Shown: in pieces, positions 1 through 64,000 of the stretch
Numbering within the stretch: position 1 is the stretch's first letter
Layout of the letters: every line of letters begins with the position of its first letter
Source: Actinokineospora auranticolor
Lineage (GTDB): Bacteria > Actinomycetota > Actinomycetes > Mycobacteriales > Pseudonocardiaceae
Direction: 5' to 3'
DNA length: 64,000 nt
Assembly (NCBI RefSeq): GCF_002934265.1
Contig: NZ_PTIX01000001.1
Coordinates: 434,001 to 498,000, forward strand
Notes under the pieces: model-generated
The model's input: only the letters and a program-made list of their open reading frames with translations
Database searches by the model: none
Told to the model about the DNA's origin: nothing
Made by a program: the position numbers and the translations under genes

Positions 1-341
1 GCGAGGCGGCGGGCGACCTCGAAGCCGACGAGCGCGCCCATGCTGTGGCCGAAGATCGCGAAAGGCCGGTCGGCCAACGGGAACAGCGCCTCCGCCGCCT
101 CGTCGGCCAGCTCGGCCACCTCGGTGGCGGCGGGTTCGCCGAAGCGCGATTCCCGCCCCGGCAACCGGACCGCCAGCGGGTCCAGCCCCTCCTCCTGCCA
201 CCGGTGGTACATCACGCTTCCCTTGCCCGCGCCGGGAAAGCACAGCAGCAGTATCCCCCTGGCGGGCGCCCGGCCCACCCACGGCGTCCCCGGGACGCAC
301 ACCCGCCAGTCCAGGTCGCCCAGGGTGTCCGCCCTATGCAC
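1..341 (-). CDS. Type II thioesterase, 3' end beyond the window
   Basis: Alpha/beta hydrolase of the type II thioesterase kind, which removes aberrant or stalled acyl groups from carrier proteins of PKS/NRPS lines in the cytosol. Visible are the N-terminal segment LLLCFPGAGKGSVMYHRW, the family's usual opening, and the nucleophile elbow FGHSMGALVGFE with its catalytic Ser. The gene runs off the left edge, so the Asp and His of the triad cannot be seen. A GTG at 339-341 is the chosen start because the following residues (HRADTLGDLDWRV) lead straight into the conserved region, but no good ribosome binding site precedes it, so the start is uncertain. It is the most distal visible gene of the minus-strand run that starts near 5027; the P450 gene ends about 220 bases upstream. 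Confidence 0.85.
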   Translation of the reverse strand, partial: MHRADTLGDLDWRVCVPGTPWVGRAPARGILLLCFPGAGKGSVMYHRWQEEGLDPLAVRLPGRESRFGEPAATEVAELADEAAEALFPLADRPFAIFGHSMGALVGFEVARRL

Positions 342-559
342 GGCGAACCCCGGCCGCGGGCGGGAAACCCGAGCACTGACAACCGCGTGCACGCGGCACG
401 AAACCCATGGCGGCGAACACCTTCGACCCCCAGACAATCCCCGTGATCCCCCGGCGACAGGTGCTCGAACCCCCTCGCACCCGTGCCCCGCTTTCCGAAG
501 TTACCACAGCCCGCAAGGCTCGCCGGGGCGTTCGCGCGCCGCCACCGGTATGGCGGCGA

Positions 560-1918
560 TTATTCGGAGAGCGCCGAACGGCGCGGGCGAATCGACCGGA
601 CCTCGACCGGTACGCCGCCTTTCGGCCACATCGTGGCCACGCCGACGGGCTGGATCGGTGGCCCCGACAGCGCCAGGTCGGTGCCGCGGGCCAGCTCGGC
701 GATCAGCGCGCGCAGCTCCAGCTCGGCGAAGGTGAACCCGATGCAGTGCCGGTAGCCGCCCCCGAAGGGCACCCAGCTGTACGGCTCCGGCTCGCGGTAC
801 CCCGGCGCGGACTTGTCCCAGCGCAGCGGGTCGAAGGCCAGGGGGGCGTCCCACAGCGACGGCAGGCGGTGCGTGACGTACTGGGAGTAGAGGACCTTAG
901 TCCCGGCGCGCACCACGTGCCCGCCGAACTCGAAGTCCGCCACCGCCGTGCGGCCGGTCAGCACGCCCGGGGTGTAGAGCCGCAGGATCTCCTGGATGGT
1001 CCAGCCGACGTACTCCATCGACTCCAGGTGCGCGTGCGTCAGCTCCTCGTCGCCCGCCACCTCGGCGACCTCCGCGCGCACCCGCGCGTACACGTCCGGC
1101 CTGCTCAGCAGCGCGTACACCGCCCAGCCCGCCGCGGCGCTGCTGGAGTCGTAGCCGGAGGCGATCAGGCTGATCACCTGGTCGCGGATCTCCAGGTCGC
1201 TGAGCCGGTCGCCCGCGTGCGTGCACGACCCCAGCAGCGCGTCGAGCACGTCCGCCCGCTCGCCCGGCTCGGCCCGCCGCTGCTCGACCTCGGCGCGCAC
1301 CAGGTCGTCCACCCGCCGCCGGGCCGCCACCGCCCGCCGGTACGCGGTGCCCGGCAGGTCGCGGTCGAACCGCAGGAACGGCGACCGGTTGATGTACTTG
1401 AGCGCGGTCTCCAGCTCGCGTCCGATGTGGTCGGTGTGCTCCTGGAGCCGGTCGCCGAACAGCGACCGGATCGCGATGCGCCGGATGCACGACCGGATCG
1501 CGGTGAACGCGTCGACGGTCTGCCCCGGCGGCCACGCGGCGAACATGCGGTGGATCTCCTCCACCATGATCGGCACGTACCGCTGCAACCGGCGGTAGGC
1601 GAACGCGGGCTGCACGAGCGAGCGCCGCCTGCGATGGTCCGTCCCGTCGCTCACCACCATCGCGCAGCTCCCGACGACCGGAATGAGCAGGCTGAGCACG
1701 TCCCGGGACAGGAACCGCGGGTTCTTCGGCGAGTCGTCGAGCAGCAGCTTGTTCGCCTCGGCGCCGAACATCATCACGTAGTGGTTGGACCCGAAACCGA
1801 AGTCGCACACCGGTCCGTACTCCTGGTGCAGCCGCAGCAGCGCGTCGTACGGGTCGCCCAGCAGCCCCTTGAAGTACTTGAGGTGGCCCAGTGGTGTCGG
1901 GCCGGGCAGGCCGCGCAT
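560..1918 (-). CDS. Cytochrome P450 monooxygenase
   Basis: Predicted 452-residue soluble P450 that would hydroxylate or otherwise oxidise a pathway intermediate using a separate ferredoxin/reductase, neither of which is in the window. The heme-ligand motif FGGGYRHCIG places the axial Cys at about residue 392. The K-helix ExxR is EILR, and the I-helix reads ASGYDSSSAA, a Ser-rich version of the usual (A/G)Gx(D/E)T(T/S). Length fits the family. The ATG at 1916-1918 shares a base with the TGA of the upstream hydrolase gene (TGATG), so the two are translationally coupled. The extended open frame upstream of this ATG overlaps the hydrolase and is not used. Substrate cannot be told. Confidence 0.95.
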   Translation of the reverse strand: MRGLPGPTPLGHLKYFKGLLGDPYDALLRLHQEYGPVCDFGFGSNHYVMMFGAEANKLLLDDSPKNPRFLSRDVLSLLIPVVGSCAMVVSDGTDHRRRRSLVQPAFAYRRLQRYVPIMVEEIHRMFAAWPPGQTVDAFTAIRSCIRRIAIRSLFGDRLQEHTDHIGRELETALKYINRSPFLRFDRDLPGTAYRRAVAARRRVDDLVRAEVEQRRAEPGERADVLDALLGSCTHAGDRLSDLEIRDQVISLIASGYDSSSAAAGWAVYALLSRPDVYARVRAEVAEVAGDEELTHAHLESMEYVGWTIQEILRLYTPGVLTGRTAVADFEFGGHVVRAGTKVLYSQYVTHRLPSLWDAPLAFDPLRWDKSAPGYREPEPYSWVPFGGGYRHCIGFTFAELELRALIAELARGTDLALSGPPIQPVGVATMWPKGGVPVEVRSIRPRRSALSE

Positions 1919-3258
1919 CACCGGCTCCCGCGGTGCGGCAGCCGCGGCAGGCCCAGGTCGTCGTAGAGCGCGCGGACCAGGGCGTAGCGGCGGGCGAAGG
2001 TCTTGACGTCGTTGAGCCGCCCGTTCCAGTACACCGCCACTACGAGGTCGAACAGCGGGTCCACGAGCAGCGTCGAGGTGTTGCCGCCCGCGTGTCCGTA
2101 GGTGCGGAAGGAGCAACGGCGACCGAAGACGGACGGCAGCGTCATAATGCCAAGCCCATAAGGGAAATCCGTGTCGCAAATGGACTTCCGGGGCGTTCCG
2201 GGCCAGTGCGTCGACGTCAGCGCCTCCACGGTCGCCGACCCCGCCACCGCCGTGTCCCCGTGCTTTCCGCCCGCCAGCAGGACATCCCCGACCACGCGCA
2301 GGTCGCTCATCGTGCCCCACACGCCCGCGCCCGGCAGCGGCAACGCGCTGACCAGGTTCATCGTCTGGAGCCCGGCCTCTTGGTCCGCCGCCGCGCGCAC
2401 GGTGACCCGCTGCTCCGCGGGCAGCGACCAGTCCGCGCCGAGCGTCGCCGTCTTCAGCCCCAGTCGGTCGAACATCGAACGGTAGCTGTCGCCCGAAGCG
2501 CTACCACCGACGGCCGCGAGCAGCCTGTCGAGCACGAACCAGTTGGTGATGGCGTTGTAGCTCATCGACGTGCCCGGCAACGTCCGCGTCTCGGCGCTGC
2601 GGATCACCGACCACAGCAGGTCTTCGACGTCCTCCCACGAGTTGATCTGCGCACCCGAGGGGTCGACGCTGGTCAGCGGCTCCGGCAGGCCGGTGGTGTG
2701 GGTGAGGAGGTCCCGCACCCGCACGGCTTCCTTGCCCCCGCCGACGAACTCCGGCAGCACCTCGTGGACCCGCGTGTCCAGTCCGATCGCCCCGGACTCC
2801 CACGCCGCCGCCAGCGCCAGCGCGCCGATCGGCTTGGACGAGCAGGTCCACGGCACCCGGGTGTCGGTGGTCAGCTCCCCACCCGCGCCGTTGTCGCCGA
2901 CGGCGAGGTCGACGACCTGCCCCGCGTGGCTCACCGACAGCTGCACGCCCGTCTGCACGCCGCGGCCGATCTCCTCCTCGAACAGCCGCCGGACGGTGTC
3001 CAGGTCGAGTCCCGCGCGCACGGTCATGGCCGCGTCCCCACTCCGGTGGAAGAGCTTCTCGTAGGCGCCGCGCAAGGAGACCGTGTCCCAGCCGTCCGTC
3101 AGGTCGGCCTCGGCCCGCGCCGACGGGTGCTCGGCCATCTCGTCGAGCCAGGCCAGCACGGCGTACTCGCCCGCGGGCAGCGCGCCGAGCGCCGTGTCCG
3201 CAGGCGCGCCGCCGGCGACCGGCGCGGCGAACTCCTCGTAGGACGGCGCCGCGCTCAC
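1918..3258 (-). CDS. Beta-lactamase-fold hydrolase/transacylase with Cys at the nucleophile position
   Basis: A 446-residue protein of the class C beta-lactamase / family VIII esterase / LovD-like superfamily. The core starts near residue 90 after an unusual N-terminal extension. The SxxK motif is replaced: the line reads TRVPWTCSSKPIGAL, so the residue three before the catalytic Lys is Cys (codon 2842-2844) and not Ser. The second motif is Tyr-containing (MSYNAITNW) and the C-terminal HxG motif is present (YGHAGGN), so the rest of the site looks intact. It starts with GTG at 3256-3258, overlapping the ACP stop (GTGA), and overlaps the P450 start. Position directly after an ACP gene suggests acyl transfer from, or hydrolysis on, that carrier protein, as LovD does; this is inference. 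See findings. Confidence 0.88.
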   Translation of the reverse strand: MSAAPSYEEFAAPVAGGAPADTALGALPAGEYAVLAWLDEMAEHPSARAEADLTDGWDTVSLRGAYEKLFHRSGDAAMTVRAGLDLDTVRRLFEEEIGRGVQTGVQLSVSHAGQVVDLAVGDNGAGGELTTDTRVPWTCSSKPIGALALAAAWESGAIGLDTRVHEVLPEFVGGGKEAVRVRDLLTHTTGLPEPLTSVDPSGAQINSWEDVEDLLWSVIRSAETRTLPGTSMSYNAITNWFVLDRLLAAVGGSASGDSYRSMFDRLGLKTATLGADWSLPAEQRVTVRAAADQEAGLQTMNLVSALPLPGAGVWGTMSDLRVVGDVLLAGGKHGDTAVAGSATVEALTSTHWPGTPRKSICDTDFPYGLGIMTLPSVFGRRCSFRTYGHAGGNTSTLLVDPLFDLVVAVYWNGRLNDVKTFARRYALVRALYDDLGLPRLPHRGSR

Positions 3259-3521
3259 GACGGCGACACCATCGACCGCACGGCCGACTCCAGCGCGCCG
3301 AAGGTCGCGAACGTCTCCCGCACCAGCAGCTCCTCCGGGAACTGGGTGCCGAACGTCTCCTCGATGTCCACCACCACCTCGATCGCGGTCATCGAGTCGA
3401 GGCCGAGGTCGGCCAGGGTGACCGCGGTCCAGTCACCGTCCGGCGGCAGCCTGCGCAGGTGCCGGGTGAGCACGTCGGCGAGCGCGTCGGACGTGGTGCT
3501 GGGCAAGGGTGAACCGGTCAT
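3255..3521 (-). CDS. Free-standing acyl carrier protein
   Basis: An 88-residue carrier protein. The phosphopantetheine site is LADLGLDSMTAIEVV, with the modified Ser at about residue 43. The following helix VDIEETFGTQFPEELL is typical of discrete ACPs of type II or starter-unit pathways. The ATG at 3519-3521 has a strong ribosome binding site (GGGAGG about 8 bases upstream); a longer upstream frame is rejected because it overlaps the SUMF1-like gene and is low-complexity. The stop overlaps the GTG of the Cys-hydrolase gene. Its partner enzymes may be the ATP-grasp or AMP ligases and the PLP decarboxylase further along, by analogy with BtrI of butirosin and VinL of vicenistatin biosynthesis; this is inference. 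Confidence 0.95.
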   Translation of the reverse strand: MTGSPLPSTTSDALADVLTRHLRRLPPDGDWTAVTLADLGLDSMTAIEVVVDIEETFGTQFPEELLVRETFATFGALESAVRSMVSPS

Positions 3522-3525
3522 GGTG

Positions 3526-4224
3526 CTACCTCCCGCGGCGCCCCGCGTCCCCGGCGAGCACGCGGAACCCGATGTAGGGCACGGCGGACAGCTCGTCGGC
3601 GGTGAACGCGGTGGTGTTCTCGAAACTCTCGGGGTTGCGCACGGTGTAGGCGCCACCCTTGATCACGCGCGACCCGACCGCGGTCGCGTCCCGGTCGGCG
3701 CACCACTCGAAGACGTTGCCGGTCAGGTCGCGCACGCCGTACGCGTTCGGTGGCGTGGCGCCGACGGGACGCGGCCCGGTCGCCGACGGCGGGGCGTAGA
3801 CCTGCCGGTCGAACACGTCGCCGAGCGCCCAGCGCGACCCGAGCGACCCGCCCGCCGCGTACCGCCACTCGGCGGCCGTCGGCAGCCCGCACGGCCTGCC
3901 GACCTGCGGGGAAAGCCAAGCGCAGTAGGCGAGGGCACCGTGCCAGGTGACACCGGTGGCCGGGAGCGCGCCCAGGTCCTCGTCGAGCACGACCCCACCT
4001 CCCACCGCGCGCAGGCCGGTTCCGGGTTCGGCCGGGAACCCGTGCAGCCGCGGATCGGGTGCGTCGCGCAAACCCGAATCCACGAGATAAAGCCAGTACT
4101 GGAATACCGTCGTCGGCACCACGGCGAGACCGAAACCGGGGGAGTCCGCCCCTTCGGGCAGCGTTCCGGGTGGGATCTCCGCGAATTCGGGTAGTTCGCG
4201 CCGGGTGTCGGGTATCGCGCTCAC
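3526..4224 (-). CDS. SUMF1/FGE-fold protein (second copy, short)
   Basis: A 232-residue member of the formylglycine-generating-enzyme-like fold. Recognisable segments are LPTAAEWRYAAGG, DLTGNVFEWCADR and GSRVIKGGAYTVRNPES. In true FGEs a pair of active-site Cys near the C terminus and an RGGS loop are needed; here the loop is KGGA and I see no matching Cys pair, so formylglycine synthesis is unlikely. Homologues of the fold also act in sulfoxide synthesis (EgtB) and other oxidations, but the metal-binding His of EgtB lies in a different domain that is absent here. GTG at 4222-4224 overlaps the stop of the first SUMF1-like gene (GTGA); the gene ends four bases before the ACP ATG. It is shorter and clearly diverged from its neighbour. 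Confidence 0.85.
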   Translation of the reverse strand: MSAIPDTRRELPEFAEIPPGTLPEGADSPGFGLAVVPTTVFQYWLYLVDSGLRDAPDPRLHGFPAEPGTGLRAVGGGVVLDEDLGALPATGVTWHGALAYCAWLSPQVGRPCGLPTAAEWRYAAGGSLGSRWALGDVFDRQVYAPPSATGPRPVGATPPNAYGVRDLTGNVFEWCADRDATAVGSRVIKGGAYTVRNPESFENTTAFTADELSAVPYIGFRVLAGDAGRRGR

Positions 4225-5027
4225 CGGGGCATCGCCACCCGGAAGCCGTAGACCTCGCACTTGGTGTCCTCGAAGGCCGCGAGCCTGCTCGACGGTCCCA
4301 GCTCGGCGGCCGGGTCGATGAACGAACCACCGCGCACCACGCGGAAAGCGCCGCGCTGCGCGCCGCGCGGGTTGCGCTGCGGCGCGGACCGGTACGGGCC
4401 GTACCGGTCGTGGCACCACTCGCGCAGGTTGCCCAGCATCTCGTGCAAGCCGGCGCCATCGGCGGGCAGGCTGCCCACCGGCACCGGGCCCGGGCTGCCC
4501 GGCGGGAAAGCACCCGTGCCGAGCTCACCCGCGCGCAGCGCCCGGCAGGCCGGGCTCGCGTCCGCGCTGTTGCAGGCGGCGGGATCGGGGGCGCCCGCGC
4601 GGCAGGCGGCCTCCCACTCGGCCTCGGTGGGCAGGCGGTAGCCGTCGAGGTCGAGGTCGGCCGTGCGGGCGGTGACGTCGTAGACCGCTTCGCGGCCCTC
4701 GGTGCGCGACAACCAGTTGCAGTACGCGGCGGCGGCCCAGAAGCTGATCTGGATCATCGGGAAGTCGGCGCACCCGGGCCGCAACGCGAAGCCGTCCGCG
4801 CGGTGCACGACGAAGGCCGGATCGATGCAGTCGACCATCGTGTGGTCCACGTCCTGCGGGGCCTCCCGCAGGAAGGCGTGGAAATCCCCGGCGCTGACGC
4901 AGCGGTCGGCCAACGCGAACGCGTCCAGGGTGACCTCGTGCGCGGGACCGGCCGAGGGATCGGATGACCCCACCGTGAGCGTGCGCTCGCCGAAGGGCAC
5001 CAATGCGAACTTCCGGTGTTCGGCCAC
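4221..5027 (-). CDS. SUMF1/FGE-fold protein (first copy)
   Basis: A 268-residue SUMF1-domain protein, first gene of the minus-strand run. Family segments include FALVPFGERTLTVGSSD at the N terminus, YRLPTEAEWEAACRAG, HEMLGNLREWCHDR and FRVVRGGSFIDPA. Several Cys are present (MVDCIDPAF, PGCADFP, AACNSADASPAC), more than in the short copy, but their spacing does not match the known FGE active-site pair by eye. The GTG at 5025-5027 is chosen since it follows a GGGGTGGA ribosome site and precedes the first conserved residues; the frame is open further upstream into the divergent promoter region. The role in the pathway is unknown; two tandem copies next to an ACP and an oxidase suggest a redox modification of a carrier-bound substrate (inference). 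Confidence 0.87.
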   Translation of the reverse strand: MAEHRKFALVPFGERTLTVGSSDPSAGPAHEVTLDAFALADRCVSAGDFHAFLREAPQDVDHTMVDCIDPAFVVHRADGFALRPGCADFPMIQISFWAAAAYCNWLSRTEGREAVYDVTARTADLDLDGYRLPTEAEWEAACRAGAPDPAACNSADASPACRALRAGELGTGAFPPGSPGPVPVGSLPADGAGLHEMLGNLREWCHDRYGPYRSAPQRNPRGAQRGAFRVVRGGSFIDPAAELGPSSRLAAFEDTKCEVYGFRVAMPR

Positions 5028-5142
5028 TCGATTCCACCCCGCGCGCGTTCGTCCACCCCCGAGAATGCTTCTGACCACCTTGCCCGACCGTCGGCCCTTG
5101 AGGCAAGGTTCTCGTTGTCCGCTTGATGAGGAGCGTCCTGCC
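5028..5142. promoter_or_regulatory. Divergent promoter region between SUMF1-type and LLM genes
   Basis: This 115-base gap separates two divergent start codons and must carry promoters for the minus-strand ACP/P450 run and for the plus-strand flavin monooxygenase. A ribosome binding site GAGGAG precedes the plus-strand GTG at 5143. No clear operator repeat was found. Confidence 0.5.
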
Positions 5143-6093
5143 GTGACCGACTGGGATTCGCTGAGCTTCATCGTCCCGCCGCACACCCGGGGTTTCGGCG
5201 TCGGTGGCCCGCTGCCGGTCAAGTCCTATCTGGACAGACTGGTGGACTACGCGCGCGCGGCCGAGGACATCGGTGTGACCGGCGCGTTCGTCTACGACTT
5301 CCCGGTCGCCATGGACCCGTGGCTGGCCACAGTCGACGTCCTGGCCTGTTCGACCGCGCTGGAACCGATCGTCGCGGTGCGACCGCACCAGGAGGCGCCG
5401 GAGTCGGTGGCGCGGCGGGTGGCGGACCTGGCGTACCGGTTCGGTCGGCCGACGCACGTGAACGTGGTCGCGGGGGCGACCCGGTCGTCCCGGGCGTCGG
5501 GGGACCAAGGGGACGAGAAGGCGGCCAAAGTGGCGGCCCGCGCGCGGCTGGCGGAGTTCGCGGGTCTGCTGCGGGCGGACCTCGACCGACGTGAAGGGGA
5601 TTCGCGGGCGCTGGTGGTGACGCCGTCGTCGTCGACACCGGGCGTCGTCCCGGCGGACGCCGTGCTGATGATGGCGCGTCCGCGCGAGACGCTGGCGGCG
5701 GACATCGCGCGGGTGCGGTCGGAGCAGGGGGTCGAGCGGGTCTTCCTGTTGGTCGGCCTGGTCGTACGGCCCACGGACGAGGCGGCGTGGACGGTGGCGG
5801 CCGAGTCGTACCGGCCGGACCGGCGGCAGGTGGTGGCGGGGCAGCTGTTCGTGTCCCAGGTCGTCTCGAGCGAACACACCGCCAGCTACGCGCTGGTGGA
5901 GCGGGGCGAGGTCCACGACGAACGGCTGTGGTACGGCGCGCCCGCGCGCGGGATCGACGCGCCGAAGCTGGTCGGCGCACCCGAACCGGTGCGCCGGTGG
6001 CTGCGGTCGTGCGCGGACCTGGGGGTCACGGACGTGATCGTCGACCTGGCCCCGGACCCCGCCGAGTACGCCCACTTCGGCGACGTGCTGTGA
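5143..6093 (+). CDS. Luciferase-like (LLM) flavin-dependent monooxygenase
   Basis: A 316-residue TIM-barrel protein of the bacterial luciferase/alkanesulfonate monooxygenase class. Evidence is the N-terminal pattern SYLDRLVDYARAAEDIGVTG, the strand with LEPIVAVRPHQEAPE (common FMN-site region), and FGRPTHVNVVAGA. These enzymes use reduced FMN from a separate reductase to hydroxylate or oxidatively cleave small substrates. BtrO, which hydroxylates the gamma-glutamyl-GABA-ACP of butirosin biosynthesis, belongs to this class, which fits the ACP and decarboxylase nearby (inference). The GTG at 5143 is preceded by GAGGAG at good spacing. The gene is convergent with the ATP-grasp gene that ends at 6299. 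Confidence 0.85.
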   Translation: MTDWDSLSFIVPPHTRGFGVGGPLPVKSYLDRLVDYARAAEDIGVTGAFVYDFPVAMDPWLATVDVLACSTALEPIVAVRPHQEAPESVARRVADLAYRFGRPTHVNVVAGATRSSRASGDQGDEKAAKVAARARLAEFAGLLRADLDRREGDSRALVVTPSSSTPGVVPADAVLMMARPRETLAADIARVRSEQGVERVFLLVGLVVRPTDEAAWTVAAESYRPDRRQVVAGQLFVSQVVSSEHTASYALVERGEVHDERLWYGAPARGIDAPKLVGAPEPVRRWLRSCADLGVTDVIVDLAPDPAEYAHFGDVL

Positions 6094-6158
6094 CCGGCCC
6101 GCACCGAAGCCGATCTTGAACGTGGTGCGCTCGCGGGGTTTTCCCCCAGGTGCGGGAC

Positions 6159-6250
6159 TTGTCCACAGGCACGGCTCGACCGCTTCCAGCCGCCCGCTGC
6201 GCCGAATAGAATCGGAAATAGGGGTTCCCCTATGGCGGGGGACCCCTCGC
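6159..6250 (+). repeat. Inverted repeat copy A (pairs with 16021-16113)
   Basis: In the convergent gap between the LLM and ATP-grasp genes. The element begins with TTGTCCACAG (6159-6168), continues through GCCGCCCGCTG, and ends with a 16-base near-palindrome ATAGGGG-TT-CCCCTAT (6218-6233) followed by GGGGACCCCTCGC. The same ordered blocks occur in reverse orientation at 16021-16113. TTGTCCACA equals the actinobacterial DnaA-box consensus, but a single box here is not an origin. The AGGGG/CCCCT arms could also serve as a terminator for both convergent genes. Confidence 0.7.
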
Positions 6251-6298
6251 TGGCGTTGCGGCGGGGGAGCGACGACGGGGAAGCGGCTGGCGGCTCGC

Positions 6299-7486
6299 TT
6301 AAAGCGGGCGGGTGCGGACGGCCAGGGTGTGGCGCGTGAAGTCGAGGGCCTTGTCGAGGGTGGGAAGGTCCGGGCCGGTGAAGAGGACGAAGATCCGGCG
6401 CTGCATGGAGGAGACGGCTGGGGGGACTGTGTCGCCGATGTCGACCAGGACGCCCGCGCGGTCGACGGTCGGGTGTGCGCGGACCTCGTCCAAACCCTCG
6501 ATGGCGGTGACAACCCCGGGGTCGGTCAAGGGGAAGTAGCCCGCCGCCGGGGTCGGGGTGCGGGGCTGGGCCTCGAGTACCGGCATGCCCAGGGAAAGGC
6601 GGACGACCAGCTCGAACCAGTCGCGGTCGTGGCTCAGGCAGATCAGGTCCATCAGGAAGTCGCCCGGCGTGCGCACGGCGACCTCCATCAGGGTTGGGCC
6701 GTCCGCCGCGACTCGGTATTCCAGGTGGACTATCCCCGTCCGCATCCCCAGACCCGTGAGCACCCGCGCGGCCAAGTCCTCGACGGCCGCCGATTCGGCG
6801 GGGTCGAGCAGCACGCCCGTGCGGTGGCCCGTCTCGATGAACCGCGGCGGGCCCGTGGTCTCCTTGGCGGTCACGTTGGCGCACAGCACTTCCCCGTCGC
6901 GCACCAGCGCTTCCCAGCTGTACTCCGGTCCCTCGACCATCGACTCGACCAGCAGCGGCGACTCGCCCGCCCGCCGGGCCGCGGCGTCGGCGAACGCGTC
7001 CGCGTCGGCCACCGACTCCACGCCGTCGCTGCCGGTTCGGGAGACCGCCTTGACCACGACCGGGTACCGGGACGCCGCCCAGTCGGCCGCGTCCGCCAAC
7101 CGGCCGGTGATCAGGTGCTCGGGTTGCCGCACCCCGGCGACGGCGAACCGGCCGCGCTGCAACGCCTTGTCGCGGGAGATCGCCGACGCGCGCAGGGACG
7201 GCCCGGGCAGGCCCAGTTCGTCCGCCACCAAGGCGGCGGCCAGCACGTGCTGCTCGGCGAACGCCAGCACCCCGTCGGGCCGCCTGCGGGCCGCGGCGTC
7301 GAAGGCCGCCGCGGCCCAGGCCTCGTCCGTGTCGCCCGCGGCGATCGTCAGGTGCTCGACCTCACCCGTCAGCGCCGCCGCCCGGTCCGCCGTCTCGATC
7401 GCGTGCACCGCCACGCCCAGCCGCCGCGCGGCCGCCAGGTACGGCCTCCCCATCACGCCCACGCCCACCAGCAGCAGTTCCGGCAC
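6299..7486 (-). CDS. ATP-grasp carboxylate-amine ligase (first)
   Basis: A 395-residue ATP-grasp enzyme expected to form an acyl-phosphate and join it to an amine or thiol. Visible are the N-terminal Rossmann-like domain (LLLVGVGVMGRPYLAAARRLG), the ATP-binding domain (YPVVVKAVSRTGSDGV), the metal-binding GIVHLEYRV and the C-terminal LMEVAVRTPGDF. This lay-out is seen in L-amino-acid ligases and in BtrJ-type enzymes that load amino acids on ACPs. The GTG start at 7484-7486 has a GGAGGAG site. The start lies 125 bases inside the end of the upstream MFS gene, an unusually long overlap. The second ATP-grasp (14330) differs in sequence, so two ligations may be needed. Confidence 0.92.
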   Translation of the reverse strand: MPELLLVGVGVMGRPYLAAARRLGVAVHAIETADRAAALTGEVEHLTIAAGDTDEAWAAAAFDAAARRRPDGVLAFAEQHVLAAALVADELGLPGPSLRASAISRDKALQRGRFAVAGVRQPEHLITGRLADAADWAASRYPVVVKAVSRTGSDGVESVADADAFADAAARRAGESPLLVESMVEGPEYSWEALVRDGEVLCANVTAKETTGPPRFIETGHRTGVLLDPAESAAVEDLAARVLTGLGMRTGIVHLEYRVAADGPTLMEVAVRTPGDFLMDLICLSHDRDWFELVVRLSLGMPVLEAQPRTPTPAAGYFPLTDPGVVTAIEGLDEVRAHPTVDRAGVLVDIGDTVPPAVSSMQRRIFVLFTGPDLPTLDKALDFTRHTLAVRTRPL

Positions 7487-8726
7487 CGGGTTCTCCTCCG
7501 AGGTCCTTGGGACGGGCGCGCTCCAGCACCACCACGAGCGCGCCCGCGCCCGCCAGCACGGCGGCCAGCGCGCCCCAGCCCGCGGCGCCCGCGGGCAGCA
7601 CGGCCGTGGTGATCACCCACGGACCGGCGATCATCGCGCCGGTCTGGCCCAGGTTGTAGATCGACAGGAAGTAGCCGCGACGGTCCTCCGGGGACAGCGC
7701 GTAGGACAGCCCCCACGCCCCGACGGCCTGGTAGACCTCGCCGACCGTGAGGGCCGCCGTCGCGGCGAGCACCAGTCCGGCGGTCACCCAGGCGGACGTG
7801 GAACCCGTGGCGGCGACCAGGAGGCAGCACGCGGCCAACGCGGCTCCCGCGCGCGCCTGCCGCACCGCCGCCGGACGCGCGCCGTCGACACCCCGGCTGA
7901 ACCGCATCTGCAGGCCCACGGCCAAAACCGTGTTCAGCACCACGATAGCGCCGATGAGCGCCCCCGGGGCCTTCGTGTAGTCCGCCACCCAAAGGGGCAA
8001 CGCGACAGTCAGGAGAACCGCGTGCAGGTAAAGCAAACCGTTGAGGCAGGCCAAGAACAGGTACCGGGCGTTCGGCCGCACCTTGACCTCGAGGGCCGAC
8101 TCGGTCCTGGTCGGGACCGGCACGTGCGTGCGCACGCGCAGCAGCAGGACACCGGAGACGAGGAACGACGCGGCGTCGAGGAACACGAGCGTTGTGTACA
8201 CACCCGCGCCGCCCGCCGCGATGGCCCACGCCGCCGCGGCGGCGCCCGCGGTGAACCCGACGTTGCGCACCAGCATCAGCGCCGACATCGACCGCACCCG
8301 CGACTCGGCCTCCACCAACGACCCCACGAACGACTGCACCACCGGCGGCGCCGCCCACTCGCCCGTGCCGCCGAGGATCGCGACGATCAGGAACAGGGTG
8401 AGGTTGTCCGCGAACGGGTACGCCGCGAAGCACGCGCCGCGCCACCACTGCAACCCCACCAGCGCGCGGTGCGCGCCGATCCGGTCGGCGAGCCGCCCGA
8501 CCAGCACCGAGCAGGCGAACCCGGCGATCCCGGCCAGGGACAGGCCGAGGCCGACCTGGTCGGCGGTGAGCCCGAGCGAGCGGGTGAAGAACAGCGCGGA
8601 CCCGGTGAGGAACAGGCCGGTGCCCAGCGAGTCGACGAACGAGACGCCGAGCAGCATCCGCATCGGGCGCCCCGGCGGCAGCCACGACGTCGCCGCGCGC
8701 GCCAAGCGCCCCCCGCTCCGTGCCAT
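7362..8726 (-). CDS. MFS transporter, probable exporter
   Basis: About 454 residues with 12 hydrophobic segments, e.g. MLLGVSFVDSLGTGLFLTG, LGLGLSLAGIAGFACSVL and WVITTAVLPAG. The loop GRLADRIGAHRALVG between helices 2 and 3 is the MFS signature. Likely exports the product or a precursor across the cell membrane. The ATG at 8724-8726 follows GGGGAGGA; an upstream TATGTT probably is the -10 box. The C-terminal 50 or so residues are Gly/Arg-rich and overlap the following ATP-grasp gene by 125 bases; either the overlap is real or a base error removed the natural stop near 7490. Confidence 0.9.
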   Translation of the reverse strand: MARSGGRLARAATSWLPPGRPMRMLLGVSFVDSLGTGLFLTGSALFFTRSLGLTADQVGLGLSLAGIAGFACSVLVGRLADRIGAHRALVGLQWWRGACFAAYPFADNLTLFLIVAILGGTGEWAAPPVVQSFVGSLVEAESRVRSMSALMLVRNVGFTAGAAAAAWAIAAGGAGVYTTLVFLDAASFLVSGVLLLRVRTHVPVPTRTESALEVKVRPNARYLFLACLNGLLYLHAVLLTVALPLWVADYTKAPGALIGAIVVLNTVLAVGLQMRFSRGVDGARPAAVRQARAGAALAACCLLVAATGSTSAWVTAGLVLAATAALTVGEVYQAVGAWGLSYALSPEDRRGYFLSIYNLGQTGAMIAGPWVITTAVLPAGAAGWGALAAVLAGAGALVVVLERARPKDLGGEPGAGTAAGGRGRDGEAVPGGRAAAGRGGARDRDGGPGGGADG

Positions 8727-8753
8727 GCGGCTGATCCTCCCCGTGTCCGGCCG

Positions 8754-8759
8754 AACATA
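8754..8759 (-). promoter_or_regulatory. Probable -10 box TATGTT of the MFS/ATP-grasp operon
   Basis: On the minus strand TATGTT lies 27 bases upstream of the MFS ATG, with GGGGAGGA between. The same hexamer stands before the GNAT gene (14317-14322) and the AT-less PKS gene (49891-49896). No convincing -35 box. Confidence 0.45.
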
Positions 8760-8926
8760 CCGCTGCGCGTTGCTGAGCGTTCGCCCCCTGGTCAACCCGG
8801 CTGTGTGCACCAATGGGCACTTCCTGGACACAGGGGTTGACGTGCGACGTCACCGAGCACGAGCCTGCTCACGGTGTGTGTGGTCGGGGTCACTATTTCA
8901 CGGACAAGCCCGGGAGTGCGACGAGC

Positions 8927-9541
8927 ATGAGTGACTACATCTACGCGATCGAGTTCAACCTGGGAGCGCGGGGCGACGCCGCCGAGGAGATCCTGGCGGA
9001 CGCGGCCCGCACGTGGCCGAAGGTCTGGGGCGAGATCCCCGGTGTGACGAGCACGGTGCTGTTGTCGAGCGCGCTGGCGCTCGGCGGTGAGTTCGACTAC
9101 CAGCTGCGGGTCGGCCTCGAGTCGCTGGCGACCCTGGCCCGCGTCGACGAGGCGATCAAGTCCGGCGCGAACGGGTGGCGCAAGGCGAGCGCGTCGTGGT
9201 TCCGGCACCGCACGGCGGCCCGCGCGCACGTGAGCCAGTACGTGGACGGGGACCGGGGCTACAGCCAGGCGGGTGAGGGGCGCGCGGGCGCCATCCACAT
9301 CGCCTTCCAGGCCGCGGACAGCGGGAAGGCGCTCGACACGGCGTCGCTGGAGTCGGTCTCGGGCGTGGTGTCGACGCAGGGGCTGCGGCCGGTCCTCGGC
9401 GGGGCGGGCGCGGAGCAGCGCTGGGTCCGCCTGGAGAGCCTGGAGAGCCTCGACCGGGTGAGCGAACTGCTCGGCGCGGGCACCGCCGCGGTGTTCGGTG
9501 AACTCCGCGAGGTCGACGGCGCGTTGTTCGCGGGCGCGTGA
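8927..9541 (+). CDS. Uncharacterised protein coupled to a ThiF-like enzyme
   Basis: A 204-residue cytosolic protein that I cannot place in a family. It has no signal peptide or membrane segment. Two halves each start with a strand-rich segment (YIYAIEFNLGARGD near residue 3; GAIHIAFQAADSG near residue 120), followed by a helix and another strand, which would fit a duplicated ferredoxin-like or dimeric alpha/beta-barrel fold; this is a guess from pattern only. The ATG at 8927-8929 is preceded by CGGGAG. Its TGA overlaps the GTG of the next gene (GTGA), so it is made together with the E1-like protein and may be its substrate, partner or a subunit. Confidence 0.75.
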   Translation: MSDYIYAIEFNLGARGDAAEEILADAARTWPKVWGEIPGVTSTVLLSSALALGGEFDYQLRVGLESLATLARVDEAIKSGANGWRKASASWFRHRTAARAHVSQYVDGDRGYSQAGEGRAGAIHIAFQAADSGKALDTASLESVSGVVSTQGLRPVLGGAGAEQRWVRLESLESLDRVSELLGAGTAAVFGELREVDGALFAGA

Positions 9542-10545
9542 CCTCGGACCGCTACGACGTCGTCGAGCGCGTTGACGTGCTCGACGACGTCTCCGGCCTG
9601 GCCGACCGGCGGGTGGCCGTGATCGGCTGCGGCGCCTTGGGATCGGCGGTGGCCGCACACCTGGTCCGCGTCGGCGTGGGCGCGGTGCGGGTGGTCGACC
9701 GGGATGTGGTCGAGGTGCGCAACCTGGCGCACCAGGTGCTGTACACGCAGCGGGACGCCGATGAGGCCCGGCTGAAGGCGGAAGCCGCGGCGGAACACCT
9801 CCGCGCGGTGAACCCCGGGTGCTCGGTGGAGGCGGTGGTCGCCGACTGCGCCTCCGGCAACGCCCGGCGGTTGGTGGCCGACTGCGACCTGATCGTCGAC
9901 GGCGTCGACAACATGGAGACCAAGCTCCTGCTCAACGACGTGGCGGTGGCCACGGGGACGCCGCTGCTGTACGCGGGGTGCGCGGGGACCGAGGGGTCGG
10001 TGATGGCGGTCGTACCGGGCCGGACCCACTGCCTGCGGTGCGTGTGGCCGGATCCGCCCGCGTCGGCCGACCGCCGCACCTGCCAGACCCGGGGTGTGCT
10101 GCCGGGGACGGTCGCGGCCATCGCGGCGTTGCAGGCCACCGAGTCCCTGAAGGTTCTTCTGGACCTGGACGCCCTCTGCGGCTTGGTGCGCCTGGACATC
10201 TGGCAGGCCGTGACCCGACGTGTTCCCCTGCCTGCCTACCGCCCGGACGAGTGTCCCGCTTGTGGGGCTCGCGACTTTGTCTACCTACGCGGCGAAACCG
10301 CCACGACGGCCCGAGCCCTGTGCGGCGACGACACGGTACTGCTGGTGACACCGCAACCGGCCGACCTGAACAGGATCCAGGAGCGCCATCGCGACAACGC
10401 CACGCTCCAGGCAGGCCCGGAGTCGATCCGCCTCACCCTCGACGGCTGCCGGATCCTGGTCTTCGCCAGCGGCCGCACCCTCATCCACGGCTCCGGCGGC
10501 GTCAACCGAGCCCGAGCACTGCACGCCCGTCACCTGCAGGGGTGA
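9538..10545 (+). CDS. ThiF/MoeB/E1-like adenylyltransferase
   Basis: A 335-residue member of the ubiquitin-activating-like family, which adenylates a C-terminal Gly or a carboxylate. The nucleotide loop is VAVIGCGALGS (residues 26-36), followed by VRVVDRDVVEVRNLAHQ as in ThiF. Two zinc-type CxxC pairs are seen, HCLRC (about 165) and CPAC (about 241). A Cys in RRTCQTRGVLPG (about 182) sits where the catalytic Cys of E1/ThiF enzymes lies. The last 80 residues form an added domain of unknown type. No ubiquitin-like sulfur carrier ending in GG was found near by, so it may act on a small molecule or on the 204-residue partner encoded just upstream. Start GTG overlaps the partner's stop. Confidence 0.88.
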   Translation: MTSDRYDVVERVDVLDDVSGLADRRVAVIGCGALGSAVAAHLVRVGVGAVRVVDRDVVEVRNLAHQVLYTQRDADEARLKAEAAAEHLRAVNPGCSVEAVVADCASGNARRLVADCDLIVDGVDNMETKLLLNDVAVATGTPLLYAGCAGTEGSVMAVVPGRTHCLRCVWPDPPASADRRTCQTRGVLPGTVAAIAALQATESLKVLLDLDALCGLVRLDIWQAVTRRVPLPAYRPDECPACGARDFVYLRGETATTARALCGDDTVLLVTPQPADLNRIQERHRDNATLQAGPESIRLTLDGCRILVFASGRTLIHGSGGVNRARALHARHLQG

Positions 10546-10562
10546 GTTGCGCCAAGGGGTCG

Positions 10563-11275
10563 AAGGGCGAGAAGGAGGCGTGTCGTTGGGGAGCCTGGCG
10601 TAGAGGACGTCGCAGCGTCGGCGGGCCAGGCAGATCAGTGCGGCGTTCTGCTCGGCAACCTGCTTGCGTTGCTGGAGAACGATTTTCGGGCTGTCCGCGA
10701 GCCGCGGCAGGACGGTGTCCGCAGCGGCGGTGCCCGGGACGGTGACGGTCTGCTTGCCCAGCGCGGTCAGGATCGTCTCCACCAGCCGCTCGCCCATGCG
10801 GGGCGCGTGCTTGGTGGCGATCCCGGCCGGACCGCCGCAACGCGAGAGGATCTCCAGGACGGCCGGCTGATCCGCGGGCCGATGGCGTGTTCGAGGGTGG
10901 GGTGGATGCCGGTGAGCAGACCCCGGATCCGGTTGGTGATGCGGGTGGCTTCGCCTGCCAGGTCGTCGCCGAACCCGACCAGCACCTCCAGTTCGGCCAG
11001 GGTTTCGTCGCCGACATCGACCGGGCGCAGGGGGTGGGGCAGGGAGCGGGCGGCGTCGGCGGTGACGAACGCGTCCCGGGCGTCGGTCTTGGCGCGGCCG
11101 GGGTGGAGGTCGGCGATGCGACGCATCGCCAGTCCGGGCAGACAGGCGACCTGATGCCCGGCCGCGCGGGTGACCGCGACCGGCAGCACCCCGATCGTGG
11201 CGGGCTGATCGACGACGACCAGCAGCGGTCCGTGCTCGGCGAGCTTGCCGAATGGGTTCGACTGGGGGCGTTGGT
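10563..11275 (-). pseudogene. IS110-family transposase remnant
   Basis: Read on the minus strand, the first part has the IS110 DEDD-domain lines LLVVVDQPATIGVLPVAV, LPGLAMRRIADLHPGRAK and TDARDAFVTADAARSLPH. The frame then shifts near 10850-10880 and goes on with MGERLVETILTALGKQ and SPKIVLQQRKQVAEQ, which runs directly into NAALICLARRRCDVLYA, the family's C-terminal line. The N-terminal start of the DEDD domain and most of the Transposase_20 domain are missing. So this is a 5'-truncated, internally deleted and frameshifted copy, unable to transpose. It follows the ThiF-like gene by about 17 bases. Confidence 0.88.
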
Positions 11276-11534
11276 CACGCCGGGCCTGGTGACCACAACT
11301 CCCTGGTCGGGAGCCACGAAAAGGTAACGGGGGCTTCTTCCGTGCCGGGCTGTTCCTCATCAGCGCCGGGTCGTCCCGTTCTGCCTGGCGGCCGAGCCGT
11401 CGACTCGGCGGATCGCGCGCCAGTGCCTGACCCGGCCGGTGACCATGATCGCCCGCGGGCTCGTGGTCGCGGGTCTTCCTGGTCTCCGGAGCGCAAGGAG
11501 GACGGCAACCGCGGCGTTGTCGAACGGTCTCCCG
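11276..11534. other. Gap between IS110 remnant and AMP-ligase gene
   Basis: No supported gene. The sequence looks like decayed or filler DNA next to the transposase remnant; short open frames here have no recognisable content. Confidence 0.5.
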
Positions 11535-13088
11535 TCACCCGGACAGGTGGTCTCGGACCATCTCCGCCACCGACGGACGGTCGATCTTGCCCTGGTTCCC
11601 CGTCGACGGCAGCCCTGCCCGCCCCAGCAGGTGCCGGGGGACCATGTGGCTCGGCAGCTCCTTCCGCAGGAAGGCCCGCAGCTCCACCTCGTCCACCCCC
11701 GCCGCGCTGCCGTAGGCCAGGGCGATGTCCGCGCCGATCTCCACGTTCGGCACCCCGACCGCCACGCACGCGTCCACCCCCGGGAACCGGCACGCGACCT
11801 CCTCCACCTCCGTCGGGCTGACCCGGAAGCCGGAGGTCTTGATCATGGCGTCGCGGCGGCCGACGAAGTACAGGTAGCCGTCGGCGTCCCGGGTGACGAT
11901 GTCGCCGCTGAAGACGGCGGTTTCGCCGGGGTGGGTGGGGAGTTCGCGGAAGCGCTTGGCGGTCTCGGCGGGGGCGTTCCAGTAGCCCTTGGCGACGCAG
12001 CCGCCGCGGTGGACGAGTTCGCCGCGTTCGCCGGGGGCGACTTCGCGCAGGTCGTCGTCCAGGACCAGGAGTTCCACGTCCGGGATGGCGCGGCCGATGG
12101 AGCCGGGGCGCAGCGCCAGCTGCTCCGGTTCCAGGAAGGTCGAGCGGAAGGCCTCGGTCAGGCCGTACATGAGGAAGGTCCGCGCGTGGGGGAACGTGGC
12201 GCCGACCAGCTTGAGCATCCGGTCCGACACGGGGCCGCCCGAGGTGCAGACGGTGCGGACGGACGAGAGGTCCTCCTCCGGTTGGGACCGCAGCAGCCTC
12301 GGGTCGAACATCCGGGTGATGATGACCGGCATGACCGGCAGCACCGTGATCCGCTGCCGGGCCGCGAACTGGAAGAAGCTCATCGGGAACACCAGTTCGT
12401 GCAGGCACAGCCGCGCGCCGGTCAGCAGCGACTGCCACAGCTGGTTGAGCCCGTAGTCGAAGTTCAGCGACAGCACCGAACCGATCCGGTCGTCCCGCCC
12501 CACCCCCAGGTACCGCGTGGTGATGTGCGCGCCGTGCCACAGGTTCCGGTGCGTGACCATGATCCCCTTGGGCCGCCCGGTCGACCCCGACGAGTAGATG
12601 ATCGCCGCCAGGTCCTCGCTGATCGCCCGCTGCGGCACCGCATCCCCGGTTCGACCCGACATGGGCAGCACGTCGACCGAACCGGTGGCCGGGGCCGTGC
12701 CGTAGAGCAGCGGCACGGCAGGCGCCGCGCCGCGCACCTCGTCCGCGCGCGCCTCGTCGGTGATCACCAGGCGGGCGCCGGAGTCGGTGGTGATGTGGGC
12801 GATGTTGTCGTGCTTGAGGCCCGGCAGGATCGGCACGATCACCGCGTCCGCCAGCAGCACGCCCAGGATCGCGACCGCCTGCTCGGTCGACTTGGCCATG
12901 CAGACGCCGACCCGGTCGCCGCGCCCCACCCCGCGCTCGCGCAGCGCCCCGGCGGCGGCCATGGCGGCGGAGCGCAGGTCGGCGAAGCTCAGCTCCGTGG
13001 TCTCGTCCGTGATCGCGATGTCCGGACCGAACCGCGCGGCGGCCTCGTGGACGAGGGCGTGCACCGTGAACAGTTGAGGCGAGGTCAC
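11535..13088 (-). CDS. Acyl/aminoacyl-AMP ligase (ANL superfamily)
   Basis: A 517-residue adenylate-forming enzyme that activates a carboxylic acid with ATP and passes it to CoA or a carrier protein. The P-loop motif is YSSGSTGRPKG (about residues 164-174), A5 is MYGLTEAFRS, the hinge and A8 region is GYLYFVGRRDAMIKTSGFRV, and the A10 Lys is in STGNQGKIDRPS. It is complete. It could be the VinN-like enzyme that loads a beta-amino acid, or a plain acyl-CoA ligase; the specificity pocket cannot be read with confidence. GTG at 13086-13088 is the start; the ribosome site is weak. The GNAT gene lies 49 bases upstream in the same direction, so both may be cotranscribed. Confidence 0.92.
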   Translation of the reverse strand: MTSPQLFTVHALVHEAAARFGPDIAITDETTELSFADLRSAAMAAAGALRERGVGRGDRVGVCMAKSTEQAVAILGVLLADAVIVPILPGLKHDNIAHITTDSGARLVITDEARADEVRGAAPAVPLLYGTAPATGSVDVLPMSGRTGDAVPQRAISEDLAAIIYSSGSTGRPKGIMVTHRNLWHGAHITTRYLGVGRDDRIGSVLSLNFDYGLNQLWQSLLTGARLCLHELVFPMSFFQFAARQRITVLPVMPVIITRMFDPRLLRSQPEEDLSSVRTVCTSGGPVSDRMLKLVGATFPHARTFLMYGLTEAFRSTFLEPEQLALRPGSIGRAIPDVELLVLDDDLREVAPGERGELVHRGGCVAKGYWNAPAETAKRFRELPTHPGETAVFSGDIVTRDADGYLYFVGRRDAMIKTSGFRVSPTEVEEVACRFPGVDACVAVGVPNVEIGADIALAYGSAAGVDEVELRAFLRKELPSHMVPRHLLGRAGLPSTGNQGKIDRPSVAEMVRDHLSG

Positions 13089-13137
13089 CCGCCGCAGCCT
13101 AACCGCGAACGCGGCGCCGCGGTATGGGCGACAAGGG

Positions 13138-14310
13138 TCAGCAGAACAGGTCCCACTCGGCGGCGGGCATCGCGCGCTCGACCACCGGGGACTTCGCGGC
13201 CAGCGCCGCGCGCATGGCCCGGTTGTGCGCCAGGACGTCGTCGTCGCGGCCGATCAGCGGGCTGCCCTCGGTCAGGTCGAGCAGCCACAGTGGACTCAGC
13301 TCGGCGCCGCGGAACGCCTTGCCGTCGGCCGTGCCGATGCCGCAGTGGATGCGGCGCACGCCGGGGAGCCGGGCCGGGACGTAGCAGTGCAGGTTGAAGT
13401 ACTCGGCCGCGTCGCGCAGTTCGTCGTAATCGAAACCCACCGCGCGGATGTAGACGGTGTCGCCCTCGTGCATGTAGAGGCAGCTGCCCACGGGCTCCTC
13501 GTCACCGACCGAGCACAGCAGGACGTGCGCGCGGTCGCCCGCCAGCTCGGCGTGCTTGCGGAACGCCTCGACGTACGCGGCGGGGTCGGCCTCGATGCCG
13601 TACCGCCGTTCGGTCTGCGCGCTGAGCCTGCCCACCTCGGCGTAGGCGTCGGGCAGCGTCCGGTGTTCCACGCGGTAGCCCGCCGCCTCGAACTTGCGGA
13701 CCTCGCTGCGGACCCGGCTGCGCTGGTGCTTGGACCCCGCGGCCAGCCACGCGTCGAAACCGCCGTCCGGGATGTCGATCCACGCGTCGGCGGCCAGCGC
13801 GACCGGCGGCGCCTCGACCCCGGCGGCGCGCAGGGCGAGCACGTCCGGTGTGGTCAGGTACAGGGCCACTCGGGCGACATCGTGCCCACTCGGACCGACG
13901 GCGCGCACGGCCTCCAGCAAGGTCGAGGTCGCCTCCGCGCGGTCGGCGTCGGGGGTGGCCAGCAGGTGCGCGAGGTAGCCGCGGCGTTGGCCGACGAGCA
14001 GGCCCCGGGCCGGGGGCGTGGGGAGACCGCGCTCGGTGAGCAGTTCCGTCCAGCGCAGGTGCGGGTTCGCCAGCTCGGACGCGTCCTCGACGTCGGCGAC
14101 CGGGACGGCCGCGCTGCCGCCGCCGGGCAGGTCGACGTGCACACCGCCGGACACCGCGCCCGGTTCCAACGCGACCAGGCGCAGCCAGAACGCCGACGAG
14201 TAGAACCGGTCGCCCGCGGCGCGGTCCCAGACGTCGTCGGGGACGCCGCCGAGCGGGTCGGTGAAGACGTGACCGTTCGGGTGGCGGATCTGGCTGTGTG
14301 AGGCGGGCAC
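13138..14310 (-). CDS. GNAT/FemAB-type acyltransferase
   Basis: About 390 residues. The C-terminal half has the BioF2-like/FemAB-like GNAT pattern: SKHQRSRVRSEVRKFEAAGY, then VGRLSAQTERRYG, then HVLLCSVGDEEPVGSCLYM and RRIHCGIGTADGKAFRGA. Members transfer an aminoacyl or acyl group to an amine. With the ATP-grasp and AMP ligases around it, amide formation on an amino-acid-like substrate is likely, but the donor is unknown. A GTG at 14308-14310 is chosen because TATGTT lies exactly six bases before it, the lay-out of a leaderless transcript; an ATG at 14329-14331 is possible but would overlap the divergent gene's start and have no ribosome site. Confidence 0.82.
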   Translation of the reverse strand: MPASHSQIRHPNGHVFTDPLGGVPDDVWDRAAGDRFYSSAFWLRLVALEPGAVSGGVHVDLPGGGSAAVPVADVEDASELANPHLRWTELLTERGLPTPPARGLLVGQRRGYLAHLLATPDADRAEATSTLLEAVRAVGPSGHDVARVALYLTTPDVLALRAAGVEAPPVALAADAWIDIPDGGFDAWLAAGSKHQRSRVRSEVRKFEAAGYRVEHRTLPDAYAEVGRLSAQTERRYGIEADPAAYVEAFRKHAELAGDRAHVLLCSVGDEEPVGSCLYMHEGDTVYIRAVGFDYDELRDAAEYFNLHCYVPARLPGVRRIHCGIGTADGKAFRGAELSPLWLLDLTEGSPLIGRDDDVLAHNRAMRAALAAKSPVVERAMPAAEWDLFC

Positions 14311-14332
14311 TGCGCTAACATAGCCGGTCATG
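14308..14332. promoter_or_regulatory. Overlapping divergent -10 boxes with two leaderless starts
   Basis: The seven bases TAACATA (14316-14322) serve both strands. On the plus strand TAACAT is eight bases before the ATG at 14330; on the minus strand TATGTT is six bases before the GTG at 14310. Neither gene has a Shine-Dalgarno sequence, which fits leaderless mRNAs from one shared bidirectional core promoter. Only one polymerase could bind at a time. Confidence 0.65.
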
Positions 14333-15625
14333 GGGCCGGTTTCCGGAGATGAGAAGTACCTGCTCGTGCTCGGCGCCGCGATGTCCCTGCGGGAGCGCGC
14401 GATCGTCGCCGCGCTGCGGGTCTTCGACGGCCCGCTGGTGACGATCGCCCGCGGCCGCGACAGCCGCGCCGCCAAGTTCTTCGACCACGTGCTGGTCGGC
14501 GACTTCAGCGACCCCGACGACTCGCTGCGCGCCGTCGTGGAGCACGAGAAGGAAACCGGGCGCGTGCCCGCCGGGGTCGTGCCGTTCTTCGACCCGGGGC
14601 TGGTGCCCGGCTGGGCCATCGCCGACCACTACGGCCTGCCGTTCCTGAGCCGGGCGGCGGTCGACGACTCGTCGATCAACAAGAACCGGATGAAGGACAA
14701 GCTGCTCGCGGCCGGTGTCGCGACCCCGCGCTACACGCAGGTGGACAGCGTCGAGGCGGCCCTGGCGGCAGCCGGGGGATACGGGTTCCCGTGCGTGATC
14801 AAGCCCTCGGCCTTCGGCGGCAGCCTCGGTGTGCGGCTGGTGTCGGACGCGGCGGAGGTCGAGCGGGCGTATTCGTACGCCCGTCGGATCATCGACGAGA
14901 ACGCCGCAGTGTTCACGGTGAAGAACCGCGAGATCCAGGTCGAGGAGTTCTGCCCGCTGGTCGACGAGGTGTCGGTGGAGGTGCTCAACCACGGCACCGA
15001 GCAGGTGGTGCTGGCGGTGACGGACAAGATCCTCGGACCGCGCCCGTACTTCGCGGAGATCGGGCATCGGGTCCCGAGCCGGTATTCGAGCCGTTCGGAC
15101 GTCGATGACGTCACCAAGCGAGCCTGTGCGGCGATCGGCCTCGACCGGGGTATCGCGCACGTGGAGCTGCGGCTGGAACCGGGGGCGGCCCCGGTCGTCA
15201 TGGAGGTCGGCGCGCGGACGGCGGGCGACGGGATCCTGGACCAGGTGGAGCGGGTCTGCGGGGTGTCGCCGTACGAGCTGCACGTGCTGTCGTACCTCGA
15301 CCGGTTGGACCGGATGCCGGAGTTGCCCGCGCCGAGCGGGTTGGCGGGGATTTCGGTGCTGAAGGCGGCCCCGGGTCGTGTGTCGGCGGTGCGGAAACCG
15401 TCCTCTGTGGACCCGGCGGTGCGGGGGTACGAGGTGTCGGCTGTCGCGGGGACCCGATCGGGCGCGACCCAGGCCAACTACCTGGATCGTGAGGGGTACG
15501 TGGAGTTCGTGTGGCCGGGGGCGGTGCCGGAGGACGTTCCGCTGGACACGCAGACCGTCATCGCCCGCGACCTGTCGGCCCAGCTCTTCGAGGTCGACGA
15601 TGCGGACCTGCCCGCCGCGCCCTGA
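14330..15625 (+). CDS. ATP-grasp carboxylate-amine ligase (second)
   Basis: A 431-residue ATP-grasp enzyme, distinct from the copy at 6299. Marks are the N-terminal LLVLGAAMSLRERAIVAAL, the ATP-clamp lines YGFPCVIKPSAFGGSLGV and EIQVEEFCPLVDEVSVEV, the metal-site line GIAHVELRLE and VMEVGARTAGDGI. Related enzymes ligate amino acids to peptides, polyketides or carrier proteins. It starts at an ATG 8 bases after a TAACAT -10 box, without a ribosome binding site, hence probably leaderless. It is divergent from the GNAT gene and shares its promoter, so amide-forming ligase and acyltransferase may be made together. Confidence 0.9.
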   Translation: MGPVSGDEKYLLVLGAAMSLRERAIVAALRVFDGPLVTIARGRDSRAAKFFDHVLVGDFSDPDDSLRAVVEHEKETGRVPAGVVPFFDPGLVPGWAIADHYGLPFLSRAAVDDSSINKNRMKDKLLAAGVATPRYTQVDSVEAALAAAGGYGFPCVIKPSAFGGSLGVRLVSDAAEVERAYSYARRIIDENAAVFTVKNREIQVEEFCPLVDEVSVEVLNHGTEQVVLAVTDKILGPRPYFAEIGHRVPSRYSSRSDVDDVTKRACAAIGLDRGIAHVELRLEPGAAPVVMEVGARTAGDGILDQVERVCGVSPYELHVLSYLDRLDRMPELPAPSGLAGISVLKAAPGRVSAVRKPSSVDPAVRGYEVSAVAGTRSGATQANYLDREGYVEFVWPGAVPEDVPLDTQTVIARDLSAQLFEVDDADLPAAP

Positions 15626-16020
15626 CCCGAGGTAGGCACTCCAGGAACCGCAAGGCTCGGGCACCCGCACCCTGAAGTCCGCTGGCGCCGAAGGCTCTAT
15701 CGCCCGCACGACCGCCGCCATGGCGCTAGCCGCTCCCGCTCTGCCGCCCAGCCGGCACCGGGGCCCGGCTTCACCATCTACTCCCGCTCCGCCCCTGACA
15801 TCCACGGCCTGGTCGGCGCCGCGGAACCTGCCGAACCTGGTGGCCCGTTCTCGCCGCCATCGTCGCTGGGGCTGTCCTCAGCCGCCGACAACTGCCGTCG
15901 CGCCTCCCGCGCCGAATGCCAATGCAGTGCCGGGCACCGCTGCGGCCAGCCCCGCTCGTGCCACGACTCTGGCGGCGACTTCTCCCCGCAGTCGCCGCCA
16001 GCGCTTCCGTTCCCAGCGCC
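15626..16020. other. Long non-coding gap
   Basis: About 395 bases between the second ATP-grasp gene and repeat copy B hold no gene I can support. Open frames here are Pro/Ala/Arg-rich and lack any family pattern or ribosome site. It may be remnant DNA linked to the repeat at its end. Confidence 0.6.
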
Positions 16021-16113
16021 CGCGAGGGGCCCCGCAGTAGGGGGAACCCCTATTTTCGATCCTATCGCCGGATGGCCAGCGGGCGGGAGCCCGTGAGGCT
16101 TGGCTGTGGACAA
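16021..16113 (-). repeat. Inverted repeat copy B (pairs with 6159-6250)
   Basis: Read on the minus strand it starts TTGTCCACAG (16113-16104), passes through CCCGCCCGCTGG, a CGATAGGATCG block and AAAATAGGGGTTCCCCCT, and ends GGGGCCCCTCGCG. Copy A has the same order of blocks with about 10 bases difference in spacing. It sits immediately beyond the stop of the glutamate-mutase reactivase gene, again in a convergent gap. Confidence 0.7.
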
Positions 16114-16120
16114 CTCCGGA

Positions 16121-17248
16121 CTATGGGGACGGCATCCGATCGCGCTGGTGATCCATTGCGGGGGCTGTCAGGCCGTGGGTCCAGAATTCGTAGTGGTGGT
16201 CCAGGCACAGGTTCCAGTGGGCGTGCGGTAGGCCGCAGGCGGTGGTGGCTACGCGGAGGATGTCTGGGGTGGGGGTTCCTTGCCAGGCGCCGCCGGTGAC
16301 CAGTAGGGAGGTGAAGTTCTGGGGGGTGAGGGTGCCCTGGTGGGTGAGGCGCCAGAGGGAGAGGTAGAGGCAGGTTAGGAAGGCGGTCTGGGGTGTAGGG
16401 ATCTTGCCTTCGCTGAGGGAGTGGTAGAGGGATCGGGCTTGGGGTGGGTCGATGGCGGTTGCCAGGTCCATCAGGCCCGTGTGGGTGGCCAGTGCGCGGT
16501 GTGGGTTCGCGACACCCAGATCCGTGAAGACGTGGTGGGTGTTGTGGTGGATGGTGGTGGTGGTGCCGCCGATGTCCACCAGGAGGAAGGGGTGGGTGAC
16601 GTCGGGGAGGAAGTTGTCGCGGGTCAGGCGTTCGGCGGCGACGGTGAGGATGGTGGGGGTAGGCAGGATGGGGGTCTCGGTGGCGCCCGCCAGGGGGCGG
16701 AGTCCTTTGTGGTCTACGAGATCGCCGAGGTGGAGGTTGTGGATCAGGTCGGACAGGCCGCCGGGCGACGGGCGCAGGCGGTGGTCCAGGACGTTGGGGG
16801 CGCGGTGGTCGACGGGCAGGTGCGCGACCAGGTCCGGATCGTCGGCACCAGCCCAGACGAGGACGTCGTGGGGGTGGTCGGCGAGCCTGGTGCGGGACAG
16901 GCACGTCCGCAGGTGGGTGTGGTCGGCGCCGTCCACCCCACCCGCCATGACGAGGATGTCGACGTGGGGGAGCGGCGACGCGGGCCGCTCGCCGAGCAAG
17001 TGGGTGTAGGCGACGTTTCCAGCCGCCGCGGCCGGGGCGCTGTGGCCGCGGGTAAGGCCCAGGACGCCGACGCGAGGGGCCGCGTTGGCCGAGCTGCACA
17101 CGCGCAGGCGGTCCGCGCCGTTGGTCAGTGACAGCACTTGTTCGCCCGGCGAGATTCCCGGGGCCCGCGGCACTACGCGAACGGCGCGCGTGCCCGCCTC
17201 GCACAGCTTGATCGTCGTGCTGCCGATGTCGACGAGGAGCGTGGTCAC
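16121..17248 (-). CDS. glmL: Glutamate mutase reactivating protein (MutL/GlmL-type)
   Basis: A 375-residue ASKHA-fold ATPase of the MutL group that exchanges damaged cobalamin in glutamate mutase. Both phosphate-binding repeats are seen: VTTLLVDIGSTTIKLCE at the N terminus and HPFLLVDIGGTTTTIHH near residue 230, plus VMAGGVDGADHTHLR. It is shorter than the usual length of around 460 residues. Its GTG overlaps the TGA of the E-subunit gene (GTGA), so it belongs to the same operon. Codon use at the 5' half is less GC-biased than in neighbours, with many His/Thr codons (e.g. THTGLMDL). Confidence 0.85.
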   Translation of the reverse strand: MTTLLVDIGSTTIKLCEAGTRAVRVVPRAPGISPGEQVLSLTNGADRLRVCSSANAAPRVGVLGLTRGHSAPAAAAGNVAYTHLLGERPASPLPHVDILVMAGGVDGADHTHLRTCLSRTRLADHPHDVLVWAGADDPDLVAHLPVDHRAPNVLDHRLRPSPGGLSDLIHNLHLGDLVDHKGLRPLAGATETPILPTPTILTVAAERLTRDNFLPDVTHPFLLVDIGGTTTTIHHNTHHVFTDLGVANPHRALATHTGLMDLATAIDPPQARSLYHSLSEGKIPTPQTAFLTCLYLSLWRLTHQGTLTPQNFTSLLVTGGAWQGTPTPDILRVATTACGLPHAHWNLCLDHHYEFWTHGLTAPAMDHQRDRMPSP

Positions 17249-18639
17249 GTCAGCACCCGGATGTCGCGGAGCAGGCCCTCCCACAGGGGACCGTCCTCGG
17301 ACTTGGGGCCGCGCAGTTCGCGTTCCCGGCGCATGCTTTCCGTCGACAGCGGCACGGAACCCGGCTCCAGGACGCGGATCCGCCGACCCGTGCCGCGTAC
17401 GGCGATGAGCGCGGCGGCGTTCTGCTCGTGCGGGGCGAACGGCACGTCGATCACCCCGTCGAGGACGGCGTGGTGGACGGCGGACAGGAACGACGGCGCC
17501 GGGTGGTCCAGTATCCGGGTCAGCACCTCGGTGACCTCGCGGTCGAGGAGGTCCCGTTCGCACTCCACGACCTCGTTGCTCAACGGCCGACAGGCGGGGA
17601 ACATGTCGAGCACGTAGCGGACCGCGCGCACGGACGCGGCGTTGTTCTCGATCGAGGGGATCCCGACCGCCTCGTCCGGGGTCTTGACCACCACCTTGTC
17701 CGCGCCCACCAACCCGCTGATCGCCGCCGACACCGCGATCAGTTGCCACGCCAGCGAAGGCTCCGCCGGAAACGCGCCCATCCACTGGTGGTACGCCAAC
17801 CGGACGTCCACGGCGAACCCGAACCGCGCCAGCAGGTCGGCGGCGTGGGCGCGCAGCACGGTGGCGATGGCCAAGTCCTGTTCGAAGCTGCCCGTTTGCC
17901 CGTAGCTGACGGTGAAAGCCGTGACCCCCTGCTCGGCCGCCAACAGCAATTCGCACAGCTGCACCACAACGGTGATGACCGGCGGCACCAGGGTCGCCGT
18001 CAACGGACCGAACGACTCCCGCTGGACGGGCGCGTCCGCCGGGCCGACCTCGGCACACAGCCGATCCACGTACTGCCAGTGCACCAGCGCCCGCTCGACC
18101 GGGAAGGCGCGCGAATAGGGCAGCGAATAGCTCAACCCGCCGCCCTCGATCTCGGTGATGCCCGAGGCCAAGGCGAGTTCGGCCAGGAGCCGTGCGTCCG
18201 GTGTGCCGTGTCGCAGGCTGACCGGGCGTTCGATCCCCTCGAACAGCCCTCGGGTCGTCGTGACGCCATGAGCCACCAAGGGGTAGCCGTTGAGCAGGTC
18301 GCGGCCCTCGGCCAGGCTCGCGGCGAGGAGGCGGGCCGCTGTGTCGTGGTCGTTGTGGCGGGTGTGGCTGTCCACGGTCAACGGGATGAAGTCCGCGCCC
18401 GCCGCGTCGAAGGCCAGGGTGAGGGCGCGTTGCTTCGCCGCGGACGGGAAACCGCCGCGTGGTTGGACGAGCGGACCCGGGCGCCGGTAGGCCACGGACG
18501 CGAACCGGGCGCGCGGCAGGGCGGCCAGGTGGTCGGCGGCCGTCGACGGGGTCAGGTCCGGCGCGCCGTACCGCTCGATGAGCCGGTGCCGGTCCGCGGC
18601 GAGGTCGCCGACGCGGGCGTGGTCACCGGGCGCCGCCAC
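17245..18639 (-). CDS. glmE: Glutamate (methylaspartate) mutase E subunit
   Basis: A 464-residue TIM-barrel subunit of adenosylcobalamin-dependent glutamate mutase, which turns L-glutamate into (2S,3S)-3-methylaspartate. Typical lines are PLVAHGVTTTRGLFEG, RPVSLRHGTPDARLLAELA, EGGGLSYSLPYSRAFPVERA and AVSYGQ-like VSYGQTGSFEQD; length matches the family. In secondary metabolism this enzyme supplies 3-methylaspartate (e.g. vicenistatin VinI/VinH). The GTG at 18637-18639 lies 17 bases inside the S-subunit gene. No stand-alone methylaspartase is in the window, so use as an anabolic building block is more likely than glutamate fermentation. Confidence 0.93.
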   Translation of the reverse strand: MAAPGDHARVGDLAADRHRLIERYGAPDLTPSTAADHLAALPRARFASVAYRRPGPLVQPRGGFPSAAKQRALTLAFDAAGADFIPLTVDSHTRHNDHDTAARLLAASLAEGRDLLNGYPLVAHGVTTTRGLFEGIERPVSLRHGTPDARLLAELALASGITEIEGGGLSYSLPYSRAFPVERALVHWQYVDRLCAEVGPADAPVQRESFGPLTATLVPPVITVVVQLCELLLAAEQGVTAFTVSYGQTGSFEQDLAIATVLRAHAADLLARFGFAVDVRLAYHQWMGAFPAEPSLAWQLIAVSAAISGLVGADKVVVKTPDEAVGIPSIENNAASVRAVRYVLDMFPACRPLSNEVVECERDLLDREVTEVLTRILDHPAPSFLSAVHHAVLDGVIDVPFAPHEQNAAALIAVRGTGRRIRVLEPGSVPLSTESMRRERELRGPKSEDGPLWEGLLRDIRVLT

Positions 18640-19114
18640 CGCCGCCCCTTCCGACGAGCGCGGGCCCGATCCCTTCCAGGGCAGAGCGAGCGAGGTCGGC
18701 GCGCAGCGCCTCGAACACCGGGTGCAGGCTCGCGGGCCGGTGGAAGACGCGGTGGAAGCCGAAACCGGTGTAGAGCCGCGTCACCTCCGCCGCGGGCCGG
18801 TCGCCCAGCGCCAGGTTCCCGCCGACGTACCGGAGCACGTCCGCGAGGCCCGCCGCGGCGAAGCGCGCGCCGAAACCCGCGCAGGACTTCTGGCCCTCGC
18901 CGTTGACCGAGGCGACGAGCACCGCTCGCGCCCCGGTCTCCAGCACCGCGTCGGCGAAATCGTCGACGGTGTTGTTCGTGCCCAGGTTGTACGGCCGGAA
19001 ACCGTGCTCGGCCATACCGATCTCCAGCACCCGGTTGGCCACGACGTGGATGTCGTTGCCCACCAGGCCCAGCACCACGCCGGTACCCGGCGCGCCCGGG
19101 CTATTTCCGGACAC
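18623..19114 (-). CDS. glmS: Glutamate mutase S subunit, B12-binding
   Basis: A 163-residue cobalamin-binding domain. The family DxHxxG motif appears as NDIHVVANR: Asp and the cobalt-ligating His are kept, but Gly is Ala. The following lines GFRPYNLGTNNTVDDFADAV, LVASVNGEGQKSCAGF and VLRYVGGNLALGDRP fit the Rossmann-like B12 fold. The final 15 residues are Gly-rich. The GTG at 19112-19114 overlaps the end of the radical SAM gene by 14 bases; the gene is tightly coupled to E and L subunits. Confidence 0.92.
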   Translation of the reverse strand: MSGNSPGAPGTGVVLGLVGNDIHVVANRVLEIGMAEHGFRPYNLGTNNTVDDFADAVLETGARAVLVASVNGEGQKSCAGFGARFAAAGLADVLRYVGGNLALGDRPAAEVTRLYTGFGFHRVFHRPASLHPVFEALRADLARSALEGIGPALVGRGGGGGAR

Positions 19115-20138
19115 TCGGCATGGGCAGCGCGGTGAGGCCCGTCTTCTTCTGCGCCTCCGTCTGCCCCGGGAAGTCGAAGTGGCGGAAGCAGGAGAACGTC
19201 TGGTCCTCGTGCTTGCTCCGCACGAAAGCCTGCAACCGCGGGCTGTTCTCGTAGATGGCGAGCATGTCCGTGTCGAACACGTTGCCGATGACGTCCGGGT
19301 TGCCCAGCTCGCAGATCATCACGTCGCCGTTGGAGTGCAGGTGCAGCTGCGCCTTGCCCTCGATGCAGCTGGCGTAGATGACGCCCGGGTCCTGGAACAG
19401 CGGCTGCAGGCGCGCCCAGTGCGCGCTGCCGGGCCGGAAGTAGGCCGACAGGCAGCTGAAGAACATCGTGGTCTCGGGGCGGCGGGCCTGGACGAGCTCC
19501 ACGATGGAGTCGCAGATCCGGTCGTGGTCCAGGGTGTTCTCGTAGCCCTGGTGCAGGCTCGGGATCTCCATCTGGATCTCGTGCTTGGCGACCCCGAGGT
19601 CGGCGGCGAAGCGGTGCACGTCCGCCATCGTCTTCTCGGTTTCGTTGAAGAGGATCGTCTCCACCACTGCGTCGATTGTTGGCGACGCGACAGCCCGCTC
19701 GACGGCGTACACGATCTTCGGGAACATCTTCTCGGTGACCTTGTAGAACTCGGCGTGTCGGGCCGCGTCGGTGTGGTTCAGCGAGAAGTGCAGCACGTCG
19801 AGACCGGCCGCTTCGAGGCGGTTGAATTTCTCGTCGTTGAGCAGCGTGCCGTTAGAATTGATCTGCGTCGAGATGCCGTGCGCGGTGCAGTACTCGATGA
19901 TTCCGACGCAGATGTCGAATTCCAGGAGCACCTCGCCGCCGGACAGTTTCACGCGTTCCAGGTCGGGCAGGCTGTCAATCACCCGAGCCACGTCCTCGAC
20001 CGAGAGGATCTTGCGTTCCAGCAGGTCATACGCACCGCAATAGCTGCACCGGAAGTTACACCGGGACGTCACCCCGATTTCGATGGCCCGCAGGTTGCCT
20101 GGACCCAGTTTGCGCATCTCCAGCGATTTGAACGTCAA
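19101..20138 (-). CDS. Radical SAM enzyme leading the glutamate-mutase operon
   Basis: About 345 residues. The 4Fe-4S motif is CNFRCSYC (Cys about 27, 31, 34) and SAM-binding lines are KLSGGEVLLEFD and INSNGTLLNDEKF. The C-terminal part has further Cys (IYASCIEGKAQLHLHSNGDV, MICELGNPDVIGNV) in a truncated SPASM-like arrangement that could hold a second cluster. The target is unknown; as first gene of the mutase operon it may act on glutamate, methylaspartate or a later conjugate. A TTG at 20136-20138 is chosen as start because GGGGG stands six bases upstream; a TTG at 20153 and an ATG at 20117 are alternatives. GC content drops slightly at its 5' end. Confidence 0.9.
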   Translation of the reverse strand: MTFKSLEMRKLGPGNLRAIEIGVTSRCNFRCSYCGAYDLLERKILSVEDVARVIDSLPDLERVKLSGGEVLLEFDICVGIIEYCTAHGISTQINSNGTLLNDEKFNRLEAAGLDVLHFSLNHTDAARHAEFYKVTEKMFPKIVYAVERAVASPTIDAVVETILFNETEKTMADVHRFAADLGVAKHEIQMEIPSLHQGYENTLDHDRICDSIVELVQARRPETTMFFSCLSAYFRPGSAHWARLQPLFQDPGVIYASCIEGKAQLHLHSNGDVMICELGNPDVIGNVFDTDMLAIYENSPRLQAFVRSKHEDQTFSCFRHFDFPGQTEAQKKTGLTALPMPSVRK

Positions 20139-20259
20139 CGGTGCCCCCTGCAACTCGTGACAAGTGACTGATCTCGCAGGCTACACTCAGGTGATTTCGG
20201 ACGCAAGGCATTCAGGGTCCCCTTACTCGGCGTGATAGTGGAAGGAATCGGGCAATCAG
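20139..20259. promoter_or_regulatory. Divergent promoter region, radical SAM vs PLP decarboxylase
   Basis: About 120 bases, less GC-rich than the flanks, between two divergent starts. A possible plus-strand -10 is GATAGT near 20231, and GGAAGGAA precedes the decarboxylase GTG. The shared region suggests that the mutase operon and the decarboxylase are controlled together. Confidence 0.5.
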
Positions 20260-21471
20260 GTGAACCGCGCGGAACTGCTCCAAACGAGTGAACGGTACGG
20301 AACCCCGCTTTACCTCTACGACCTCGCGGAGGTTCGGGATCGCGCGAACGAGTTGTTGGCCGCGCTCCCGGGGGGAACGTCGCTGCTCTACTCCCTGAAG
20401 GCCAACCCGCTGCTCCCCGTCGTGGCGGAGTTGCGCGGGGTCGGTTGCGGCGCCGAGGTTTCGTCGCTGGGCGAACTGGATGTCGCGGTGGCGGCGGGGT
20501 TCCGGGCCGCGGACGTGCTCTACACCGGACCGGGGAAGTCACGCGGTGAGATCGATGCGGCGATCGCGCGCGGCGCGGAGCTGTTTTCCTGTGAGTCGGA
20601 GACCGAACTGGACCGGCTCGGCGCGGCCGCGGCCGACGCGGGGCGCCGGGTGCGCGTGCTGCTGCGGTTGCAGCCGGGCGACCGGCCCGCGTCCGGGCTG
20701 TCCATGGCCGACGGCAGGCAGTTCGGTCTCACGGCGACCGAGGCGGTCCGCGCCTGGCCCGCGGCGGCGGAGTCGGTGGAACTACTCGGGTTCCACGTCT
20801 ACCTGGGGTCCCAACTGGGAACGGTCGAGCACCTGTTGACGGGGTTCACGTGCGCCAAGGCCGTGGTGGACGAGGTCGTCGCGGGCACGGGTGTCCCGCC
20901 CCGGATCGTCGACCTGGGCGGGGGTTTCCCGTGGCCCTATGCCGCGGAGGGTGTGGGTTGTGACCTGATCGGGTTGCGCGAAGGGCTGACGGACCTGCTG
21001 TCGGACTGGGCGGAGTCCGCGCCGCGTGTCTGGTTCGAGACCGGGCGGCGGCCGACGGCGGCGGCGGGGACGCTGCTGACGACCGTCATCGACGTGAAGG
21101 AGCGCGAATCCGGTGTCGTCGTGGTGGTCGACGCGGGCATCAACGTGCTCGGCGGGATGGCGGGCCTGGGGCGCGTGTTGCGGCTGAACACCACTGTGGA
21201 CAACCTGAGTGCCGCGGACGACCGCCCCGAGGTCGCCGTGGACGTCGTCGGTCCGCTGTGCACGCCACTGGACCGGGTGGCCGCCAGAACCCCGGCCCGG
21301 AAGCCCGCCCCGGGGGACGTGCTCCGGGTGCACAACGTCGGTGCCTATGGGGCAACGGCGAGCCTGACGGCGTTCCTGAGTCGACCCGGTCCGCTGGAGT
21401 TGGTCGTGGACGGGGACGAGGAAGTCGGCGCGTGGCGGATCGACGCGCGGGCGGTGCCGGTCACCGGGTGA
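20260..21471 (+). CDS. Fold-type III PLP-dependent decarboxylase (BtrK/VinO-like)
   Basis: A 403-residue alanine-racemase-fold enzyme of the diaminopimelate/ornithine decarboxylase group. PLP Lys is in LLYSLKANPL (residue 47); the HxGS line is FHVYLGSQLG, the phosphate loop DLGGGFPWPY, and the C-terminal half supplies GPLCTPLD (Cys about 334) and NVGAYGATAS. The CTPLD version is common in enzymes of secondary metabolism such as BtrK, which decarboxylates glutamyl-ACP, and VinO, which decarboxylates 3-methylaspartyl-ACP. With the glutamate mutase genes divergent next to it, 3-methylaspartate (free or ACP-bound) is the most likely substrate; the product would be 3-aminoisobutyrate or an isomer (inference). 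GTG start follows GGAAGGAA. Confidence 0.9.
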   Translation: MNRAELLQTSERYGTPLYLYDLAEVRDRANELLAALPGGTSLLYSLKANPLLPVVAELRGVGCGAEVSSLGELDVAVAAGFRAADVLYTGPGKSRGEIDAAIARGAELFSCESETELDRLGAAAADAGRRVRVLLRLQPGDRPASGLSMADGRQFGLTATEAVRAWPAAAESVELLGFHVYLGSQLGTVEHLLTGFTCAKAVVDEVVAGTGVPPRIVDLGGGFPWPYAAEGVGCDLIGLREGLTDLLSDWAESAPRVWFETGRRPTAAAGTLLTTVIDVKERESGVVVVVDAGINVLGGMAGLGRVLRLNTTVDNLSAADDRPEVAVDVVGPLCTPLDRVAARTPARKPAPGDVLRVHNVGAYGATASLTAFLSRPGPLELVVDGDEEVGAWRIDARAVPVTG

Positions 21472-21484
21472 CCGGGTGACCGGA

Positions 21485-22357
21485 TCAGCCGAGGGCGGCG
21501 AGGGCCGCCTCGATGGAGGTGGTCAGCGGCGGGGGCTCGTCGACGGGCTGGAACTGGGCGTTGAGGGTGATGGACTCGGCGGGGCCCTGCATCTCGTAGA
21601 GGGGCTTCTTGCTGATGTGCCCCATCTGCGGGTCGACCCAGTAGACGTTGCCGTTGTGGTTGACGCCGTTCACCGCGTGGATGGTGCCCCGGTCGAAGAT
21701 CACGATGGCGACCGCGCCGTGGCCCGCCGACTTCAACCGGGCCTCGATGTCCGACCAGGTGGGGCCGCGGCCGTTCTCCGAGGTGCGCCACTCGGTTTCC
21801 AGCCACTGCTTGGTCTTGCCGCCGCCGTCGCTCTCCAACCCGGGCGCCGGGTCGTGCACCCCGGCCGCGGCGGTCGGCCTGCCGTACCAGGACTTGAGGA
21901 AGGCGCGGGCGGCGTCGATGCAGTTGCGCAGGAACGCGGTACCCGGCTCGTCGCGCTGGCTGTTGATGTTGGCCACCCAGTCGGCCGTGCCGTAGGTGTT
22001 GGCCGCGGGCCCCTTGGGGGACTTGGCGTTGAGCCAGTGCGCCAGACCGGCCCCCGGCAGGTGCGCCGACGGGTCGGGGAACTGCTGCGGTTGCCCGTTC
22101 TCCTGGGGGAAGCTGTTGGCGAGCCGCTGCTCGGCGGCGGTGGAGGCCGGGTCGAGCCCGCCGGGCTGGCCGAACTGGCGGATGTTGTCGAGGTCGTTGA
22201 GCGTGGTGTCCATGTCGCGGGTGCGCTGCACCATGAGCCGGTTGACGCCGCTGTTGCCCACCTTCTGCTGGAGGGCGTGCACGGGGTGGACGCGCTCCTT
22301 GGGCCGCGCGGTGGTGGGCTGGTCCTTCTCGGGTTCGCCGGGCCGGTGCCGGTGCAT
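21485..22357 (-). CDS. Papain-fold toxin (glutamine-deamidase-like) with eCIS-type leader
   Basis: A 290-residue protein without signal peptide. The C-terminal half matches the Tox-PL papain-like/toxin glutamine deamidase pattern: RNCIDAARAFLKSWYG (Cys about 146), HGAVAIVIFDRGTIHAVNGV (His about 227) and NVYWVDPQMG (Asp/Gln). Such domains deamidate or cleave host proteins. The N-terminal line HALQQKVGNSGVNRLMVQ resembles the LQRxAGNxAVxxLL motif at the start of cargo proteins of extracellular contractile injection systems. No injection-system genes or obvious immunity gene are in the window. The ATG at 22355-22357 has a GAGGAGG site. It is convergent with the decarboxylase gene and divergent from the broken TetR gene. 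Confidence 0.75.
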   Translation of the reverse strand: MHRHRPGEPEKDQPTTARPKERVHPVHALQQKVGNSGVNRLMVQRTRDMDTTLNDLDNIRQFGQPGGLDPASTAAEQRLANSFPQENGQPQQFPDPSAHLPGAGLAHWLNAKSPKGPAANTYGTADWVANINSQRDEPGTAFLRNCIDAARAFLKSWYGRPTAAAGVHDPAPGLESDGGGKTKQWLETEWRTSENGRGPTWSDIEARLKSAGHGAVAIVIFDRGTIHAVNGVNHNGNVYWVDPQMGHISKKPLYEMQGPAESITLNAQFQPVDEPPPLTTSIEAALAALG

Positions 22358-22469
22358 GCGTCCACCTCCTCGCCGTCGAGCGTCTCCCGGCCCGGTGGCT
22401 CAGGCGAGGCCGACGAGTGCCTTGTCGGGGGCAGGGAAGGTGCCCCGGGTGCCGAGTAGGGTGCCCCGG

Positions 22470-23017
22470 ATGGAGCCGACGCGGGCGGACGCCCGGCGCA
22501 ACCGGACCCGGGTGCTCACGGCCGCGCGGCAGGCGTTCGCCGCACAGGGACTGCAGGCGCCGCTGGACGAGATCGCCGGCTCGCGGGGGTGGGCGCGGGC
22601 ACGGTGTACCGGCACTTCCCGACGAAGGAACTGCTCTTCGAGGCAGTGGTCCTGGACCGGATGTCCGCCCTCGTGGACCGGATGCGGTCGGTGGCCGCGT
22701 CGGAGCCGGGGGAGGCGTTCTTCTCGGCGCTGACCGCGGTGGTGTCGAAGGGGATGGGCGACCGGGACCTGGTAGACGCGTTGACCAGGACGGCTGTGAC
22801 ACCTGGGTTGACGTCGGCGAACCTGGAGTTGCGGACCGCGCTCGGCGTCTTGTTGGTGCGGGGGCAGGAGGTGGGGGAGGTTCGGGGGGACGTGTCGATC
22901 GGGGTGCTGATGACGCTGGTTCGAGGGGTGCTCTTGGCCGCGTATTCCGGGTCGTGCGAGGTTGCCGGGGCGCTGGCGGTGATCGGGGACGGGCTTCGGG
23001 AATCCGGTCACCGGTGA
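22470..23017 (+). pseudogene. TetR-family regulator, frameshifted
   Basis: The plus-strand frame from the ATG at 22470 gives a TetR helix-turn-helix start (ARRNRTRVLTAARQAFAAQG, APLDEIA) that breaks at about 22577. The next frame resumes with GVGAGTVYRHFPTKELLFEAV, the second half of the same HTH, and runs on to a normal ligand domain ending at 23017. One missing C in the run GCC(C)GGC restores the frame. So either the gene is inactive or a single base was lost in sequencing. It is divergent from the toxin gene and could have controlled it. Confidence 0.85.
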
Positions 23018-23035
23018 AGGGGAAGCCCGAAACGT

Positions 23036-24486
23036 TCACAGTTGTCGCAGCCGCCGTTTGGCGGTGAGGATTGCGGCCAGAGAGGCGATCGTGGTAACGG
23101 CGGTGCCCGCGGTGCCGAGGAGGAGGGCGGCGCAGGTGAGGAAGATGGTGGAGCAGAAGGTGGTGGCTTCCGTTCGCCTGGGCTGAGCACAGGCGAGTTC
23201 GCCAGGAGCGGGTCGACCTTGCCGGGCTCGCGGGTGCTCCGCCAGATCGCCTCCCACGCACTCCCGGGGATGCCGTTGACCTCGACCCGGGCGTCTGTGA
23301 GGTGGCTGTCCTCGTCCAGCAGCCGCAACTGGATCGTGTTGACCCGTGGGACCACGCGCAGACCCGGGACACCGGGATGATCGCCATCCGAACGCGTCCA
23401 TGTGAGGAGGGAGCGGAAGAAGTCGTCAACGACCTCGTTCTCCAGATCGACCACCAATCCCGCTGTGCGCGGACTGACCGCGCGGTAGACGCGGTCCGCG
23501 TCGCAGTAGCGCATGGTCAACAGCAGGGATGTCTCCAGGACCCGCTGGTGGGGTGAGTGCGCTTCGGGGATCAGTCCGGCGCGCAGGGCAGCGGGGTTCG
23601 GGGACTTGGCGAGGTTCCGCAGGCAGTTCGTGGCTGTGTGCTTGGACTCGGCGGTGAAGCGGTAGCGCATGGCGACGAGGTCGTCGAGCTGGATGTGTGA
23701 GTGGGCGTTCCCCGCTCCCATGTCTCCCATGCGGCGCGCATCGACCTGGAGCGGTTGTTGGGGCGAGGCGTGTCGCTCTTGCTCAGCTGGCGCAAGCGCA
23801 GGCCCTCAACACCGATGGGGGCAGCCGGGTGTTGGAGGGAAGCTGAGACATCGGAGTCGTCGGGGGCACCTCGCCACTCGACCAGTAGGTCGTCCATGTG
23901 ACCGCCGTCGACCTTCAACGACCACACCTGGCGGAAGAGTCGGATTCTGCGGAGCAGGTCGCTCGCCAAGTGAGCGGGCGTGTACAGGCGTGGGTAGCGG
24001 TCCTGGTCAGGGGGTGCTTCGGCATTCGTGGCCGCCACGTACCTGTGCGCTGCGAGCCAGGTCTGTTCGGACACGCCGGTGGCTATCACTCGCGCGCCCG
24101 TGGGGTCGTCGACCGGGGAGAACTCGACCTGCTGTGCTCGGTGTCGTGCGTGGACCGGCACCGCGCCGGTCAGCAGTTCCATCAGGAGTGGGCCGAGCAA
24201 CTGGGGCGCCAAGCGGACGCGGAGCACGTCGGGCTCCGGCCGCACCTCCTCGATGACCTTGTCGAGTCGCCAACTCCAGATGCGGGGGTTGAAGACCAGG
24301 TGGTCGAACCCGCGGAGCAGGGCGTTGAGCAGTACCGCTTCCAGTTCCTGCTGACGCTGTCCCGCCGCGCTCGGGAGGATGCGTTGCCGCAGGTCGTGCG
24401 GCACGGTGACGTCGTCGCCACGGAAGGCGTGTACCAAGATCTCGCGGTCGGCGGGGGAGAGGTCCCGACGTAGTGTCGTGGCTCAT
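23036..24486 (-). pseudogene. Unknown membrane-anchored protein, frameshifted about three times
   Basis: On the minus strand protein-like text jumps between frames. From an ATG at 24486 it begins MSHDTT, then shifts to LRRDLSPADREILVHAF with QQELEAVLLNALLRGFDHLVF and PRIWSWRLDKVIEEV; near 23780 it shifts to LQVDARRMGDMGAGNAHSH with TAESKHTATNCLRNLAK; near 23180 it shifts again to a membrane helix FLTCAALLLGTAGTAVTT followed by AKRRLRQL and a stop at 23036. I do not recognise the family. GC is lower than in surroundings and codon use is atypical, which suggests acquired and decaying DNA, or several indel errors. The ATG overlaps the stop of the small gene upstream (ATGA). Confidence 0.6.
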
Positions 24487-24614
24487 TTGGGTAGACCGCG
24501 GACGGATTCGCCCGTGCGGGCGTGGCGGAGGTCGAGCAGATGGGTGGTGAGGTAGTCCTTGCGCACGTCAATCCCGTTCCGCCGCCCGGCACGGCTGACG
24601 AGGATGGAGCGCAT
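24483..24614 (-). CDS. Small hypothetical protein
   Basis: A 43-residue frame starting MRSILVSRAGRRNGIDVRKDY and ending RGLPK. It is basic and has no recognisable domain. Its TGA overlaps the ATG of the frameshifted gene (ATGA), the main reason to think it is real. No clear ribosome site is seen; a weak TACGTA block lies 8-13 bases upstream. It could be the surviving start of a decayed gene. Confidence 0.35.
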   Translation of the reverse strand: MRSILVSRAGRRNGIDVRKDYLTTHLLDLRHARTGESVRGLPK

Positions 24615-24741
24615 GGCACTACGTAAGACTGGTCGACTTCTTCGCGCGGGGCGCCCGAGCGCTTGGGAGTGGTGTTCACCCAAGCCGGGAGGGTGGCCAC
24701 TCAGGCTGGCGGACCGCGCCCGCCGAGGGTGACCGTACCAC

Positions 24742-24775
24742 AGACGCCCCGCGCCTGGGGTGGCGTGGGGCGTCT
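24742..24775. terminator. Hairpin downstream of the LysR gene
   Basis: Arms AGACGCCCC (24742-24750) and GGGGCGTCT (24767-24775) pair perfectly over nine bases with a 16-base loop, starting 12 bases beyond the LysR stop on the minus strand. No T-tract, as is usual for GC-rich actinobacterial terminators. Confidence 0.6.
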
Positions 24776-24786
24776 ACTGTGGACTA

Positions 24787-25758
24787 TCAGAACGTGGGTG
24801 TGCTGTGTCTGCCCTCGTTGGCCCACCAGCGGCGGAAGTACTCGTTTCGGGAGCCGGTGCGTTGGTAGAGGGCTATCAGCTCCGCGCAGATCTCGCCGAT
24901 GTGTTCGGCGACCCTGGTCTCCGGGCGGTACACCACCCGCAGGCATTGGCGCAGGGGGCTGCCCACCAGGCCCCGCAGTCGGATGCGGCCCGGGATGTCC
25001 TGGCCGGTGATCAGGGCGGGGGCTATAGCGGCCCGGGTGGCCACCAGCTCGTGCGCCGTGGGTGTGTACAGGACCTCGTGCTGCTGGTCCATCGTCACCC
25101 CGTGGCGGTGGCACACCTGCCTCAGGTACACCGGCCACTGGCTCATCCCCGGTGGCTCGTCCACCCACGGGAACTCCGCCAGCGCCTCCAACTTGACCGC
25201 GTGCTCGTGCGCCAGCGGGTGGTCCGGGGCGACCATGACCAGCACCGGCTCGTCGGGTACCAGGACCTCGCTCTGCACCCCGTCCGGCAGGCGCGGGGTG
25301 AAGCCCGGCCACTCGTACACCGTGGCCAGGTCCAGGGCCCCGTTCGCGACTTGGTCGACGGTTGCTTGCGGGTCCGCCTCCTCGGTGAGGCGCACCCCCG
25401 GCACCCACTCCAAGCCGGACAACCAGCGGCTCAGGTCCAGGTGCAGGTAGCCGCCGCAGCCGCCCAGGCGGACCGGGGGTGTACCGGCCAGGCGGGCCTG
25501 GGACTCGGCTCGCCTGCGGATGCCCTGCAGCCCGCGCAGGACGGCGCGGGCCTCGGCCAGGACGTTGTGGCCGAACGGAGTGGGGCAGGAACCCCGCTCG
25601 GCCCGGAAGAACAGCTGGCCGCCCAGGGTGTTCTCGATGCGCTGGAGCTGGCCGGTGAGCCCGGGCTGGGACAGCCCGAGCACCTTGGACGCGCGGTTGA
25701 GGCTGCCGGACTCGGCGATGGCCACGATCACGCGCAGGTGGCGGATCTCGACCTCCAT
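24787..25758 (-). CDS. LysR-family transcriptional regulator
   Basis: A 323-residue LysR protein. The winged HTH is at the N terminus (IRHLRVIVAIAESGSLNRAS, KVLGLSQPGLTGQLQRIE) and is followed by a substrate-binding domain (PVRLGGCGGYLHLDL, LVMVAPDHPLAHEHAV). The ATG at 25756-25758 is taken as start since it lies just before the HTH. It is read in the same direction as, and downstream of, the AKR and SDR genes, with a 230-base gap that carries a large palindrome, a probable binding site for itself. A likely pathway or resistance regulator; ligand unknown. Confidence 0.92.
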   Translation of the reverse strand: MEVEIRHLRVIVAIAESGSLNRASKVLGLSQPGLTGQLQRIENTLGGQLFFRAERGSCPTPFGHNVLAEARAVLRGLQGIRRRAESQARLAGTPPVRLGGCGGYLHLDLSRWLSGLEWVPGVRLTEEADPQATVDQVANGALDLATVYEWPGFTPRLPDGVQSEVLVPDEPVLVMVAPDHPLAHEHAVKLEALAEFPWVDEPPGMSQWPVYLRQVCHRHGVTMDQQHEVLYTPTAHELVATRAAIAPALITGQDIPGRIRLRGLVGSPLRQCLRVVYRPETRVAEHIGEICAELIALYQRTGSRNEYFRRWWANEGRHSTPTF

Positions 25759-25937
25759 GTGGTGACTCCGTCCGCAGGGTGGGGGGCGCCTCGCATCCGG
25801 TGCCGGTCGGCCACGACGCACCCGTGGGGTCCACGGCGCCCGCCCCGGGGACTCCCACCCGGCGCGGGCCGGGTGGGCGGGTGGTGCGGATTCGCCGCGC
25901 ACAGGAGAAATGCGGTCGTGGAGACCGCCAGCCCATT

Positions 25938-25965
25938 ATAGGGCCGGTTGGCGGTAACCGGTCTA
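25938..25965. promoter_or_regulatory. Palindrome upstream of the LysR gene
   Basis: CCGGTT (25944-25949) and AACCGG (25956-25961) are separated by GGCGGT. The symmetry goes further out to ATAG on the left and CTAT on the right with one extra base, giving a near-palindrome of about 28 bases. It fits a LysR dimer or tetramer site for autoregulation. A smaller repeat ATAGC/GCTAT follows near 25978-25992. Confidence 0.55.
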
Positions 25966-25988
25966 TCCCACCATTGCATAGCGGACGG

Positions 25989-26996
25989 CTATAGCGCCGC
26001 CGGATCTATGTCCCGGTATTGCGGTGGTGTGAATGTCAGTCTTGGGTCAGTTTGCACGAATGTTCCCAAAAGCTGGTCGATCTGTCCCAGGGTGTCCAAG
26101 TCCAGCGTCACCCCGGACGCCCCCGCGTTCTCCCGCACCTGCTCCGGCCGGGTCGCCCCGACGACCACCGTGCCCACCAACGGGTTCTGCAACACCCAGG
26201 CCAGGGCCAGTTGCGCCATGGTCAGCCCGCAGTGCCGCGCCACCCCGCGCAGCGGCTCGACGCGGGTGAGCAGCTCCTCGTGCAGCAGCGGCCAGATCAG
26301 CGCCCGCGCCAGGTCGCCGCCCGCCGCGACCCGGGAATCCGCTGGGAAATTCCCATCGGCGTAGCGGCCCGCGAGCACGCCCTGGGCGAGCGAGACCGCG
26401 GCCAGTTGTCCGATTCCCAACCGTTCACACGCGGGGATCACCTGGGATTCCGGTACCCGCCACAGCATCGAGTACTGCGGCTGGTTGCCGACCAGCGGCA
26501 CGCGGTGCTTCTCGGCCAGCGGCGCGGCCTGCTGGATCTGCTCCGCGGTCCACTCCGAGGTGGCCACGTAGTGCACCTTCCCCTGCCGCACCAGGTCCGA
26601 CAGGGCGACGAAGGTCTCCTCCAACGGGGTCTGGTAGTCGTAGCGCAGCAGGTGGTAGAGGTCGATGTGGTCGGTGCCCAGCCTGCGCAGGGAACCGTGC
26701 AGCGAGGCGAAGACGCTCTTGCGGCTCAACCCGCCCTGCGTGGTGCCGTCGTCCTCCGGCCAGTACACGCCGGTGGACAGCACGATCGAGTCGCGGTGGG
26801 CGCCCTTCAGCCCGCGCGCCAACGATTCCTCCGCCGCGCCGCGGTCCCACGCCGCCGCGGTGTTGAACAGCGTCACGCCCTCGTCGACCGCGGCGCGCAC
26901 GCAGTCGGCGGCGTGCTCGGTGTCGTGCGTCAGCCAGTTGCCGTAGCCGATCTCGCTCACCACGAGACCGCTGGCGCCCAGGTTGCGGTAGCGCAC
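25989..26996 (-). CDS. Aldo-keto reductase homologue lacking the catalytic tetrad
   Basis: A 335-residue protein with the whole AKR barrel (N-term VRYRNLGASGLVVSEIGYG; EWTAEQIQQAAPLAEKH; SLAQGVLAGRYADGN). Compared with the common family lines, the four catalytic residues are all changed. FDTAEVYG is FNTAAAWD (Asp to Asn, Tyr to Trp), the IATKV Lys is Gly in VLSTGVYWP, and the QLHR His is Leu in YHLLRYD. The cofactor-binding C terminus (VVVGATRPEQVRENAG) seems intact. It may be a non-catalytic NADPH sensor/partner or use another chemistry. GTG at 26994-26996 follows the SDR stop by three bases, so both are in one operon read away from the PKS genes. Confidence 0.9.
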   Translation of the reverse strand: MRYRNLGASGLVVSEIGYGNWLTHDTEHAADCVRAAVDEGVTLFNTAAAWDRGAAEESLARGLKGAHRDSIVLSTGVYWPEDDGTTQGGLSRKSVFASLHGSLRRLGTDHIDLYHLLRYDYQTPLEETFVALSDLVRQGKVHYVATSEWTAEQIQQAAPLAEKHRVPLVGNQPQYSMLWRVPESQVIPACERLGIGQLAAVSLAQGVLAGRYADGNFPADSRVAAGGDLARALIWPLLHEELLTRVEPLRGVARHCGLTMAQLALAWVLQNPLVGTVVVGATRPEQVRENAGASGVTLDLDTLGQIDQLLGTFVQTDPRLTFTPPQYRDIDPAAL

Positions 26997-26999
26997 GGC

Positions 27000-27839
27000 T
27001 CAGCCCCGCCCGTTCGGCTGCCCGAGGCGCACCGGTTGCGGCGCCTGCATTGTCGGCAGCGTGGCCACCGTCTCGCGCAGCCACTCGTCCGGGCACGCGG
27101 CCTTGTGCGCGTAGTCCACGCCCGCGCTCGGGTGCGGCAGGATCAGCAGCTTCTCGTGGGCCATCGCGGTGAGCACCGACTCGGCCACCTCCTCGGGCTC
27201 CAGCAGCGGACCCATGGACACCACCGCGTTGGCCGCCGGGTGGTTCGCGCGCACACCGTCGACCAGGAACGGCGTGCGGACCCCGAGCGGGCACAGCGCG
27301 CTGACCCGGATCCCCCGGCTGCGGTAGGTCACCGCGAGCCACTCGGCCAGTGCCACGGCCGCGTGCTTGGTCACCGAGTACGGCGCGTCCCCCGGCAGGC
27401 TCAGCAGACCCGCGCTGGACGCGGTGATCACCAGGTACCCGCTGCGCGCGCTGAGCATCGCGGGCAGCGCCGCCTGCGCGGCGTAGACGTGCTGGAGCAC
27501 GTTGAGGTCGAAGGAGCGGCGCCAGTGCTCGTCGTCGGCGTGCACGCCGGTGCCGAACGCGATGCCCGCGTTGGAGCAGAACACATCCAGGCCGCCGAAC
27601 TCCGACACCGCCAGCGCCGCCAGCCCGCGCAGCTCGGCCTTGTCCGCGGCGTCGGCGGGCCGCGAGACCGCGCGCCCGCCCGCCGCGTTGATCTCCTCGG
27701 CGACCCCCGCGGCCGCGGTGCCGTCGAGGTCGGACACCACGACGCCGCGCGCCCCCGCCGCGGCGAACCGTCTGGCCATCGCCGCCCCGATTCCGTGTCC
27801 CGCCCCGGTGAGCACGGCCACGCGACCGGTCAGCTCCAT
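27000..27839 (-). CDS. Short-chain dehydrogenase/reductase
   Basis: A 279-residue classical SDR. NAD(P) motif is TGAGHGIGAAMA, the second motif CSNAGIAFG, and the catalytic Ser-Tyr-Lys appear in TASSAGLLS and YSVTKHAA. The end carries an extra Pro/Gln-rich tail. Probably a ketoreductase or alcohol dehydrogenase acting on the polyketide or a sugar. The ATG at 27837-27839 follows GGGGAGAAC. It is the first gene of a minus-strand run with the AKR homologue and is divergent from the iterative PKS across a 338-base control region. Confidence 0.92.
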   Translation of the reverse strand: MELTGRVAVLTGAGHGIGAAMARRFAAAGARGVVVSDLDGTAAAGVAEEINAAGGRAVSRPADAADKAELRGLAALAVSEFGGLDVFCSNAGIAFGTGVHADDEHWRRSFDLNVLQHVYAAQAALPAMLSARSGYLVITASSAGLLSLPGDAPYSVTKHAAVALAEWLAVTYRSRGIRVSALCPLGVRTPFLVDGVRANHPAANAVVSMGPLLEPEEVAESVLTAMAHEKLLILPHPSAGVDYAHKAACPDEWLRETVATLPTMQAPQPVRLGQPNGRG

Positions 27840-28177
27840 GAGTTCTCCCCTTGCCTGCCTTGCGAAGTACCTGGGTTGGCGTCCGTGGACCGGTGCGTCG
27901 CGAATCGACGGCGATTCACCTGCGCCGATGTCGTCGGAGGGCGCGGGAATTCGCCACTGGAAAGCCCGCGCGACCTCGACGCTAACACGTCCGCGAGCCC
28001 CGGGTCGGGCGGCTGAAATCTCGCTCAAGCGACGCTCAAACCCATTCTTCGAATGTGGCGACGCCGGATGGCTCGCGGGCATTGTCACCCGAAGCCGCTC
28101 CTGCGGTGTTCACATTTTCCCGGAAATGGCCGTAACCGGCTCGGCGGCCGAGAAGAAGTGCGGAAATAGGAGGCGCG
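27840..28177. promoter_or_regulatory. 338-base divergent control region, SDR vs iterative PKS
   Basis: No gene. It holds the start signals of both operons: AGGAGG nine bases before the PKS ATG, and GGGGAG before the SDR. Minus-strand TAGCGT near 27979-27984 could be the SDR -10. The main structure is the direct repeat at 28022-28039 with a CATTC-TTC-GAATG inverted repeat right behind it (28043-28055) and TTTCC-C-GGAAA at 28116-28126. Confidence 0.6.
28022..28039. promoter_or_regulatory. Heptamer direct repeat, candidate SARP site
   Basis: CGCTCAA occurs twice, at 28022-28028 and 28033-28039, with GCGA between, so the period is 11 bases. On the other strand it reads TTGAGCG-N4-TTGAGCG. Activators of the SARP family bind heptamer direct repeats of this period near the -35 region. 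The SARP encoded at 41752-43614 is the obvious candidate. Confidence 0.55.
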
Positions 28178-31100
28178 ATGTCCGACGCGCAGGTCGGCGC
28201 CCGGTGGCGCGTGCTGGGGTGCGGCCCCTTCGACATGCCCGACCCGCGGCTGGCCGCCGCGGTGAGCCGGGGTGGCGGACTGGGTGTGCTCGACCTCGGC
28301 GCCGACACCGCCGCGGTCCTGGCCCGCGCGGCCGGGCTCGCCGACCGGATCGGCGTCCGCGTGCGCCCGGGCTGCCCGCTGCGCCCCGCGGACCTGCGCG
28401 GGCGCGCGGGCGCCACCGTCGAGGTCGTGCTGCTCGGTCCGGACGCGCCGTGGTCGGTCGCCGAGACCGCCGCGCACCTGCCGGTGCTGGTCGAGGTGAC
28501 CGACCTCGACCAGGCCCGCGCCGCCGTCGACGACGGCGCCACCGGCGTGGTCGCGGTGGGCGGCGAGGCCGCGGGCGCGGTCGGCGAGCTGACCTCCTTC
28601 ATGTTGCTGCAACGACTGCTGCGCCTCGGCGCGCCCGTCTGGGTGCGCGGCGGCATCGGCCCGCACACCGCTGTCGGTGCGGTGGCGGTCGGCGCGGCGG
28701 GGGTGGTGCTGGACAGCCAGTTGGGCCTCTTCGGCGAGTGCGACCTGCCACCCGCCCTGCGCGCCCGGCTGGCCACGGCGGACGGGACGGAGACGGAGGT
28801 CCGCGGCGGTCGCAGGGTGCTGCGCGGAACCGACCTCCCGCTCGGCGAGGACGCGTACCTGGCCGCGGTGTCAGTCCGGCGCCACGGCTCGGCCGAGGCG
28901 CTGGTGCGCGGCTTGGTGCGCGACCTCGACACCGCCGGGGTCGACGTGGACCCGCGGGCCCAGGGCGAACCGGTGCGCCGCACCCTCGGCGTCGCGCACG
29001 CCGTCGCCCAGGGCCCCATGACGCGGGTCTCCGACCAGCCCGGCTTCGCCCTCGCCGTGGCCGACCGGGGCGCCATGCCCTACGTGGCCGTGGCGCTGGC
29101 CGACGGCCCCCGCACCGAGGCGTTGCTGCGCGACACCGCCGAATTGCTCGGTGATCGGCCGTGGGGCGCGGGCATCCTCGGGTTCGTCACCGAGGACCTG
29201 CGTGCCGCGCAGCTCGCCGCGATCCGCGCCGTGCGCCCGCACAGCGTGCTGGTCGCGGGCGGTACCCCCGCGCAGGCCGCGGCCCTGGAGGCCGACGGCA
29301 TCGCCGCGTACCTGCACGTGCCGTCGCCGACGCTGCTCGGCCAGTACCTCGACCAGGGCGCCCGCCGGTTCGTCTTCGAGGGCTCCGAGTGCGGCGGCCA
29401 CATCGGCCCGCGCACCAGCTTCGGCCTGTGGGAGGCGCAGCTCGGCGTGCTCGCCGAGCGCGCGGACCTGACCGGGGTCGAGGTGCTGTTCGCGGGCGGT
29501 GTGCACGACGAGGTCTCCGCCGCCGCCGTGGCCGCGATGGCCGCCCCGGCCGCCCGGCGCGGCGCCGGGATCGGCGTGCTGATGGGCACCGCGTACCTGT
29601 TCACCGAGGAGGCCGTGCGGCACGGCGCGATCACCGACCGGTACCAGCGCGAGGTCATGGTGGCCGAGCGGACCGTCACCGTGCGGACCGCGCCCGGGCA
29701 CGAGACCCGCTGCCTGCCCAGCCCGTTCGTCGACCAGTTCGAGGCCGTCGCCGCCGACCTGACCGCGCGCGGCGTCTCCGCCCGCGACCGGTGGCAGGCG
29801 CTGGAGGAGCTCAACGTCGGCAGGCTGCGCATCGCCAGCAAGGGCCTGCGCCGCGACGGCGCGGTCCTCGTCGAGGTCGACGAGGACGGCCAGGTCGCGG
29901 AGGGCATGTACATGGTCGGCCAGGTCGCGGTGCTGCGCGACCGGCTCACCGACATCGAGGCGCTGCACCGGCAGGTCACCGAGGGCGCGGCGGAGTTGTT
30001 GCGCACCGGGGAAAGCGCGCGGACGCCGACGCGGGCGCGGGACCGCGAGCAGGCGCCGGTCGACATCGCGATCGTCGGTATGTCGTGCGTGTTCCCCGGC
30101 GCCGACGACCTCGGCGCGTTCTGGTCCGGCGTGCTGCGCGGCCGCGACGACGTGACCGAGGTGCCGCCGCACCGCTGGGACCCGGCGGTCTACTTCCGCC
30201 AGGGCGGCGGCGAACCCGGCACCACACCGTCGAAGTGGGGTGGCTTCCTGCCGCCCGTCCCGTTCGACCCGATGTCCTTCGGCATCCCGCCCGCGTCCAT
30301 GGGCAGCGTCGACCCGGCCCAGCTGCTGTCGCTGGAGATCGCCCGCCGCGCGCTGGCCGACGCGGGCTACCTCGACCGGGCCTTCGACCGCGACCGCACC
30401 GGCGTGATCTTCGGCGCGGAGGCGGGTGGCGACCTGGCCAACGCGAACGTGGTGCGCGCGCTGCTGCCGTCCTGGCTCGGCGAGGTGCCCGACGAGATCC
30501 TGGACCAGCTGCCCGCGCTGACCGAGGACTCGTTCCCCGGCACGCTCACCAACGTCATCTCCGGCCGCATCGCCAACCGCCTCGACCTCGGCGGCGCCAA
30601 CTACACCGTGGACGCCGCCTGCGGCTCCTCGCTGGCCGCGCTCGAACTGGCCTGCCGCGACCTCGCGCACGGCGGCGCCGACATGGTGCTGTGCGGGGCC
30701 GTCGACGTGCACAACGGCATCGCCGACTACCTCATGTTCACCTCGGCGGGCGCGCTGTCGCCAACCGGGCGGTGTAGACCCTTCGACCGCGAAGGCGACG
30801 GCATCGCCCTCGGTGAAGGCGTGGCCTGCGTGGTGCTCAAGCGCCTGGCCGACGCCGAACGCGACGGCGACCGGGTCTACGCGGTGGTCCGCGGCGTCGG
30901 CTCGGCCAGCGATGGCCGTTCCCTCGGCCTCACCGCCCCGCGCCCCGAGGGTCAGCGCCGCGCGCTCGACCGCGCCTACCGCATGGCGGGCATCTCCCCG
31001 GCGGCGGTCGGGCTCGTCGAGGCGCACGGCACCGGCACGGTCGTCGGCGACGGCACCGAACTCACCACGCTGACCGACTTCTTCACCACCGCGGGCGCCG

Positions 31101-34100
31101 AACCCGGCAGCTGCGCGCTCGGGTCGGTCAAGAGCCAGATCGGGCACACCAAGTGCGCCGCCGGGCTCGCCGGGGTCATCAAGTCCGCGCTGTCGCTGTG
31201 GTTCGGCGTCATCCCGCCGACCCTGCACCTGTCCGAGCCGGTCGCCGCCTGGGACCGGCGGCACAGCCCGTTCACCTTCAGCACCGCGCCCCGGCCGTGG
31301 CTGACGCCGCGCGCCGAGCGGGTCGCGGGCGTCAGCGCGTTCGGCTTCGGCGGCACCAACTTCCACGCCGTGCTCACCACCGGCCCCGGCGCGCCGCTGG
31401 AGCGGCACGCGCTGCGGGACTGGGACTGCGAGCTGTTCCTGCTGCGCTCCACCCAGGCGGTGCGGGACCTGTTCGAGCTGACCGGGGGCGAGCACTCGCT
31501 CACCGACCTCGCCGTGCTGGCCGCCGAGTGGCCGCGCACGGAACCGGTGCGGCACGCGATCGTCGCGCGTGACCTCTCCGAGCTGGAATCGGCTCTGCGC
31601 GCGGCCCTGGACGGCCGACCGGACCGCGCGCTGCACAACGCCGACCCGGACGCCGACCCCGGCAAGGTCGCGTTCCTGGTGCCGGGCCAGGGAAGCCAGC
31701 GCACCGGCATGCTCGCCGACCTGTTCGTCGCCTTCCCCGACCTGCGCGCCGGGCTCAGCGGACCCGCCGCCGCGCTCGCGTTCCCGCCGACCGCGTTCGA
31801 CCCGGACACCGCCGCCGAGCAGGACGCGGCCCTGCGGGACACCCGCGCCGCCCAACCCGCCCTCGGACTCGCCGCGACCGCCGTCGCGGAGCTGTTGGAC
31901 CGGGTCGGCGTGCGGCCGGACCTGCTCGGCGGGCACAGCTACGGCGAACTCGTCGCCCTGTCCGTCGCGGGCGCCTTCGACCGCGACACGTTGCTGCGCC
32001 TCAGCACCCGCCGCGCCGAGGCGATCATGACCGCCGCGGGCGGCGACCCCGGGACCATGGCCGCCGTGCGCGCGTCCGCCGACCGGGTCGCGCCGCTGCT
32101 GCGCGACTGGGGACTCGACGGGGACGTGGTCCTGGCCAACCACAACGCACCCGAGCAGATCGTGCTCTCCGGCCCCACCGACCGGATCGCCGACGCGGTC
32201 GAGCGGCTGGTCGCGGAAGGCCTGTCCGCCAAGCGGATCCCGGTCGCCTGCGCGTTCCACAGCGCGGTGGTAGCCCCCGCCGCCGCCCTGTTCGCGGAGG
32301 CGTTGGCCGACGAGCACGTCCGCCCGCCGGAACTGCCCGTGTACGCCAACCGGACCGCCGACGCCTACTCGTCCACTTCGGACGTCCGGGCCGAGCTGGC
32401 GGCGCAGGTGGCCGCGCCGGTGCGGTTCGTCGAGCAGGTGCGGGCCATGCACGCCGCGGGTGCCCGCACCTTCGTCGAGGTCGGCCCCGGCACCGTCCTC
32501 ACCGGACTGGTCGGCGCGATCCTGGCCGACGCCCAGCACACGGCGGTGGCCTGCGACCCCGGCGCCCCGGGGCTGCGCGGGTTCCTCACCGCGCTGGCCC
32601 GGCTGGCCGCCGCGGGCGTGCCGGTCGACACCGACTGGCTGGTGCGCGGCCGGGCCCGGCACCGGGCCGCCGCCGCGCCGTGGACGGTCGACGGCCAGCT
32701 GGTCCGCCGTGCCGACGGCTCCATCCCGCGCGGGGCCCTGGTCCCCGCCCGACGAATCACGAGGTCCCTGATGTCCCCCGAGTCCCCGGCCGCCCGCGAT
32801 CCCCGTGACGAGGTGGTCGCCGCCTTCCTGCGCACCAACCGCGAGATCGTCTCCGCGCAGCGCGACGTGCTGCTCGGCTACCTCGGCTACGCGGGTGCCC
32901 CCGCCGCCCCCGCCGCCCCCGCGGCACCGGTGCTGGTCGCCGCCGCGCCGCTGCTGGAGCCGGAGCCGGTCCTGGCGGAGCTGCCCGCGGTCGAGCACGG
33001 GACCAACGGGAGCAACGGCGTCAACGGGCACCACCGGCCGGTGCCGGAGCCCGAGCCGGAGCCGACCGCGTCGCCCGCCGACGTGCTCGCCGCGGTCGTC
33101 GAGGTGATCGCCGCGCGCACCGGCTACCCGCCGGAGATGATCGACGGCGACCTCGACCTGGAAGCCGACCTGTCCATCGACTCCATCAAGCGCACCGAGA
33201 TCGCGGGCACGCTGATCGCCAAGCTCGGCGTCGACGCCGAGGGCTCCGTGCACGACGAGCTGCACCGCAGGCGCAGCGCCCAAGCCATGGCGTTCTGGCT
33301 GGAGGAGCGGCTCGGCATCATCGCCGAGGAGCCCGCGCCCAGCCAGGACCGGGTCGTCGACGGCGTGCGGCCGCGCCGGTTCCTGCCGGTCACCGTGCCC
33401 GCCAAGCCGATCGGCGTGGCCCCCGACCTCACCGGCAAGCGCGTCCGCGTGGTGCACGACCCCGACCGCGCCGAGCACGCCGCCGCGGTCCGCGCCATGG
33501 CCGTGCTGCACGGCGCGGTCGACGGCGAGGTCGACGACCCCGACACGCTCATCCTGCTCACCCCGCTCGCCGTCGCCGACGAGCCGGTCGCGCCCCGGGT
33601 GTTCGCCGCCGTGCGCGACGCGGTCGGCGCGGGGGTCGACTCGGTGCTGGTCGTGTCGCCGCAGGTGGACGGCCAAGCGCCGTACCACGCCGCCGGTCTG
33701 CGCGGCCTGGTCCGCTCGGTGCTCGCGGAGCGGCCGAAGCTCTTCGCCCGCCTGGTCGAGGTGGCCCCCGACATCGCCCCCGGCGCGCTGGCCGACGTGC
33801 TCGCCGTCGAACTGGCCGAACACGACGGGCAGCCCGTGGTGCGCCACGTCGGCGCCGACCGGTTCGGCTTCGAGGTCGCCGAGGCCGAGCTGGACGACGC
33901 CGTCCCCGGCGCGCTCGGCCTCGACCGCGACTCCGTGGTGCTGGTGCTCGGCGGCGCCCGCGGCATCACCGCCCGGTGCAGCACCGCCCTGGCCGCCGCG
34001 TCCGGCTGCCACCTCGAACTCGCGGGCCGCACGCCGTGGCCGCCGGAGTCGGCGCCGCCGCCGGAGCTGGCGAACGCCGACGAGCAGGGCCTGCGGCTGG

Positions 34101-34762
34101 CGCTGGCCGCCGACGGGCGCCCGCTGGCCGAGGTGGAGCGCGCGGTGCGGTCGATCCTGACCCAGCGCGAGGTCTCCGCGACCGTCGGCCAGATCCGGGC
34201 CGTCGGCGGGCGGGTCGACTACCGCTCGGTCGACGTGCGCGACGCCGCCGCGGTCCGCCAGCTGGTCAAGGACGTCTACGCCCGGCACGGCAGGCTCGAC
34301 GGCGTCGTCTACGCCTCCGGCATCCTCGACGACAAGCTCCTGCTGGACAAGGACGACGACTCGTTCCAGCGGGTCTTCGCCACCAAGATCGATGGCGCCC
34401 GCGCGCTGCTCGACGGGCTCACCGAGGCGGGCGTGCGCCCGGCGTTCACGGTGTTCTTCGGCAGCGTCTCCGCCGTGTTCGGCAACCGCGGCCAGGTCGA
34501 CTACGCGGCGGGCAACGACGCGCTGGAGACCCTGGGCACCGCCTACGCCGAGCGCACCGGCTGCCGGGTCGTGACCGTCCACTGGGGACCGTGGGTGCCC
34601 ACCGGCGAGCACGGCGGCATGGTCTCCGACGCGCTGGCCCGCGACCTCGACCGGCGCGGCATCGGCATGATCGACCCGGTGGCGGGCACCGAGTGCCTGG
34701 TGCGGGAGCTGGCCGCGGGCGGCCGGGACACCCGCGCGGTCGTCTACACGGCCTGGGTGTGA
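28178..34762 (+). CDS. Iterative PUFA-synthase-like PKS: PfaD-KS-AT-ACP-KR
   Basis: A 2194-residue megasynthase. Residues 1 to about 600 form a PfaD-type FMN enoyl reductase (2-nitropropane dioxygenase fold; FEGSECGGHIGPRTSFG, GVLMGTAYLFTEEAV). Then KS at about 625-1075 (DAACGSSLA, Cys near 815; EAHGTGT; SQIGHTKCAAG), AT at about 1160-1450 (VPGQGSQRTG, GGHSYGEL), one ACP (DLEADLSIDSIKRTE, Ser near 1668) and KR at about 1915-2194 (LVLGGARGIT, FGSVSAVFGNRGQVDYAAG). KS-AT-ACP-KR is the PfaA order of polyunsaturated fatty acid synthases, but those carry many tandem ACPs and a separate PfaD. Here PfaD is fused in front and only one ACP is present. ATG with AGGAGG. Likely builds a reduced or polyene chain iteratively from malonyl-CoA with the next protein. 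Confidence 0.93.
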   Translation: MSDAQVGARWRVLGCGPFDMPDPRLAAAVSRGGGLGVLDLGADTAAVLARAAGLADRIGVRVRPGCPLRPADLRGRAGATVEVVLLGPDAPWSVAETAAHLPVLVEVTDLDQARAAVDDGATGVVAVGGEAAGAVGELTSFMLLQRLLRLGAPVWVRGGIGPHTAVGAVAVGAAGVVLDSQLGLFGECDLPPALRARLATADGTETEVRGGRRVLRGTDLPLGEDAYLAAVSVRRHGSAEALVRGLVRDLDTAGVDVDPRAQGEPVRRTLGVAHAVAQGPMTRVSDQPGFALAVADRGAMPYVAVALADGPRTEALLRDTAELLGDRPWGAGILGFVTEDLRAAQLAAIRAVRPHSVLVAGGTPAQAAALEADGIAAYLHVPSPTLLGQYLDQGARRFVFEGSECGGHIGPRTSFGLWEAQLGVLAERADLTGVEVLFAGGVHDEVSAAAVAAMAAPAARRGAGIGVLMGTAYLFTEEAVRHGAITDRYQREVMVAERTVTVRTAPGHETRCLPSPFVDQFEAVAADLTARGVSARDRWQALEELNVGRLRIASKGLRRDGAVLVEVDEDGQVAEGMYMVGQVAVLRDRLTDIEALHRQVTEGAAELLRTGESARTPTRARDREQAPVDIAIVGMSCVFPGADDLGAFWSGVLRGRDDVTEVPPHRWDPAVYFRQGGGEPGTTPSKWGGFLPPVPFDPMSFGIPPASMGSVDPAQLLSLEIARRALADAGYLDRAFDRDRTGVIFGAEAGGDLANANVVRALLPSWLGEVPDEILDQLPALTEDSFPGTLTNVISGRIANRLDLGGANYTVDAACGSSLAALELACRDLAHGGADMVLCGAVDVHNGIADYLMFTSAGALSPTGRCRPFDREGDGIALGEGVACVVLKRLADAERDGDRVYAVVRGVGSASDGRSLGLTAPRPEGQRRALDRAYRMAGISPAAVGLVEAHGTGTVVGDGTELTTLTDFFTTAGAEPGSCALGSVKSQIGHTKCAAGLAGVIKSALSLWFGVIPPTLHLSEPVAAWDRRHSPFTFSTAPRPWLTPRAERVAGVSAFGFGGTNFHAVLTTGPGAPLERHALRDWDCELFLLRSTQAVRDLFELTGGEHSLTDLAVLAAEWPRTEPVRHAIVARDLSELESALRAALDGRPDRALHNADPDADPGKVAFLVPGQGSQRTGMLADLFVAFPDLRAGLSGPAAALAFPPTAFDPDTAAEQDAALRDTRAAQPALGLAATAVAELLDRVGVRPDLLGGHSYGELVALSVAGAFDRDTLLRLSTRRAEAIMTAAGGDPGTMAAVRASADRVAPLLRDWGLDGDVVLANHNAPEQIVLSGPTDRIADAVERLVAEGLSAKRIPVACAFHSAVVAPAAALFAEALADEHVRPPELPVYANRTADAYSSTSDVRAELAAQVAAPVRFVEQVRAMHAAGARTFVEVGPGTVLTGLVGAILADAQHTAVACDPGAPGLRGFLTALARLAAAGVPVDTDWLVRGRARHRAAAAPWTVDGQLVRRADGSIPRGALVPARRITRSLMSPESPAARDPRDEVVAAFLRTNREIVSAQRDVLLGYLGYAGAPAAPAAPAAPVLVAAAPLLEPEPVLAELPAVEHGTNGSNGVNGHHRPVPEPEPEPTASPADVLAAVVEVIAARTGYPPEMIDGDLDLEADLSIDSIKRTEIAGTLIAKLGVDAEGSVHDELHRRRSAQAMAFWLEERLGIIAEEPAPSQDRVVDGVRPRRFLPVTVPAKPIGVAPDLTGKRVRVVHDPDRAEHAAAVRAMAVLHGAVDGEVDDPDTLILLTPLAVADEPVAPRVFAAVRDAVGAGVDSVLVVSPQVDGQAPYHAAGLRGLVRSVLAERPKLFARLVEVAPDIAPGALADVLAVELAEHDGQPVVRHVGADRFGFEVAEAELDDAVPGALGLDRDSVVLVLGGARGITARCSTALAAASGCHLELAGRTPWPPESAPPPELANADEQGLRLALAADGRPLAEVERAVRSILTQREVSATVGQIRAVGGRVDYRSVDVRDAAAVRQLVKDVYARHGRLDGVVYASGILDDKLLLDKDDDSFQRVFATKIDGARALLDGLTEAGVRPAFTVFFGSVSAVFGNRGQVDYAAGNDALETLGTAYAERTGCRVVTVHWGPWVPTGEHGGMVSDALARDLDRRGIGMIDPVAGTECLVRELAAGGRDTRAVVYTAWV

Positions 34763-34765
34763 GGC

Positions 34766-37700
34766 GTGGACGCGAGCCAGGCCCGGGAGCCGGTCGCGGT
34801 CGTGGGGATGGCGGTGATGCTGCCGGGCGCCCCCGACCTGGACACCTACTGGCACAACCTGCGCACCGGCCACGACGCGATCACCGACGTCCCGCCCGAC
34901 CGCCGGGACCCGCACTTCCACGGTGACGTCCCGGACCCGGCGGCCCCCCTGCCGCCGGACCGCACCTACTGCCACCGCGGCGGGTTCCTCGCGCCGTTCT
35001 CGCTGGACGCCGCCGGGCTGGGCATCATGCCTAACTCGGTGGACACCATCGAGCCGGACCAGCTGCTCACGCTGCGGGTCGCGTCGGCCGCCGTGGCCGA
35101 CGCCGGGGGACTGCCCGCGCTGGGCGATGCGGGCAAGGTCGGGGTGATCCTCGGTCGCGGCGGCTACATCGGCCCCCGCATGGTCGGCTTGGAGCAGCGC
35201 GTCCGCACGGTGCGGACGGTGCTGCGCGTGGTCGCCGAGCTGAACCCGGGCATGGGCGAGGGCGAGTTGGCCGAGCTGCGCGCGGCGCTGCTGGACCCGC
35301 TGGGGCCGGTGCAACCGGAGTCGGCGATCAACCTGGTGCCCAACCTCGCCGCCTCGCGCGTGGCCAACCGCCTCGACCTGCGCGGACCCGCCTACACCGT
35401 GGACGCCGCGTGCGCGTCCTCGCTGCTGGCGGTCGACCAGGCGATAGGTGAGCTGACCACGCGCCGCTGCGACGCGGTGCTGGCGGGCGGTGTCTACCAC
35501 GGTCACGACGACACGTTCTGGGCCGTGTTCAGCCAGCTTCGCGCTTTGTCGCCCACGCAGGGCATTCGGCCGCTGTCCGCCGACGCCGACGGACTGCTCA
35601 TCGGCGAGGGCGCCGGAGTCGTCGTGCTGCGCAGGCTCTCCGACGCGCGCCGCGACGGTGACCGGGTCTACGCCGTCATCCGCGGCGTCGGCACGGCCAG
35701 CGACGGCCGGACGCAGAGCCTGTTCAACCCGGACTCGGCGGGGCAGCGCGTGGCCCTGCGCCGGGCGTGGTCGGCGGCCGGGCTGGACCCGGCCGTACCG
35801 GACTCGGTCGGCCTGGTCGAGGCGCACAGCACCGGGACCCCGGTCGGCGACGCGGCCGAGCTGAGCGCGCTCGGCGAGGTGTTCGGCGCCCCGCCCGGGG
35901 CGTCGGCGGTGATCGGCTCGGTCAAGTCGATGATCGGTCACACCATGCCCGCCGCGGGCATCGCCGGTCTGGTCAAGGCCGTGCTGGCCGTGCACCACGG
36001 GGTGCTGCTGCCGACGCTGCACTGCGCCGACCCGAACCCGCTGCTGGAGCCGACCCGGTTCCACGTCCTCGACGCCGCCAAGCCGTGGGAGGGCGTCGGG
36101 CCCCGCCGCGCGGCGGTCAACGCGTTCGGGTTCGGCGGGATCAACGCGCACGTCGTGGTCGAACAGGCCCCGGACACGCCGATCCGCCGCCCCGCGCGGG
36201 TGGTCGAGCGGGAGAGGGTGCTGCGCCTCGCCGCGCACGACCCGGCCGAGCTGGCGCGGCTGCTCGACGAGCACGGCGACTGCCCGCCCGACGAGCCCGT
36301 CGGCGACCCGACCGGTCGGTTCCGGCTCGGGGTGGTCGGACCGACGGCGAAGCGGCTCACGGTCGCGCAGCGCGTCCTGGCCCGCGCCGACCAGCCCGGC
36401 TGGACCTGGTCCTCCGGTGACGTCTGGTTCACCGGGACGCCGCTGCTGCGCGAGCCCGGCGCCAAGACCGCGTTCGTGTTCCCCGGCCTGGAAGCCGAGT
36501 TCGCGCCCCGGATCGACGACGTCGCCGCGCTGCTGGGCGAGGAACCGCCGGGTGCCGAGACCGGCAGCGTGCCCGAGCACGTGGCCGCGGTCGCGGACGC
36601 CAGCATGCTGCTCGACCGCGCCCTGGCGCGGCTCGGCGTGCGGCCCGACGGCCTGGTCGGGCACAGCATCGGCGAGTGGACCGCGGCCGTGCTGGCGCGC
36701 ATGTTCACCGGCGACCGACCGGGCATCGGCCTCGACGGCTTCCCCATGCCCGCCGTCGACTACCTGGCGCTGGGCTGCGCGGTCGACGAGGCAGAACGCG
36801 GCATCGCCGACGAACCGGATGTCGTTGTCTCCCACGACAACGCGCCGCGGCAGAGCGTGGTCTGCGGGCCGCGCGAGGCGATCGAACGGCTGGCCGAGCG
36901 GTTCCGCGCGGCCGGGGTGTTCGCCCGCCCGCTGCCGTTCTCCACCGGCTTCCACACCCCGATGATGGCGCCGTACGTCGACCCCTACCTGCACGCGATC
37001 CGGGCGACCGGGATGCGCGCGGGCACGCTGCCGGTGTACTCGGCGACCACCGCCGACCGCTACCCGGACGACTCGGACTCGCTGCTGCGCCTCTCGGCGG
37101 ACCACCTGGTGAAACCGGTGCGGTTCCGCGAGGTCGTCGCGCGGATGTCCGCCGACGGCTACCGCGTGTTCGTGCTGATGGGCGCCGGACAGCTCGGCTC
37201 CTTCGTCAGCGACTCCCTCGACGACGCGCCGCACCTGGTGATCAACGCGGCCTCCTCCGTGCGGCCCGGCCTCGCGCAGCTGCGCCGGGTGGCGACCGCT
37301 CTCTGGGTGGAGGGCGCCGACCCGGACCTCGCCGCGCTCGAACAGTCCACAAAGGCCGGTTCAACCGCCTCCCAAAAGGACAATGCCTCGGCGGTGGGGG
37401 AGATCCCGGTGCGCGTCACCAGTCCCACCCTCACGGTCGACCCCGAGGCGCGCGGACGGTTCGCGCCGTCGCGCGGGCGCCCGGACCTGCCCGCCGGGCT
37501 GCCCGCGGACATCGCGGGGGAGCTGTCCGCGCTGATCGCCGACACCGACGCGACCGTCCGCGCGGTCACCGCGGCCGTCCGGAGCCGCCGCGCCCCGGCG
37601 ATCCGACCCGCCCCCGCGGCGCTGCCCGCCCAGCGGGCGCTCCCGGCGGCCGAACCCGGCGCGGTGCGCACCACGCTGCTGCGCGTCTCGGTGGCGGACA

Positions 37701-38857
37701 TGCCCTACCTGCGCGGGCACCGGTTCTTCCGGCAGCGCGCGGACTGGCCGGACGAGACCGACCGCAGACCGGTCGTGCCCGCCACCACGCTCGTCGAATG
37801 GGCCCAGCGGGCCACCGAACGCGCGTGGCCCGGCGAGTTGGCGGTCGCCGTGCGCGACATCCGGTTCACCCGCTGGCTGATCGCCGCGCCCAGCCAGGAC
37901 GTGGAGATCACCATGACCCGGCCGGTCCCCGGCGGACCGGTTCAGGTGCGGCTCGGTGAGTTCGCCGCGATGACCGTCGACCTCGCCGACGCCTACCCCG
38001 CCGCGTCCGCACCGGCCCCGCACCCCGGCCCGGCCACCGGACCCGCGCTGACCCCGGTGGAGATCTACGGCGGCAGGCAGATGTTCCACGGCCCGCAGTT
38101 CCAGGGCCTGACCGAGGTCACCGCGCACGACGGCGACCGCGCCCACGGCCAGATCAAGGTGCTGCCCGCGCCCGGCTGCGTGCTCGACAACGTCGGCCAG
38201 ATGCTCGGCTGCTGGCTCCAGGCCCGGGTCGACACCAGGATCCTGGCGTTCCCCACCCGGGTCGACTCGATCGTCTTCCACGGCCCGCCGCCCCCGCTGG
38301 GCGCGGTCGTCGACTGCCTGGCCGACGCCCGGATCCCGGACGAGGCCGCGGTGGAGATGGACGCCGTGGTCAGCCACGCGGGCCGGGTGTGGGCGACGAT
38401 CACCGGCTGGCACGACATCCGCCTCGACTGCGACCACACCGACCACGGCGTCTACGCCTTCCCGCGCGACCACGCGCTGTCCCGGCCGCAGGCCGACGGC
38501 ACCTGGTTGGCGCAGGACCGGTGGACGACCCTGGCGTCCCGCGACGTGTTCGTCGGCGTCTACCTCAGCGCGCCCGAGCGCGCCGCGTACGCCGCCGTGC
38601 CGCCGCGCGGGCAGCGCACCTGGCTGCTGGGACGGGTCGCGGCCAAGGACGCGGTGCGCGGCTGGCTGGCCGCGCGCCCCGACGAGTGGGGGACGGAAAC
38701 GCTGTTCCCCGCCGAGGTCCTGCTGACCGGGGACGGCGAGCGGCTGGTGGTGCGCGGTCACCACGGCCGCGCGCTGCCCGACCTGCGCGTCACCCTCACC
38801 CCCGCGGGTCCCACCGCGGTGACCGCCCGAGTTGAGAGGACCACCGGAGATGACTGA
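34766..38857 (+). CDS. Iterative PKS partner: KS-AT-DH-PPTase-like
   Basis: A 1363-residue protein. KS (about 10-465) keeps the active Cys in DAACASSLLAV (near 215) and the His lines EAHSTGT and SMIGHTMPAAG, so it is not a chain-length factor. AT (about 570-860) has GHSIGEWTAAV (near 631). A double-hotdog DH follows at about 970-1190, with the catalytic His in YLRGHRFF, then MFHGPQFQGL and the acid in LDNVGQML. The C terminus has RTWLLGRVAAKDAVRGWL (about 1284-1301), like the W/K-rich helix of Sfp-type phosphopantetheinyl transferases that end enediyne-type PKSs; I could not find the magnesium-binding Asp/Glu pair with certainty. The start GTG lies three bases after the previous stop, and its end overlaps the ACP gene by 8 bases. 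Together the two proteins supply all activities of a reducing iterative cycle. Confidence 0.9.
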   Translation: MDASQAREPVAVVGMAVMLPGAPDLDTYWHNLRTGHDAITDVPPDRRDPHFHGDVPDPAAPLPPDRTYCHRGGFLAPFSLDAAGLGIMPNSVDTIEPDQLLTLRVASAAVADAGGLPALGDAGKVGVILGRGGYIGPRMVGLEQRVRTVRTVLRVVAELNPGMGEGELAELRAALLDPLGPVQPESAINLVPNLAASRVANRLDLRGPAYTVDAACASSLLAVDQAIGELTTRRCDAVLAGGVYHGHDDTFWAVFSQLRALSPTQGIRPLSADADGLLIGEGAGVVVLRRLSDARRDGDRVYAVIRGVGTASDGRTQSLFNPDSAGQRVALRRAWSAAGLDPAVPDSVGLVEAHSTGTPVGDAAELSALGEVFGAPPGASAVIGSVKSMIGHTMPAAGIAGLVKAVLAVHHGVLLPTLHCADPNPLLEPTRFHVLDAAKPWEGVGPRRAAVNAFGFGGINAHVVVEQAPDTPIRRPARVVERERVLRLAAHDPAELARLLDEHGDCPPDEPVGDPTGRFRLGVVGPTAKRLTVAQRVLARADQPGWTWSSGDVWFTGTPLLREPGAKTAFVFPGLEAEFAPRIDDVAALLGEEPPGAETGSVPEHVAAVADASMLLDRALARLGVRPDGLVGHSIGEWTAAVLARMFTGDRPGIGLDGFPMPAVDYLALGCAVDEAERGIADEPDVVVSHDNAPRQSVVCGPREAIERLAERFRAAGVFARPLPFSTGFHTPMMAPYVDPYLHAIRATGMRAGTLPVYSATTADRYPDDSDSLLRLSADHLVKPVRFREVVARMSADGYRVFVLMGAGQLGSFVSDSLDDAPHLVINAASSVRPGLAQLRRVATALWVEGADPDLAALEQSTKAGSTASQKDNASAVGEIPVRVTSPTLTVDPEARGRFAPSRGRPDLPAGLPADIAGELSALIADTDATVRAVTAAVRSRRAPAIRPAPAALPAQRALPAAEPGAVRTTLLRVSVADMPYLRGHRFFRQRADWPDETDRRPVVPATTLVEWAQRATERAWPGELAVAVRDIRFTRWLIAAPSQDVEITMTRPVPGGPVQVRLGEFAAMTVDLADAYPAASAPAPHPGPATGPALTPVEIYGGRQMFHGPQFQGLTEVTAHDGDRAHGQIKVLPAPGCVLDNVGQMLGCWLQARVDTRILAFPTRVDSIVFHGPPPPLGAVVDCLADARIPDEAAVEMDAVVSHAGRVWATITGWHDIRLDCDHTDHGVYAFPRDHALSRPQADGTWLAQDRWTTLASRDVFVGVYLSAPERAAYAAVPPRGQRTWLLGRVAAKDAVRGWLAARPDEWGTETLFPAEVLLTGDGERLVVRGHHGRALPDLRVTLTPAGPTAVTARVERTTGDD

Positions 38858-39155
38858 CACGACCGCGGAGCACTCCACCGACGTGTTCGACGGCGTGGTG
38901 GAGTTGATCAGCGGCCTGGTCGGTGACGACCTGGACATCCTGGGTGTCGAGGTGCGCCCGGACACCGCCTTCCACGAGGACCTCGGCCTGGAGAGCATCG
39001 ACCTGGTGACCCTGGGCGGCCTGCTCGCCGACCGGTACGGGCCCCGGGTCAACCTCGCCGAGCACCTGGCCGAGTTCGACCTCGACGACGTGATCGGGCT
39101 GACCGTCGGCCAGATCGCCGACTACGTCGCCGGGGCCCTCCGGGAGGGTGACTGA
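38850..39155 (+). CDS. Discrete ACP of the iterative PKS operon
   Basis: A 101-residue carrier protein with FHEDLGLESIDLVTLGG holding the phosphopantetheine Ser. It starts at the ATG 38850-38852 inside the last codons of the PKS gene (ATGACTGA) with GAGAGGA upstream. It may serve as a second carrier for the single-ACP synthase or as acceptor of the finished chain. An acidic patch (LAEFDLDDVIG) follows helix III. Confidence 0.92.
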   Translation: MTDTTAEHSTDVFDGVVELISGLVGDDLDILGVEVRPDTAFHEDLGLESIDLVTLGGLLADRYGPRVNLAEHLAEFDLDDVIGLTVGQIADYVAGALREGD

Positions 39156-39156
39156 G

Positions 39157-39942
39157 GTGCCGGAGCTGAAGGTCAACGGGCTGCGCACGAACTACCAGGT
39201 GCTGCCCGGGGCCGGGGCGGGGGCGACCGAGGCGGTGGTGTTCATCCACGGCATGGGCACCGACAGCCTCGCCAGCTTCTACCTGACCCTGGCGCCCCCG
39301 GTCGCCGCCGCGGGCATCGACGTGATCAGCTACGACCTGCGCGGCCACGGCAAGTCCGAGCGGCCGGTCAGCGGGTACACGCTGACCGACTTCGTCACCG
39401 ACCTCGACGAGCTCCTGCGGGCGCTGGCGGGTGACCGGCCGGTGCACCTGGTGGGCAACAGCTTCGGCGGCACCATCGCCTACCGCTACGCGGCGAGCTT
39501 CCCGGACCGGGTGCGCAGCGTGGTGTCCATCGAGTCCGAGCCGCCGACGGAGATCTGGGCGGTGAAGATGCGCGCCATCCTCGCCGCCACCCTGGAGATG
39601 CTCCAGGTGGAGGAGAACTACGAGTGGATCGAGGCCACCTTCGGCGCCCACCACCGGCGGCTGGCGCGGTTGGCGGCCAAGCGGATCACCTCGACCACCA
39701 TGGCCGAGGAGGTGCCGACCGGCACCATGATGACCATCGACGACGTGGCCGCGATCGACGTCCCGGTGCTGTCCATCCTGGGCCGCTACGGCTACCAGTC
39801 CGACGACCTCGACGCGCTCACCTCGCTGATGCCGCGCGGCGAGCTGTTCGTCTTCGACGACCAGGGCCACTCGGTGCTGGTCGAGCAGCACCGCGCCGTC
39901 CGCGGCCTGCTCGTCGACTGGGTGCGCAGGCACAGCGGGTGA
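39157..39942 (+). CDS. Alpha/beta hydrolase
   Basis: A 261-residue hydrolase. FIHGMGTDSL gives the oxyanion region, YDLRGHGKSERP the second strand, and the nucleophile elbow is VGNSFGGTIA (Ser). The late Asp is near SILGRYGYQSDD and the His is in FDDQGHSVLVEQ. Likely releases or cyclises the chain from the ACP encoded just before, or is a tailoring esterase. The GTG at 39157 has GGGAGG nine bases upstream; a GTG at 39148 would put the ribosome site too close. The spacing to the glycosyltransferase gene is 34 bases. Confidence 0.9.
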   Translation: MPELKVNGLRTNYQVLPGAGAGATEAVVFIHGMGTDSLASFYLTLAPPVAAAGIDVISYDLRGHGKSERPVSGYTLTDFVTDLDELLRALAGDRPVHLVGNSFGGTIAYRYAASFPDRVRSVVSIESEPPTEIWAVKMRAILAATLEMLQVEENYEWIEATFGAHHRRLARLAAKRITSTTMAEEVPTGTMMTIDDVAAIDVPVLSILGRYGYQSDDLDALTSLMPRGELFVFDDQGHSVLVEQHRAVRGLLVDWVRRHSG

Positions 39943-39976
39943 GCGCGCGGCGATTACCCGACGCGGAGGGAGGCAG

Positions 39977-41131
39977 ATGAGGAAACGGCTGCTGTTCGTC
40001 GTCCCACCGCTGGCCGGGCACGTCAACCCGTTGGTCGGGGTGGCGGCCGCGGCGGTGGCGCGCGGGCACGAGGTGGCCTGGGTCGGCCCGTGCCCACTGG
40101 TGCGCGACCTGGTGCGGGAGCGGGTGTACCCCGCCGGGTCCTATTTGGAGGGACGTCCCCCCGGCCTGCGCGCCTTCGCCGCCCTGCGGTTCCTGTGGGC
40201 GGAGTTCCTGGTGCCCCTGGCGGACGCGATGGTGCCGGGGGTGCGGGCCGCGGTGGAGGACTTCGACCCGGACCTGCTGGTGGTGGACCAACAGGCGTTC
40301 GCGGGCGCCCTGGTCGCGGAGCGGCTGGGGTTGCCCTGGGTGACCTCGGCCAGCACGTCGACGGAGCTGGCGGACCCCCTCGCGGCGCTGCCCCGGATCG
40401 CGGAGTGGGTGCGGGAGCAGCAGCGGGGGCTGCGGGCGCGGCACGGCGTCGAGGGGGCGGGGGACCTGCGGTTCTCGCCGTACTCGGTGGTGGTGTTCAG
40501 CACGGCGGAACTGGCGGGGGAGCCGGTGGTGGCGGTGTCGGACCCGCGGTACGTGGGGCCGTCGCTGTCCCGGCGCAGGCCGGTGGAGTTCCCGTGGTCT
40601 CGGCTGCGCCCGGGGGCGCGGTTGGTGCTGGTGACGTTGGGGACGACGAATTCCGAAGCGGGCGGGCGCTTCCTGGCGGAGTGCGCGTTGGCGCTGTCGG
40701 AGTTGCCTGAGCTGCAAGGGGTGGTGATCGATCCGGGCGGGTGCCTGTCGGCTTCGGGGGATGCGGTGGTGGTCGCCTCGGCGCCGCTGCTGGACCTGAT
40801 TCCCCGGGCGGCGGCGGTGATCTGCCACGGCGGCCACAACACGGTGTGCGAGACGTTGGCGCACGGGGTGCCGTTGGTGGTGGCGCCCATCCGGGATGAC
40901 CAGCCGGTGGTGGCGGACCAGGTGGTGGCCTCGGGGTCGGGGATACGGTTGCGGTTCGACCACGTGCGGGCGCCGGACATCGCCGCGGCGGTGCGGACCG
41001 TGGTGTCGGATCCGTCCTATGTGGAGTCGGCGGGGCGGGTGCGGGCGTCGTTCGAGGAGGCGGGCGGGGCCGAGGCCGTGGTCTCCCGGCTGGAGGAGCT
41101 GGCGCAGTGCCCCCGGGTGGCTCGGAGGTAG
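39977..41131 (+). CDS. UGT/MGT-type glycosyltransferase
   Basis: A 384-residue GT-B enzyme of the macrolide/antibiotic glycosyltransferase family. N-terminal VPPLAGHVNPLVGVAAAA is the acceptor side; the C-terminal signature VICHGGHNTVCETLAHG and VAPIRDDQPVVADQV bind the nucleotide sugar. It would glycosylate the polyketide product. No deoxysugar pathway is in the window, so the donor is probably a common UDP- or dTDP-sugar or is made elsewhere. The ATG at 39977 has GGAGGCAG. A weak hairpin follows the stop. Confidence 0.93.
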   Translation: MRKRLLFVVPPLAGHVNPLVGVAAAAVARGHEVAWVGPCPLVRDLVRERVYPAGSYLEGRPPGLRAFAALRFLWAEFLVPLADAMVPGVRAAVEDFDPDLLVVDQQAFAGALVAERLGLPWVTSASTSTELADPLAALPRIAEWVREQQRGLRARHGVEGAGDLRFSPYSVVVFSTAELAGEPVVAVSDPRYVGPSLSRRRPVEFPWSRLRPGARLVLVTLGTTNSEAGGRFLAECALALSELPELQGVVIDPGGCLSASGDAVVVASAPLLDLIPRAAAVICHGGHNTVCETLAHGVPLVVAPIRDDQPVVADQVVASGSGIRLRFDHVRAPDIAAAVRTVVSDPSYVESAGRVRASFEEAGGAEAVVSRLEELAQCPRVARR

Positions 41132-41136
41132 GTGGG

Positions 41137-41154
41137 TTCCCGGCAGTCCGGGAA
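41137..41154. terminator. Short hairpin after the glycosyltransferase gene
   Basis: TTCCCGG (41137-41143) and CCGGGAA (41148-41154) pair over seven bases with a CAGT loop, six bases after the stop. It may attenuate transcription into the next gene. Confidence 0.4.
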
Positions 41155-41175
41155 TGCGCGGAGGCACCCGGGTGT

Positions 41176-41200
41176 TGGTGGTGTGGGACCCACACCACCA
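41176..41200. promoter_or_regulatory. Perfect 25-base palindrome before the F420-type gene
   Basis: TGGTGGTGTGGG (41176-41187), a single A, then CCCACACCACCA (41189-41200): two perfect 12-base arms. It ends nine bases before the ATG at 41210 and directly precedes the GGGGGCGAG ribosome site. It has the form of a dimeric repressor operator or a strong mRNA hairpin that could hide the start. Confidence 0.65.
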
Positions 41201-41209
41201 GGGGGCGAG

Positions 41210-41677
41210 ATGTCCGAATCGAAGCACAAGCCGCGTTCGCGGTCGTTGACCACCGCCGAACGTGAGGAGTTCCTCGCCGTGCCGCAGGTGGCCGTCCTGG
41301 CCATCAACGCCGAACCCGGGCGCCCACCTCACGCCCACCCCACCTGGTACTCCTACACCCCGGGCGGCCACATCGGCCTGGTCCTGCGCGCGGGCAAGCG
41401 CAAGTCCCGCCTGGCCCGCGCGGCCGGGCTGGTGGCGCTGGTGGTCCAGCGGGCCGAGGTGCCGTACCGGTACGTCTCGGTGGAGGGGACCGTGGTCCGA
41501 CAGGGCCCGCCGACCGCGGACGACCTGGCCGCCGTCGGCCGCCGCTACCTCCCGGAGGAGGCGATCGCGGGCTGGGTCGCCGGTGAGCTGGCGGGCGACA
41601 ACCCACTCGGACCACCGGAGTACCTGGAGATCCGCCCGGACCGTTGGACCACCAAGGACTTCTCGGGCGACAGGTGA
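41210..41677 (+). CDS. PPOX-class F420/FMN-binding split-barrel protein
   Basis: A 155-residue split beta-barrel protein of the pyridoxamine-phosphate-oxidase-like class, often F420-dependent in actinobacteria. Lines are FLAVPQVAVLAINAEPG, PTWYSYTPGGHIGLVL, RKSRLARAAGLVALVVQ and RYVSVEGTVV. It could reduce an enone or imine of the product or be a housekeeping redox protein. It lies 78 bases after the glycosyltransferase gene, behind a 25-base palindrome, so it may be separately controlled. It is convergent with the SARP gene. Confidence 0.85.
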   Translation: MSESKHKPRSRSLTTAEREEFLAVPQVAVLAINAEPGRPPHAHPTWYSYTPGGHIGLVLRAGKRKSRLARAAGLVALVVQRAEVPYRYVSVEGTVVRQGPPTADDLAAVGRRYLPEEAIAGWVAGELAGDNPLGPPEYLEIRPDRWTTKDFSGDR

Positions 41678-41751
41678 CCGGCCGGTTCACTGGTGTGGAG
41701 CCGTGCGGATCGCGGTCTTCGGCGACGTCCTGTCCGGGCTGACCTGACGCG

Positions 41752-43614
41752 CTAGGTCGACGCGACCTGGCGGGGGCGGCGGTCCGGGGTGGGGGGAGCC
41801 CAGGGGCCGGGGGCGCGGCGGGGGGATCTGGCGCAGAGTTCGCGGATCGCCCGTAGGTAGAGGGGGTCCAGGCGGTAGCGGGTGTCCGCTCGGGGGCCTC
41901 GGGGCGCTGGGTCGGCCAGGCGCAGGGCGGTGAGGCGGTCGAGGAGTTCCGTCGACGCCGGGACGGAGAGTTCCAGGGCTCGTGCGACCCAGTCCGCGGA
42001 GAGGGCTTCCGGGCGGCCTTCGCGGTGGGCGAGGCGGATCAGGGCGGACCACTGGACCCGGTCCAGGCCCGCCGCGCTGCGGGCTACGGCGGCGGGGAGG
42101 TCCAGTTTGCCCGCTGCCAACGGGGGATCGGTTGCCAGGCGTTGGGCCAGGCGGCCCAGGGACCAGTGGGGGCGGTAGCGGGCCAGGTCGGCGAGGACGG
42201 CGGCCACCAGGGGGAGGCCACCGCAGCGGGTCATGAGGGACCACGCCGCCGACGGTTCTCTGTCCACTCGGGACTGCCCTACCCGGGAGGCGAAGAGAGC
42301 GAGCAAGTCCTCGACCGGCAGGCGCGGGAGGTCGACGGCGGGGATGCCGGAGGGGCGAGCGGCGCACCCCAGGAGCACAGTGCTGTCCGGGGACGCGGGG
42401 GTGAGGGCGGTCAGGTCGGTGCACTCGACCACGTTGTCCAGCACCACCAGCAGTCGTGAATCCCGGGTGTGGCGGTGGTACAGACGCGCGCGAGCCGAGA
42501 GGCCGTCCGGGACGGGGGCGCCTGGGCGCAACGCGCGCAGGAACGAGCCCAGGATCTCGACGGGGGAGTGCTCGGCGAAGTCCGCCAGCAGCCTGCCGTC
42601 CGGGTAGTCGCCGCGGGCCTGGTCGGAGACGCGCGCGCAGAAGGTGCTCGTCCCCACCCCGGGCGCGCCGACCACGGCGAGTACCGGGCTCCGCCGCAAC
42701 TCGGACACCGCGAACTCGAGTTGCGGCCCGTGACCGAACACCGGGCCCGCGGGCAGCACCTGCTCCGGGCGTTGCCGGGTTCCGCGCAGCGGACGCACTC
42801 CGGGGGGACCGACGGCGGTGGGCCCGGACCGCCCCGGCTCGTCCCGCAGGGCCCGCTCGAACGCCGATCGCAGTGCCTGCCCCGGCTCCAGCCCGGACTC
42901 ACGGGCCAGCCGGGTCCGCACCTCGTGGAACAGGTCGGTGGCCCGGGCCCGCTGGCCCGCCAGGGCGAAGCCCAGCAGCAGCGACGCGTACAGCTGCTCG
43001 TGCCGCGGGTCTTCCCGCACCACGCGGTCGACCTGGGCCAGCACCGCCTCCGGGTGCCCCAGGTCCAGTTGCACCCGCAGGTACCGCTCCAGCACCCCCA
43101 CCCGAACCAGGTCCAGCCGCGCCTTCTCCCGGCGCAGCACCGGGCCCAGCGACACGTCCGAGAGGACCTCGCCGCGGCACAGGTCGACCGCCGCGCCGAG
43201 GACGTCCGCCGCCGCGCGCGGGTCCTGCGCGCGCAGGTGGGCCTCGGCGGTGTCGCGCAGCCGCAGGAGGTGTTCGGTGTCGAGGTAGTCCGGTGGCGAC
43301 AGCGCCAGCCGGTAGCCGACCTTGGGGGTGTGCGCGCACACGTCCGAGGTGCCGAAGAGCTTGCGCAACTGGGACACGTAGGTCTGCACGATCCGCGCGA
43401 GCTGGGCCGACGGCGGGCCGGACCACAGCTCCTCGGTGATCGTCTCGTGCCGCACCACGGTGCCCGGGTTGGCCGCCAGCAGGGCCAGCAGCCGCCGCAG
43501 CTTGGGCTGCGACGGGGTGACGGCCGCGCCGTCGAGGCTGCCGCGCAGGGCGCCCACGATCTCGATCCGGATGGTCATGGGAGATGGGTTCCTGGTCAGG
43601 TGGTTGCTGGGCAT
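41752..43614 (-). CDS. SARP/AfsR-type regulator with degenerate P-loop
   Basis: A 620-residue pathway activator. Order: OmpR-type winged helix (RIEIVGALRGSLDG, RIVQTYVSQLRKLFG), bacterial activator domain (PRAAADVLGAAVDLCRGEVL, YASLLLGFALAGQRARATDL), then an NB-ARC-like part. In the latter the Walker A line is VVGAPGVGTSTFCA, so the Lys that binds ATP is Thr; Walker B is LLVVLDNVVE. ATP binding is therefore doubtful. No TPR region follows. Start ATG at 43612-43614 has GAGGA close upstream; ATG at 43578 (MTIRIEIVG) is an alternative with a poorer site. It is the last gene of the minus-strand PKS-DrrAB run and probably controls this locus, perhaps via the repeat at 28022. Confidence 0.9.
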   Translation of the reverse strand: MPSNHLTRNPSPMTIRIEIVGALRGSLDGAAVTPSQPKLRRLLALLAANPGTVVRHETITEELWSGPPSAQLARIVQTYVSQLRKLFGTSDVCAHTPKVGYRLALSPPDYLDTEHLLRLRDTAEAHLRAQDPRAAADVLGAAVDLCRGEVLSDVSLGPVLRREKARLDLVRVGVLERYLRVQLDLGHPEAVLAQVDRVVREDPRHEQLYASLLLGFALAGQRARATDLFHEVRTRLARESGLEPGQALRSAFERALRDEPGRSGPTAVGPPGVRPLRGTRQRPEQVLPAGPVFGHGPQLEFAVSELRRSPVLAVVGAPGVGTSTFCARVSDQARGDYPDGRLLADFAEHSPVEILGSFLRALRPGAPVPDGLSARARLYHRHTRDSRLLVVLDNVVECTDLTALTPASPDSTVLLGCAARPSGIPAVDLPRLPVEDLLALFASRVGQSRVDREPSAAWSLMTRCGGLPLVAAVLADLARYRPHWSLGRLAQRLATDPPLAAGKLDLPAAVARSAAGLDRVQWSALIRLAHREGRPEALSADWVARALELSVPASTELLDRLTALRLADPAPRGPRADTRYRLDPLYLRAIRELCARSPRRAPGPWAPPTPDRRPRQVAST

Positions 43615-43626
43615 GGCGGTCCTCGT

Positions 43627-44463
43627 TCAGGCCGACCGGCGGAAGTTGCGGGCGGCGGCGGCGCCACCGCCGAGCGCGGCCACCATGGCGAGCAGCACCG
43701 CGAGCGGCAGCGCCCAGCCGGGGGACCGGCCCAGCGCGAGCGCGCGGGCGGCGTCGATCGCGTAGGTGAGCGGGTTGACCGTGGCCACCGCGCGCACCCA
43801 CGCGGGCATGTTCTGCAGCGGCATGTAGGCGCTGCTGGAGAACATCAGCGGGTACATGGCGATGAACGACACCGCCTGCATCAGCTCCACGTTGCGCTGC
43901 CACGTCGCGATGGCCACGAAGACCCAGCTCAGGCCCCAGCCCACCACGAGCGTCAGCAGCACGGCGGCGGCGAGGCCGAACGGGCCGCCGTCCGGCCGGA
44001 ACCGCAGCAGCAGCACCGCCGCCACCACGATCACGACCAACTGCACCGCCAACCGGGCGGTGTCGGCGAAGGTGCGGGCCAGCAGCACCGACACCGGGCT
44101 GATCGGCAGGCTGCGGAAGCGGCCCACCACCCCGGTGTAGGTCTCGGCGACCAGCCCCGCGCCCGCGCCCATCGCGGTGATCATGGCGATGTTCACCAGG
44201 GTCGCGGGCATCAGGTAGTTGATGTACCCGTCGTAGGCGGCCACCCCGGGCAGCGAGCCGACGCCCGAGAACACCTGGCTGAACAGCAGCAGCAGCACGA
44301 CCGGTTGCAGCAGGCCGAAGAACACCAGCCGGTAGTCGCCGAAGGCCGCCCGCAGCGACCGGGCGGTCAGCACCCACACCTGGGTGCGCAGCGTGCTGCC
44401 GGTCCAGCCGGTCCGGTCGTGGGGCTCCGGGGCGCGGGTGGTCCGCGCGTGCCGGGCGTTCAC
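43627..44463 (-). CDS. ABC-2 type permease (DrrB-like)
   Basis: A 278-residue membrane protein with about six helices (YRLVFFGLLQPVVLLLLF, LVVIVVAAVLLLRF, WALPLAVLLAMVAAL) and the ABC-2 family line GLVAETYTGVVGRFRSLPIS. It forms the channel of a drug exporter with the ATPase encoded before it. The GTG at 44461-44463 overlaps the ATPase stop (GTGA). Exports the locus product and gives self-resistance (inference from the DrrAB family). Confidence 0.92.
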   Translation of the reverse strand: MNARHARTTRAPEPHDRTGWTGSTLRTQVWVLTARSLRAAFGDYRLVFFGLLQPVVLLLLFSQVFSGVGSLPGVAAYDGYINYLMPATLVNIAMITAMGAGAGLVAETYTGVVGRFRSLPISPVSVLLARTFADTARLAVQLVVIVVAAVLLLRFRPDGGPFGLAAAVLLTLVVGWGLSWVFVAIATWQRNVELMQAVSFIAMYPLMFSSSAYMPLQNMPAWVRAVATVNPLTYAIDAARALALGRSPGWALPLAVLLAMVAALGGGAAAARNFRRSA

Positions 44464-45437
44464 GCCGTGTCCCGTTCCACCGCGGCGGGCGCCGGTGGTT
44501 GCTGCCACTTCGCCCGGTGCAGGCTCAGGTAGACCTCGTCGAGCGTGGGCTCGGTGACGGTCAGGTCGGCGAGGTCGAGGCCGTAGCGGTCGAGCGCGCG
44601 CAGCAGCGCGAGGATCACCCCGGCGTCGGGCAGCGCCGCGGTCACCGTGTACGCGTCCGGGTCCAGCGTCGGCGCCAGGCCGATCCGCTGGAACTCCTCG
44701 ACGGCCCAGCGCGCCGACCACTCGTCCCGGAAGGTGACCGTGGTGGTGCGCGCGCCGACCCTGGCCTTGAGCTCGGCCGGGGTGCCGCCCGCGACGACCG
44801 CGCCCGCGGCCAGCACCACGATCCGGTCGGCCAGCCGGTCGGCCTCCTCGAGGTACTGGGTGGTGAGCACGACCGTGGTGCCCGAGCGGGCCAGGTGTCG
44901 CACCGTGGCCCACAAACCGGTGCGGCTCACCGGGTCCAGGCCGGTGGTCGGCTCGTCGAGGAACAGCACCTCGGGCGAGCCCACCAGGCAGGCGGCCAGG
45001 TCGAGCCTGCGCCGCATGCCGCCGGAGTAGGTGAGCGCGGGCCGGTCCGCGGCCTCGGTGAGGCCGAAGACCTCCAGCAGCTCCTCGGCGCGGGCCTTGG
45101 CCGCCCGCGCGGGCGCGCCGAGCAGCCGGGCGAACAGCACCAGGTTGCCCCGCGCGGACAGGGTCTCGTCGACCGACGCGAACTGGCCGGTGAGCGCGAT
45201 CCGCCTGCGCACCTCGTGGCCGTGGGTGGCCACGTCGTACCCGCACACCGACGCCTTGCCCGTGCTCGGTCTGGTCCGGGTCGCCAGGATGTCCACCAAA
45301 GTGGTCTTCCCGGCGCCGTTGTGCCCGAGTACCGCGAGCACGCTGCCCGCCGCCACGGTCAAATCGACTCCGGTCAGCGCGGTGACCGGACCGTAGGTCT
45401 TGCCGAGTCCGGTGACATCGATGCGCGCGCGTTCCAT
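44460..45437 (-). CDS. ABC transporter ATPase (DrrA-like)
   Basis: A 325-residue ATPase. Walker A is GHNGAGKTTL, the signature LTYSGGMRRRLDLA, Walker B VLFLDEPTTGLD, and the H-loop region TTVVLTTQYLEEADR with Gln in place of the usual His. The C-terminal extension (VTEPTLDEVYLSL) is typical for daunorubicin-resistance-type ATPases. The ATG at 45435-45437 has TGGGAA upstream; an open stretch further upstream has no family content. It pairs with the following permease and lies 133 bases after the PKS gene. Confidence 0.94.
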   Translation of the reverse strand: MERARIDVTGLGKTYGPVTALTGVDLTVAAGSVLAVLGHNGAGKTTLVDILATRTRPSTGKASVCGYDVATHGHEVRRRIALTGQFASVDETLSARGNLVLFARLLGAPARAAKARAEELLEVFGLTEAADRPALTYSGGMRRRLDLAACLVGSPEVLFLDEPTTGLDPVSRTGLWATVRHLARSGTTVVLTTQYLEEADRLADRIVVLAAGAVVAGGTPAELKARVGARTTTVTFRDEWSARWAVEEFQRIGLAPTLDPDAYTVTAALPDAGVILALLRALDRYGLDLADLTVTEPTLDEVYLSLHRAKWQQPPAPAAVERDTA

Positions 45438-45570
45438 TTTTCCCAGTTTTCTCACCGTCCCGCCAAAAGAGTGACCCAGTGCATTTGTCCGTTTTTCCGG
45501 CACTGGATCGTCCCTTCTGGCGAAATGGTCGGCGGTGGCCGCGAATCACTCCTCGATTGTTGATTGTGAA

Positions 45571-48500
45571 TCACTGACCGGGGTAATCCCATCCACTTAT
45601 AAGATCGACATCCGGGAGCGCCACCCGCTTGGTGGCGATCCGCGCGCGCGGTGCTTCCCGGGGTGGGGGCGGTGCGGGGGAAGGGGTCCGGCCGGTCGCC
45701 AGGTGCCGGGCCAGCGCGACCGGGCTGGGGTGGTCGAACACCAGGGTGGGCGGCAGGTTCTGGCCGGTCGCGGCGCTGAGCCGGTTGCGCAGTTCGACCG
45801 CGGACAGCGAATCGAAACCGAGCGCGCGGAACGGTCGCGCCACCTCGACCGCGGTGGGATCGCGGTGCCCGAGAACGGTCGCCACTTCCCGGCGCACGAG
45901 CGCGAGCACGTCCGGTGTGGTGTTCTCGGCCGCCGTCGATGGGTAATCCGGGAAAGCAGTACGACGGTGGGAATCTTCGGCCGCTGAGATTTTCATCTCG
46001 TTTCCCGGCGCGTATCGCGCCGGGCGCAGCACGGGATCCGGAACGCGCAGCGCCCGGTCGAACAACGTCAGGAAATCCTTTGTGGACACCGAGTCGCCGC
46101 CCGTGAGCGACAGCGCGGCCAGCCCGCGGGCGCGCCGGTGCCTGGCCAGCGCCTCGAGGTGGGTGCCCGCCGCGCCGAGCACCCCGTCGGCCGCGGACAG
46201 CAGGACGAACAGGTCCAGGTCGGCGCCCGCGGTCAGCTCGTGCAGGTGCCACGCGCCCGCCACCTGGGGGCGCAACGCGCGCTCGACCTCGAGCGGCGTG
46301 AGGGTGTCGAGCGCGCCGTCCACGCGGTCGGTCGCCGCGTGCACCACCCCCACCAGGGGACGGCCCGGCGGTACCCGGTCCAGCACGTCCGCCAGCGCCT
46401 CGCGGTCGGTGACGTCGCACGGCCGCACGACCACGCTCTCCGCGCCCTCGGCGGCCAGCTCGTCGGCCAGCGGGTCGTCCCGGTCCGCGGTGCGGCTCAC
46501 CAGTAGCAGGTGCCGCACGCCGTGCGCGCGGACCAGGTGCCGGGCCAGTTCCCGGCCGACCGCGCCCGTGCCGCCGGTGATCAGCACGGTGCCCGCGCCG
46601 AGCCGCCGCGACGGCACGGTCACCACGAGCTTGCCGGTGTGCGTGCCCGCGCGCAGGCGGCCCAGCGGTTCGGCGAGTTCGCGGATGTCCCACGCCTGCG
46701 GCGGGTGCGGGTCGAGCGGGTCGCGCTCGGCCAGGTCGACCAGGTCCGCGAGCAGCTCGCCGATCCGGTCCGGCCCCGCGGTGTCGAGCGGGCCGTGCCA
46801 GGCGGCCAACCACGCCAGGGGAAGCGCGGCCGCCGTCGCCGATGACCAGCCCGCCGGGATCCGGGCCAGCAGCCGCCGATCCGTCACCGCCCGCGTCGCG
46901 AAGGACCCGGGTACCAGCCCGAACACCCGCTCGCCCGGCGCGAACCCGGTCACCCCCGGGCCGACGCGGGTCACCACGCCCGCCGCCTCGCTGCCCAACC
47001 GCCCCGGTCCGGGGTCGTCGCCCAGCACCAGCGCCAGGTCGCGGAGGCTGACCCCGGCCGCGCGGACCTCGACCTCCACCTGACCCCGGCCGAGCTCGAC
47101 CGCGTCGGCGGGCTCGGGTACGACGTCGTCCACGCCGCCGGACGGCCCCGGCACCAGCCGCCACGGGCCGCGCGGCAGGCTGATGCCGCGGGGCCGGTGC
47201 GGGACGGTGCGCGGCACCAGCACGGTCGACTCGACCGACACCGCCTCGCCGACCGCGGCGGCGGCCAGCGCGGCCACCTCCAGCGGTTCGCGGCGGTCGA
47301 CCACGGCGAAGCGCCCCGGGTGCTCGGCGCGGGCGGCGCGCAGCAGACCCCACACGGCGGTACCCGGCAGGTCGGTCGGCACCTCCGCCCCCGCCGCGCC
47401 GCGGGTCACGACCGCGAGGACGCCCCGCGCCCACGGCTGGTCGAGCCACGCGCGCACGGTCTCCACCGCCCACGACACGGCTTCCGCCACCGCCGCCCCG
47501 CGCCGCTCCACCAGGACGAGGTCCGGGACCGGCGCGCCCGCCGCCACCGCGGCCGCCAGCGCGGGCAGGTCCGGGTACCGCGCGCCGCCACCCACCCACG
47601 CCGAGTCGCCGAGCAGCGCGACCGCGCCGGGGTCGGCCAAGGGCGCGCCGGGCGACCACTCGCCGGTGAACAGCCCGACGCGCGGCGGGTGCGGGCTCAA
47701 CGACTCGACGACGACCACGGGGTGCCCGTCCGGGTCGGCGGCGGCGATCGCCACCTCGCCGTCCGCCACGGTGATCCGCAGGCGCAGCGACCGCGCGCCC
47801 GCGTGCCGGGACCGCACACCGGTGAAGGCGTGCGGTACCCCGTCGAGGTCGGTGTCGCCGAGCACCTGGAAGGCGGCGTCGAGGAGCGCGGGGTGCACGT
47901 CGAACCCCATGACCCGGTCGGCGCCGACGATCGACTCCGCGTAGAGGTGGCCGTCGTCGCCGTGCCAGGCGCGGCGCAGCGCGCGCAGCGACGGCCCGTA
48001 GTAATAGTCACGCGCGTCGAGGTCGCGGTAGAGGCGGTCGAGGTCGATCGGGCGGCCCGGCGGCGGCCAGGCGGCGGTCCACGGCAGCGCGGGCACCGGC
48101 GCGCCGTCGGCGCGCAGCAACCCGGTCGCCACGGTCGTCCACTGCGCACTCTCCGGGTCCGCGCCCGGCGCGGGCACCCGCGCCTCGACCCGCAACGGCC
48201 GGGTGCCGTCGCCCGACGGCCGGGCCGTCAGCCGGATCTCGCCGCCGACCACCGGGACCGGCGCGTGCAGCACCAGTTCCGCCACCACCGGGTGCCGGGT
48301 GCGGCGACCCACGTGCAGCGCGCAGTCCAGCAGCGCGGAGGCGGGCAGCAGCGCCACACCGCCGACCTCGTGCTCGGCCAGCCACGGGTGGGCCTCGAAC
48401 GTGCCCGTGAACACCGCGTCGCCGCTCGCGTCCTCGGACCCGTTGTCCAGCACCGGGTGCCGGGCGGCGGGGGCCCCGGACTCCAGTGGTAGGTGGTCGA

Positions 48501-49884
48501 ACAACCAATACCGCGCGCGCGGGCCGTCCGGGGCGGGCGGCTCGGCGGGCCACGGCGCGTCGCCCTGCTCGAGGACGAGGTGCGCGTTGGTGCCGCTGAT
48601 CCCGAACCCGGAGACCCCGGCCCGCCGGGGACGGCCGCGGTCGGGCCACGGCTCGTTGTCGCACAGCACCTTGATGTTCCCGGCGGCCCAGTCGACGCCG
48701 TCGTTGAGGCCGCTGCCGGACGCGCCCGTGCCGTCTTCGACGTGCAGGCTGCGCGGCAGCACGCCGTGCGCCATCGCGGCCACGACCTTGATGACACCGG
48801 CCACTCCCGCCGCCCCGGCGGAGTGGCCGATGTTGGACTTCACCGCCCCCACCCACAGCGGCGCGGTCCGGCCCGGTCCGTAGGCGGCGACCAGCGCCTG
48901 CCCCTCGATCCGGTCGCCCACCGGTGTGCCGGTGCCGTGCGCCTCGACCAGGTCCACGTCGTCGGGGCGCAGCCGCGCGTCGGCCAGCGCCCGGGCGATC
49001 ACCCGCTCCTGCGCGCGGCCGCTCGGCGTCCGCAGGCCCTCGGTGGCGCCGTCGGAGTTCGTCGCGCTCCCGCGCAGCACGGCCAGCACGCGGTGCCCGT
49101 GCCTGCGGGCGTCGGAGAGCCGCTCCAGCACGACGACCCCCGCGCCCTCCGCCCACACGGTGCCGTCGGCGCGGTCGCTGAACGTCTTGCAGCGGCCGTC
49201 GGGCGCCAACCCCCGCAACTGCGCGAAGTCGACCAGCGCGCCCGGCGTGCACATCGCGGCGACACCACCGGCCAGCGCCAGCGTGCTCTCGCCCAGGCGC
49301 AGTGACGCCGCGGCCAGGTGGATGGCGACCAGCGACGACGAGCACGCGGTGTCGACGGTCAACGCGGGACCGGTCACGTCGAGGGTGTAGGCGAGCCTGC
49401 CGGACAGCACGCTGCTCACGCTGCCGGTGATCCGCTTGCCCGCCACGAGGGCCGGGCTGTGGTGCAGCGGCATCCCGTAGTCCAGGTACGCGACGCCCGC
49501 GAACACGCCGGTGTCGGTGCCGCGCAACGACTCCGGCTCGATCCCCGCGTGCCGCAGCGCCGCGTGGCCGACGTCGAGCAGCAACCGCTGCTGGGGGTCC
49601 ATGGCCAGCGCGTCGCGCGGGCTGATGCCGTACCGGTCGGCGTCGAACAGCGGCAGGTCGTGCAGGAAACCGGCCTCCCGCGTGTAGGTGCGGCCCGCGC
49701 GCCGGGGGCGCCGGTCGTAGAGCGCGTCGAGGTCCCAGCCCCGGTCGGTGGGGAAGGGGCCGATGCCGTCGCCGCCGGAGACCACCAGCTCCCACAGGTC
49801 GGTGGCGGAGGTGACGCCGCCCGGGTAGCGGCAGCCGAGGCCGATAACCGCGATCGGCTCGGTCAACGGGGTTTCGGAGTCCAC
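45571..49884 (-). CDS. Type I PKS with KS-DH-ER(deleted)-KR(inactive)-ACP and no AT
   Basis: A 1437-residue single module. KS (about 10-435) is complete: DTACSSSLV with Cys near 181, EAHGTGT, KSNIGHSAG. Directly after the KS comes a DH (HPWLAEHEVGGVALLP; HPALLDAAFQVLG), with only a 70-residue linker where an AT of about 300 residues would be. The ER keeps its N-terminal part (VRAAGVSLRDLALVLGD, VGPGVTGFAPGERVFG) and its last part (GPDRIGELLADLVDL, RAGTHTGKLV) but lacks the NADPH-binding middle; the line jumps at LAAWHGPLDTAGPDRIG. The KR has TGGTGAVGRELA, but where active KRs read GQGNYAAANAFLDAL it reads GTHLEAL, so the catalytic Tyr and Asn are gone. ACP (RALGFDSLSAVELRN) is intact. The frame is open all along, so the losses are clean in-frame deletions. 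It begins with GTG, six bases after TATGTT, without a ribosome site. Confidence 0.92.
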   Translation of the reverse strand: MDSETPLTEPIAVIGLGCRYPGGVTSATDLWELVVSGGDGIGPFPTDRGWDLDALYDRRPRRAGRTYTREAGFLHDLPLFDADRYGISPRDALAMDPQQRLLLDVGHAALRHAGIEPESLRGTDTGVFAGVAYLDYGMPLHHSPALVAGKRITGSVSSVLSGRLAYTLDVTGPALTVDTACSSSLVAIHLAAASLRLGESTLALAGGVAAMCTPGALVDFAQLRGLAPDGRCKTFSDRADGTVWAEGAGVVVLERLSDARRHGHRVLAVLRGSATNSDGATEGLRTPSGRAQERVIARALADARLRPDDVDLVEAHGTGTPVGDRIEGQALVAAYGPGRTAPLWVGAVKSNIGHSAGAAGVAGVIKVVAAMAHGVLPRSLHVEDGTGASGSGLNDGVDWAAGNIKVLCDNEPWPDRGRPRRAGVSGFGISGTNAHLVLEQGDAPWPAEPPAPDGPRARYWLFDHLPLESGAPAARHPVLDNGSEDASGDAVFTGTFEAHPWLAEHEVGGVALLPASALLDCALHVGRRTRHPVVAELVLHAPVPVVGGEIRLTARPSGDGTRPLRVEARVPAPGADPESAQWTTVATGLLRADGAPVPALPWTAAWPPPGRPIDLDRLYRDLDARDYYYGPSLRALRRAWHGDDGHLYAESIVGADRVMGFDVHPALLDAAFQVLGDTDLDGVPHAFTGVRSRHAGARSLRLRITVADGEVAIAAADPDGHPVVVVESLSPHPPRVGLFTGEWSPGAPLADPGAVALLGDSAWVGGGARYPDLPALAAAVAAGAPVPDLVLVERRGAAVAEAVSWAVETVRAWLDQPWARGVLAVVTRGAAGAEVPTDLPGTAVWGLLRAARAEHPGRFAVVDRREPLEVAALAAAAVGEAVSVESTVLVPRTVPHRPRGISLPRGPWRLVPGPSGGVDDVVPEPADAVELGRGQVEVEVRAAGVSLRDLALVLGDDPGPGRLGSEAAGVVTRVGPGVTGFAPGERVFGLVPGSFATRAVTDRRLLARIPAGWSSATAAALPLAWLAAWHGPLDTAGPDRIGELLADLVDLAERDPLDPHPPQAWDIRELAEPLGRLRAGTHTGKLVVTVPSRRLGAGTVLITGGTGAVGRELARHLVRAHGVRHLLLVSRTADRDDPLADELAAEGAESVVVRPCDVTDREALADVLDRVPPGRPLVGVVHAATDRVDGALDTLTPLEVERALRPQVAGAWHLHELTAGADLDLFVLLSAADGVLGAAGTHLEALARHRRARGLAALSLTGGDSVSTKDFLTLFDRALRVPDPVLRPARYAPGNEMKISAAEDSHRRTAFPDYPSTAAENTTPDVLALVRREVATVLGHRDPTAVEVARPFRALGFDSLSAVELRNRLSAATGQNLPPTLVFDHPSPVALARHLATGRTPSPAPPPPREAPRARIATKRVALPDVDLISGWDYPGQ

Positions 49885-49890
49885 GCGCCG

Positions 49891-49896
49891 AACATA
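49891..49896 (-). promoter_or_regulatory. -10 box TATGTT of the AT-less PKS operon, leaderless start
   Basis: TATGTT-N6-GTG puts the expected transcription start on the first base of the GTG at 49884. The spacing and hexamer are the same as for the GNAT gene at 14310. The 200-base divergent region up to the sulfotransferase-like gene is AT-rich for this window and must also hold its promoter. Confidence 0.55.
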
Positions 49897-50086
49897 AGAC
49901 GCGGTCGGTGTTAATCGCTACCCCGCGTCCGTTGGCAGGGTTATAAGAAACAGTCATAACATGTGTTGGTAATAATTCCGGTAATGTTTGGGACCTTGGC
50001 CCCGTGTGCGCACTGTGTCATGCTGGCCCAACTTCCGCCAGGACGGCTCACATGGCGGAATTCCCCTCGGCCATATGGATGTCGGA
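49897..50086. promoter_or_regulatory. AT-rich divergent control region, PKS vs sulfation operon
   Basis: Lower GC than elsewhere, with TTATAAG (about 49941) and GGTAAT twice (49968-49973 and 49980-49985, period 12). Promoters for both operons must lie here. No confident -35 box or SARP-type repeat was found. Confidence 0.45.
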
Positions 50087-51610
50087 ATGACTCAGTCGAC
50101 GAAATTCGCCCGTCACCGCCTGCGTTCGGGTTTTATCGGCGCGATTGTCAGCGCTATTGTCGTCGTTATATCCGATTTGCCCGCTCCCGTCGCGTCGGCC
50201 ACGCCGGTCGCGACCGTGCCGGTGCTGCACACCGCCGCGGACACCGTCGCGGTGCAGCGCTTCCTCTCCCGCCCGGACCTGGTGCCGCCCGCGATCCAGG
50301 TGACCACGGCCTCCGCGCCGACCTCGCCCGGCCTGATCCTGCTGACGCCCAAGGCGACCACCAACGAGCAACTGGGCCCGCTGCTGGTCGACGACACCGG
50401 CAGCCCGGTGTGGTTCGCCTCGCGCGGGGACAAGCTGCGGCTGGTGATGAACGCGCAGGCCCAGACCTACCGCGGCAAGCCGGTCATGACCTGGTGGGAG
50501 GGCGCGTTCATCGAGCTCGGCTGGGGCATGGGCAGCGTGACCATCGCCGACCAGAACTACCGCAAGATCGCCGAGGTGGGCACGGACCGCAGCGTCGACC
50601 TGCACGCCATCAAGATCACGCCGCAGAACACCATCATCGTGGTGACCTACCGGACCACGACCCCGGTGCCCGGCCAGGTGAACGTGCGGCCGATCGTGGA
50701 GAACGTCGTCCGCGAGATCGACATCGCTACCGGCAAGGTGCTGATGACCTGGAACAGCCTGGAGCACATCCCGGTCGGGGAGTCCTACCTGCGGTCCAAC
50801 GAGGTCACGGCGTGGGACTACCTGCACATCAACGCCGCCGACCTCGACGCCGCGGGCAACATCGTGATCAGCGGCCGCAACACGCACACCGTGTACACCC
50901 TCGAGCGCGGCACCGGAAAGATCCTGTCCCGCCTGGGCGGCAAGTACTCCGACTACGCGATGCCCGCCGACGCCGTCTTCGCCTGGCAGCACAACGTGCG
51001 CGCGCTCCCCAACGGGGACATCAGCATGTTCGACAACGAGGCCGCCGCCGCGTTCCCGCCGGTGCCGCCCACCCGACCCGCGTCCCGGGCGCTCATCCTG
51101 CACCTGGACAAGACCGCGCACACCGCCACCGTCACGCGGTCGGCCAGCCACCCCGAGGGGATCTCGACCGGCGCGCAGGGCAGCAACCAGCTCATGCCCG
51201 ACGGGCACATCTTCGTCAGCTGGGGCCAGACCGGCCGGTTCACCGAGTTCGACCAGAACGACAAGATGATCTACGACGCGCGCTTCACCGGCGCCAGCGT
51301 CGACACCTACGTGGCCAACCGGGTCGACTGGCACGCCACCCCCGCCGAGCCGCCCGCCATCGCCGCCCGGCGCTCCGCGGACGGCGGCGTGACCGCCTAC
51401 GCCAGCTGGAACGGCGCCACCGAGCTGCGCCGCTGGCAGCTGCTCACGGGCCCCGACCGCAACCACCTCACGGTGGCCACCGAGGTGCCGCGCGGCGGCT
51501 TCGAGACCGTGATCACCGCGCCCGGCGCCGCGTTCGCCGCGGTCCGCGCGCTGTCCGCGGACGGCAAGGTGCTCAAGACCTCCGCCGTCGTCCCGGTGCC
51601 CGCGACATGA
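50087..51610 (+). CDS. Secreted arylsulfotransferase-family (ASST-like) protein
   Basis: A 507-residue beta-propeller-like protein with a signal peptide: basic start (TQSTKFARHRLR), hydrophobic core GFIGAIVSAIVVVISDLP, likely cleavage after PVASA. Family lines include SPGLILLTPKATTNEQLG, VDLHAIKITPQNTIIVVTY, AWDYLHINAADLDAAGN, NTHTVYTLERGTGKIL and FAWQHNVRALPNGDIS. ASST enzymes move sulfate between phenols without PAPS; many actinobacterial homologues have no tested function. Being the first gene of a run with an APS kinase-phosphatase and a sulfotransferase, a role in sulfation of the product outside the membrane is likely. ATG 50087 or 50075 is possible. Its TGA overlaps the next ATG. Confidence 0.85.
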   Translation: MTQSTKFARHRLRSGFIGAIVSAIVVVISDLPAPVASATPVATVPVLHTAADTVAVQRFLSRPDLVPPAIQVTTASAPTSPGLILLTPKATTNEQLGPLLVDDTGSPVWFASRGDKLRLVMNAQAQTYRGKPVMTWWEGAFIELGWGMGSVTIADQNYRKIAEVGTDRSVDLHAIKITPQNTIIVVTYRTTTPVPGQVNVRPIVENVVREIDIATGKVLMTWNSLEHIPVGESYLRSNEVTAWDYLHINAADLDAAGNIVISGRNTHTVYTLERGTGKILSRLGGKYSDYAMPADAVFAWQHNVRALPNGDISMFDNEAAAAFPPVPPTRPASRALILHLDKTAHTATVTRSASHPEGISTGAQGSNQLMPDGHIFVSWGQTGRFTEFDQNDKMIYDARFTGASVDTYVANRVDWHATPAEPPAIAARRSADGGVTAYASWNGATELRRWQLLTGPDRNHLTVATEVPRGGFETVITAPGAAFAAVRALSADGKVLKTSAVVPVPAT

Positions 51611-53103
51611 GCGGCCACGGGGCGAACGGCCGCGCGGTGAACGGTCCGGGCGCGATCGGCTCTGGTGTGAACGGGCACGACGGGTACAGCGTGAACGGGC
51701 ACGACGGGTACAGCGTGAACGGCCGCGGTGGTGGCGGTCGGGTCGCGGACGGGAGCGGACGGGGCATGGGCGAACCGGCGGGTGAGCGGGAGACCAGGCG
51801 CGGCACGGTCGTGTGGCTGACCGGGCTCTCCGGGGCGGGCAAGTCGACCATCGCGCGGCTGCTGGCGGTCGAGCTCGGCCGCGCGGGCACGCCGGTCGAG
51901 GTGCTCGACGGCGACGAGGTGCGGGCCGCGCTCGCGGGCGAACTCGGCTTCACCAAGCGCGACCGCGACATCCAGGTGCAGCGCGTCGGCTACCTCGCCG
52001 CGCTGCTCTCCCGGCACGGGGTGACCGTCGTCGTGGCGCTCATCTCGCCCTACCGCGAGGCCCGCGACGCCGTGCGCGACGCGCTGGAGTCCGCGCTCGT
52101 GTCCTTTGTGGAGATCCACGTGCGGGCGCCGCTGGAGGAGCTGGTCCGCCGCGACACCAAGGGTCTCTACCGCAAGGCGCTGGCCGGGGAGATCACCGGG
52201 TTCACCGGCATCAGTGACCCGTACGAGCCGCCGACCCGCCCGGACCTGGTCGTCGACACCGACACCTGCGACCCGCGCACCGCCGCCGCGCGGATCGCCA
52301 CGCTGCTGCGCGCCGACCCGGCCGAGGCCCGCGACCACCTGCTCGCGGGCGACCTCGCCGCGGCGGCGGGCAAGCGGCTGCTGGACCTGCGCGCCGAGCG
52401 CGGGTTCGGCGAGCCGGACGCGCTGCGCGACGCGGGCGACCAGACCTCGCACGCCTACCTGGCCGCGCGCATCGCCGAGCACCGGCCCGGCGACGGGCTG
52501 CGCTCCGAGGAGTCCGCGGGCGACGGGCGCGGCGACCGGCTCTGGATCATCGATCCGCTCGACGGCACCCGCGAGTTCGGCGAGGCGGACCGGGGCGACT
52601 GGGCGGTGCACGTGGCGTTGTGGTCGGGCGGGTCACTGGCCGCGGGCGCGGTGTCGCTGCCCGCCCGCGGCCTCCTGCTCACCACCGCCGACGCCGTCGC
52701 CGCGCCCCGGGCGCCGGGCCGGTTCCGGATCGCGGTGAGCCGCACCCGGCCGCCCGCGCTGGCCGAGTCGCTGGCCGAGGCGCTGGACGCGGACCTGGTG
52801 CCGATGGGCTCGGCCGGGGTGAAGATCGCCTCGGTGCTGCTCGGCGAGACCGACCTGTACGTGCACGGCGGCGGCCAGTACGAGTGGGACTCGGCCGCCC
52901 CGGTCGCCGTCGCGCTCGCCGCCGGGCTGCACGCCAGCAGGCTCGACGGTTCGCCGCTGGTCTACGGCCGCCCGGACGCGTGGCTGCCGGACCTCGTGGT
53001 GTGCAGGCCGGAGGACGCCGACGGCGTCCTGGCGGCGATCCGCGAGGTATCCCAGGCCACCGCCGCCGCACCGGCCGCGGCAGCACACAAGGAGGACGCA
53101 TGA
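51607..53103 (+). CDS. APS kinase - PAP phosphatase fusion (CysC-CysQ)
   Basis: A 498-residue two-domain protein. After a Gly/Asn-rich leader of about 60 residues, the CysC domain has WLTGLSGAGKSTIARLL, DGDEVR, the catalytic-Ser line ALISPYREARD, RDTKGLYRKA and FTGISDPYE. The second domain (about 245-490) is CysQ/IMPase-like with metal sites WIIDPLDGTREF and YEWDSAAPVA. The first half makes PAPS from APS and the second removes the 3' phosphate of the used PAP, so one chain feeds and clears a sulfotransferase. Start ATG overlaps the stop of the ASST gene (ATGA) and its own stop overlaps the sulfotransferase ATG. ATP sulfurylase is not in the window. Confidence 0.93.
   Translation: MSGHGANGRAVNGPGAIGSGVNGHDGYSVNGHDGYSVNGRGGGGRVADGSGRGMGEPAGERETRRGTVVWLTGLSGAGKSTIARLLAVELGRAGTPVEVLDGDEVRAALAGELGFTKRDRDIQVQRVGYLAALLSRHGVTVVVALISPYREARDAVRDALESALVSFVEIHVRAPLEELVRRDTKGLYRKALAGEITGFTGISDPYEPPTRPDLVVDTDTCDPRTAAARIATLLRADPAEARDHLLAGDLAAAAGKRLLDLRAERGFGEPDALRDAGDQTSHAYLAARIAEHRPGDGLRSEESAGDGRGDRLWIIDPLDGTREFGEADRGDWAVHVALWSGGSLAAGAVSLPARGLLLTTADAVAAPRAPGRFRIAVSRTRPPALAESLAEALDADLVPMGSAGVKIASVLLGETDLYVHGGGQYEWDSAAPVAVALAAGLHASRLDGSPLVYGRPDAWLPDLVVCRPEDADGVLAAIREVSQATAAAPAAAAHKEDA
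51667..51714 (+). repeat. Perfect 24-base tandem duplication in the leader of the CysC-CysQ gene
   Basis: Two identical in-frame 24-base units (51667-51690 and 51691-51714) encode VNGHDGYS twice; a third partial VNG follows. It lies in the low-complexity leader and probably varies in number between strains. Confidence 0.85.
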
Positions 53104-53732
53104 AGGTCATCGGCGCAGGGCTGGGCCGCACCGGGACGGCCTCGGTGAAGGCCGCGCTGGAGCGGCTCGGCTTCGGTCCCTGCTACCACATGTTCGAGGT
53201 GCTGGAGCGCCCCGACCACGCGCGGCGGTGGCTGGGCGGGTTCGAGGGCGAACCGGTCGACTTCGCCGCGCTGTTCGACGGCTTCGGGTCCACCATGGAC
53301 TGGCCGGGCTGCTCGTTCTGGGCCCAGTTGGCCGACCGGTACCCGGACGCCAAGGTCGTGCTGACCGTGCGCGACCCCGAGGGCTGGTACGAGTCCATGG
53401 CCCGCACGCTGCTCCCGGTGTGGCGGATGACCGGCCCCGGCGCGGGCCGGGTCCCCGGCTACGAGTCCTACGGGCAACTGGTCGCGGCGATCGCCGCGCA
53501 CAGCTTCGACGGTCGCATCGACGAGCGCGCGCACCTGGTCGCCGAGTTCGAGGCGCACAACGCCGCGGTGCGCGCGGGTGTACCCGCCGACCGGCTGCTC
53601 ACCTACCAGGTCGGCCAAGGCTGGGAACCGCTGTGCGAGTTCCTCGAGGTGCCGGTGCCTGCGGAGCCGTTCCCGCACCTCAACGACACCGCGTCGTTCC
53701 AGGCCATGGTCGAGCGCCTGATGGCGGTCTGA
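53100..53732 (+). CDS. PAPS-dependent sulfotransferase-family protein
   Basis: A 210-residue P-loop sulfotransferase of the short type. The 5'-phosphosulfate loop is GAGLGRTGTASVKAALE at the N terminus, and KVVLTVRDPEGWYESM gives the 3'-phosphate-binding Arg and Ser region. The ATG is preceded by AAGGAGGA at ideal spacing and overlaps the CysC-CysQ stop (ATGA). Transfers sulfate from PAPS made by that fusion enzyme to an alcohol or phenol of the product (inference). Gene order ASST, CysC-CysQ, sulfotransferase makes a compact sulfation cassette. Confidence 0.9.
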   Translation: MKVIGAGLGRTGTASVKAALERLGFGPCYHMFEVLERPDHARRWLGGFEGEPVDFAALFDGFGSTMDWPGCSFWAQLADRYPDAKVVLTVRDPEGWYESMARTLLPVWRMTGPGAGRVPGYESYGQLVAAIAAHSFDGRIDERAHLVAEFEAHNAAVRAGVPADRLLTYQVGQGWEPLCEFLEVPVPAEPFPHLNDTASFQAMVERLMAV

Positions 53733-53844
53733 CCCGGACCCACCCACCGGAACCCACCGACAGCACGACTGAGGTGAGTCGCTCGACCGTCGACGCGCAA
53801 CCCCCGGCCGCTGCACCGCTCGACGCTGGAAGCAGGCACAACCG

Positions 53845-56800
53845 ATGGACGAGCTCCTTGCCGAGGTGCGGCTGCTGCGCGCCCGGGTAGCCGAGTTGAC
53901 CGAACCGATCGCCGTCGTCGGCGTCGGCTGCCGCTTCGCGGGCGGCGTCGAGTCGGCGGAAGACCTGTGGTCGGTGGTCGCCGGGGGCCGCGACGCGGTC
54001 TCCGGCCCGCCCACCGACCGCGGCTGGGACACGCGCGGCCTGTCCGGCGGCGGGTTCCTCGACCACGCGCTGGACTTCGACGCCGACCTGTTCGGCGTGA
54101 GCCCCCGCGCGGCGCTGGGCATGGACCCGCAGCAGCGGGTGCTGCTGGAGGTGTGCTGGTCGGCGCTGGAGGACGCGGGCGTCGACCCGGCGGGCGCGGA
54201 CCCGGTCGGGGTGTTCATGGGCGTGGCCCACCACGACCACCAGTCCCGGCTGCGCTCGGTGCCGCCCGAGGCCGCCGCGCACCTGGGCCTGGGAAGCGCC
54301 ACCAGCGTGCTGTCCGGGCGGGTCGCGCACACCTTCGGGTTCACCGGGCCGACCATGACCGTCGACACCGCGTGCTCGTCGGCGCTGGTCGCCGTCCACC
54401 TCGCGGCGCAGTCCCTGCGCCGGGGCGAGTCGGAACTGGCTCTGGCGGGCGGGGTGACGGTGATGTCCACGCCCCTGACCTTCACCGAGTTCGCCCGCTT
54501 GGGCGCGCTGTCGGCCGATGGCCGCTGCCGCGCGTTCGCCGACGGCGCCGACGGGTTCGGGCCATCGGAAGGCGCGGGGGTGTTCGTGCTCGAACGCCTC
54601 TCCCGGGCCCGCCGCCACGGCCACCGGGTGCTGGCCCTGGTGCGCGGTTCCGCGGTCAACTCCGACGGCGCCGCGGGCTGGCTCACCGCGCCGGACGTCG
54701 ACGCGCAGACCAGGGTGATCGCCGCCGCGCTCGCCGACGCGGGTCTGCGACCGTCCGATGTGGACGCGGTGGAGGCGCACGGCACCGGGACCGCGCTGGG
54801 CGACCCGGTGGAGGCGCGGGCGCTGGCCGCGGCCTACGGGCGCGGCCGGACCGCGCCGCTGTGGCTGGGCTCGGTGAAGTCCAACGTCGGCCACGCCCAG
54901 GCCGCCGCCGGGGCCGCGGGGCTGGTCAAGGTCATCGGCGCCCTGCGCCACGGCGTGCTGCCGCGCACCCTGCACGCCGAGCACCCGGTCGACGTGGACT
55001 GGGGTCCCGTGTCGCTGCTCCAGACGGCCGTGCCGTGGCCGGACACCGGTCGTCCCCGCCGGGCCGGGGTGTCCGCGTTCGGCATCAGCGGCACCAACGC
55101 GCACGTCATCCTCGAACAGGCCCCCGAGCAGCCCGCGCCTGCCCTGGCACCCGACCCCGCGGCCGGTCTCGGACTGGTGGGGTCGACCGTGCCGCTGCTG
55201 CTCTCCGGCGCGTCGGCCGCCGCACTGCGCGCGCGGGCCGAGTTGGTGCGGGAGTCCTTACCCGGCAACGGCATCGGTGGGGTCGGCGTCGCGCTGGCCC
55301 GCGGTCCGGTGCTGGGACACCGCGCGGTCGTCCTCGCCGACTCGACCGCGTCCGCCGACGCCGGGTTGGCCGAGGTGGGGACCGGGGGAGTGGGGGTCGT
55401 CGTGGGGCCCGGGGACGTCGGCCGGGCGGACACCGGCGCGGTGCTGGTCTTCGGCGGCCAGGGCTCGGAATGGGTCGGCATGGGCGTTGACCTGCTCGGC
55501 TCGTGCGCGGCGTTCGCCGAGCGGATGGCCGAGTGCGCCGCCGAGTTCGGCCGACTCGTCGACTGGGACGTGCGCGCGGTGCTGACCGACCCGGACGCGC
55601 TGCGCCGGGTGGACGTGCTGCAACCGGCCCTGTTCTCCGTGATGCTGTCGCTGGCCGCGGTCTGGGAGGCGGCGGGGCTGCGCGTGGAGGCCGTCGCCGG
55701 GCAGTCGCAGGGGGAGGTCGCCGCCGCCTGCTTCGCGGGCGCGCTGACCCTGGCCGACGCCGCCCGGGTCGTGGTGGCCCGGTCGAGCCTGGTCGCCGGG
55801 CTCGACGGCGGCGCGATGGCCTGGGTGCACGCGCCGTGGGACTGGGTGCACGCGGCGGCGCACACCATCGCGGGCGCCAACGGCTCGGTGTGCGAGCCGG
55901 ACGGCTGCCCGATCACCGGGATCTGGCTGGCGGCGGTGAACTCGCCGTCGTCGGTCGTGGTGTCCGGCGCGCCGGAGGTGTTCGAGCCGCTGCTGGCGCA
56001 CTGCGAGCTGCACGGCGTGCGCGCGGGCCGGACCCCGATCGGCTACGCCTCGCACTGCCCGCACGTGGCCGTCGTCGAGGCCGACCTGCTCGACGCCCTG
56101 CGCGACATCACCCCGCTGCCGCCGCGCGTCCCCATCGTCTCCACGGTCACCGGCGCCGAGGTCGACCACCTCGACGGGGAGTACTGGTACCGCAACCTGC
56201 GCGCCCCGGTCCGGGTCGACCGCGCGGTGGCGGCGCTGGTCGCGCGCGGGCACACCGCGTTCGTCGAGTGCACCCCGCACCCGATCCTCACCCCGGCGCT
56301 GCACCAGAACCTGCACGGGTACGGCGTGCACGCCGTGATCCCGAGCCTGCACCGCGATGACGGCACGCCCGCCAAGCTGCTGGCGAACCTGGCGCTGGCG
56401 CACGTGCACGGCATCGGCCTGGACTGGCGCGCGCTGCTGTCCGGCCTGCCCGACGCGCCCGCCCGGCTGCCCGGCTACCCGTTCCAGCGGTCCCGCTACT
56501 GGATCCCCGCCGAGCGGCACACGCTCGGCGCGCTGATGAGTCCACAGTGGACGAGAGTCGCCGCGGTGCCCGCCGGGGGACCGGTGGTGTGGCTGGAGCA
56601 CCTGGCCGAGGGGGACGAGCCGGCCGGGGCGCTGGTGCTGCCGGTCACGGCCACCGAACCCGTCGCCGCGCTGCGCGCGGTGTCCGAGCTGCTGACCCGG
56701 TGGCGCACCGACCCGGCGTGGTCGGCCGCCCGTCCGGTGGTGCTCACCCGGGGTGCGTCGCTCGACGACCCGGCGTGCGCCGCCGTGTGGGGGTACGCGC

Positions 56801-57786
56801 GGTCCGCGCAGATCGCGCACCCCGGTCGGATCGGCCTCCTCCACCTCCCCGTCGACGAGCCCGCGGGCACGGTGGCCGCCGTCGCGGGCACCGGCGACCA
56901 GGTGGAGGTCCGCGCCGACGGGGTCTACGAACCGCGCCTGGTCGCCGCCACCGGTCAGTGCCCGCCGCCGGACCTGTCGTCCGGCACCGTGGTCGTCGTC
57001 GGTGGCTCGGACCCGGACCGCACGGCGTTCGCCGCCGCCATGACCGACCTGGGCGCCCGGGACGTGCTCGTCCTCGGTGACCCGCTGCCCGGGCTCGCCG
57101 CCCCGGTCCGGTTCGCCGACCTCGACCTCGCCGAGGCGCTGGCCGGGCCGGTCGCGGCCGTGGTCTACGCGGGTGGCCGCTACGACGAGGCGCTCGTCGT
57201 GGACGACCTCGCCGGGTCCGCCCCGCTCGTGCTGTCCGGGTCGATCACCGGCCTGCTGGGCGGCAAGGGCGCCGTGCCCGCCGCCGCGCTCGATGCCGTC
57301 GCGCGCCGTCGCGCCGCGCGGGGCCTGCCCGCGCTGTCCCTGGCGTGGGGGCCGGACGAGGAAGGCCACCTCGGCATCACCGTTCTCTCCACAGAGGACA
57401 AACGAGCGCTGGTCGCCGCCGCGCTGCGCACCCCCGGTCCGGTGCTGGCCGCGATCGAGCTGGACCCCGCCGCGGTGCGCCTGTGGCCCGCGGTCCCGGC
57501 ACCGCTGCGGCACCTCGCCGCCGCCACCGAGCCCACCGCCCGCGTGGCCACCGAGAACCTGCTGGACCTGGTGCGCGAGCACGTGGCCGCCGTGCTGGGC
57601 CGCGCGGGACTCGACGCCGTGCACGCGGGCGCCCGGTTGCGCGACCTGGGCTTCGACTCGCTCACCGCCGTGGAGCTGCGCAACCGGCTCAGCCTGGCCA
57701 CGGGGGTCGCGCTGCCGCCCACGCTGGTCTTCGACCACCCCACACCCGCCGCGGTGGCCGAGTGCCTCCGCGTGGAACTCGCATAG
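53845..57786 (+). CDS. Type I PKS with KS-AT(methylmalonyl)-KR(inactive)-ACP
   Basis: A 1313-residue single module. A short coiled N terminus ([18 protein letters not shown]) looks like a docking helix, so it expects an upstream partner. [11 protein letters not shown] with Cys near 177, [20 protein letters not shown] (about 530-830): [23 protein letters not shown], and the specificity tetrad YASH (near 734), the usual methylmalonyl-CoA mark. The KR region has no GxGxxG loop ([10 protein letters not shown]) and where the catalytic Tyr is expected reads [17 protein letters not shown], so it is inactive and shortened. ACP has [15 protein letters not shown]. No thioesterase. The predicted outcome is one methyl-branched beta-keto extension. 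It lies 112 bases after the sulfotransferase gene in the same direction. Confidence 0.92.
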
Positions 57787-57808
57787 CCGAAACCGGTTCG
57801 GAGGAACC

Positions 57809-60800
57809 ATGGGTACATCCAGGAGGCGCTCGCTGTCGCGGCTCACCGCCGCGATCGCCGTGCTGGGCACCGTGCTCAGCAGCGCCCAATTCGTCTCCGC
57901 GCAGGCGGCGGACACCCCGGTGGTCACCGGCGGCCCGGGCGGGTCGCGCACGGTCACGCTGATCACCGGCGACCGCGTGGACGTCGACGCCATGGGCAAC
58001 CGGTCCATACGCCCCGGCCCGAACCGCGAGCGGACCCAGTTCTCCGTCTCCGAGCGCGACGGCCACCACTTCGTCATCCCGGTCGACGCGCTGCGCCCGA
58101 TCGCCGACGGCAGGCTCGACGAGCGGCTGTTCGACATCGACACCCTGCTCGCCGACAACTACGACGACGCGCACACCGCCACCCTGCCGCTGATCGTCAC
58201 CTACCAGCCCGGACTCGCCCCGGTCGCGCTCGCGGGCGCGCGCCCCACCGCGACCCTGGCCGCCGTCAACGGTGCCGCCGTCGCGGCGAACCGCGACGGC
58301 TCGGCGTGGCAGTCCGTGCGCGACCCCGGTGTGCGCAAGGTCTGGCTCGACGGCGTGCGCAAACCGATGCTGGACAAGAGCGCCGCGCAGATCGGCGCCC
58401 CGACCGCCTGGCAGGCCGGGTACACCGGCGACGGCGTCAAGGTGGCCGTACTCGACAGCGGCATCGACCAGACCCACCCCGACCTCGCGGGCCGGGTCGA
58501 CGCGGCCAAGGTGTTCTCCGACGCGCCCGACGGCGTCGACCGGCTCGGCCACGGCACCCACCTGGCGTCGATCATCGGCGGCAACAACGCCAAGTACCGG
58601 GGCATCGCCTCCGGCGCCCGGCTGCTCGACGGCAAGATCTTCGACGACTCCGGGGCGGCCCGCGACTCGTGGATCATCGCGGGCATGCAGTGGGCCGCCG
58701 AGCAGGGCGCGAAGGTGGTCAACCTCAGCCTCGGCCGCGACGACCTGCCCGAGTCCGACCCGCTGGAGGACGCGGTCAACGCGCTCTCGGCCCAGCACGG
58801 CACGCTGTTCGTGGTGGCCGCGGGCAACGCGGGCCCCACCGCGGGCACGGTCGACTCGCCCGGCAGCGCCGACGCGGCGCTGACCGTGGGCGCGGTGGAC
58901 CGCGCGGACAAGATCACCTCGTTCTCCGGCCGCGGGCCGCGCGTCGGCGACGGCGGCGTGAAGCCGGACATCACCGCGCCCGGCTTGGCCATCGTCGCGG
59001 CGCGCTCCTCGGCCTCGCCCGGCGACGGGCCGTACGTGGCCGACTTCGGCACCTCGATGGCTGCCGCGCACGTCGCGGGCGCCGCGGCGCTGCTGGCCCA
59101 GCAGCACCCGGACTGGTCCGGCGAGCAGCTCAAGGACGTGCTGATGGCCAGCGCGAAGCCGGGCCAGTCGCAGACCATCTTCCAGGAGGGCACCGGCCGG
59201 GTCGACGCGGCCGCGGCCATCACCCAGACCCTGTCGACCTCGCCCGCGTCGGCGCACCTCGGCGTCGAGCGGCTGCCGGACACGGGCGGGCAGACCTTCA
59301 CCAAGACCGTGACCTACCGCAACACCGGCACGGCGGAGCAGTCCCTCGACCTCAAGGTCGTCCTCCTCGCGCCGGACGGCAAACTGTCCACTGCGGTCTC
59401 CGCATCCCCCGCGAAGCTCGTGGTCCCCGCGGGCGGCACGGCGACAGCGACCTACGCGGCCGACGTGAAACTGGCCAACCAGCAGGGGCTCTACGCGGGC
59501 ATGGTCATCGCCACCGGCACGGGCGCCGCGGTGCGCACGCCGATCGTCTTCGGGCGCTCGGAGCAGACCTACGAGGTCAAGGTGACCCAGATCGGGCTCG
59601 ACGGCGGCCCCGCGGTCGACAGCTACGCCCGGTTCGTCACGCACGCGGCGGGCGCCCGCCAGTACCAGATCCCGGCGTCCAACCGGCTGCGGCTGCCCAA
59701 GGGCGAGTACTCGATCGACGCGCTGCTGGTGGGGGACAACCTGAGCTGGTTGTTCCAGCCGACGTTCACCGTCACCGGCGACACCGAGGTCGTGATCGAC
59801 TACCGCAGGACCAAGCCGCTGAAGATCACCCCGCCGACCAAGGCGCGCAGCACCTTCGCCGACGTCGCCCTGACCTACGGCGACTTCGCGACCGGCCTCG
59901 CGGCCACGGACATCACCCGAACCGCGACCGCGGGCGTGGGCGCGCCCGTGCCCGGGACCGCGCTGACCACCAAGGTGCAGACCCAGTGGCTGGGTGACAA
60001 CGGTGAGTTCTACGGCTTGGCCTACTTCGGTCACGGTGCCCTGCCGACCGGGTTCACCAAGCACCCGTCCAAACGAGACCTGGCGCACGTGCGGGCCGAC
60101 CTCCGCTCGACGGCCGCCGGTCGGCTGGGCATGCGCGGCGCGTTCCCGTACCCGACCGAGGGCAGCGTGCTGGACTCCAACGCGGGCTACGAGACGGCCG
60201 CGCTGCCCCGGGTCCGCGACGAGTACTACACGACCGAGGCCGACGGCGCGCAGTGGACGACCCAGCTCGTCCAGCTGGGGCAGGGCACCACCGCGGACAG
60301 CACGGTGCTGAGCCCGGTCCGGCGCTACCGGGCGGGCCGCGACTACACGGAGGTCTACAACCAGGGCGTGTTCGGCCCGGTGTTCCCGCCGATGCCCAAG
60401 GGCCAGGCGTTCCTCAGCCGGACCAAGGAGACGATCCGCGCGTCGATGTCGCTGTTCGGCGACGGTGGCGGCAACGCGGGCGACGCCGCCCCGGCGAGCC
60501 GGATCACCACGCTGTACAAGGGTGACGCGAAGATCGGCGACTGGACCGACCCGGCGCCCGCGGTGTTCACCGTGCCCGCCGAGGAAGGGGACTACAAGCT
60601 GGTCGCCGACTCGACCCGCGCCCCCGGCACGGCCGACACCTCGACCCGCGTGACCGCGACGTGGACGTTCCACTCCGGCCACACCGACACCCTCCAGCCG
60701 CTGCCCATCTCCACGCTGCGGGTGCTCGCGGGGCTGGACAAGGACAACGCCGCGCGCAAGGGCAAGACGTTCCCGGTCCGGTTCGCCCTCCAGGCGCAGG

Positions 60801-61009
60801 GCGACACGGACACCCGGAGCCCGCGCTCGCTCACGGTCGAGGTGTCCTACGACAGCGGCAAGACCTGGCAGAAGGCGCCCGTCTTCGGCAGCACCGCCGT
60901 GCTGTCGCACCCGGACGCGGTGGGCACGGTCTCGGTGCGCGCCAAGTCCGCGGACCGCTCGGGCCAGTCCGTGGAGCTGACGATCATCGACGCCTACAAG
61001 CTCCGCTGA
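57809..61009 (+). CDS. Secreted subtilisin-type (S8) peptidase
   Basis: A 1066-residue exported protease. Signal peptide: RRRSLSRLTAAIAVLGTVLS with cleavage after VSAQA. A propeptide of about 150 residues precedes the catalytic domain with Asp in VAVLDSGIDQTHPD (about 215), His in LGHGTHLASI (about 250) and Ser in FGTSMAAAHVAG (about 415). A long C-terminal half of beta-rich domains without a clear family follows. ATG with GGAGGAAC, 22 bases after the PKS stop, so it may be in that operon. Could mature or degrade a peptide part, or simply be a border gene. Its last 16 bases overlap the convergent NACHT gene. Confidence 0.92.
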   Translation: MGTSRRRSLSRLTAAIAVLGTVLSSAQFVSAQAADTPVVTGGPGGSRTVTLITGDRVDVDAMGNRSIRPGPNRERTQFSVSERDGHHFVIPVDALRPIADGRLDERLFDIDTLLADNYDDAHTATLPLIVTYQPGLAPVALAGARPTATLAAVNGAAVAANRDGSAWQSVRDPGVRKVWLDGVRKPMLDKSAAQIGAPTAWQAGYTGDGVKVAVLDSGIDQTHPDLAGRVDAAKVFSDAPDGVDRLGHGTHLASIIGGNNAKYRGIASGARLLDGKIFDDSGAARDSWIIAGMQWAAEQGAKVVNLSLGRDDLPESDPLEDAVNALSAQHGTLFVVAAGNAGPTAGTVDSPGSADAALTVGAVDRADKITSFSGRGPRVGDGGVKPDITAPGLAIVAARSSASPGDGPYVADFGTSMAAAHVAGAAALLAQQHPDWSGEQLKDVLMASAKPGQSQTIFQEGTGRVDAAAAITQTLSTSPASAHLGVERLPDTGGQTFTKTVTYRNTGTAEQSLDLKVVLLAPDGKLSTAVSASPAKLVVPAGGTATATYAADVKLANQQGLYAGMVIATGTGAAVRTPIVFGRSEQTYEVKVTQIGLDGGPAVDSYARFVTHAAGARQYQIPASNRLRLPKGEYSIDALLVGDNLSWLFQPTFTVTGDTEVVIDYRRTKPLKITPPTKARSTFADVALTYGDFATGLAATDITRTATAGVGAPVPGTALTTKVQTQWLGDNGEFYGLAYFGHGALPTGFTKHPSKRDLAHVRADLRSTAAGRLGMRGAFPYPTEGSVLDSNAGYETAALPRVRDEYYTTEADGAQWTTQLVQLGQGTTADSTVLSPVRRYRAGRDYTEVYNQGVFGPVFPPMPKGQAFLSRTKETIRASMSLFGDGGGNAGDAAPASRITTLYKGDAKIGDWTDPAPAVFTVPAEEGDYKLVADSTRAPGTADTSTRVTATWTFHSGHTDTLQPLPISTLRVLAGLDKDNAARKGKTFPVRFALQAQGDTDTRSPRSLTVEVSYDSGKTWQKAPVFGSTAVLSHPDAVGTVSVRAKSADRSGQSVELTIIDAYKLR

Positions 61010-62844
61010 CCGACGCCCCCGGGGCGGCCCACCCGCGGCCGCCCCGGAGGCGCCCACTTGTCCGCCAGGTGGTTCCGGATCTCCCGGTGCGGGAACCGCA
61101 CGGCGCTGCCCGAGACCCGCAGCACCAGGTGCGAGCGCGCCCAGTCGAGGAACGCGAGGTAGTCGCGGGGCCCGCGCCCGGTGGCCGCCATCGCGCGGAA
61201 CAGGGCCCGGTACTGCAAGGTGGGGAAACCGCCGAAGACGAACCAGCAGCACGCCCCGGCGCTGATCGCGAGCGTGAGCGCGTAGGCAGCGGTCGCCGCC
61301 AGGCCCCAGGTCGGCACCATCAGCGCCGTGCGGCCGACGGCGATCACCGGGCCGATCGTCAGCGCGCTGATCCAGGCCACCCGCGCGGACCGCCGCAACC
61401 GCGCTCCCGGCGGCGCGCCCGCCCGGTTCGGCCTGCCTTCCGCCTCGATCGTGGTCGCGAGGAGCGCGGGCAGGTTCCCCAGGGTCAGCGCGACGCCGGA
61501 GAGCAGGGCGCTGTCCGCGACGGCCAACTCCGCGAGGAGCCCGGGGAGCAGCAGCACGACCGCCACGGTGCTGGTCATCATGGCCAGGACGGCGGTGACC
61601 CACCGCCACCGCACCCGCCACGTCAGCCGGATGGTGTCCCCGGTCCCGAGGTAGTTCGACCGGACGCTCCACACCGTCATCCCCAGCACCGGCGCGAGGT
61701 GGAGCAGCGTCACCTCCGGCAAGATCGGCGCGACGAGCACGGTGACCACCGCCCCGGCGCCCAACCCGAGGAGGAGCGCCGCAGTGACGACGACCCGTAG
61801 CCCCGGCCGCCGGTGGAGGCCGTACGGCAGCACGTCGCGCAGCCAGTTCCCCGGCACCCGGTCGACGTAGAACTCGTGCGCGTCGTGCGACCGCATCCAC
61901 CACGCCAGCCAGGCCAGCCACCGCCGCGCGTCCGCCGCGGTCCACCCCTTCGGCGGACCGCCGCGCCGGGAGATCATCGAGTCGACGTAGCGGCCGAGGA
62001 TGTGCCCGCGCCTGCGCTTGGCCGAGCCGGAGACCAGTACCGGCTCGTCCGGTGCCGTGGCGGCGAGGTGCGCGATGACCCCCAGCATCAGGGGCTCCCG
62101 CGCCAGGTCCCACCACTTGGTGTCCCGCGCGGACACCTCGGCGGCGGTGTCGCCCGCGCGTGTGCCGACGATGCGGAAGTAGTCACGCGCCGCGTCGAGT
62201 TCGGGTCGCACCACGCGCACCGCGTAGGTGAACGCGCCCGGGACCGCCAGGCCGGTGAAGTCGTCGGTCCGGCAGCTCAGCACGACCGGAACCGGTCCCG
62301 CGTCGAGGAACCGGTCCAGCTCGTGGAGGAACCCGGCCCGCTCGTCGCCCGCCTCGTCGAGGCCGTCGACGAGCAGCACCACCGCGCGCTCGGCCACCCA
62401 CTGGGCGGCCTTGCGGGGCGGGACGCCGGGGTAGGCGTCGACGATCGCCTCGACCAGCCACCGCTCGAACGAACCGCCCCGCCACGCCCCCGGCGTGACC
62501 AGCACCGGCACCACCGGGTCGTCCCGCTCGGCCTGTTCCCGGCACAGGTGGACGCACAGCCGGGTCATGAGCGTGCTCTTGCCGCCGCCGCCGTTGCCCA
62601 GCAGCAGCAACGCGCGCCCGGTCGTCTCGTAGACCTCCACGATGTCGGTGTGGTCGCGGGCGGGTGGGGGCCGCTTGCCCGGCGCGGCCAACTCCGGTGC
62701 GCAGCGCAGGGTCAGCAGCAGGGGAGGGACGGTGGCGAAGGTCTGCGCCAGCGCGCTCTCGGTGGCCGCGAGCACGCGGGACACGGCCTGCCGCCGCGCC
62801 GTCCGCTTCCGCTCCGGGGACTCCGCGCTGATCCACTTGTGCAC
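60994..62844 (-). CDS. NACHT-type STAND NTPase with C-terminal membrane helices
   Basis: A 616-residue protein. Walker A is LLLGNGGGGKSTLM (about 80-92) and Walker B VVLLVDGLDEAGD (about 155-167), the NACHT form. The second half holds about seven membrane segments (VVTAALLLGLGAGAVVTVL, WVTAVLAMMTSTVAVVLLL, GPVIAVGRTALMVP) and ends in FPHREIRNHLADKW, a line common in actinobacterial NACHT proteins. NACHT proteins often work in phage defence or signalling; nothing else here confirms it. GTG at 62842-62844, no strong ribosome site. Overlaps the subtilase end by 16 bases. Confidence 0.88.
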   Translation of the reverse strand: MHKWISAESPERKRTARRQAVSRVLAATESALAQTFATVPPLLLTLRCAPELAAPGKRPPPARDHTDIVEVYETTGRALLLLGNGGGGKSTLMTRLCVHLCREQAERDDPVVPVLVTPGAWRGGSFERWLVEAIVDAYPGVPPRKAAQWVAERAVVLLVDGLDEAGDERAGFLHELDRFLDAGPVPVVLSCRTDDFTGLAVPGAFTYAVRVVRPELDAARDYFRIVGTRAGDTAAEVSARDTKWWDLAREPLMLGVIAHLAATAPDEPVLVSGSAKRRRGHILGRYVDSMISRRGGPPKGWTAADARRWLAWLAWWMRSHDAHEFYVDRVPGNWLRDVLPYGLHRRPGLRVVVTAALLLGLGAGAVVTVLVAPILPEVTLLHLAPVLGMTVWSVRSNYLGTGDTIRLTWRVRWRWVTAVLAMMTSTVAVVLLLPGLLAELAVADSALLSGVALTLGNLPALLATTIEAEGRPNRAGAPPGARLRRSARVAWISALTIGPVIAVGRTALMVPTWGLAATAAYALTLAISAGACCWFVFGGFPTLQYRALFRAMAATGRGPRDYLAFLDWARSHLVLRVSGSAVRFPHREIRNHLADKWAPPGRPRVGRPGGVGQRSL

Positions 62845-62883
62845 GCCGGGGTGATCGCCGGGCCGGGCGGCGGCGCTACGGGC

Positions 62884-63282
62884 CTACCGCGGTCGGCCCG
62901 GGGTCCTCGGGGTGCCGGTCCCCGTCTTGCACTGGGCCTTGGAACCGACGACGACCGCCCCGCCGGAGCGGGAACGTTGGAAGCGGACCCACGCGTCACC
63001 CGGGGCCGGGGCGGCCGAGCGCGGGCGCAGGACGTTCACCGAAGCACCCCCGCATTCGGCCTTGGCGAAAACGGCAGCGTAGCGGTTGGTCGCGTTGTCG
63101 AGTTGGCGGATAGTGAAACCGAGCCGGTAGCAGACATCGTCATCGGGGTCGACGATGCCCATTCCGCCGTCGTTGTCGTAAAAGGTGAAAGTTCCTCTCG
63201 CGGCGCTCGCGGGTGGGGTGATCATGACCGCGGACAAGGTGGTGGCGATGGCCACCGCCAGGAGTCGGGTCGTGGTGCGCAT
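62884..63282 (-). CDS. Small secreted protein of unknown function
   Basis: A 132-residue protein with a clear signal peptide (MRTTTRLLAVAIATTLSAVM, cleavage after PPASA). The mature part has three Cys (DDVCYRLG, KAECGGAS, KAQCKTG) and a strand-rich pattern FTFYDNDGGMGIVDPDDD. No family recognised. The ATG at 63280-63282 has GGAAGG upstream. It precedes the NACHT gene in the same direction by 40 bases and might be cotranscribed with it. Confidence 0.75.
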   Translation of the reverse strand: MRTTTRLLAVAIATTLSAVMITPPASAARGTFTFYDNDGGMGIVDPDDDVCYRLGFTIRQLDNATNRYAAVFAKAECGGASVNVLRPRSAAPAPGDAWVRFQRSRSGGAVVVGSKAQCKTGTGTPRTPGRPR

Positions 63283-63513
63283 GGAGTCCGCCTTCCGCAT
63301 AGCTCTCCGGTTTTTGATTCTGCTCGCCCCCGGCCTATCGCGCCGGGGGTGATCATCCGTCGACGCCATGGTGCTGCCGATGGGGCGGCGCGGCACGCCC
63401 GAAGGGGCAACGAGCCGTAGTACCACTCATTCGTGTGGACCTGGCGCGGGCAATGGGCTGTTAATCTCCAGTCGTTTCTGTCCGCTGTGGAATACTCCGA
63501 TTGCGAGAAGACA

Positions 63514-64000
63514 GTGAGATCTCTCTTGCGCAATTCCCTGGCGATTTTCACCACGCTGGTCGCGGTGGGCGCCGCGACCGCCGCCCCCGCCGCGGCCCAG
63601 CCCGTGGGCGCGCGGGGGCTGCTCGACAGCTGCGCCGCTCTGCGCGCGGTGCTGCCCGGCGCGCCCGACGGCAACTACATCCTCGCCGGGAACCGGTACC
63701 TGCTCGGCGTCTACTGCCACGACATGGCGGGCACCCCGCGCGAATACCTGAACCTGTCCAACACCGGGGCCTCGGCCAACTTCTCCCAGTACACCGCGGG
63801 CGGCGCCGCGCCCGGCACCAACGTGCGCTCGTCGTTCACCAAGCTGCGGGTCAACCCGAAGACCCTCGAGGTGGACATCAACGACCTGACCTTCGCCGCC
63901 TCCAGCGGCTCGCTCACCCACGGCAGCGAGACCGTGCGGAGCCTGCCCTACGGCGTCGGCATGGCCTGTGCCGGGAACGGCACCAGCGGCATCGGCAACG
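63514..64000 (+). CDS. Secreted GON-domain-like protein, 3' end beyond the window
   Basis: The frame from the GTG at 63514 gives a signal peptide ([20 protein letters not shown], cleavage near APAAA) and then a GON-like domain: [75 protein letters not shown] domains, first described in ADAMTS proteases, occur in actinobacterial exported enzymes and binding proteins. The frame is still open at the window end. GAGAAG precedes the start. Divergent from the small secreted protein. Confidence 0.8.

Follow-up and report, generated by a model that had tools for sequence, protein, structure and literature searches.

Positions ~560-21471 of a 64,000-nucleotide stretch of the Actinokineospora auranticolor genome (the window; contig NZ_PTIX01000001.1, positions 434,001 to 498,000) are a real specialised-metabolite gene cluster, the core of which, on balance, appears to build an unusual β-amino acid while it is bound to a free-standing carrier protein, probably starting from 3-methylaspartate (Table 1). 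The presence of the genes, their families, the intact residues and their joint conservation are read directly from the sequence; from these we infer every reaction, the reaction order and the product. All parts named in the original prediction lie where it had placed them, each with a match to its family. Its right boundary stands as well, but the left one (3255) has to be moved, since the core P450 and PF00144 hydrolase genes reach to 560, and its list of parts lacked the two FGE-like genes and the tandem-GNAT gene, all of them core.

Table 1. Genes of the cluster (positions in the window; fractions give the number of clusters out of seven).
Feature	Status	Position	Strand	Evidence
Cytochrome P450	core	560..1918	-	PF00067 1.9e-65; matched in 7/7; heme-Cys motif 7/7
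PF00144 (class C beta-lactamase/esterase) family protein	core	1918..3258	-	PF00144 8.4e-40
Free-standing acyl carrier protein (ACP)	core	3255..3521	-	PF00550 2.8e-9; GLDS motif 7/7; present 7/7
FGE/PvdO-like protein 2 (FGE2)	core	3526..4224	-	weak GldK/PvdO matches (3526-4218); 7/7
FGE-sulfatase-fold protein 1 (FGE1)	core	4221..5027	-	PF03781 6.2e-38 (longer frame 4221-5222); 7/7
Luciferase-like monooxygenase (LLM)	core	5143..6093	+	PF00296 3.9e-9; 7/7
ATP-grasp ligase 1 with LAL_C2 domain	variable	6299..7486	-	PF13535, PF18603; close ortholog 5/7
MFS transporter	variable	7362..8726	-	PF07690 7.4e-25; close ortholog 5/7
204-aa protein	accessory	8927..9541	+	no Pfam match; 2/7
ThiF/MoeB-type adenylyltransferase	accessory	9538..10545	+	PF00899 3e-60; 2/7
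AMP-forming ligase	core	11535..13088	-	PF00501 3.6e-78; 7/7
Tandem-GNAT protein, FemX fold	core	13138..~14301 (14301 = start of analysed stretch)	-	structure model
ATP-grasp ligase 2	variable	14330..15625	+	PF13535 1.5e-15; close ortholog 6/7
GlmL-like (MutL family) accessory protein	core	16121..17248	-	PF13941 1.1e-11 (longer frame 16121-18058); NF040745 3e-11; 7/7
Glutamate mutase subunit E (GlmE)	core	17245..18639	-	PF06368 7.8e-116
Glutamate mutase subunit S (GlmS)	core	18623..19114	-	NF002612 133.3 bits vs cut-off 110
Radical SAM/SPASM enzyme	core	19101..20138	-	PF04055 6.5e-20, PF13186 3.1e-6; CxxxCxxC 7/7
Fold-III PLP decarboxylase, predicted ACP-dependent kind	core	20260..21471	+	PF02784 6.9e-31

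The 13-gene set recurs in seven genomes from two actinobacterial families (two from the family of A. auranticolor, five from that of M. sonchi), and this joint recurrence makes the co-location of the parts more than chance. The radical SAM protein served as bait in the search for relatives (E ≤ 1e-40) and matched in 2/390, 5/354 and 1/396 of the genomes searched (the A. auranticolor genome is counted in the first and third), so that its own presence in 7/7 is by construction. In each of the seven genomes it is accompanied by twelve other genes, encoding the P450, the PF00144 hydrolase, the ACP, both FGE-like proteins, the LLM, the decarboxylase, GlmS, GlmE and GlmL, the AMP ligase and the tandem-GNAT protein; the radical SAM enzyme is therefore a core member. 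Because the home-made GC-frame caller fused or cut some genes in the relatives (e.g., ATP-grasp 2 in cluster C, the hydrolase and FGE2 in cluster F), presence was scored by tblastn. In cluster F, the P450 match consists of two abutting pieces in different frames and the GlmL match likewise of two pieces, which points to possible damage to this cluster or errors in its draft sequence. In clusters S and D, the P450 and hydrolase genes are separated by a MetH gene. No other MetH was found in the genome of D, and in four other genomes a MetH with 78-81% identity lies at a distance from the cluster; this gene thus looks like an ordinary metH, and its interpretation as a self-resistance copy was rejected. 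An IS110 transposase remnant (10767-11360) is present in the gap ahead of the AMP ligase gene. RNA families above threshold were absent from the 64-kb window, and in the loci of the six relatives a tRNA and an sRNA were each matched once and no riboswitch was seen.

The known active-site residues of glutamate mutase are intact, as judged from the alignments. GlmS has the DIHVVA motif (cobalamin His) in 7/7 clusters, and alignment of GlmE with the C. cochlearium chain 6H9E revealed eight kept residues, which we take to have the same substrate and cofactor roles as in 6H9E. Nevertheless, GlmE shares no more than 29-32% identity with its counterparts beside macrolactam-type genes, and in the full-set tree it groups with the chromosomal Streptomyces-type GlmE, outside the macrolactam clade. 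The pathway was therefore probably assembled separately from that of vicenistatin.

The best PDB match of the PLP decarboxylase is BtrK (8.4e-43), and its motif GPLCTPLD (GPLCSPLD in cluster E) corresponds to GPLC[TS]PxD of BtrK and macrolactam-type decarboxylases. Its identity as a diaminopimelate (DAP) decarboxylase is ruled out by the lack of the CESGD/CETGD motif and by a position outside the LysA clade, the split from DAP decarboxylases being supported at 100/100. On this point the original prediction is supported. In the same tree, the enzyme is closer than BtrK to the clade holding macrolactam-type proteins (98/97), whereas BtrK groups with exosortase-type decarboxylases. By motif and clade it thus belongs to the BtrK/VinO kind, and its ACP dependence is predicted on this basis. 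These values refer to 25 rows, left from a full set of 28 after three (L121, L122, L123) had been dropped for long branches; VinO was represented by four plasmid-borne decarboxylases with glutamate mutase genes next to them. Sampling covered 8 of 17 non-cluster decarboxylase-like loci and 13 of 216 plasmid records, nine of which yielded rows (L145, L150, L151 and L153 had no called decarboxylase). Even in the reduced sets, the decarboxylase and ligase trees retain some long branches, and their rows differ in composition.

As the AMP ligase is invariant (7/7) and the ATP-grasp ligases are variable (6/7, 5/7), the AMP ligase is likely the ACP loader, following the logic of vicenistatin rather than that of BtrJ. 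The proposal that the locus merges vicenistatin and butirosin chemistry accordingly survives in part: ACP, AMP ligase, glutamate mutase and a decarboxylase with the BtrK motif do occur together, but a merger with butirosin via a BtrJ-like ATP-grasp loader is, as it was put, not supported. The sequence of the AMP ligase, however, sets it apart from straightforward VinN orthologs. The VinN pocket residues D230, F231, S299, K330 and R331 correspond to D, Y, S, F and R in a loop of the same length; four of the five are kept or similar, and K330 is replaced by F in 7/7, in disagreement with a VinN-type ligase. Furthermore, the protein groups with exosortase-A-type ligases with moderate support (85/85) in a reduced set from which two rows had been dropped for long branches, a grouping that the full-set tree leaves open. 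The K330 replacement and this grouping imply that the substrate may be other than 3-methylaspartate.

The same observations bear on the possibility, of lower but still appreciable weight, that the cluster makes two building blocks, with free 3-methylaspartate joined by the ATP-grasp ligases, and glutamate or aspartate handled by the AMP ligase, ACP and decarboxylase as in butirosin or an exosortase-type module. Besides the ligase, the position of GlmE outside the macrolactam clade speaks for it, as does a second AMP ligase/decarboxylase/ACP set in M. sonchi that is devoid of glutamate mutase (34 kb examined). However, the parts stay together in all seven clusters, even in cluster F, which has no close ortholog of either ATP-grasp ligase, and the affinity of the decarboxylase to the macrolactam-containing clade points the other way. 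The exosortase-A module is indeed close in some respects: TIGR03098 and TIGR03099 are the best NCBIfam models for ligase and decarboxylase, and an Aureimonas ligase has LTEAFRSTYLD where LTEAFRSTFLE is found here. Yet both proteins score below the curated cut-offs (492.7 vs 592.35 for the ligase, 238.4 vs 478.45 for the decarboxylase), the decarboxylase falls into a different clade, and no exosortase gene was noticed.

A single carrier-bound unit is the preferred reading. The radical SAM enzyme, for which the original prediction saw no place in either the butirosin or the vicenistatin model, is encoded by the first gene in a run with glmS-glmE-glmL and, itself the search bait, is on average the best conserved of 14 proteins compared (75-80%). 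Its start codon is likely TTG, and most analyses used 19101-20126; the 50 matches listed for its structure model (pLDDT 66.6, SPASM part weak) are all general radical SAM folds. The ThiF pair, in contrast, was rejected as a core step and is accessory, both genes being present in only 2/7 clusters. Three PDB sequences matched the LLM, all of them alkanesulfonate monooxygenases (best 4.6e-7); by analogy, the LLM could have a BtrO-like role, although the shared genes of the seven clusters include no flavin reductase for it. FGE1 has GGSFID where FGE has GGSYMC, and the catalytic Cys after RGGS is lost (only FGE1 was aligned); FGE2 has a GTG start overlapping the FGE1 stop, and its frame is open. 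Peptides are frequent substrates of the SPASM and FGE families, and the radical SAM and FGE-like proteins might thus act on a peptide or protein in an amino-acid-tagging or RiPP-like system. We regard this as improbable, as no small precursor gene was shared among the called genes of at least 50 codons in the seven clusters, and the presence of an ACP, an AMP ligase and a decarboxylase implies thioester chemistry on a small molecule.

Two further core proteins may act on the carrier-bound unit. The model of the tandem-GNAT protein has a FemX-like fold, which suggests tRNA-dependent aminoacylation and perhaps, by analogy with VinM or BtrJ, a role in amine capping. No PDB chain matched its profile by sequence at E ≤ 1, and it is only 8-18% identical to FemX/MprF-type aminoacyl-tRNA-dependent transferases (including Sba18/Sbb17), from which it also differs in that its gene sits among those of a carrier protein pathway. 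The PF00144 protein lacks the SxxK serine of class C beta-lactamases/esterases despite its Pfam match: it has CSSK in 7/7 clusters (six full rows aligned, the seventh by six-frame reading), with the Cys aligned to the Ser of STTK in 5GKV.

Compared with the butirosin side chain (AHBA) system (BtrI, BtrJ, BtrK, BtrO), the cluster shares a free ACP, a BtrK-related decarboxylase, an LLM oxygenase and ATP-grasp proteins, and differs in its more likely loading enzyme and in the clade of its decarboxylase. To our knowledge, glutamate mutase has no part in the butirosin route. With vicenistatin (VinH/I, VinN, VinL, VinO, VinM) it has in common glutamate mutase, AMP ligase, free ACP, a fold-III decarboxylase of the predicted ACP-dependent kind and, as proposed here, an amine-capping step, for which a FemX-fold protein is present in place of VinM; the ligase and GlmE belong to other clades, no PKS is shared, and P450, LLM, radical SAM enzyme, FGE pair and Cys-PF00144 protein are additional. 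An ordinary vicenistatin-type starter set feeding the PKS at 28-58 kb is very improbable and largely refuted: PKS genes do begin ~7 kb rightward of the cluster, and glutamate mutase, AMP ligase and decarboxylase are the known vicenistatin starter set according to excerpts of PMC11284099, but a close PKS counterpart is absent near the other clusters (only C has partial KS-type matches, of 35-41%), for which reason a single macrolactam cluster was rejected, and the 13 core genes include neither a second amino-acid adenylation enzyme nor an acyltransferase, while AMP ligase and GlmE fall outside the macrolactam clades. The parts are familiar individually, and the combination is not: in one literature collection, no cluster of the same make-up was seen among the papers listed, which include PMC11284099, PMC11253843, PMC12305651, PMC6273641 (whose table of 35 clusters may include the A. 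bangkokensis locus) and PMC11405602, and nothing closer came from literature about BtrJ/BtrK, VinN, FGE-like partners or the exosortase-type module.

In the preferred scheme, GlmS and GlmE would convert L-glutamate to 3-methylaspartate, with GlmL keeping the mutase active. The AMP ligase would attach 3-methylaspartate to the ACP via the carboxylate β to the amine, and the decarboxylase would remove the free carboxylate, giving 3-aminoisobutyryl-ACP. The new amine may then be capped by the FemX-fold enzyme with an amino acid from aminoacyl-tRNA, comparable to VinM in vicenistatin and to the second BtrJ reaction in butirosin. Oxidation or rearrangement of the unit would fall to the LLM, P450, radical SAM enzyme and paired FGE-like proteins, with hydroxylation and a radical step both putative. 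The PF00144 protein would use its Cys as the nucleophile that detaches the acyl group from the ACP, by transfer or release, the ATP-grasp ligases, differing among clusters, could couple further amino acids, and MFS proteins would export the product.

More tentatively, and with considerable doubt, the cluster may represent a third way to handle a carrier-bound β-amino acid, in which a FemX-type enzyme, in place of an adenylation enzyme (VinM) or an ATP-grasp (BtrJ), caps the amine of 3-aminoisobutyryl-ACP from aminoacyl-tRNA, the radical SAM enzyme alters the carbon skeleton of methylaspartate before or after this step, and the Cys-PF00144 protein passes on the finished unit. The radical SAM enzyme could, for instance, introduce a double bond or close a ring at the methyl group newly made by the B12 mutase. 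If true, a single small amino acid would be processed in succession by two radical enzymes, one using B12 and one SAM. Studying the cluster would tell what role a radical SAM enzyme linked to glutamate mutase has, whether carrier-bound amines are substrates of FemX-type enzymes and whether thioesters are handled by PF00144 proteins that have a Cys nucleophile. With its compact 13-gene core, rare among genomes and devoid of PKS or multimodular NRPS, it would give short and testable access to an amino-acid-like metabolite.

Among the matches listed from contigs of 84,980 species, the radical SAM protein (19101-20138) has two close relatives, one in Actinokineospora bangkokensis (80%) and one in Micromonospora sonchi (79%); the next best match reached 40% over part of the protein. 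In genome searches with this protein as bait (cut-off E ≤ 1e-40), the window's family had two carriers among 390 genomes, one of them the window's own; the family of M. sonchi had 5 among 354, and a phylum-wide draw of 396 genomes had one, again the window's own. Together, the searches led to seven distinct clusters. Besides the bait, all seven possess (tblastn) the genes for the P450, the PF00144 protein, ACP, the FGE-like proteins FGE1 and FGE2, the luciferase-like monooxygenase, the decarboxylase, GlmS, GlmE, GlmL, the AMP ligase and the GNAT protein. ATP-grasp 2 (14330-15625) has a close ortholog in six clusters (27% in cluster F), and ATP-grasp 1 (6299-7486) and the MFS transporter in five each. 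The ThiF pair, originally suggested as a possible source of a new step, drops out of the core, as ThiF and its 204-aa partner occur in 2/7 clusters only (tblastn). Since the two families arrange these genes differently, their joint presence is not just a remnant of synteny. In blastp of the window proteins against the six relatives, average conservation is highest for the radical SAM protein (75-80%), and GlmL ranks lowest among the core proteins (42-52%).

The P450 match in cluster F falls into two pieces in different frames, as does the GlmL match (L111 6641-7971; L112), reflecting either draft error or damage. Beside its core, the cluster carries at L111 3442-6357 a gene of carrier size, a further AMP ligase and an acyl-CoA dehydrogenase-like gene, a set reminiscent of pyrrole-carboxyl units. 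In M. sonchi (L090 1-2839) and in genome G1065 (L135, G1065:C1:5079870-5082707), the cluster includes a cobalamin-dependent methionine synthase gene, placed between those for the P450 and the PF00144 protein; on contig C223 of F, a MetH is about 35-40 kb away from the cluster.

Family matches placed every part named in the original prediction at its stated position in the window, which lies in an actinomycete genome of 8.43 Mb. Five further genes join the core: those for the P450, the PF00144 protein, the two FGE-like proteins and the tandem-GNAT protein.

Genes of the window locus not named in the original prediction
Feature	Position	Strand
P450	560-1918	
PF00144 protein	1918-3258	
FGE2 (FGE-like)	3526-4224	
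FGE1 (FGE-like)	4221-5027	
MFS transporter	7362-8726	
Tandem-GNAT protein	13138 to about 14301	minus

Genes overlap or abut in the series P450/hydrolase/ACP/FGE2/FGE1 and GlmL/GlmE/GlmS/radical SAM. An IS110 transposase remnant (PF01548; 10767-11360) lies between the ThiF and AMP ligase genes. The protein encoded at 21485-22357, which nothing in the stretches from A. bangkokensis and M. sonchi matched, carries a Papain fold toxin 1/glutamine deamidase domain (PF15644); its N-terminal part resembles leaders of injected effectors.

Over residues 31-441, GlmE aligns with the C. cochlearium enzyme, and it retains the known active-site residues R66, R100, R149, E171, Y177, Y181, K326 and E330. In the GlmE tree, the seven proteins join three chromosomal Streptomyces-type ones, apart from four GlmE proteins encoded beside macrolactam-type genes (100/100). 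Another combination of glutamate mutase and carrier protein is present in a Streptomyces plasmid cluster (L155 7489-15047), encoding GlmS, GlmE, lantibiotic dehydratase, ACP, AMP ligase and an ATP-grasp (33% to ATP-grasp 2).

The pocket stretch of the AMP ligase has VinN as its top PDB match. According to PMC11253843, VinN takes 3-methylaspartate as a beta-amino acid via D230, F231, S299, K330 and R331, and has a short loop to which enzymes for alpha-amino acids add one residue. The seven ligases carry D, Y, S and R at D230, F231, S299 and R331 and have the short loop, but K330 is replaced by F in all of them. Their LTEAFRST motif also occurs in an exosortase-A-associated ligase, with which they and a second M. 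sonchi ligase group (85/85). Taken together, these features make it likely that the ligase reads a beta-amino acid; that this is 3-methylaspartate is plausible but unproven. The evidence shifts the role of ACP loader from an ATP-grasp to the AMP ligase; for the ATP-grasps it points to a joining step that comes later and is variable.

For the decarboxylase (20260-21471), the top PDB match is BtrK (8.4e-43). GPLC[TS]PxD is shared by BtrK, the seven and macrolactam-type proteins, and DAP decarboxylases have CESGD, CETGD or CESSD at this site. Grouping with primary DAP decarboxylases, named beforehand as refuting the proposed pathway, was not found: these split from BtrK, the seven and the macrolactam-type proteins (100/97, full-set tree; 100/100 after removal of three long rows). 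In the latter tree, the closest neighbours of the seven form a sister clade that includes the macrolactam-type proteins (98/97 for both together), and BtrK groups with exosortase-type proteins (96/95). M. sonchi also has a second, exosortase-type set of AMP ligase, decarboxylase and ACP (L156 13051-16066, G390:C12), with no glutamate mutase within the 34 kb covered.

In all seven PF00144 proteins, Cys replaces the SxxK serine and the His-Ala-Gly motif is present; by analogy, such a thiol nucleophile in an ACP-centred cluster suggests thioester exchange. In A. bangkokensis, the counterpart of the first ~75 residues of the window protein (about 3020-3258) is a gene of its own, encoding 78 aa (45%; L085 13651-13887); none of the five remaining clusters matched this part well. 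FGE1 lacks the FGE cysteine after RGGS, and both FGE-like proteins gave weak PvdO matches.

The PKS region is separate from the carrier-bound amino-acid cluster. Its large polypeptide (28178-38857) has a nitronate monooxygenase domain followed by KS, AT, carrier and KR domains, and a KS-AT-DH protein comes next; a secreted-looking subtilase (PF00082; 57809-61009) is encoded next to PKS genes. No close counterpart of the PKS was found at the other clusters, cluster C giving partial KS-type matches (35-41%).

As predicted, the locus combines elements of both the vicenistatin and the butirosin logic, to which the radical SAM enzyme would add. The cluster is nearly certainly a biosynthetic unit. 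It is best explained, by a modest balance of probability, as building a beta-amino acid unit on a free-standing carrier protein, possibly with hydroxylation by the luciferase-like monooxygenase and a radical step, and with 3-aminoisobutyryl-ACP as a probable intermediate.
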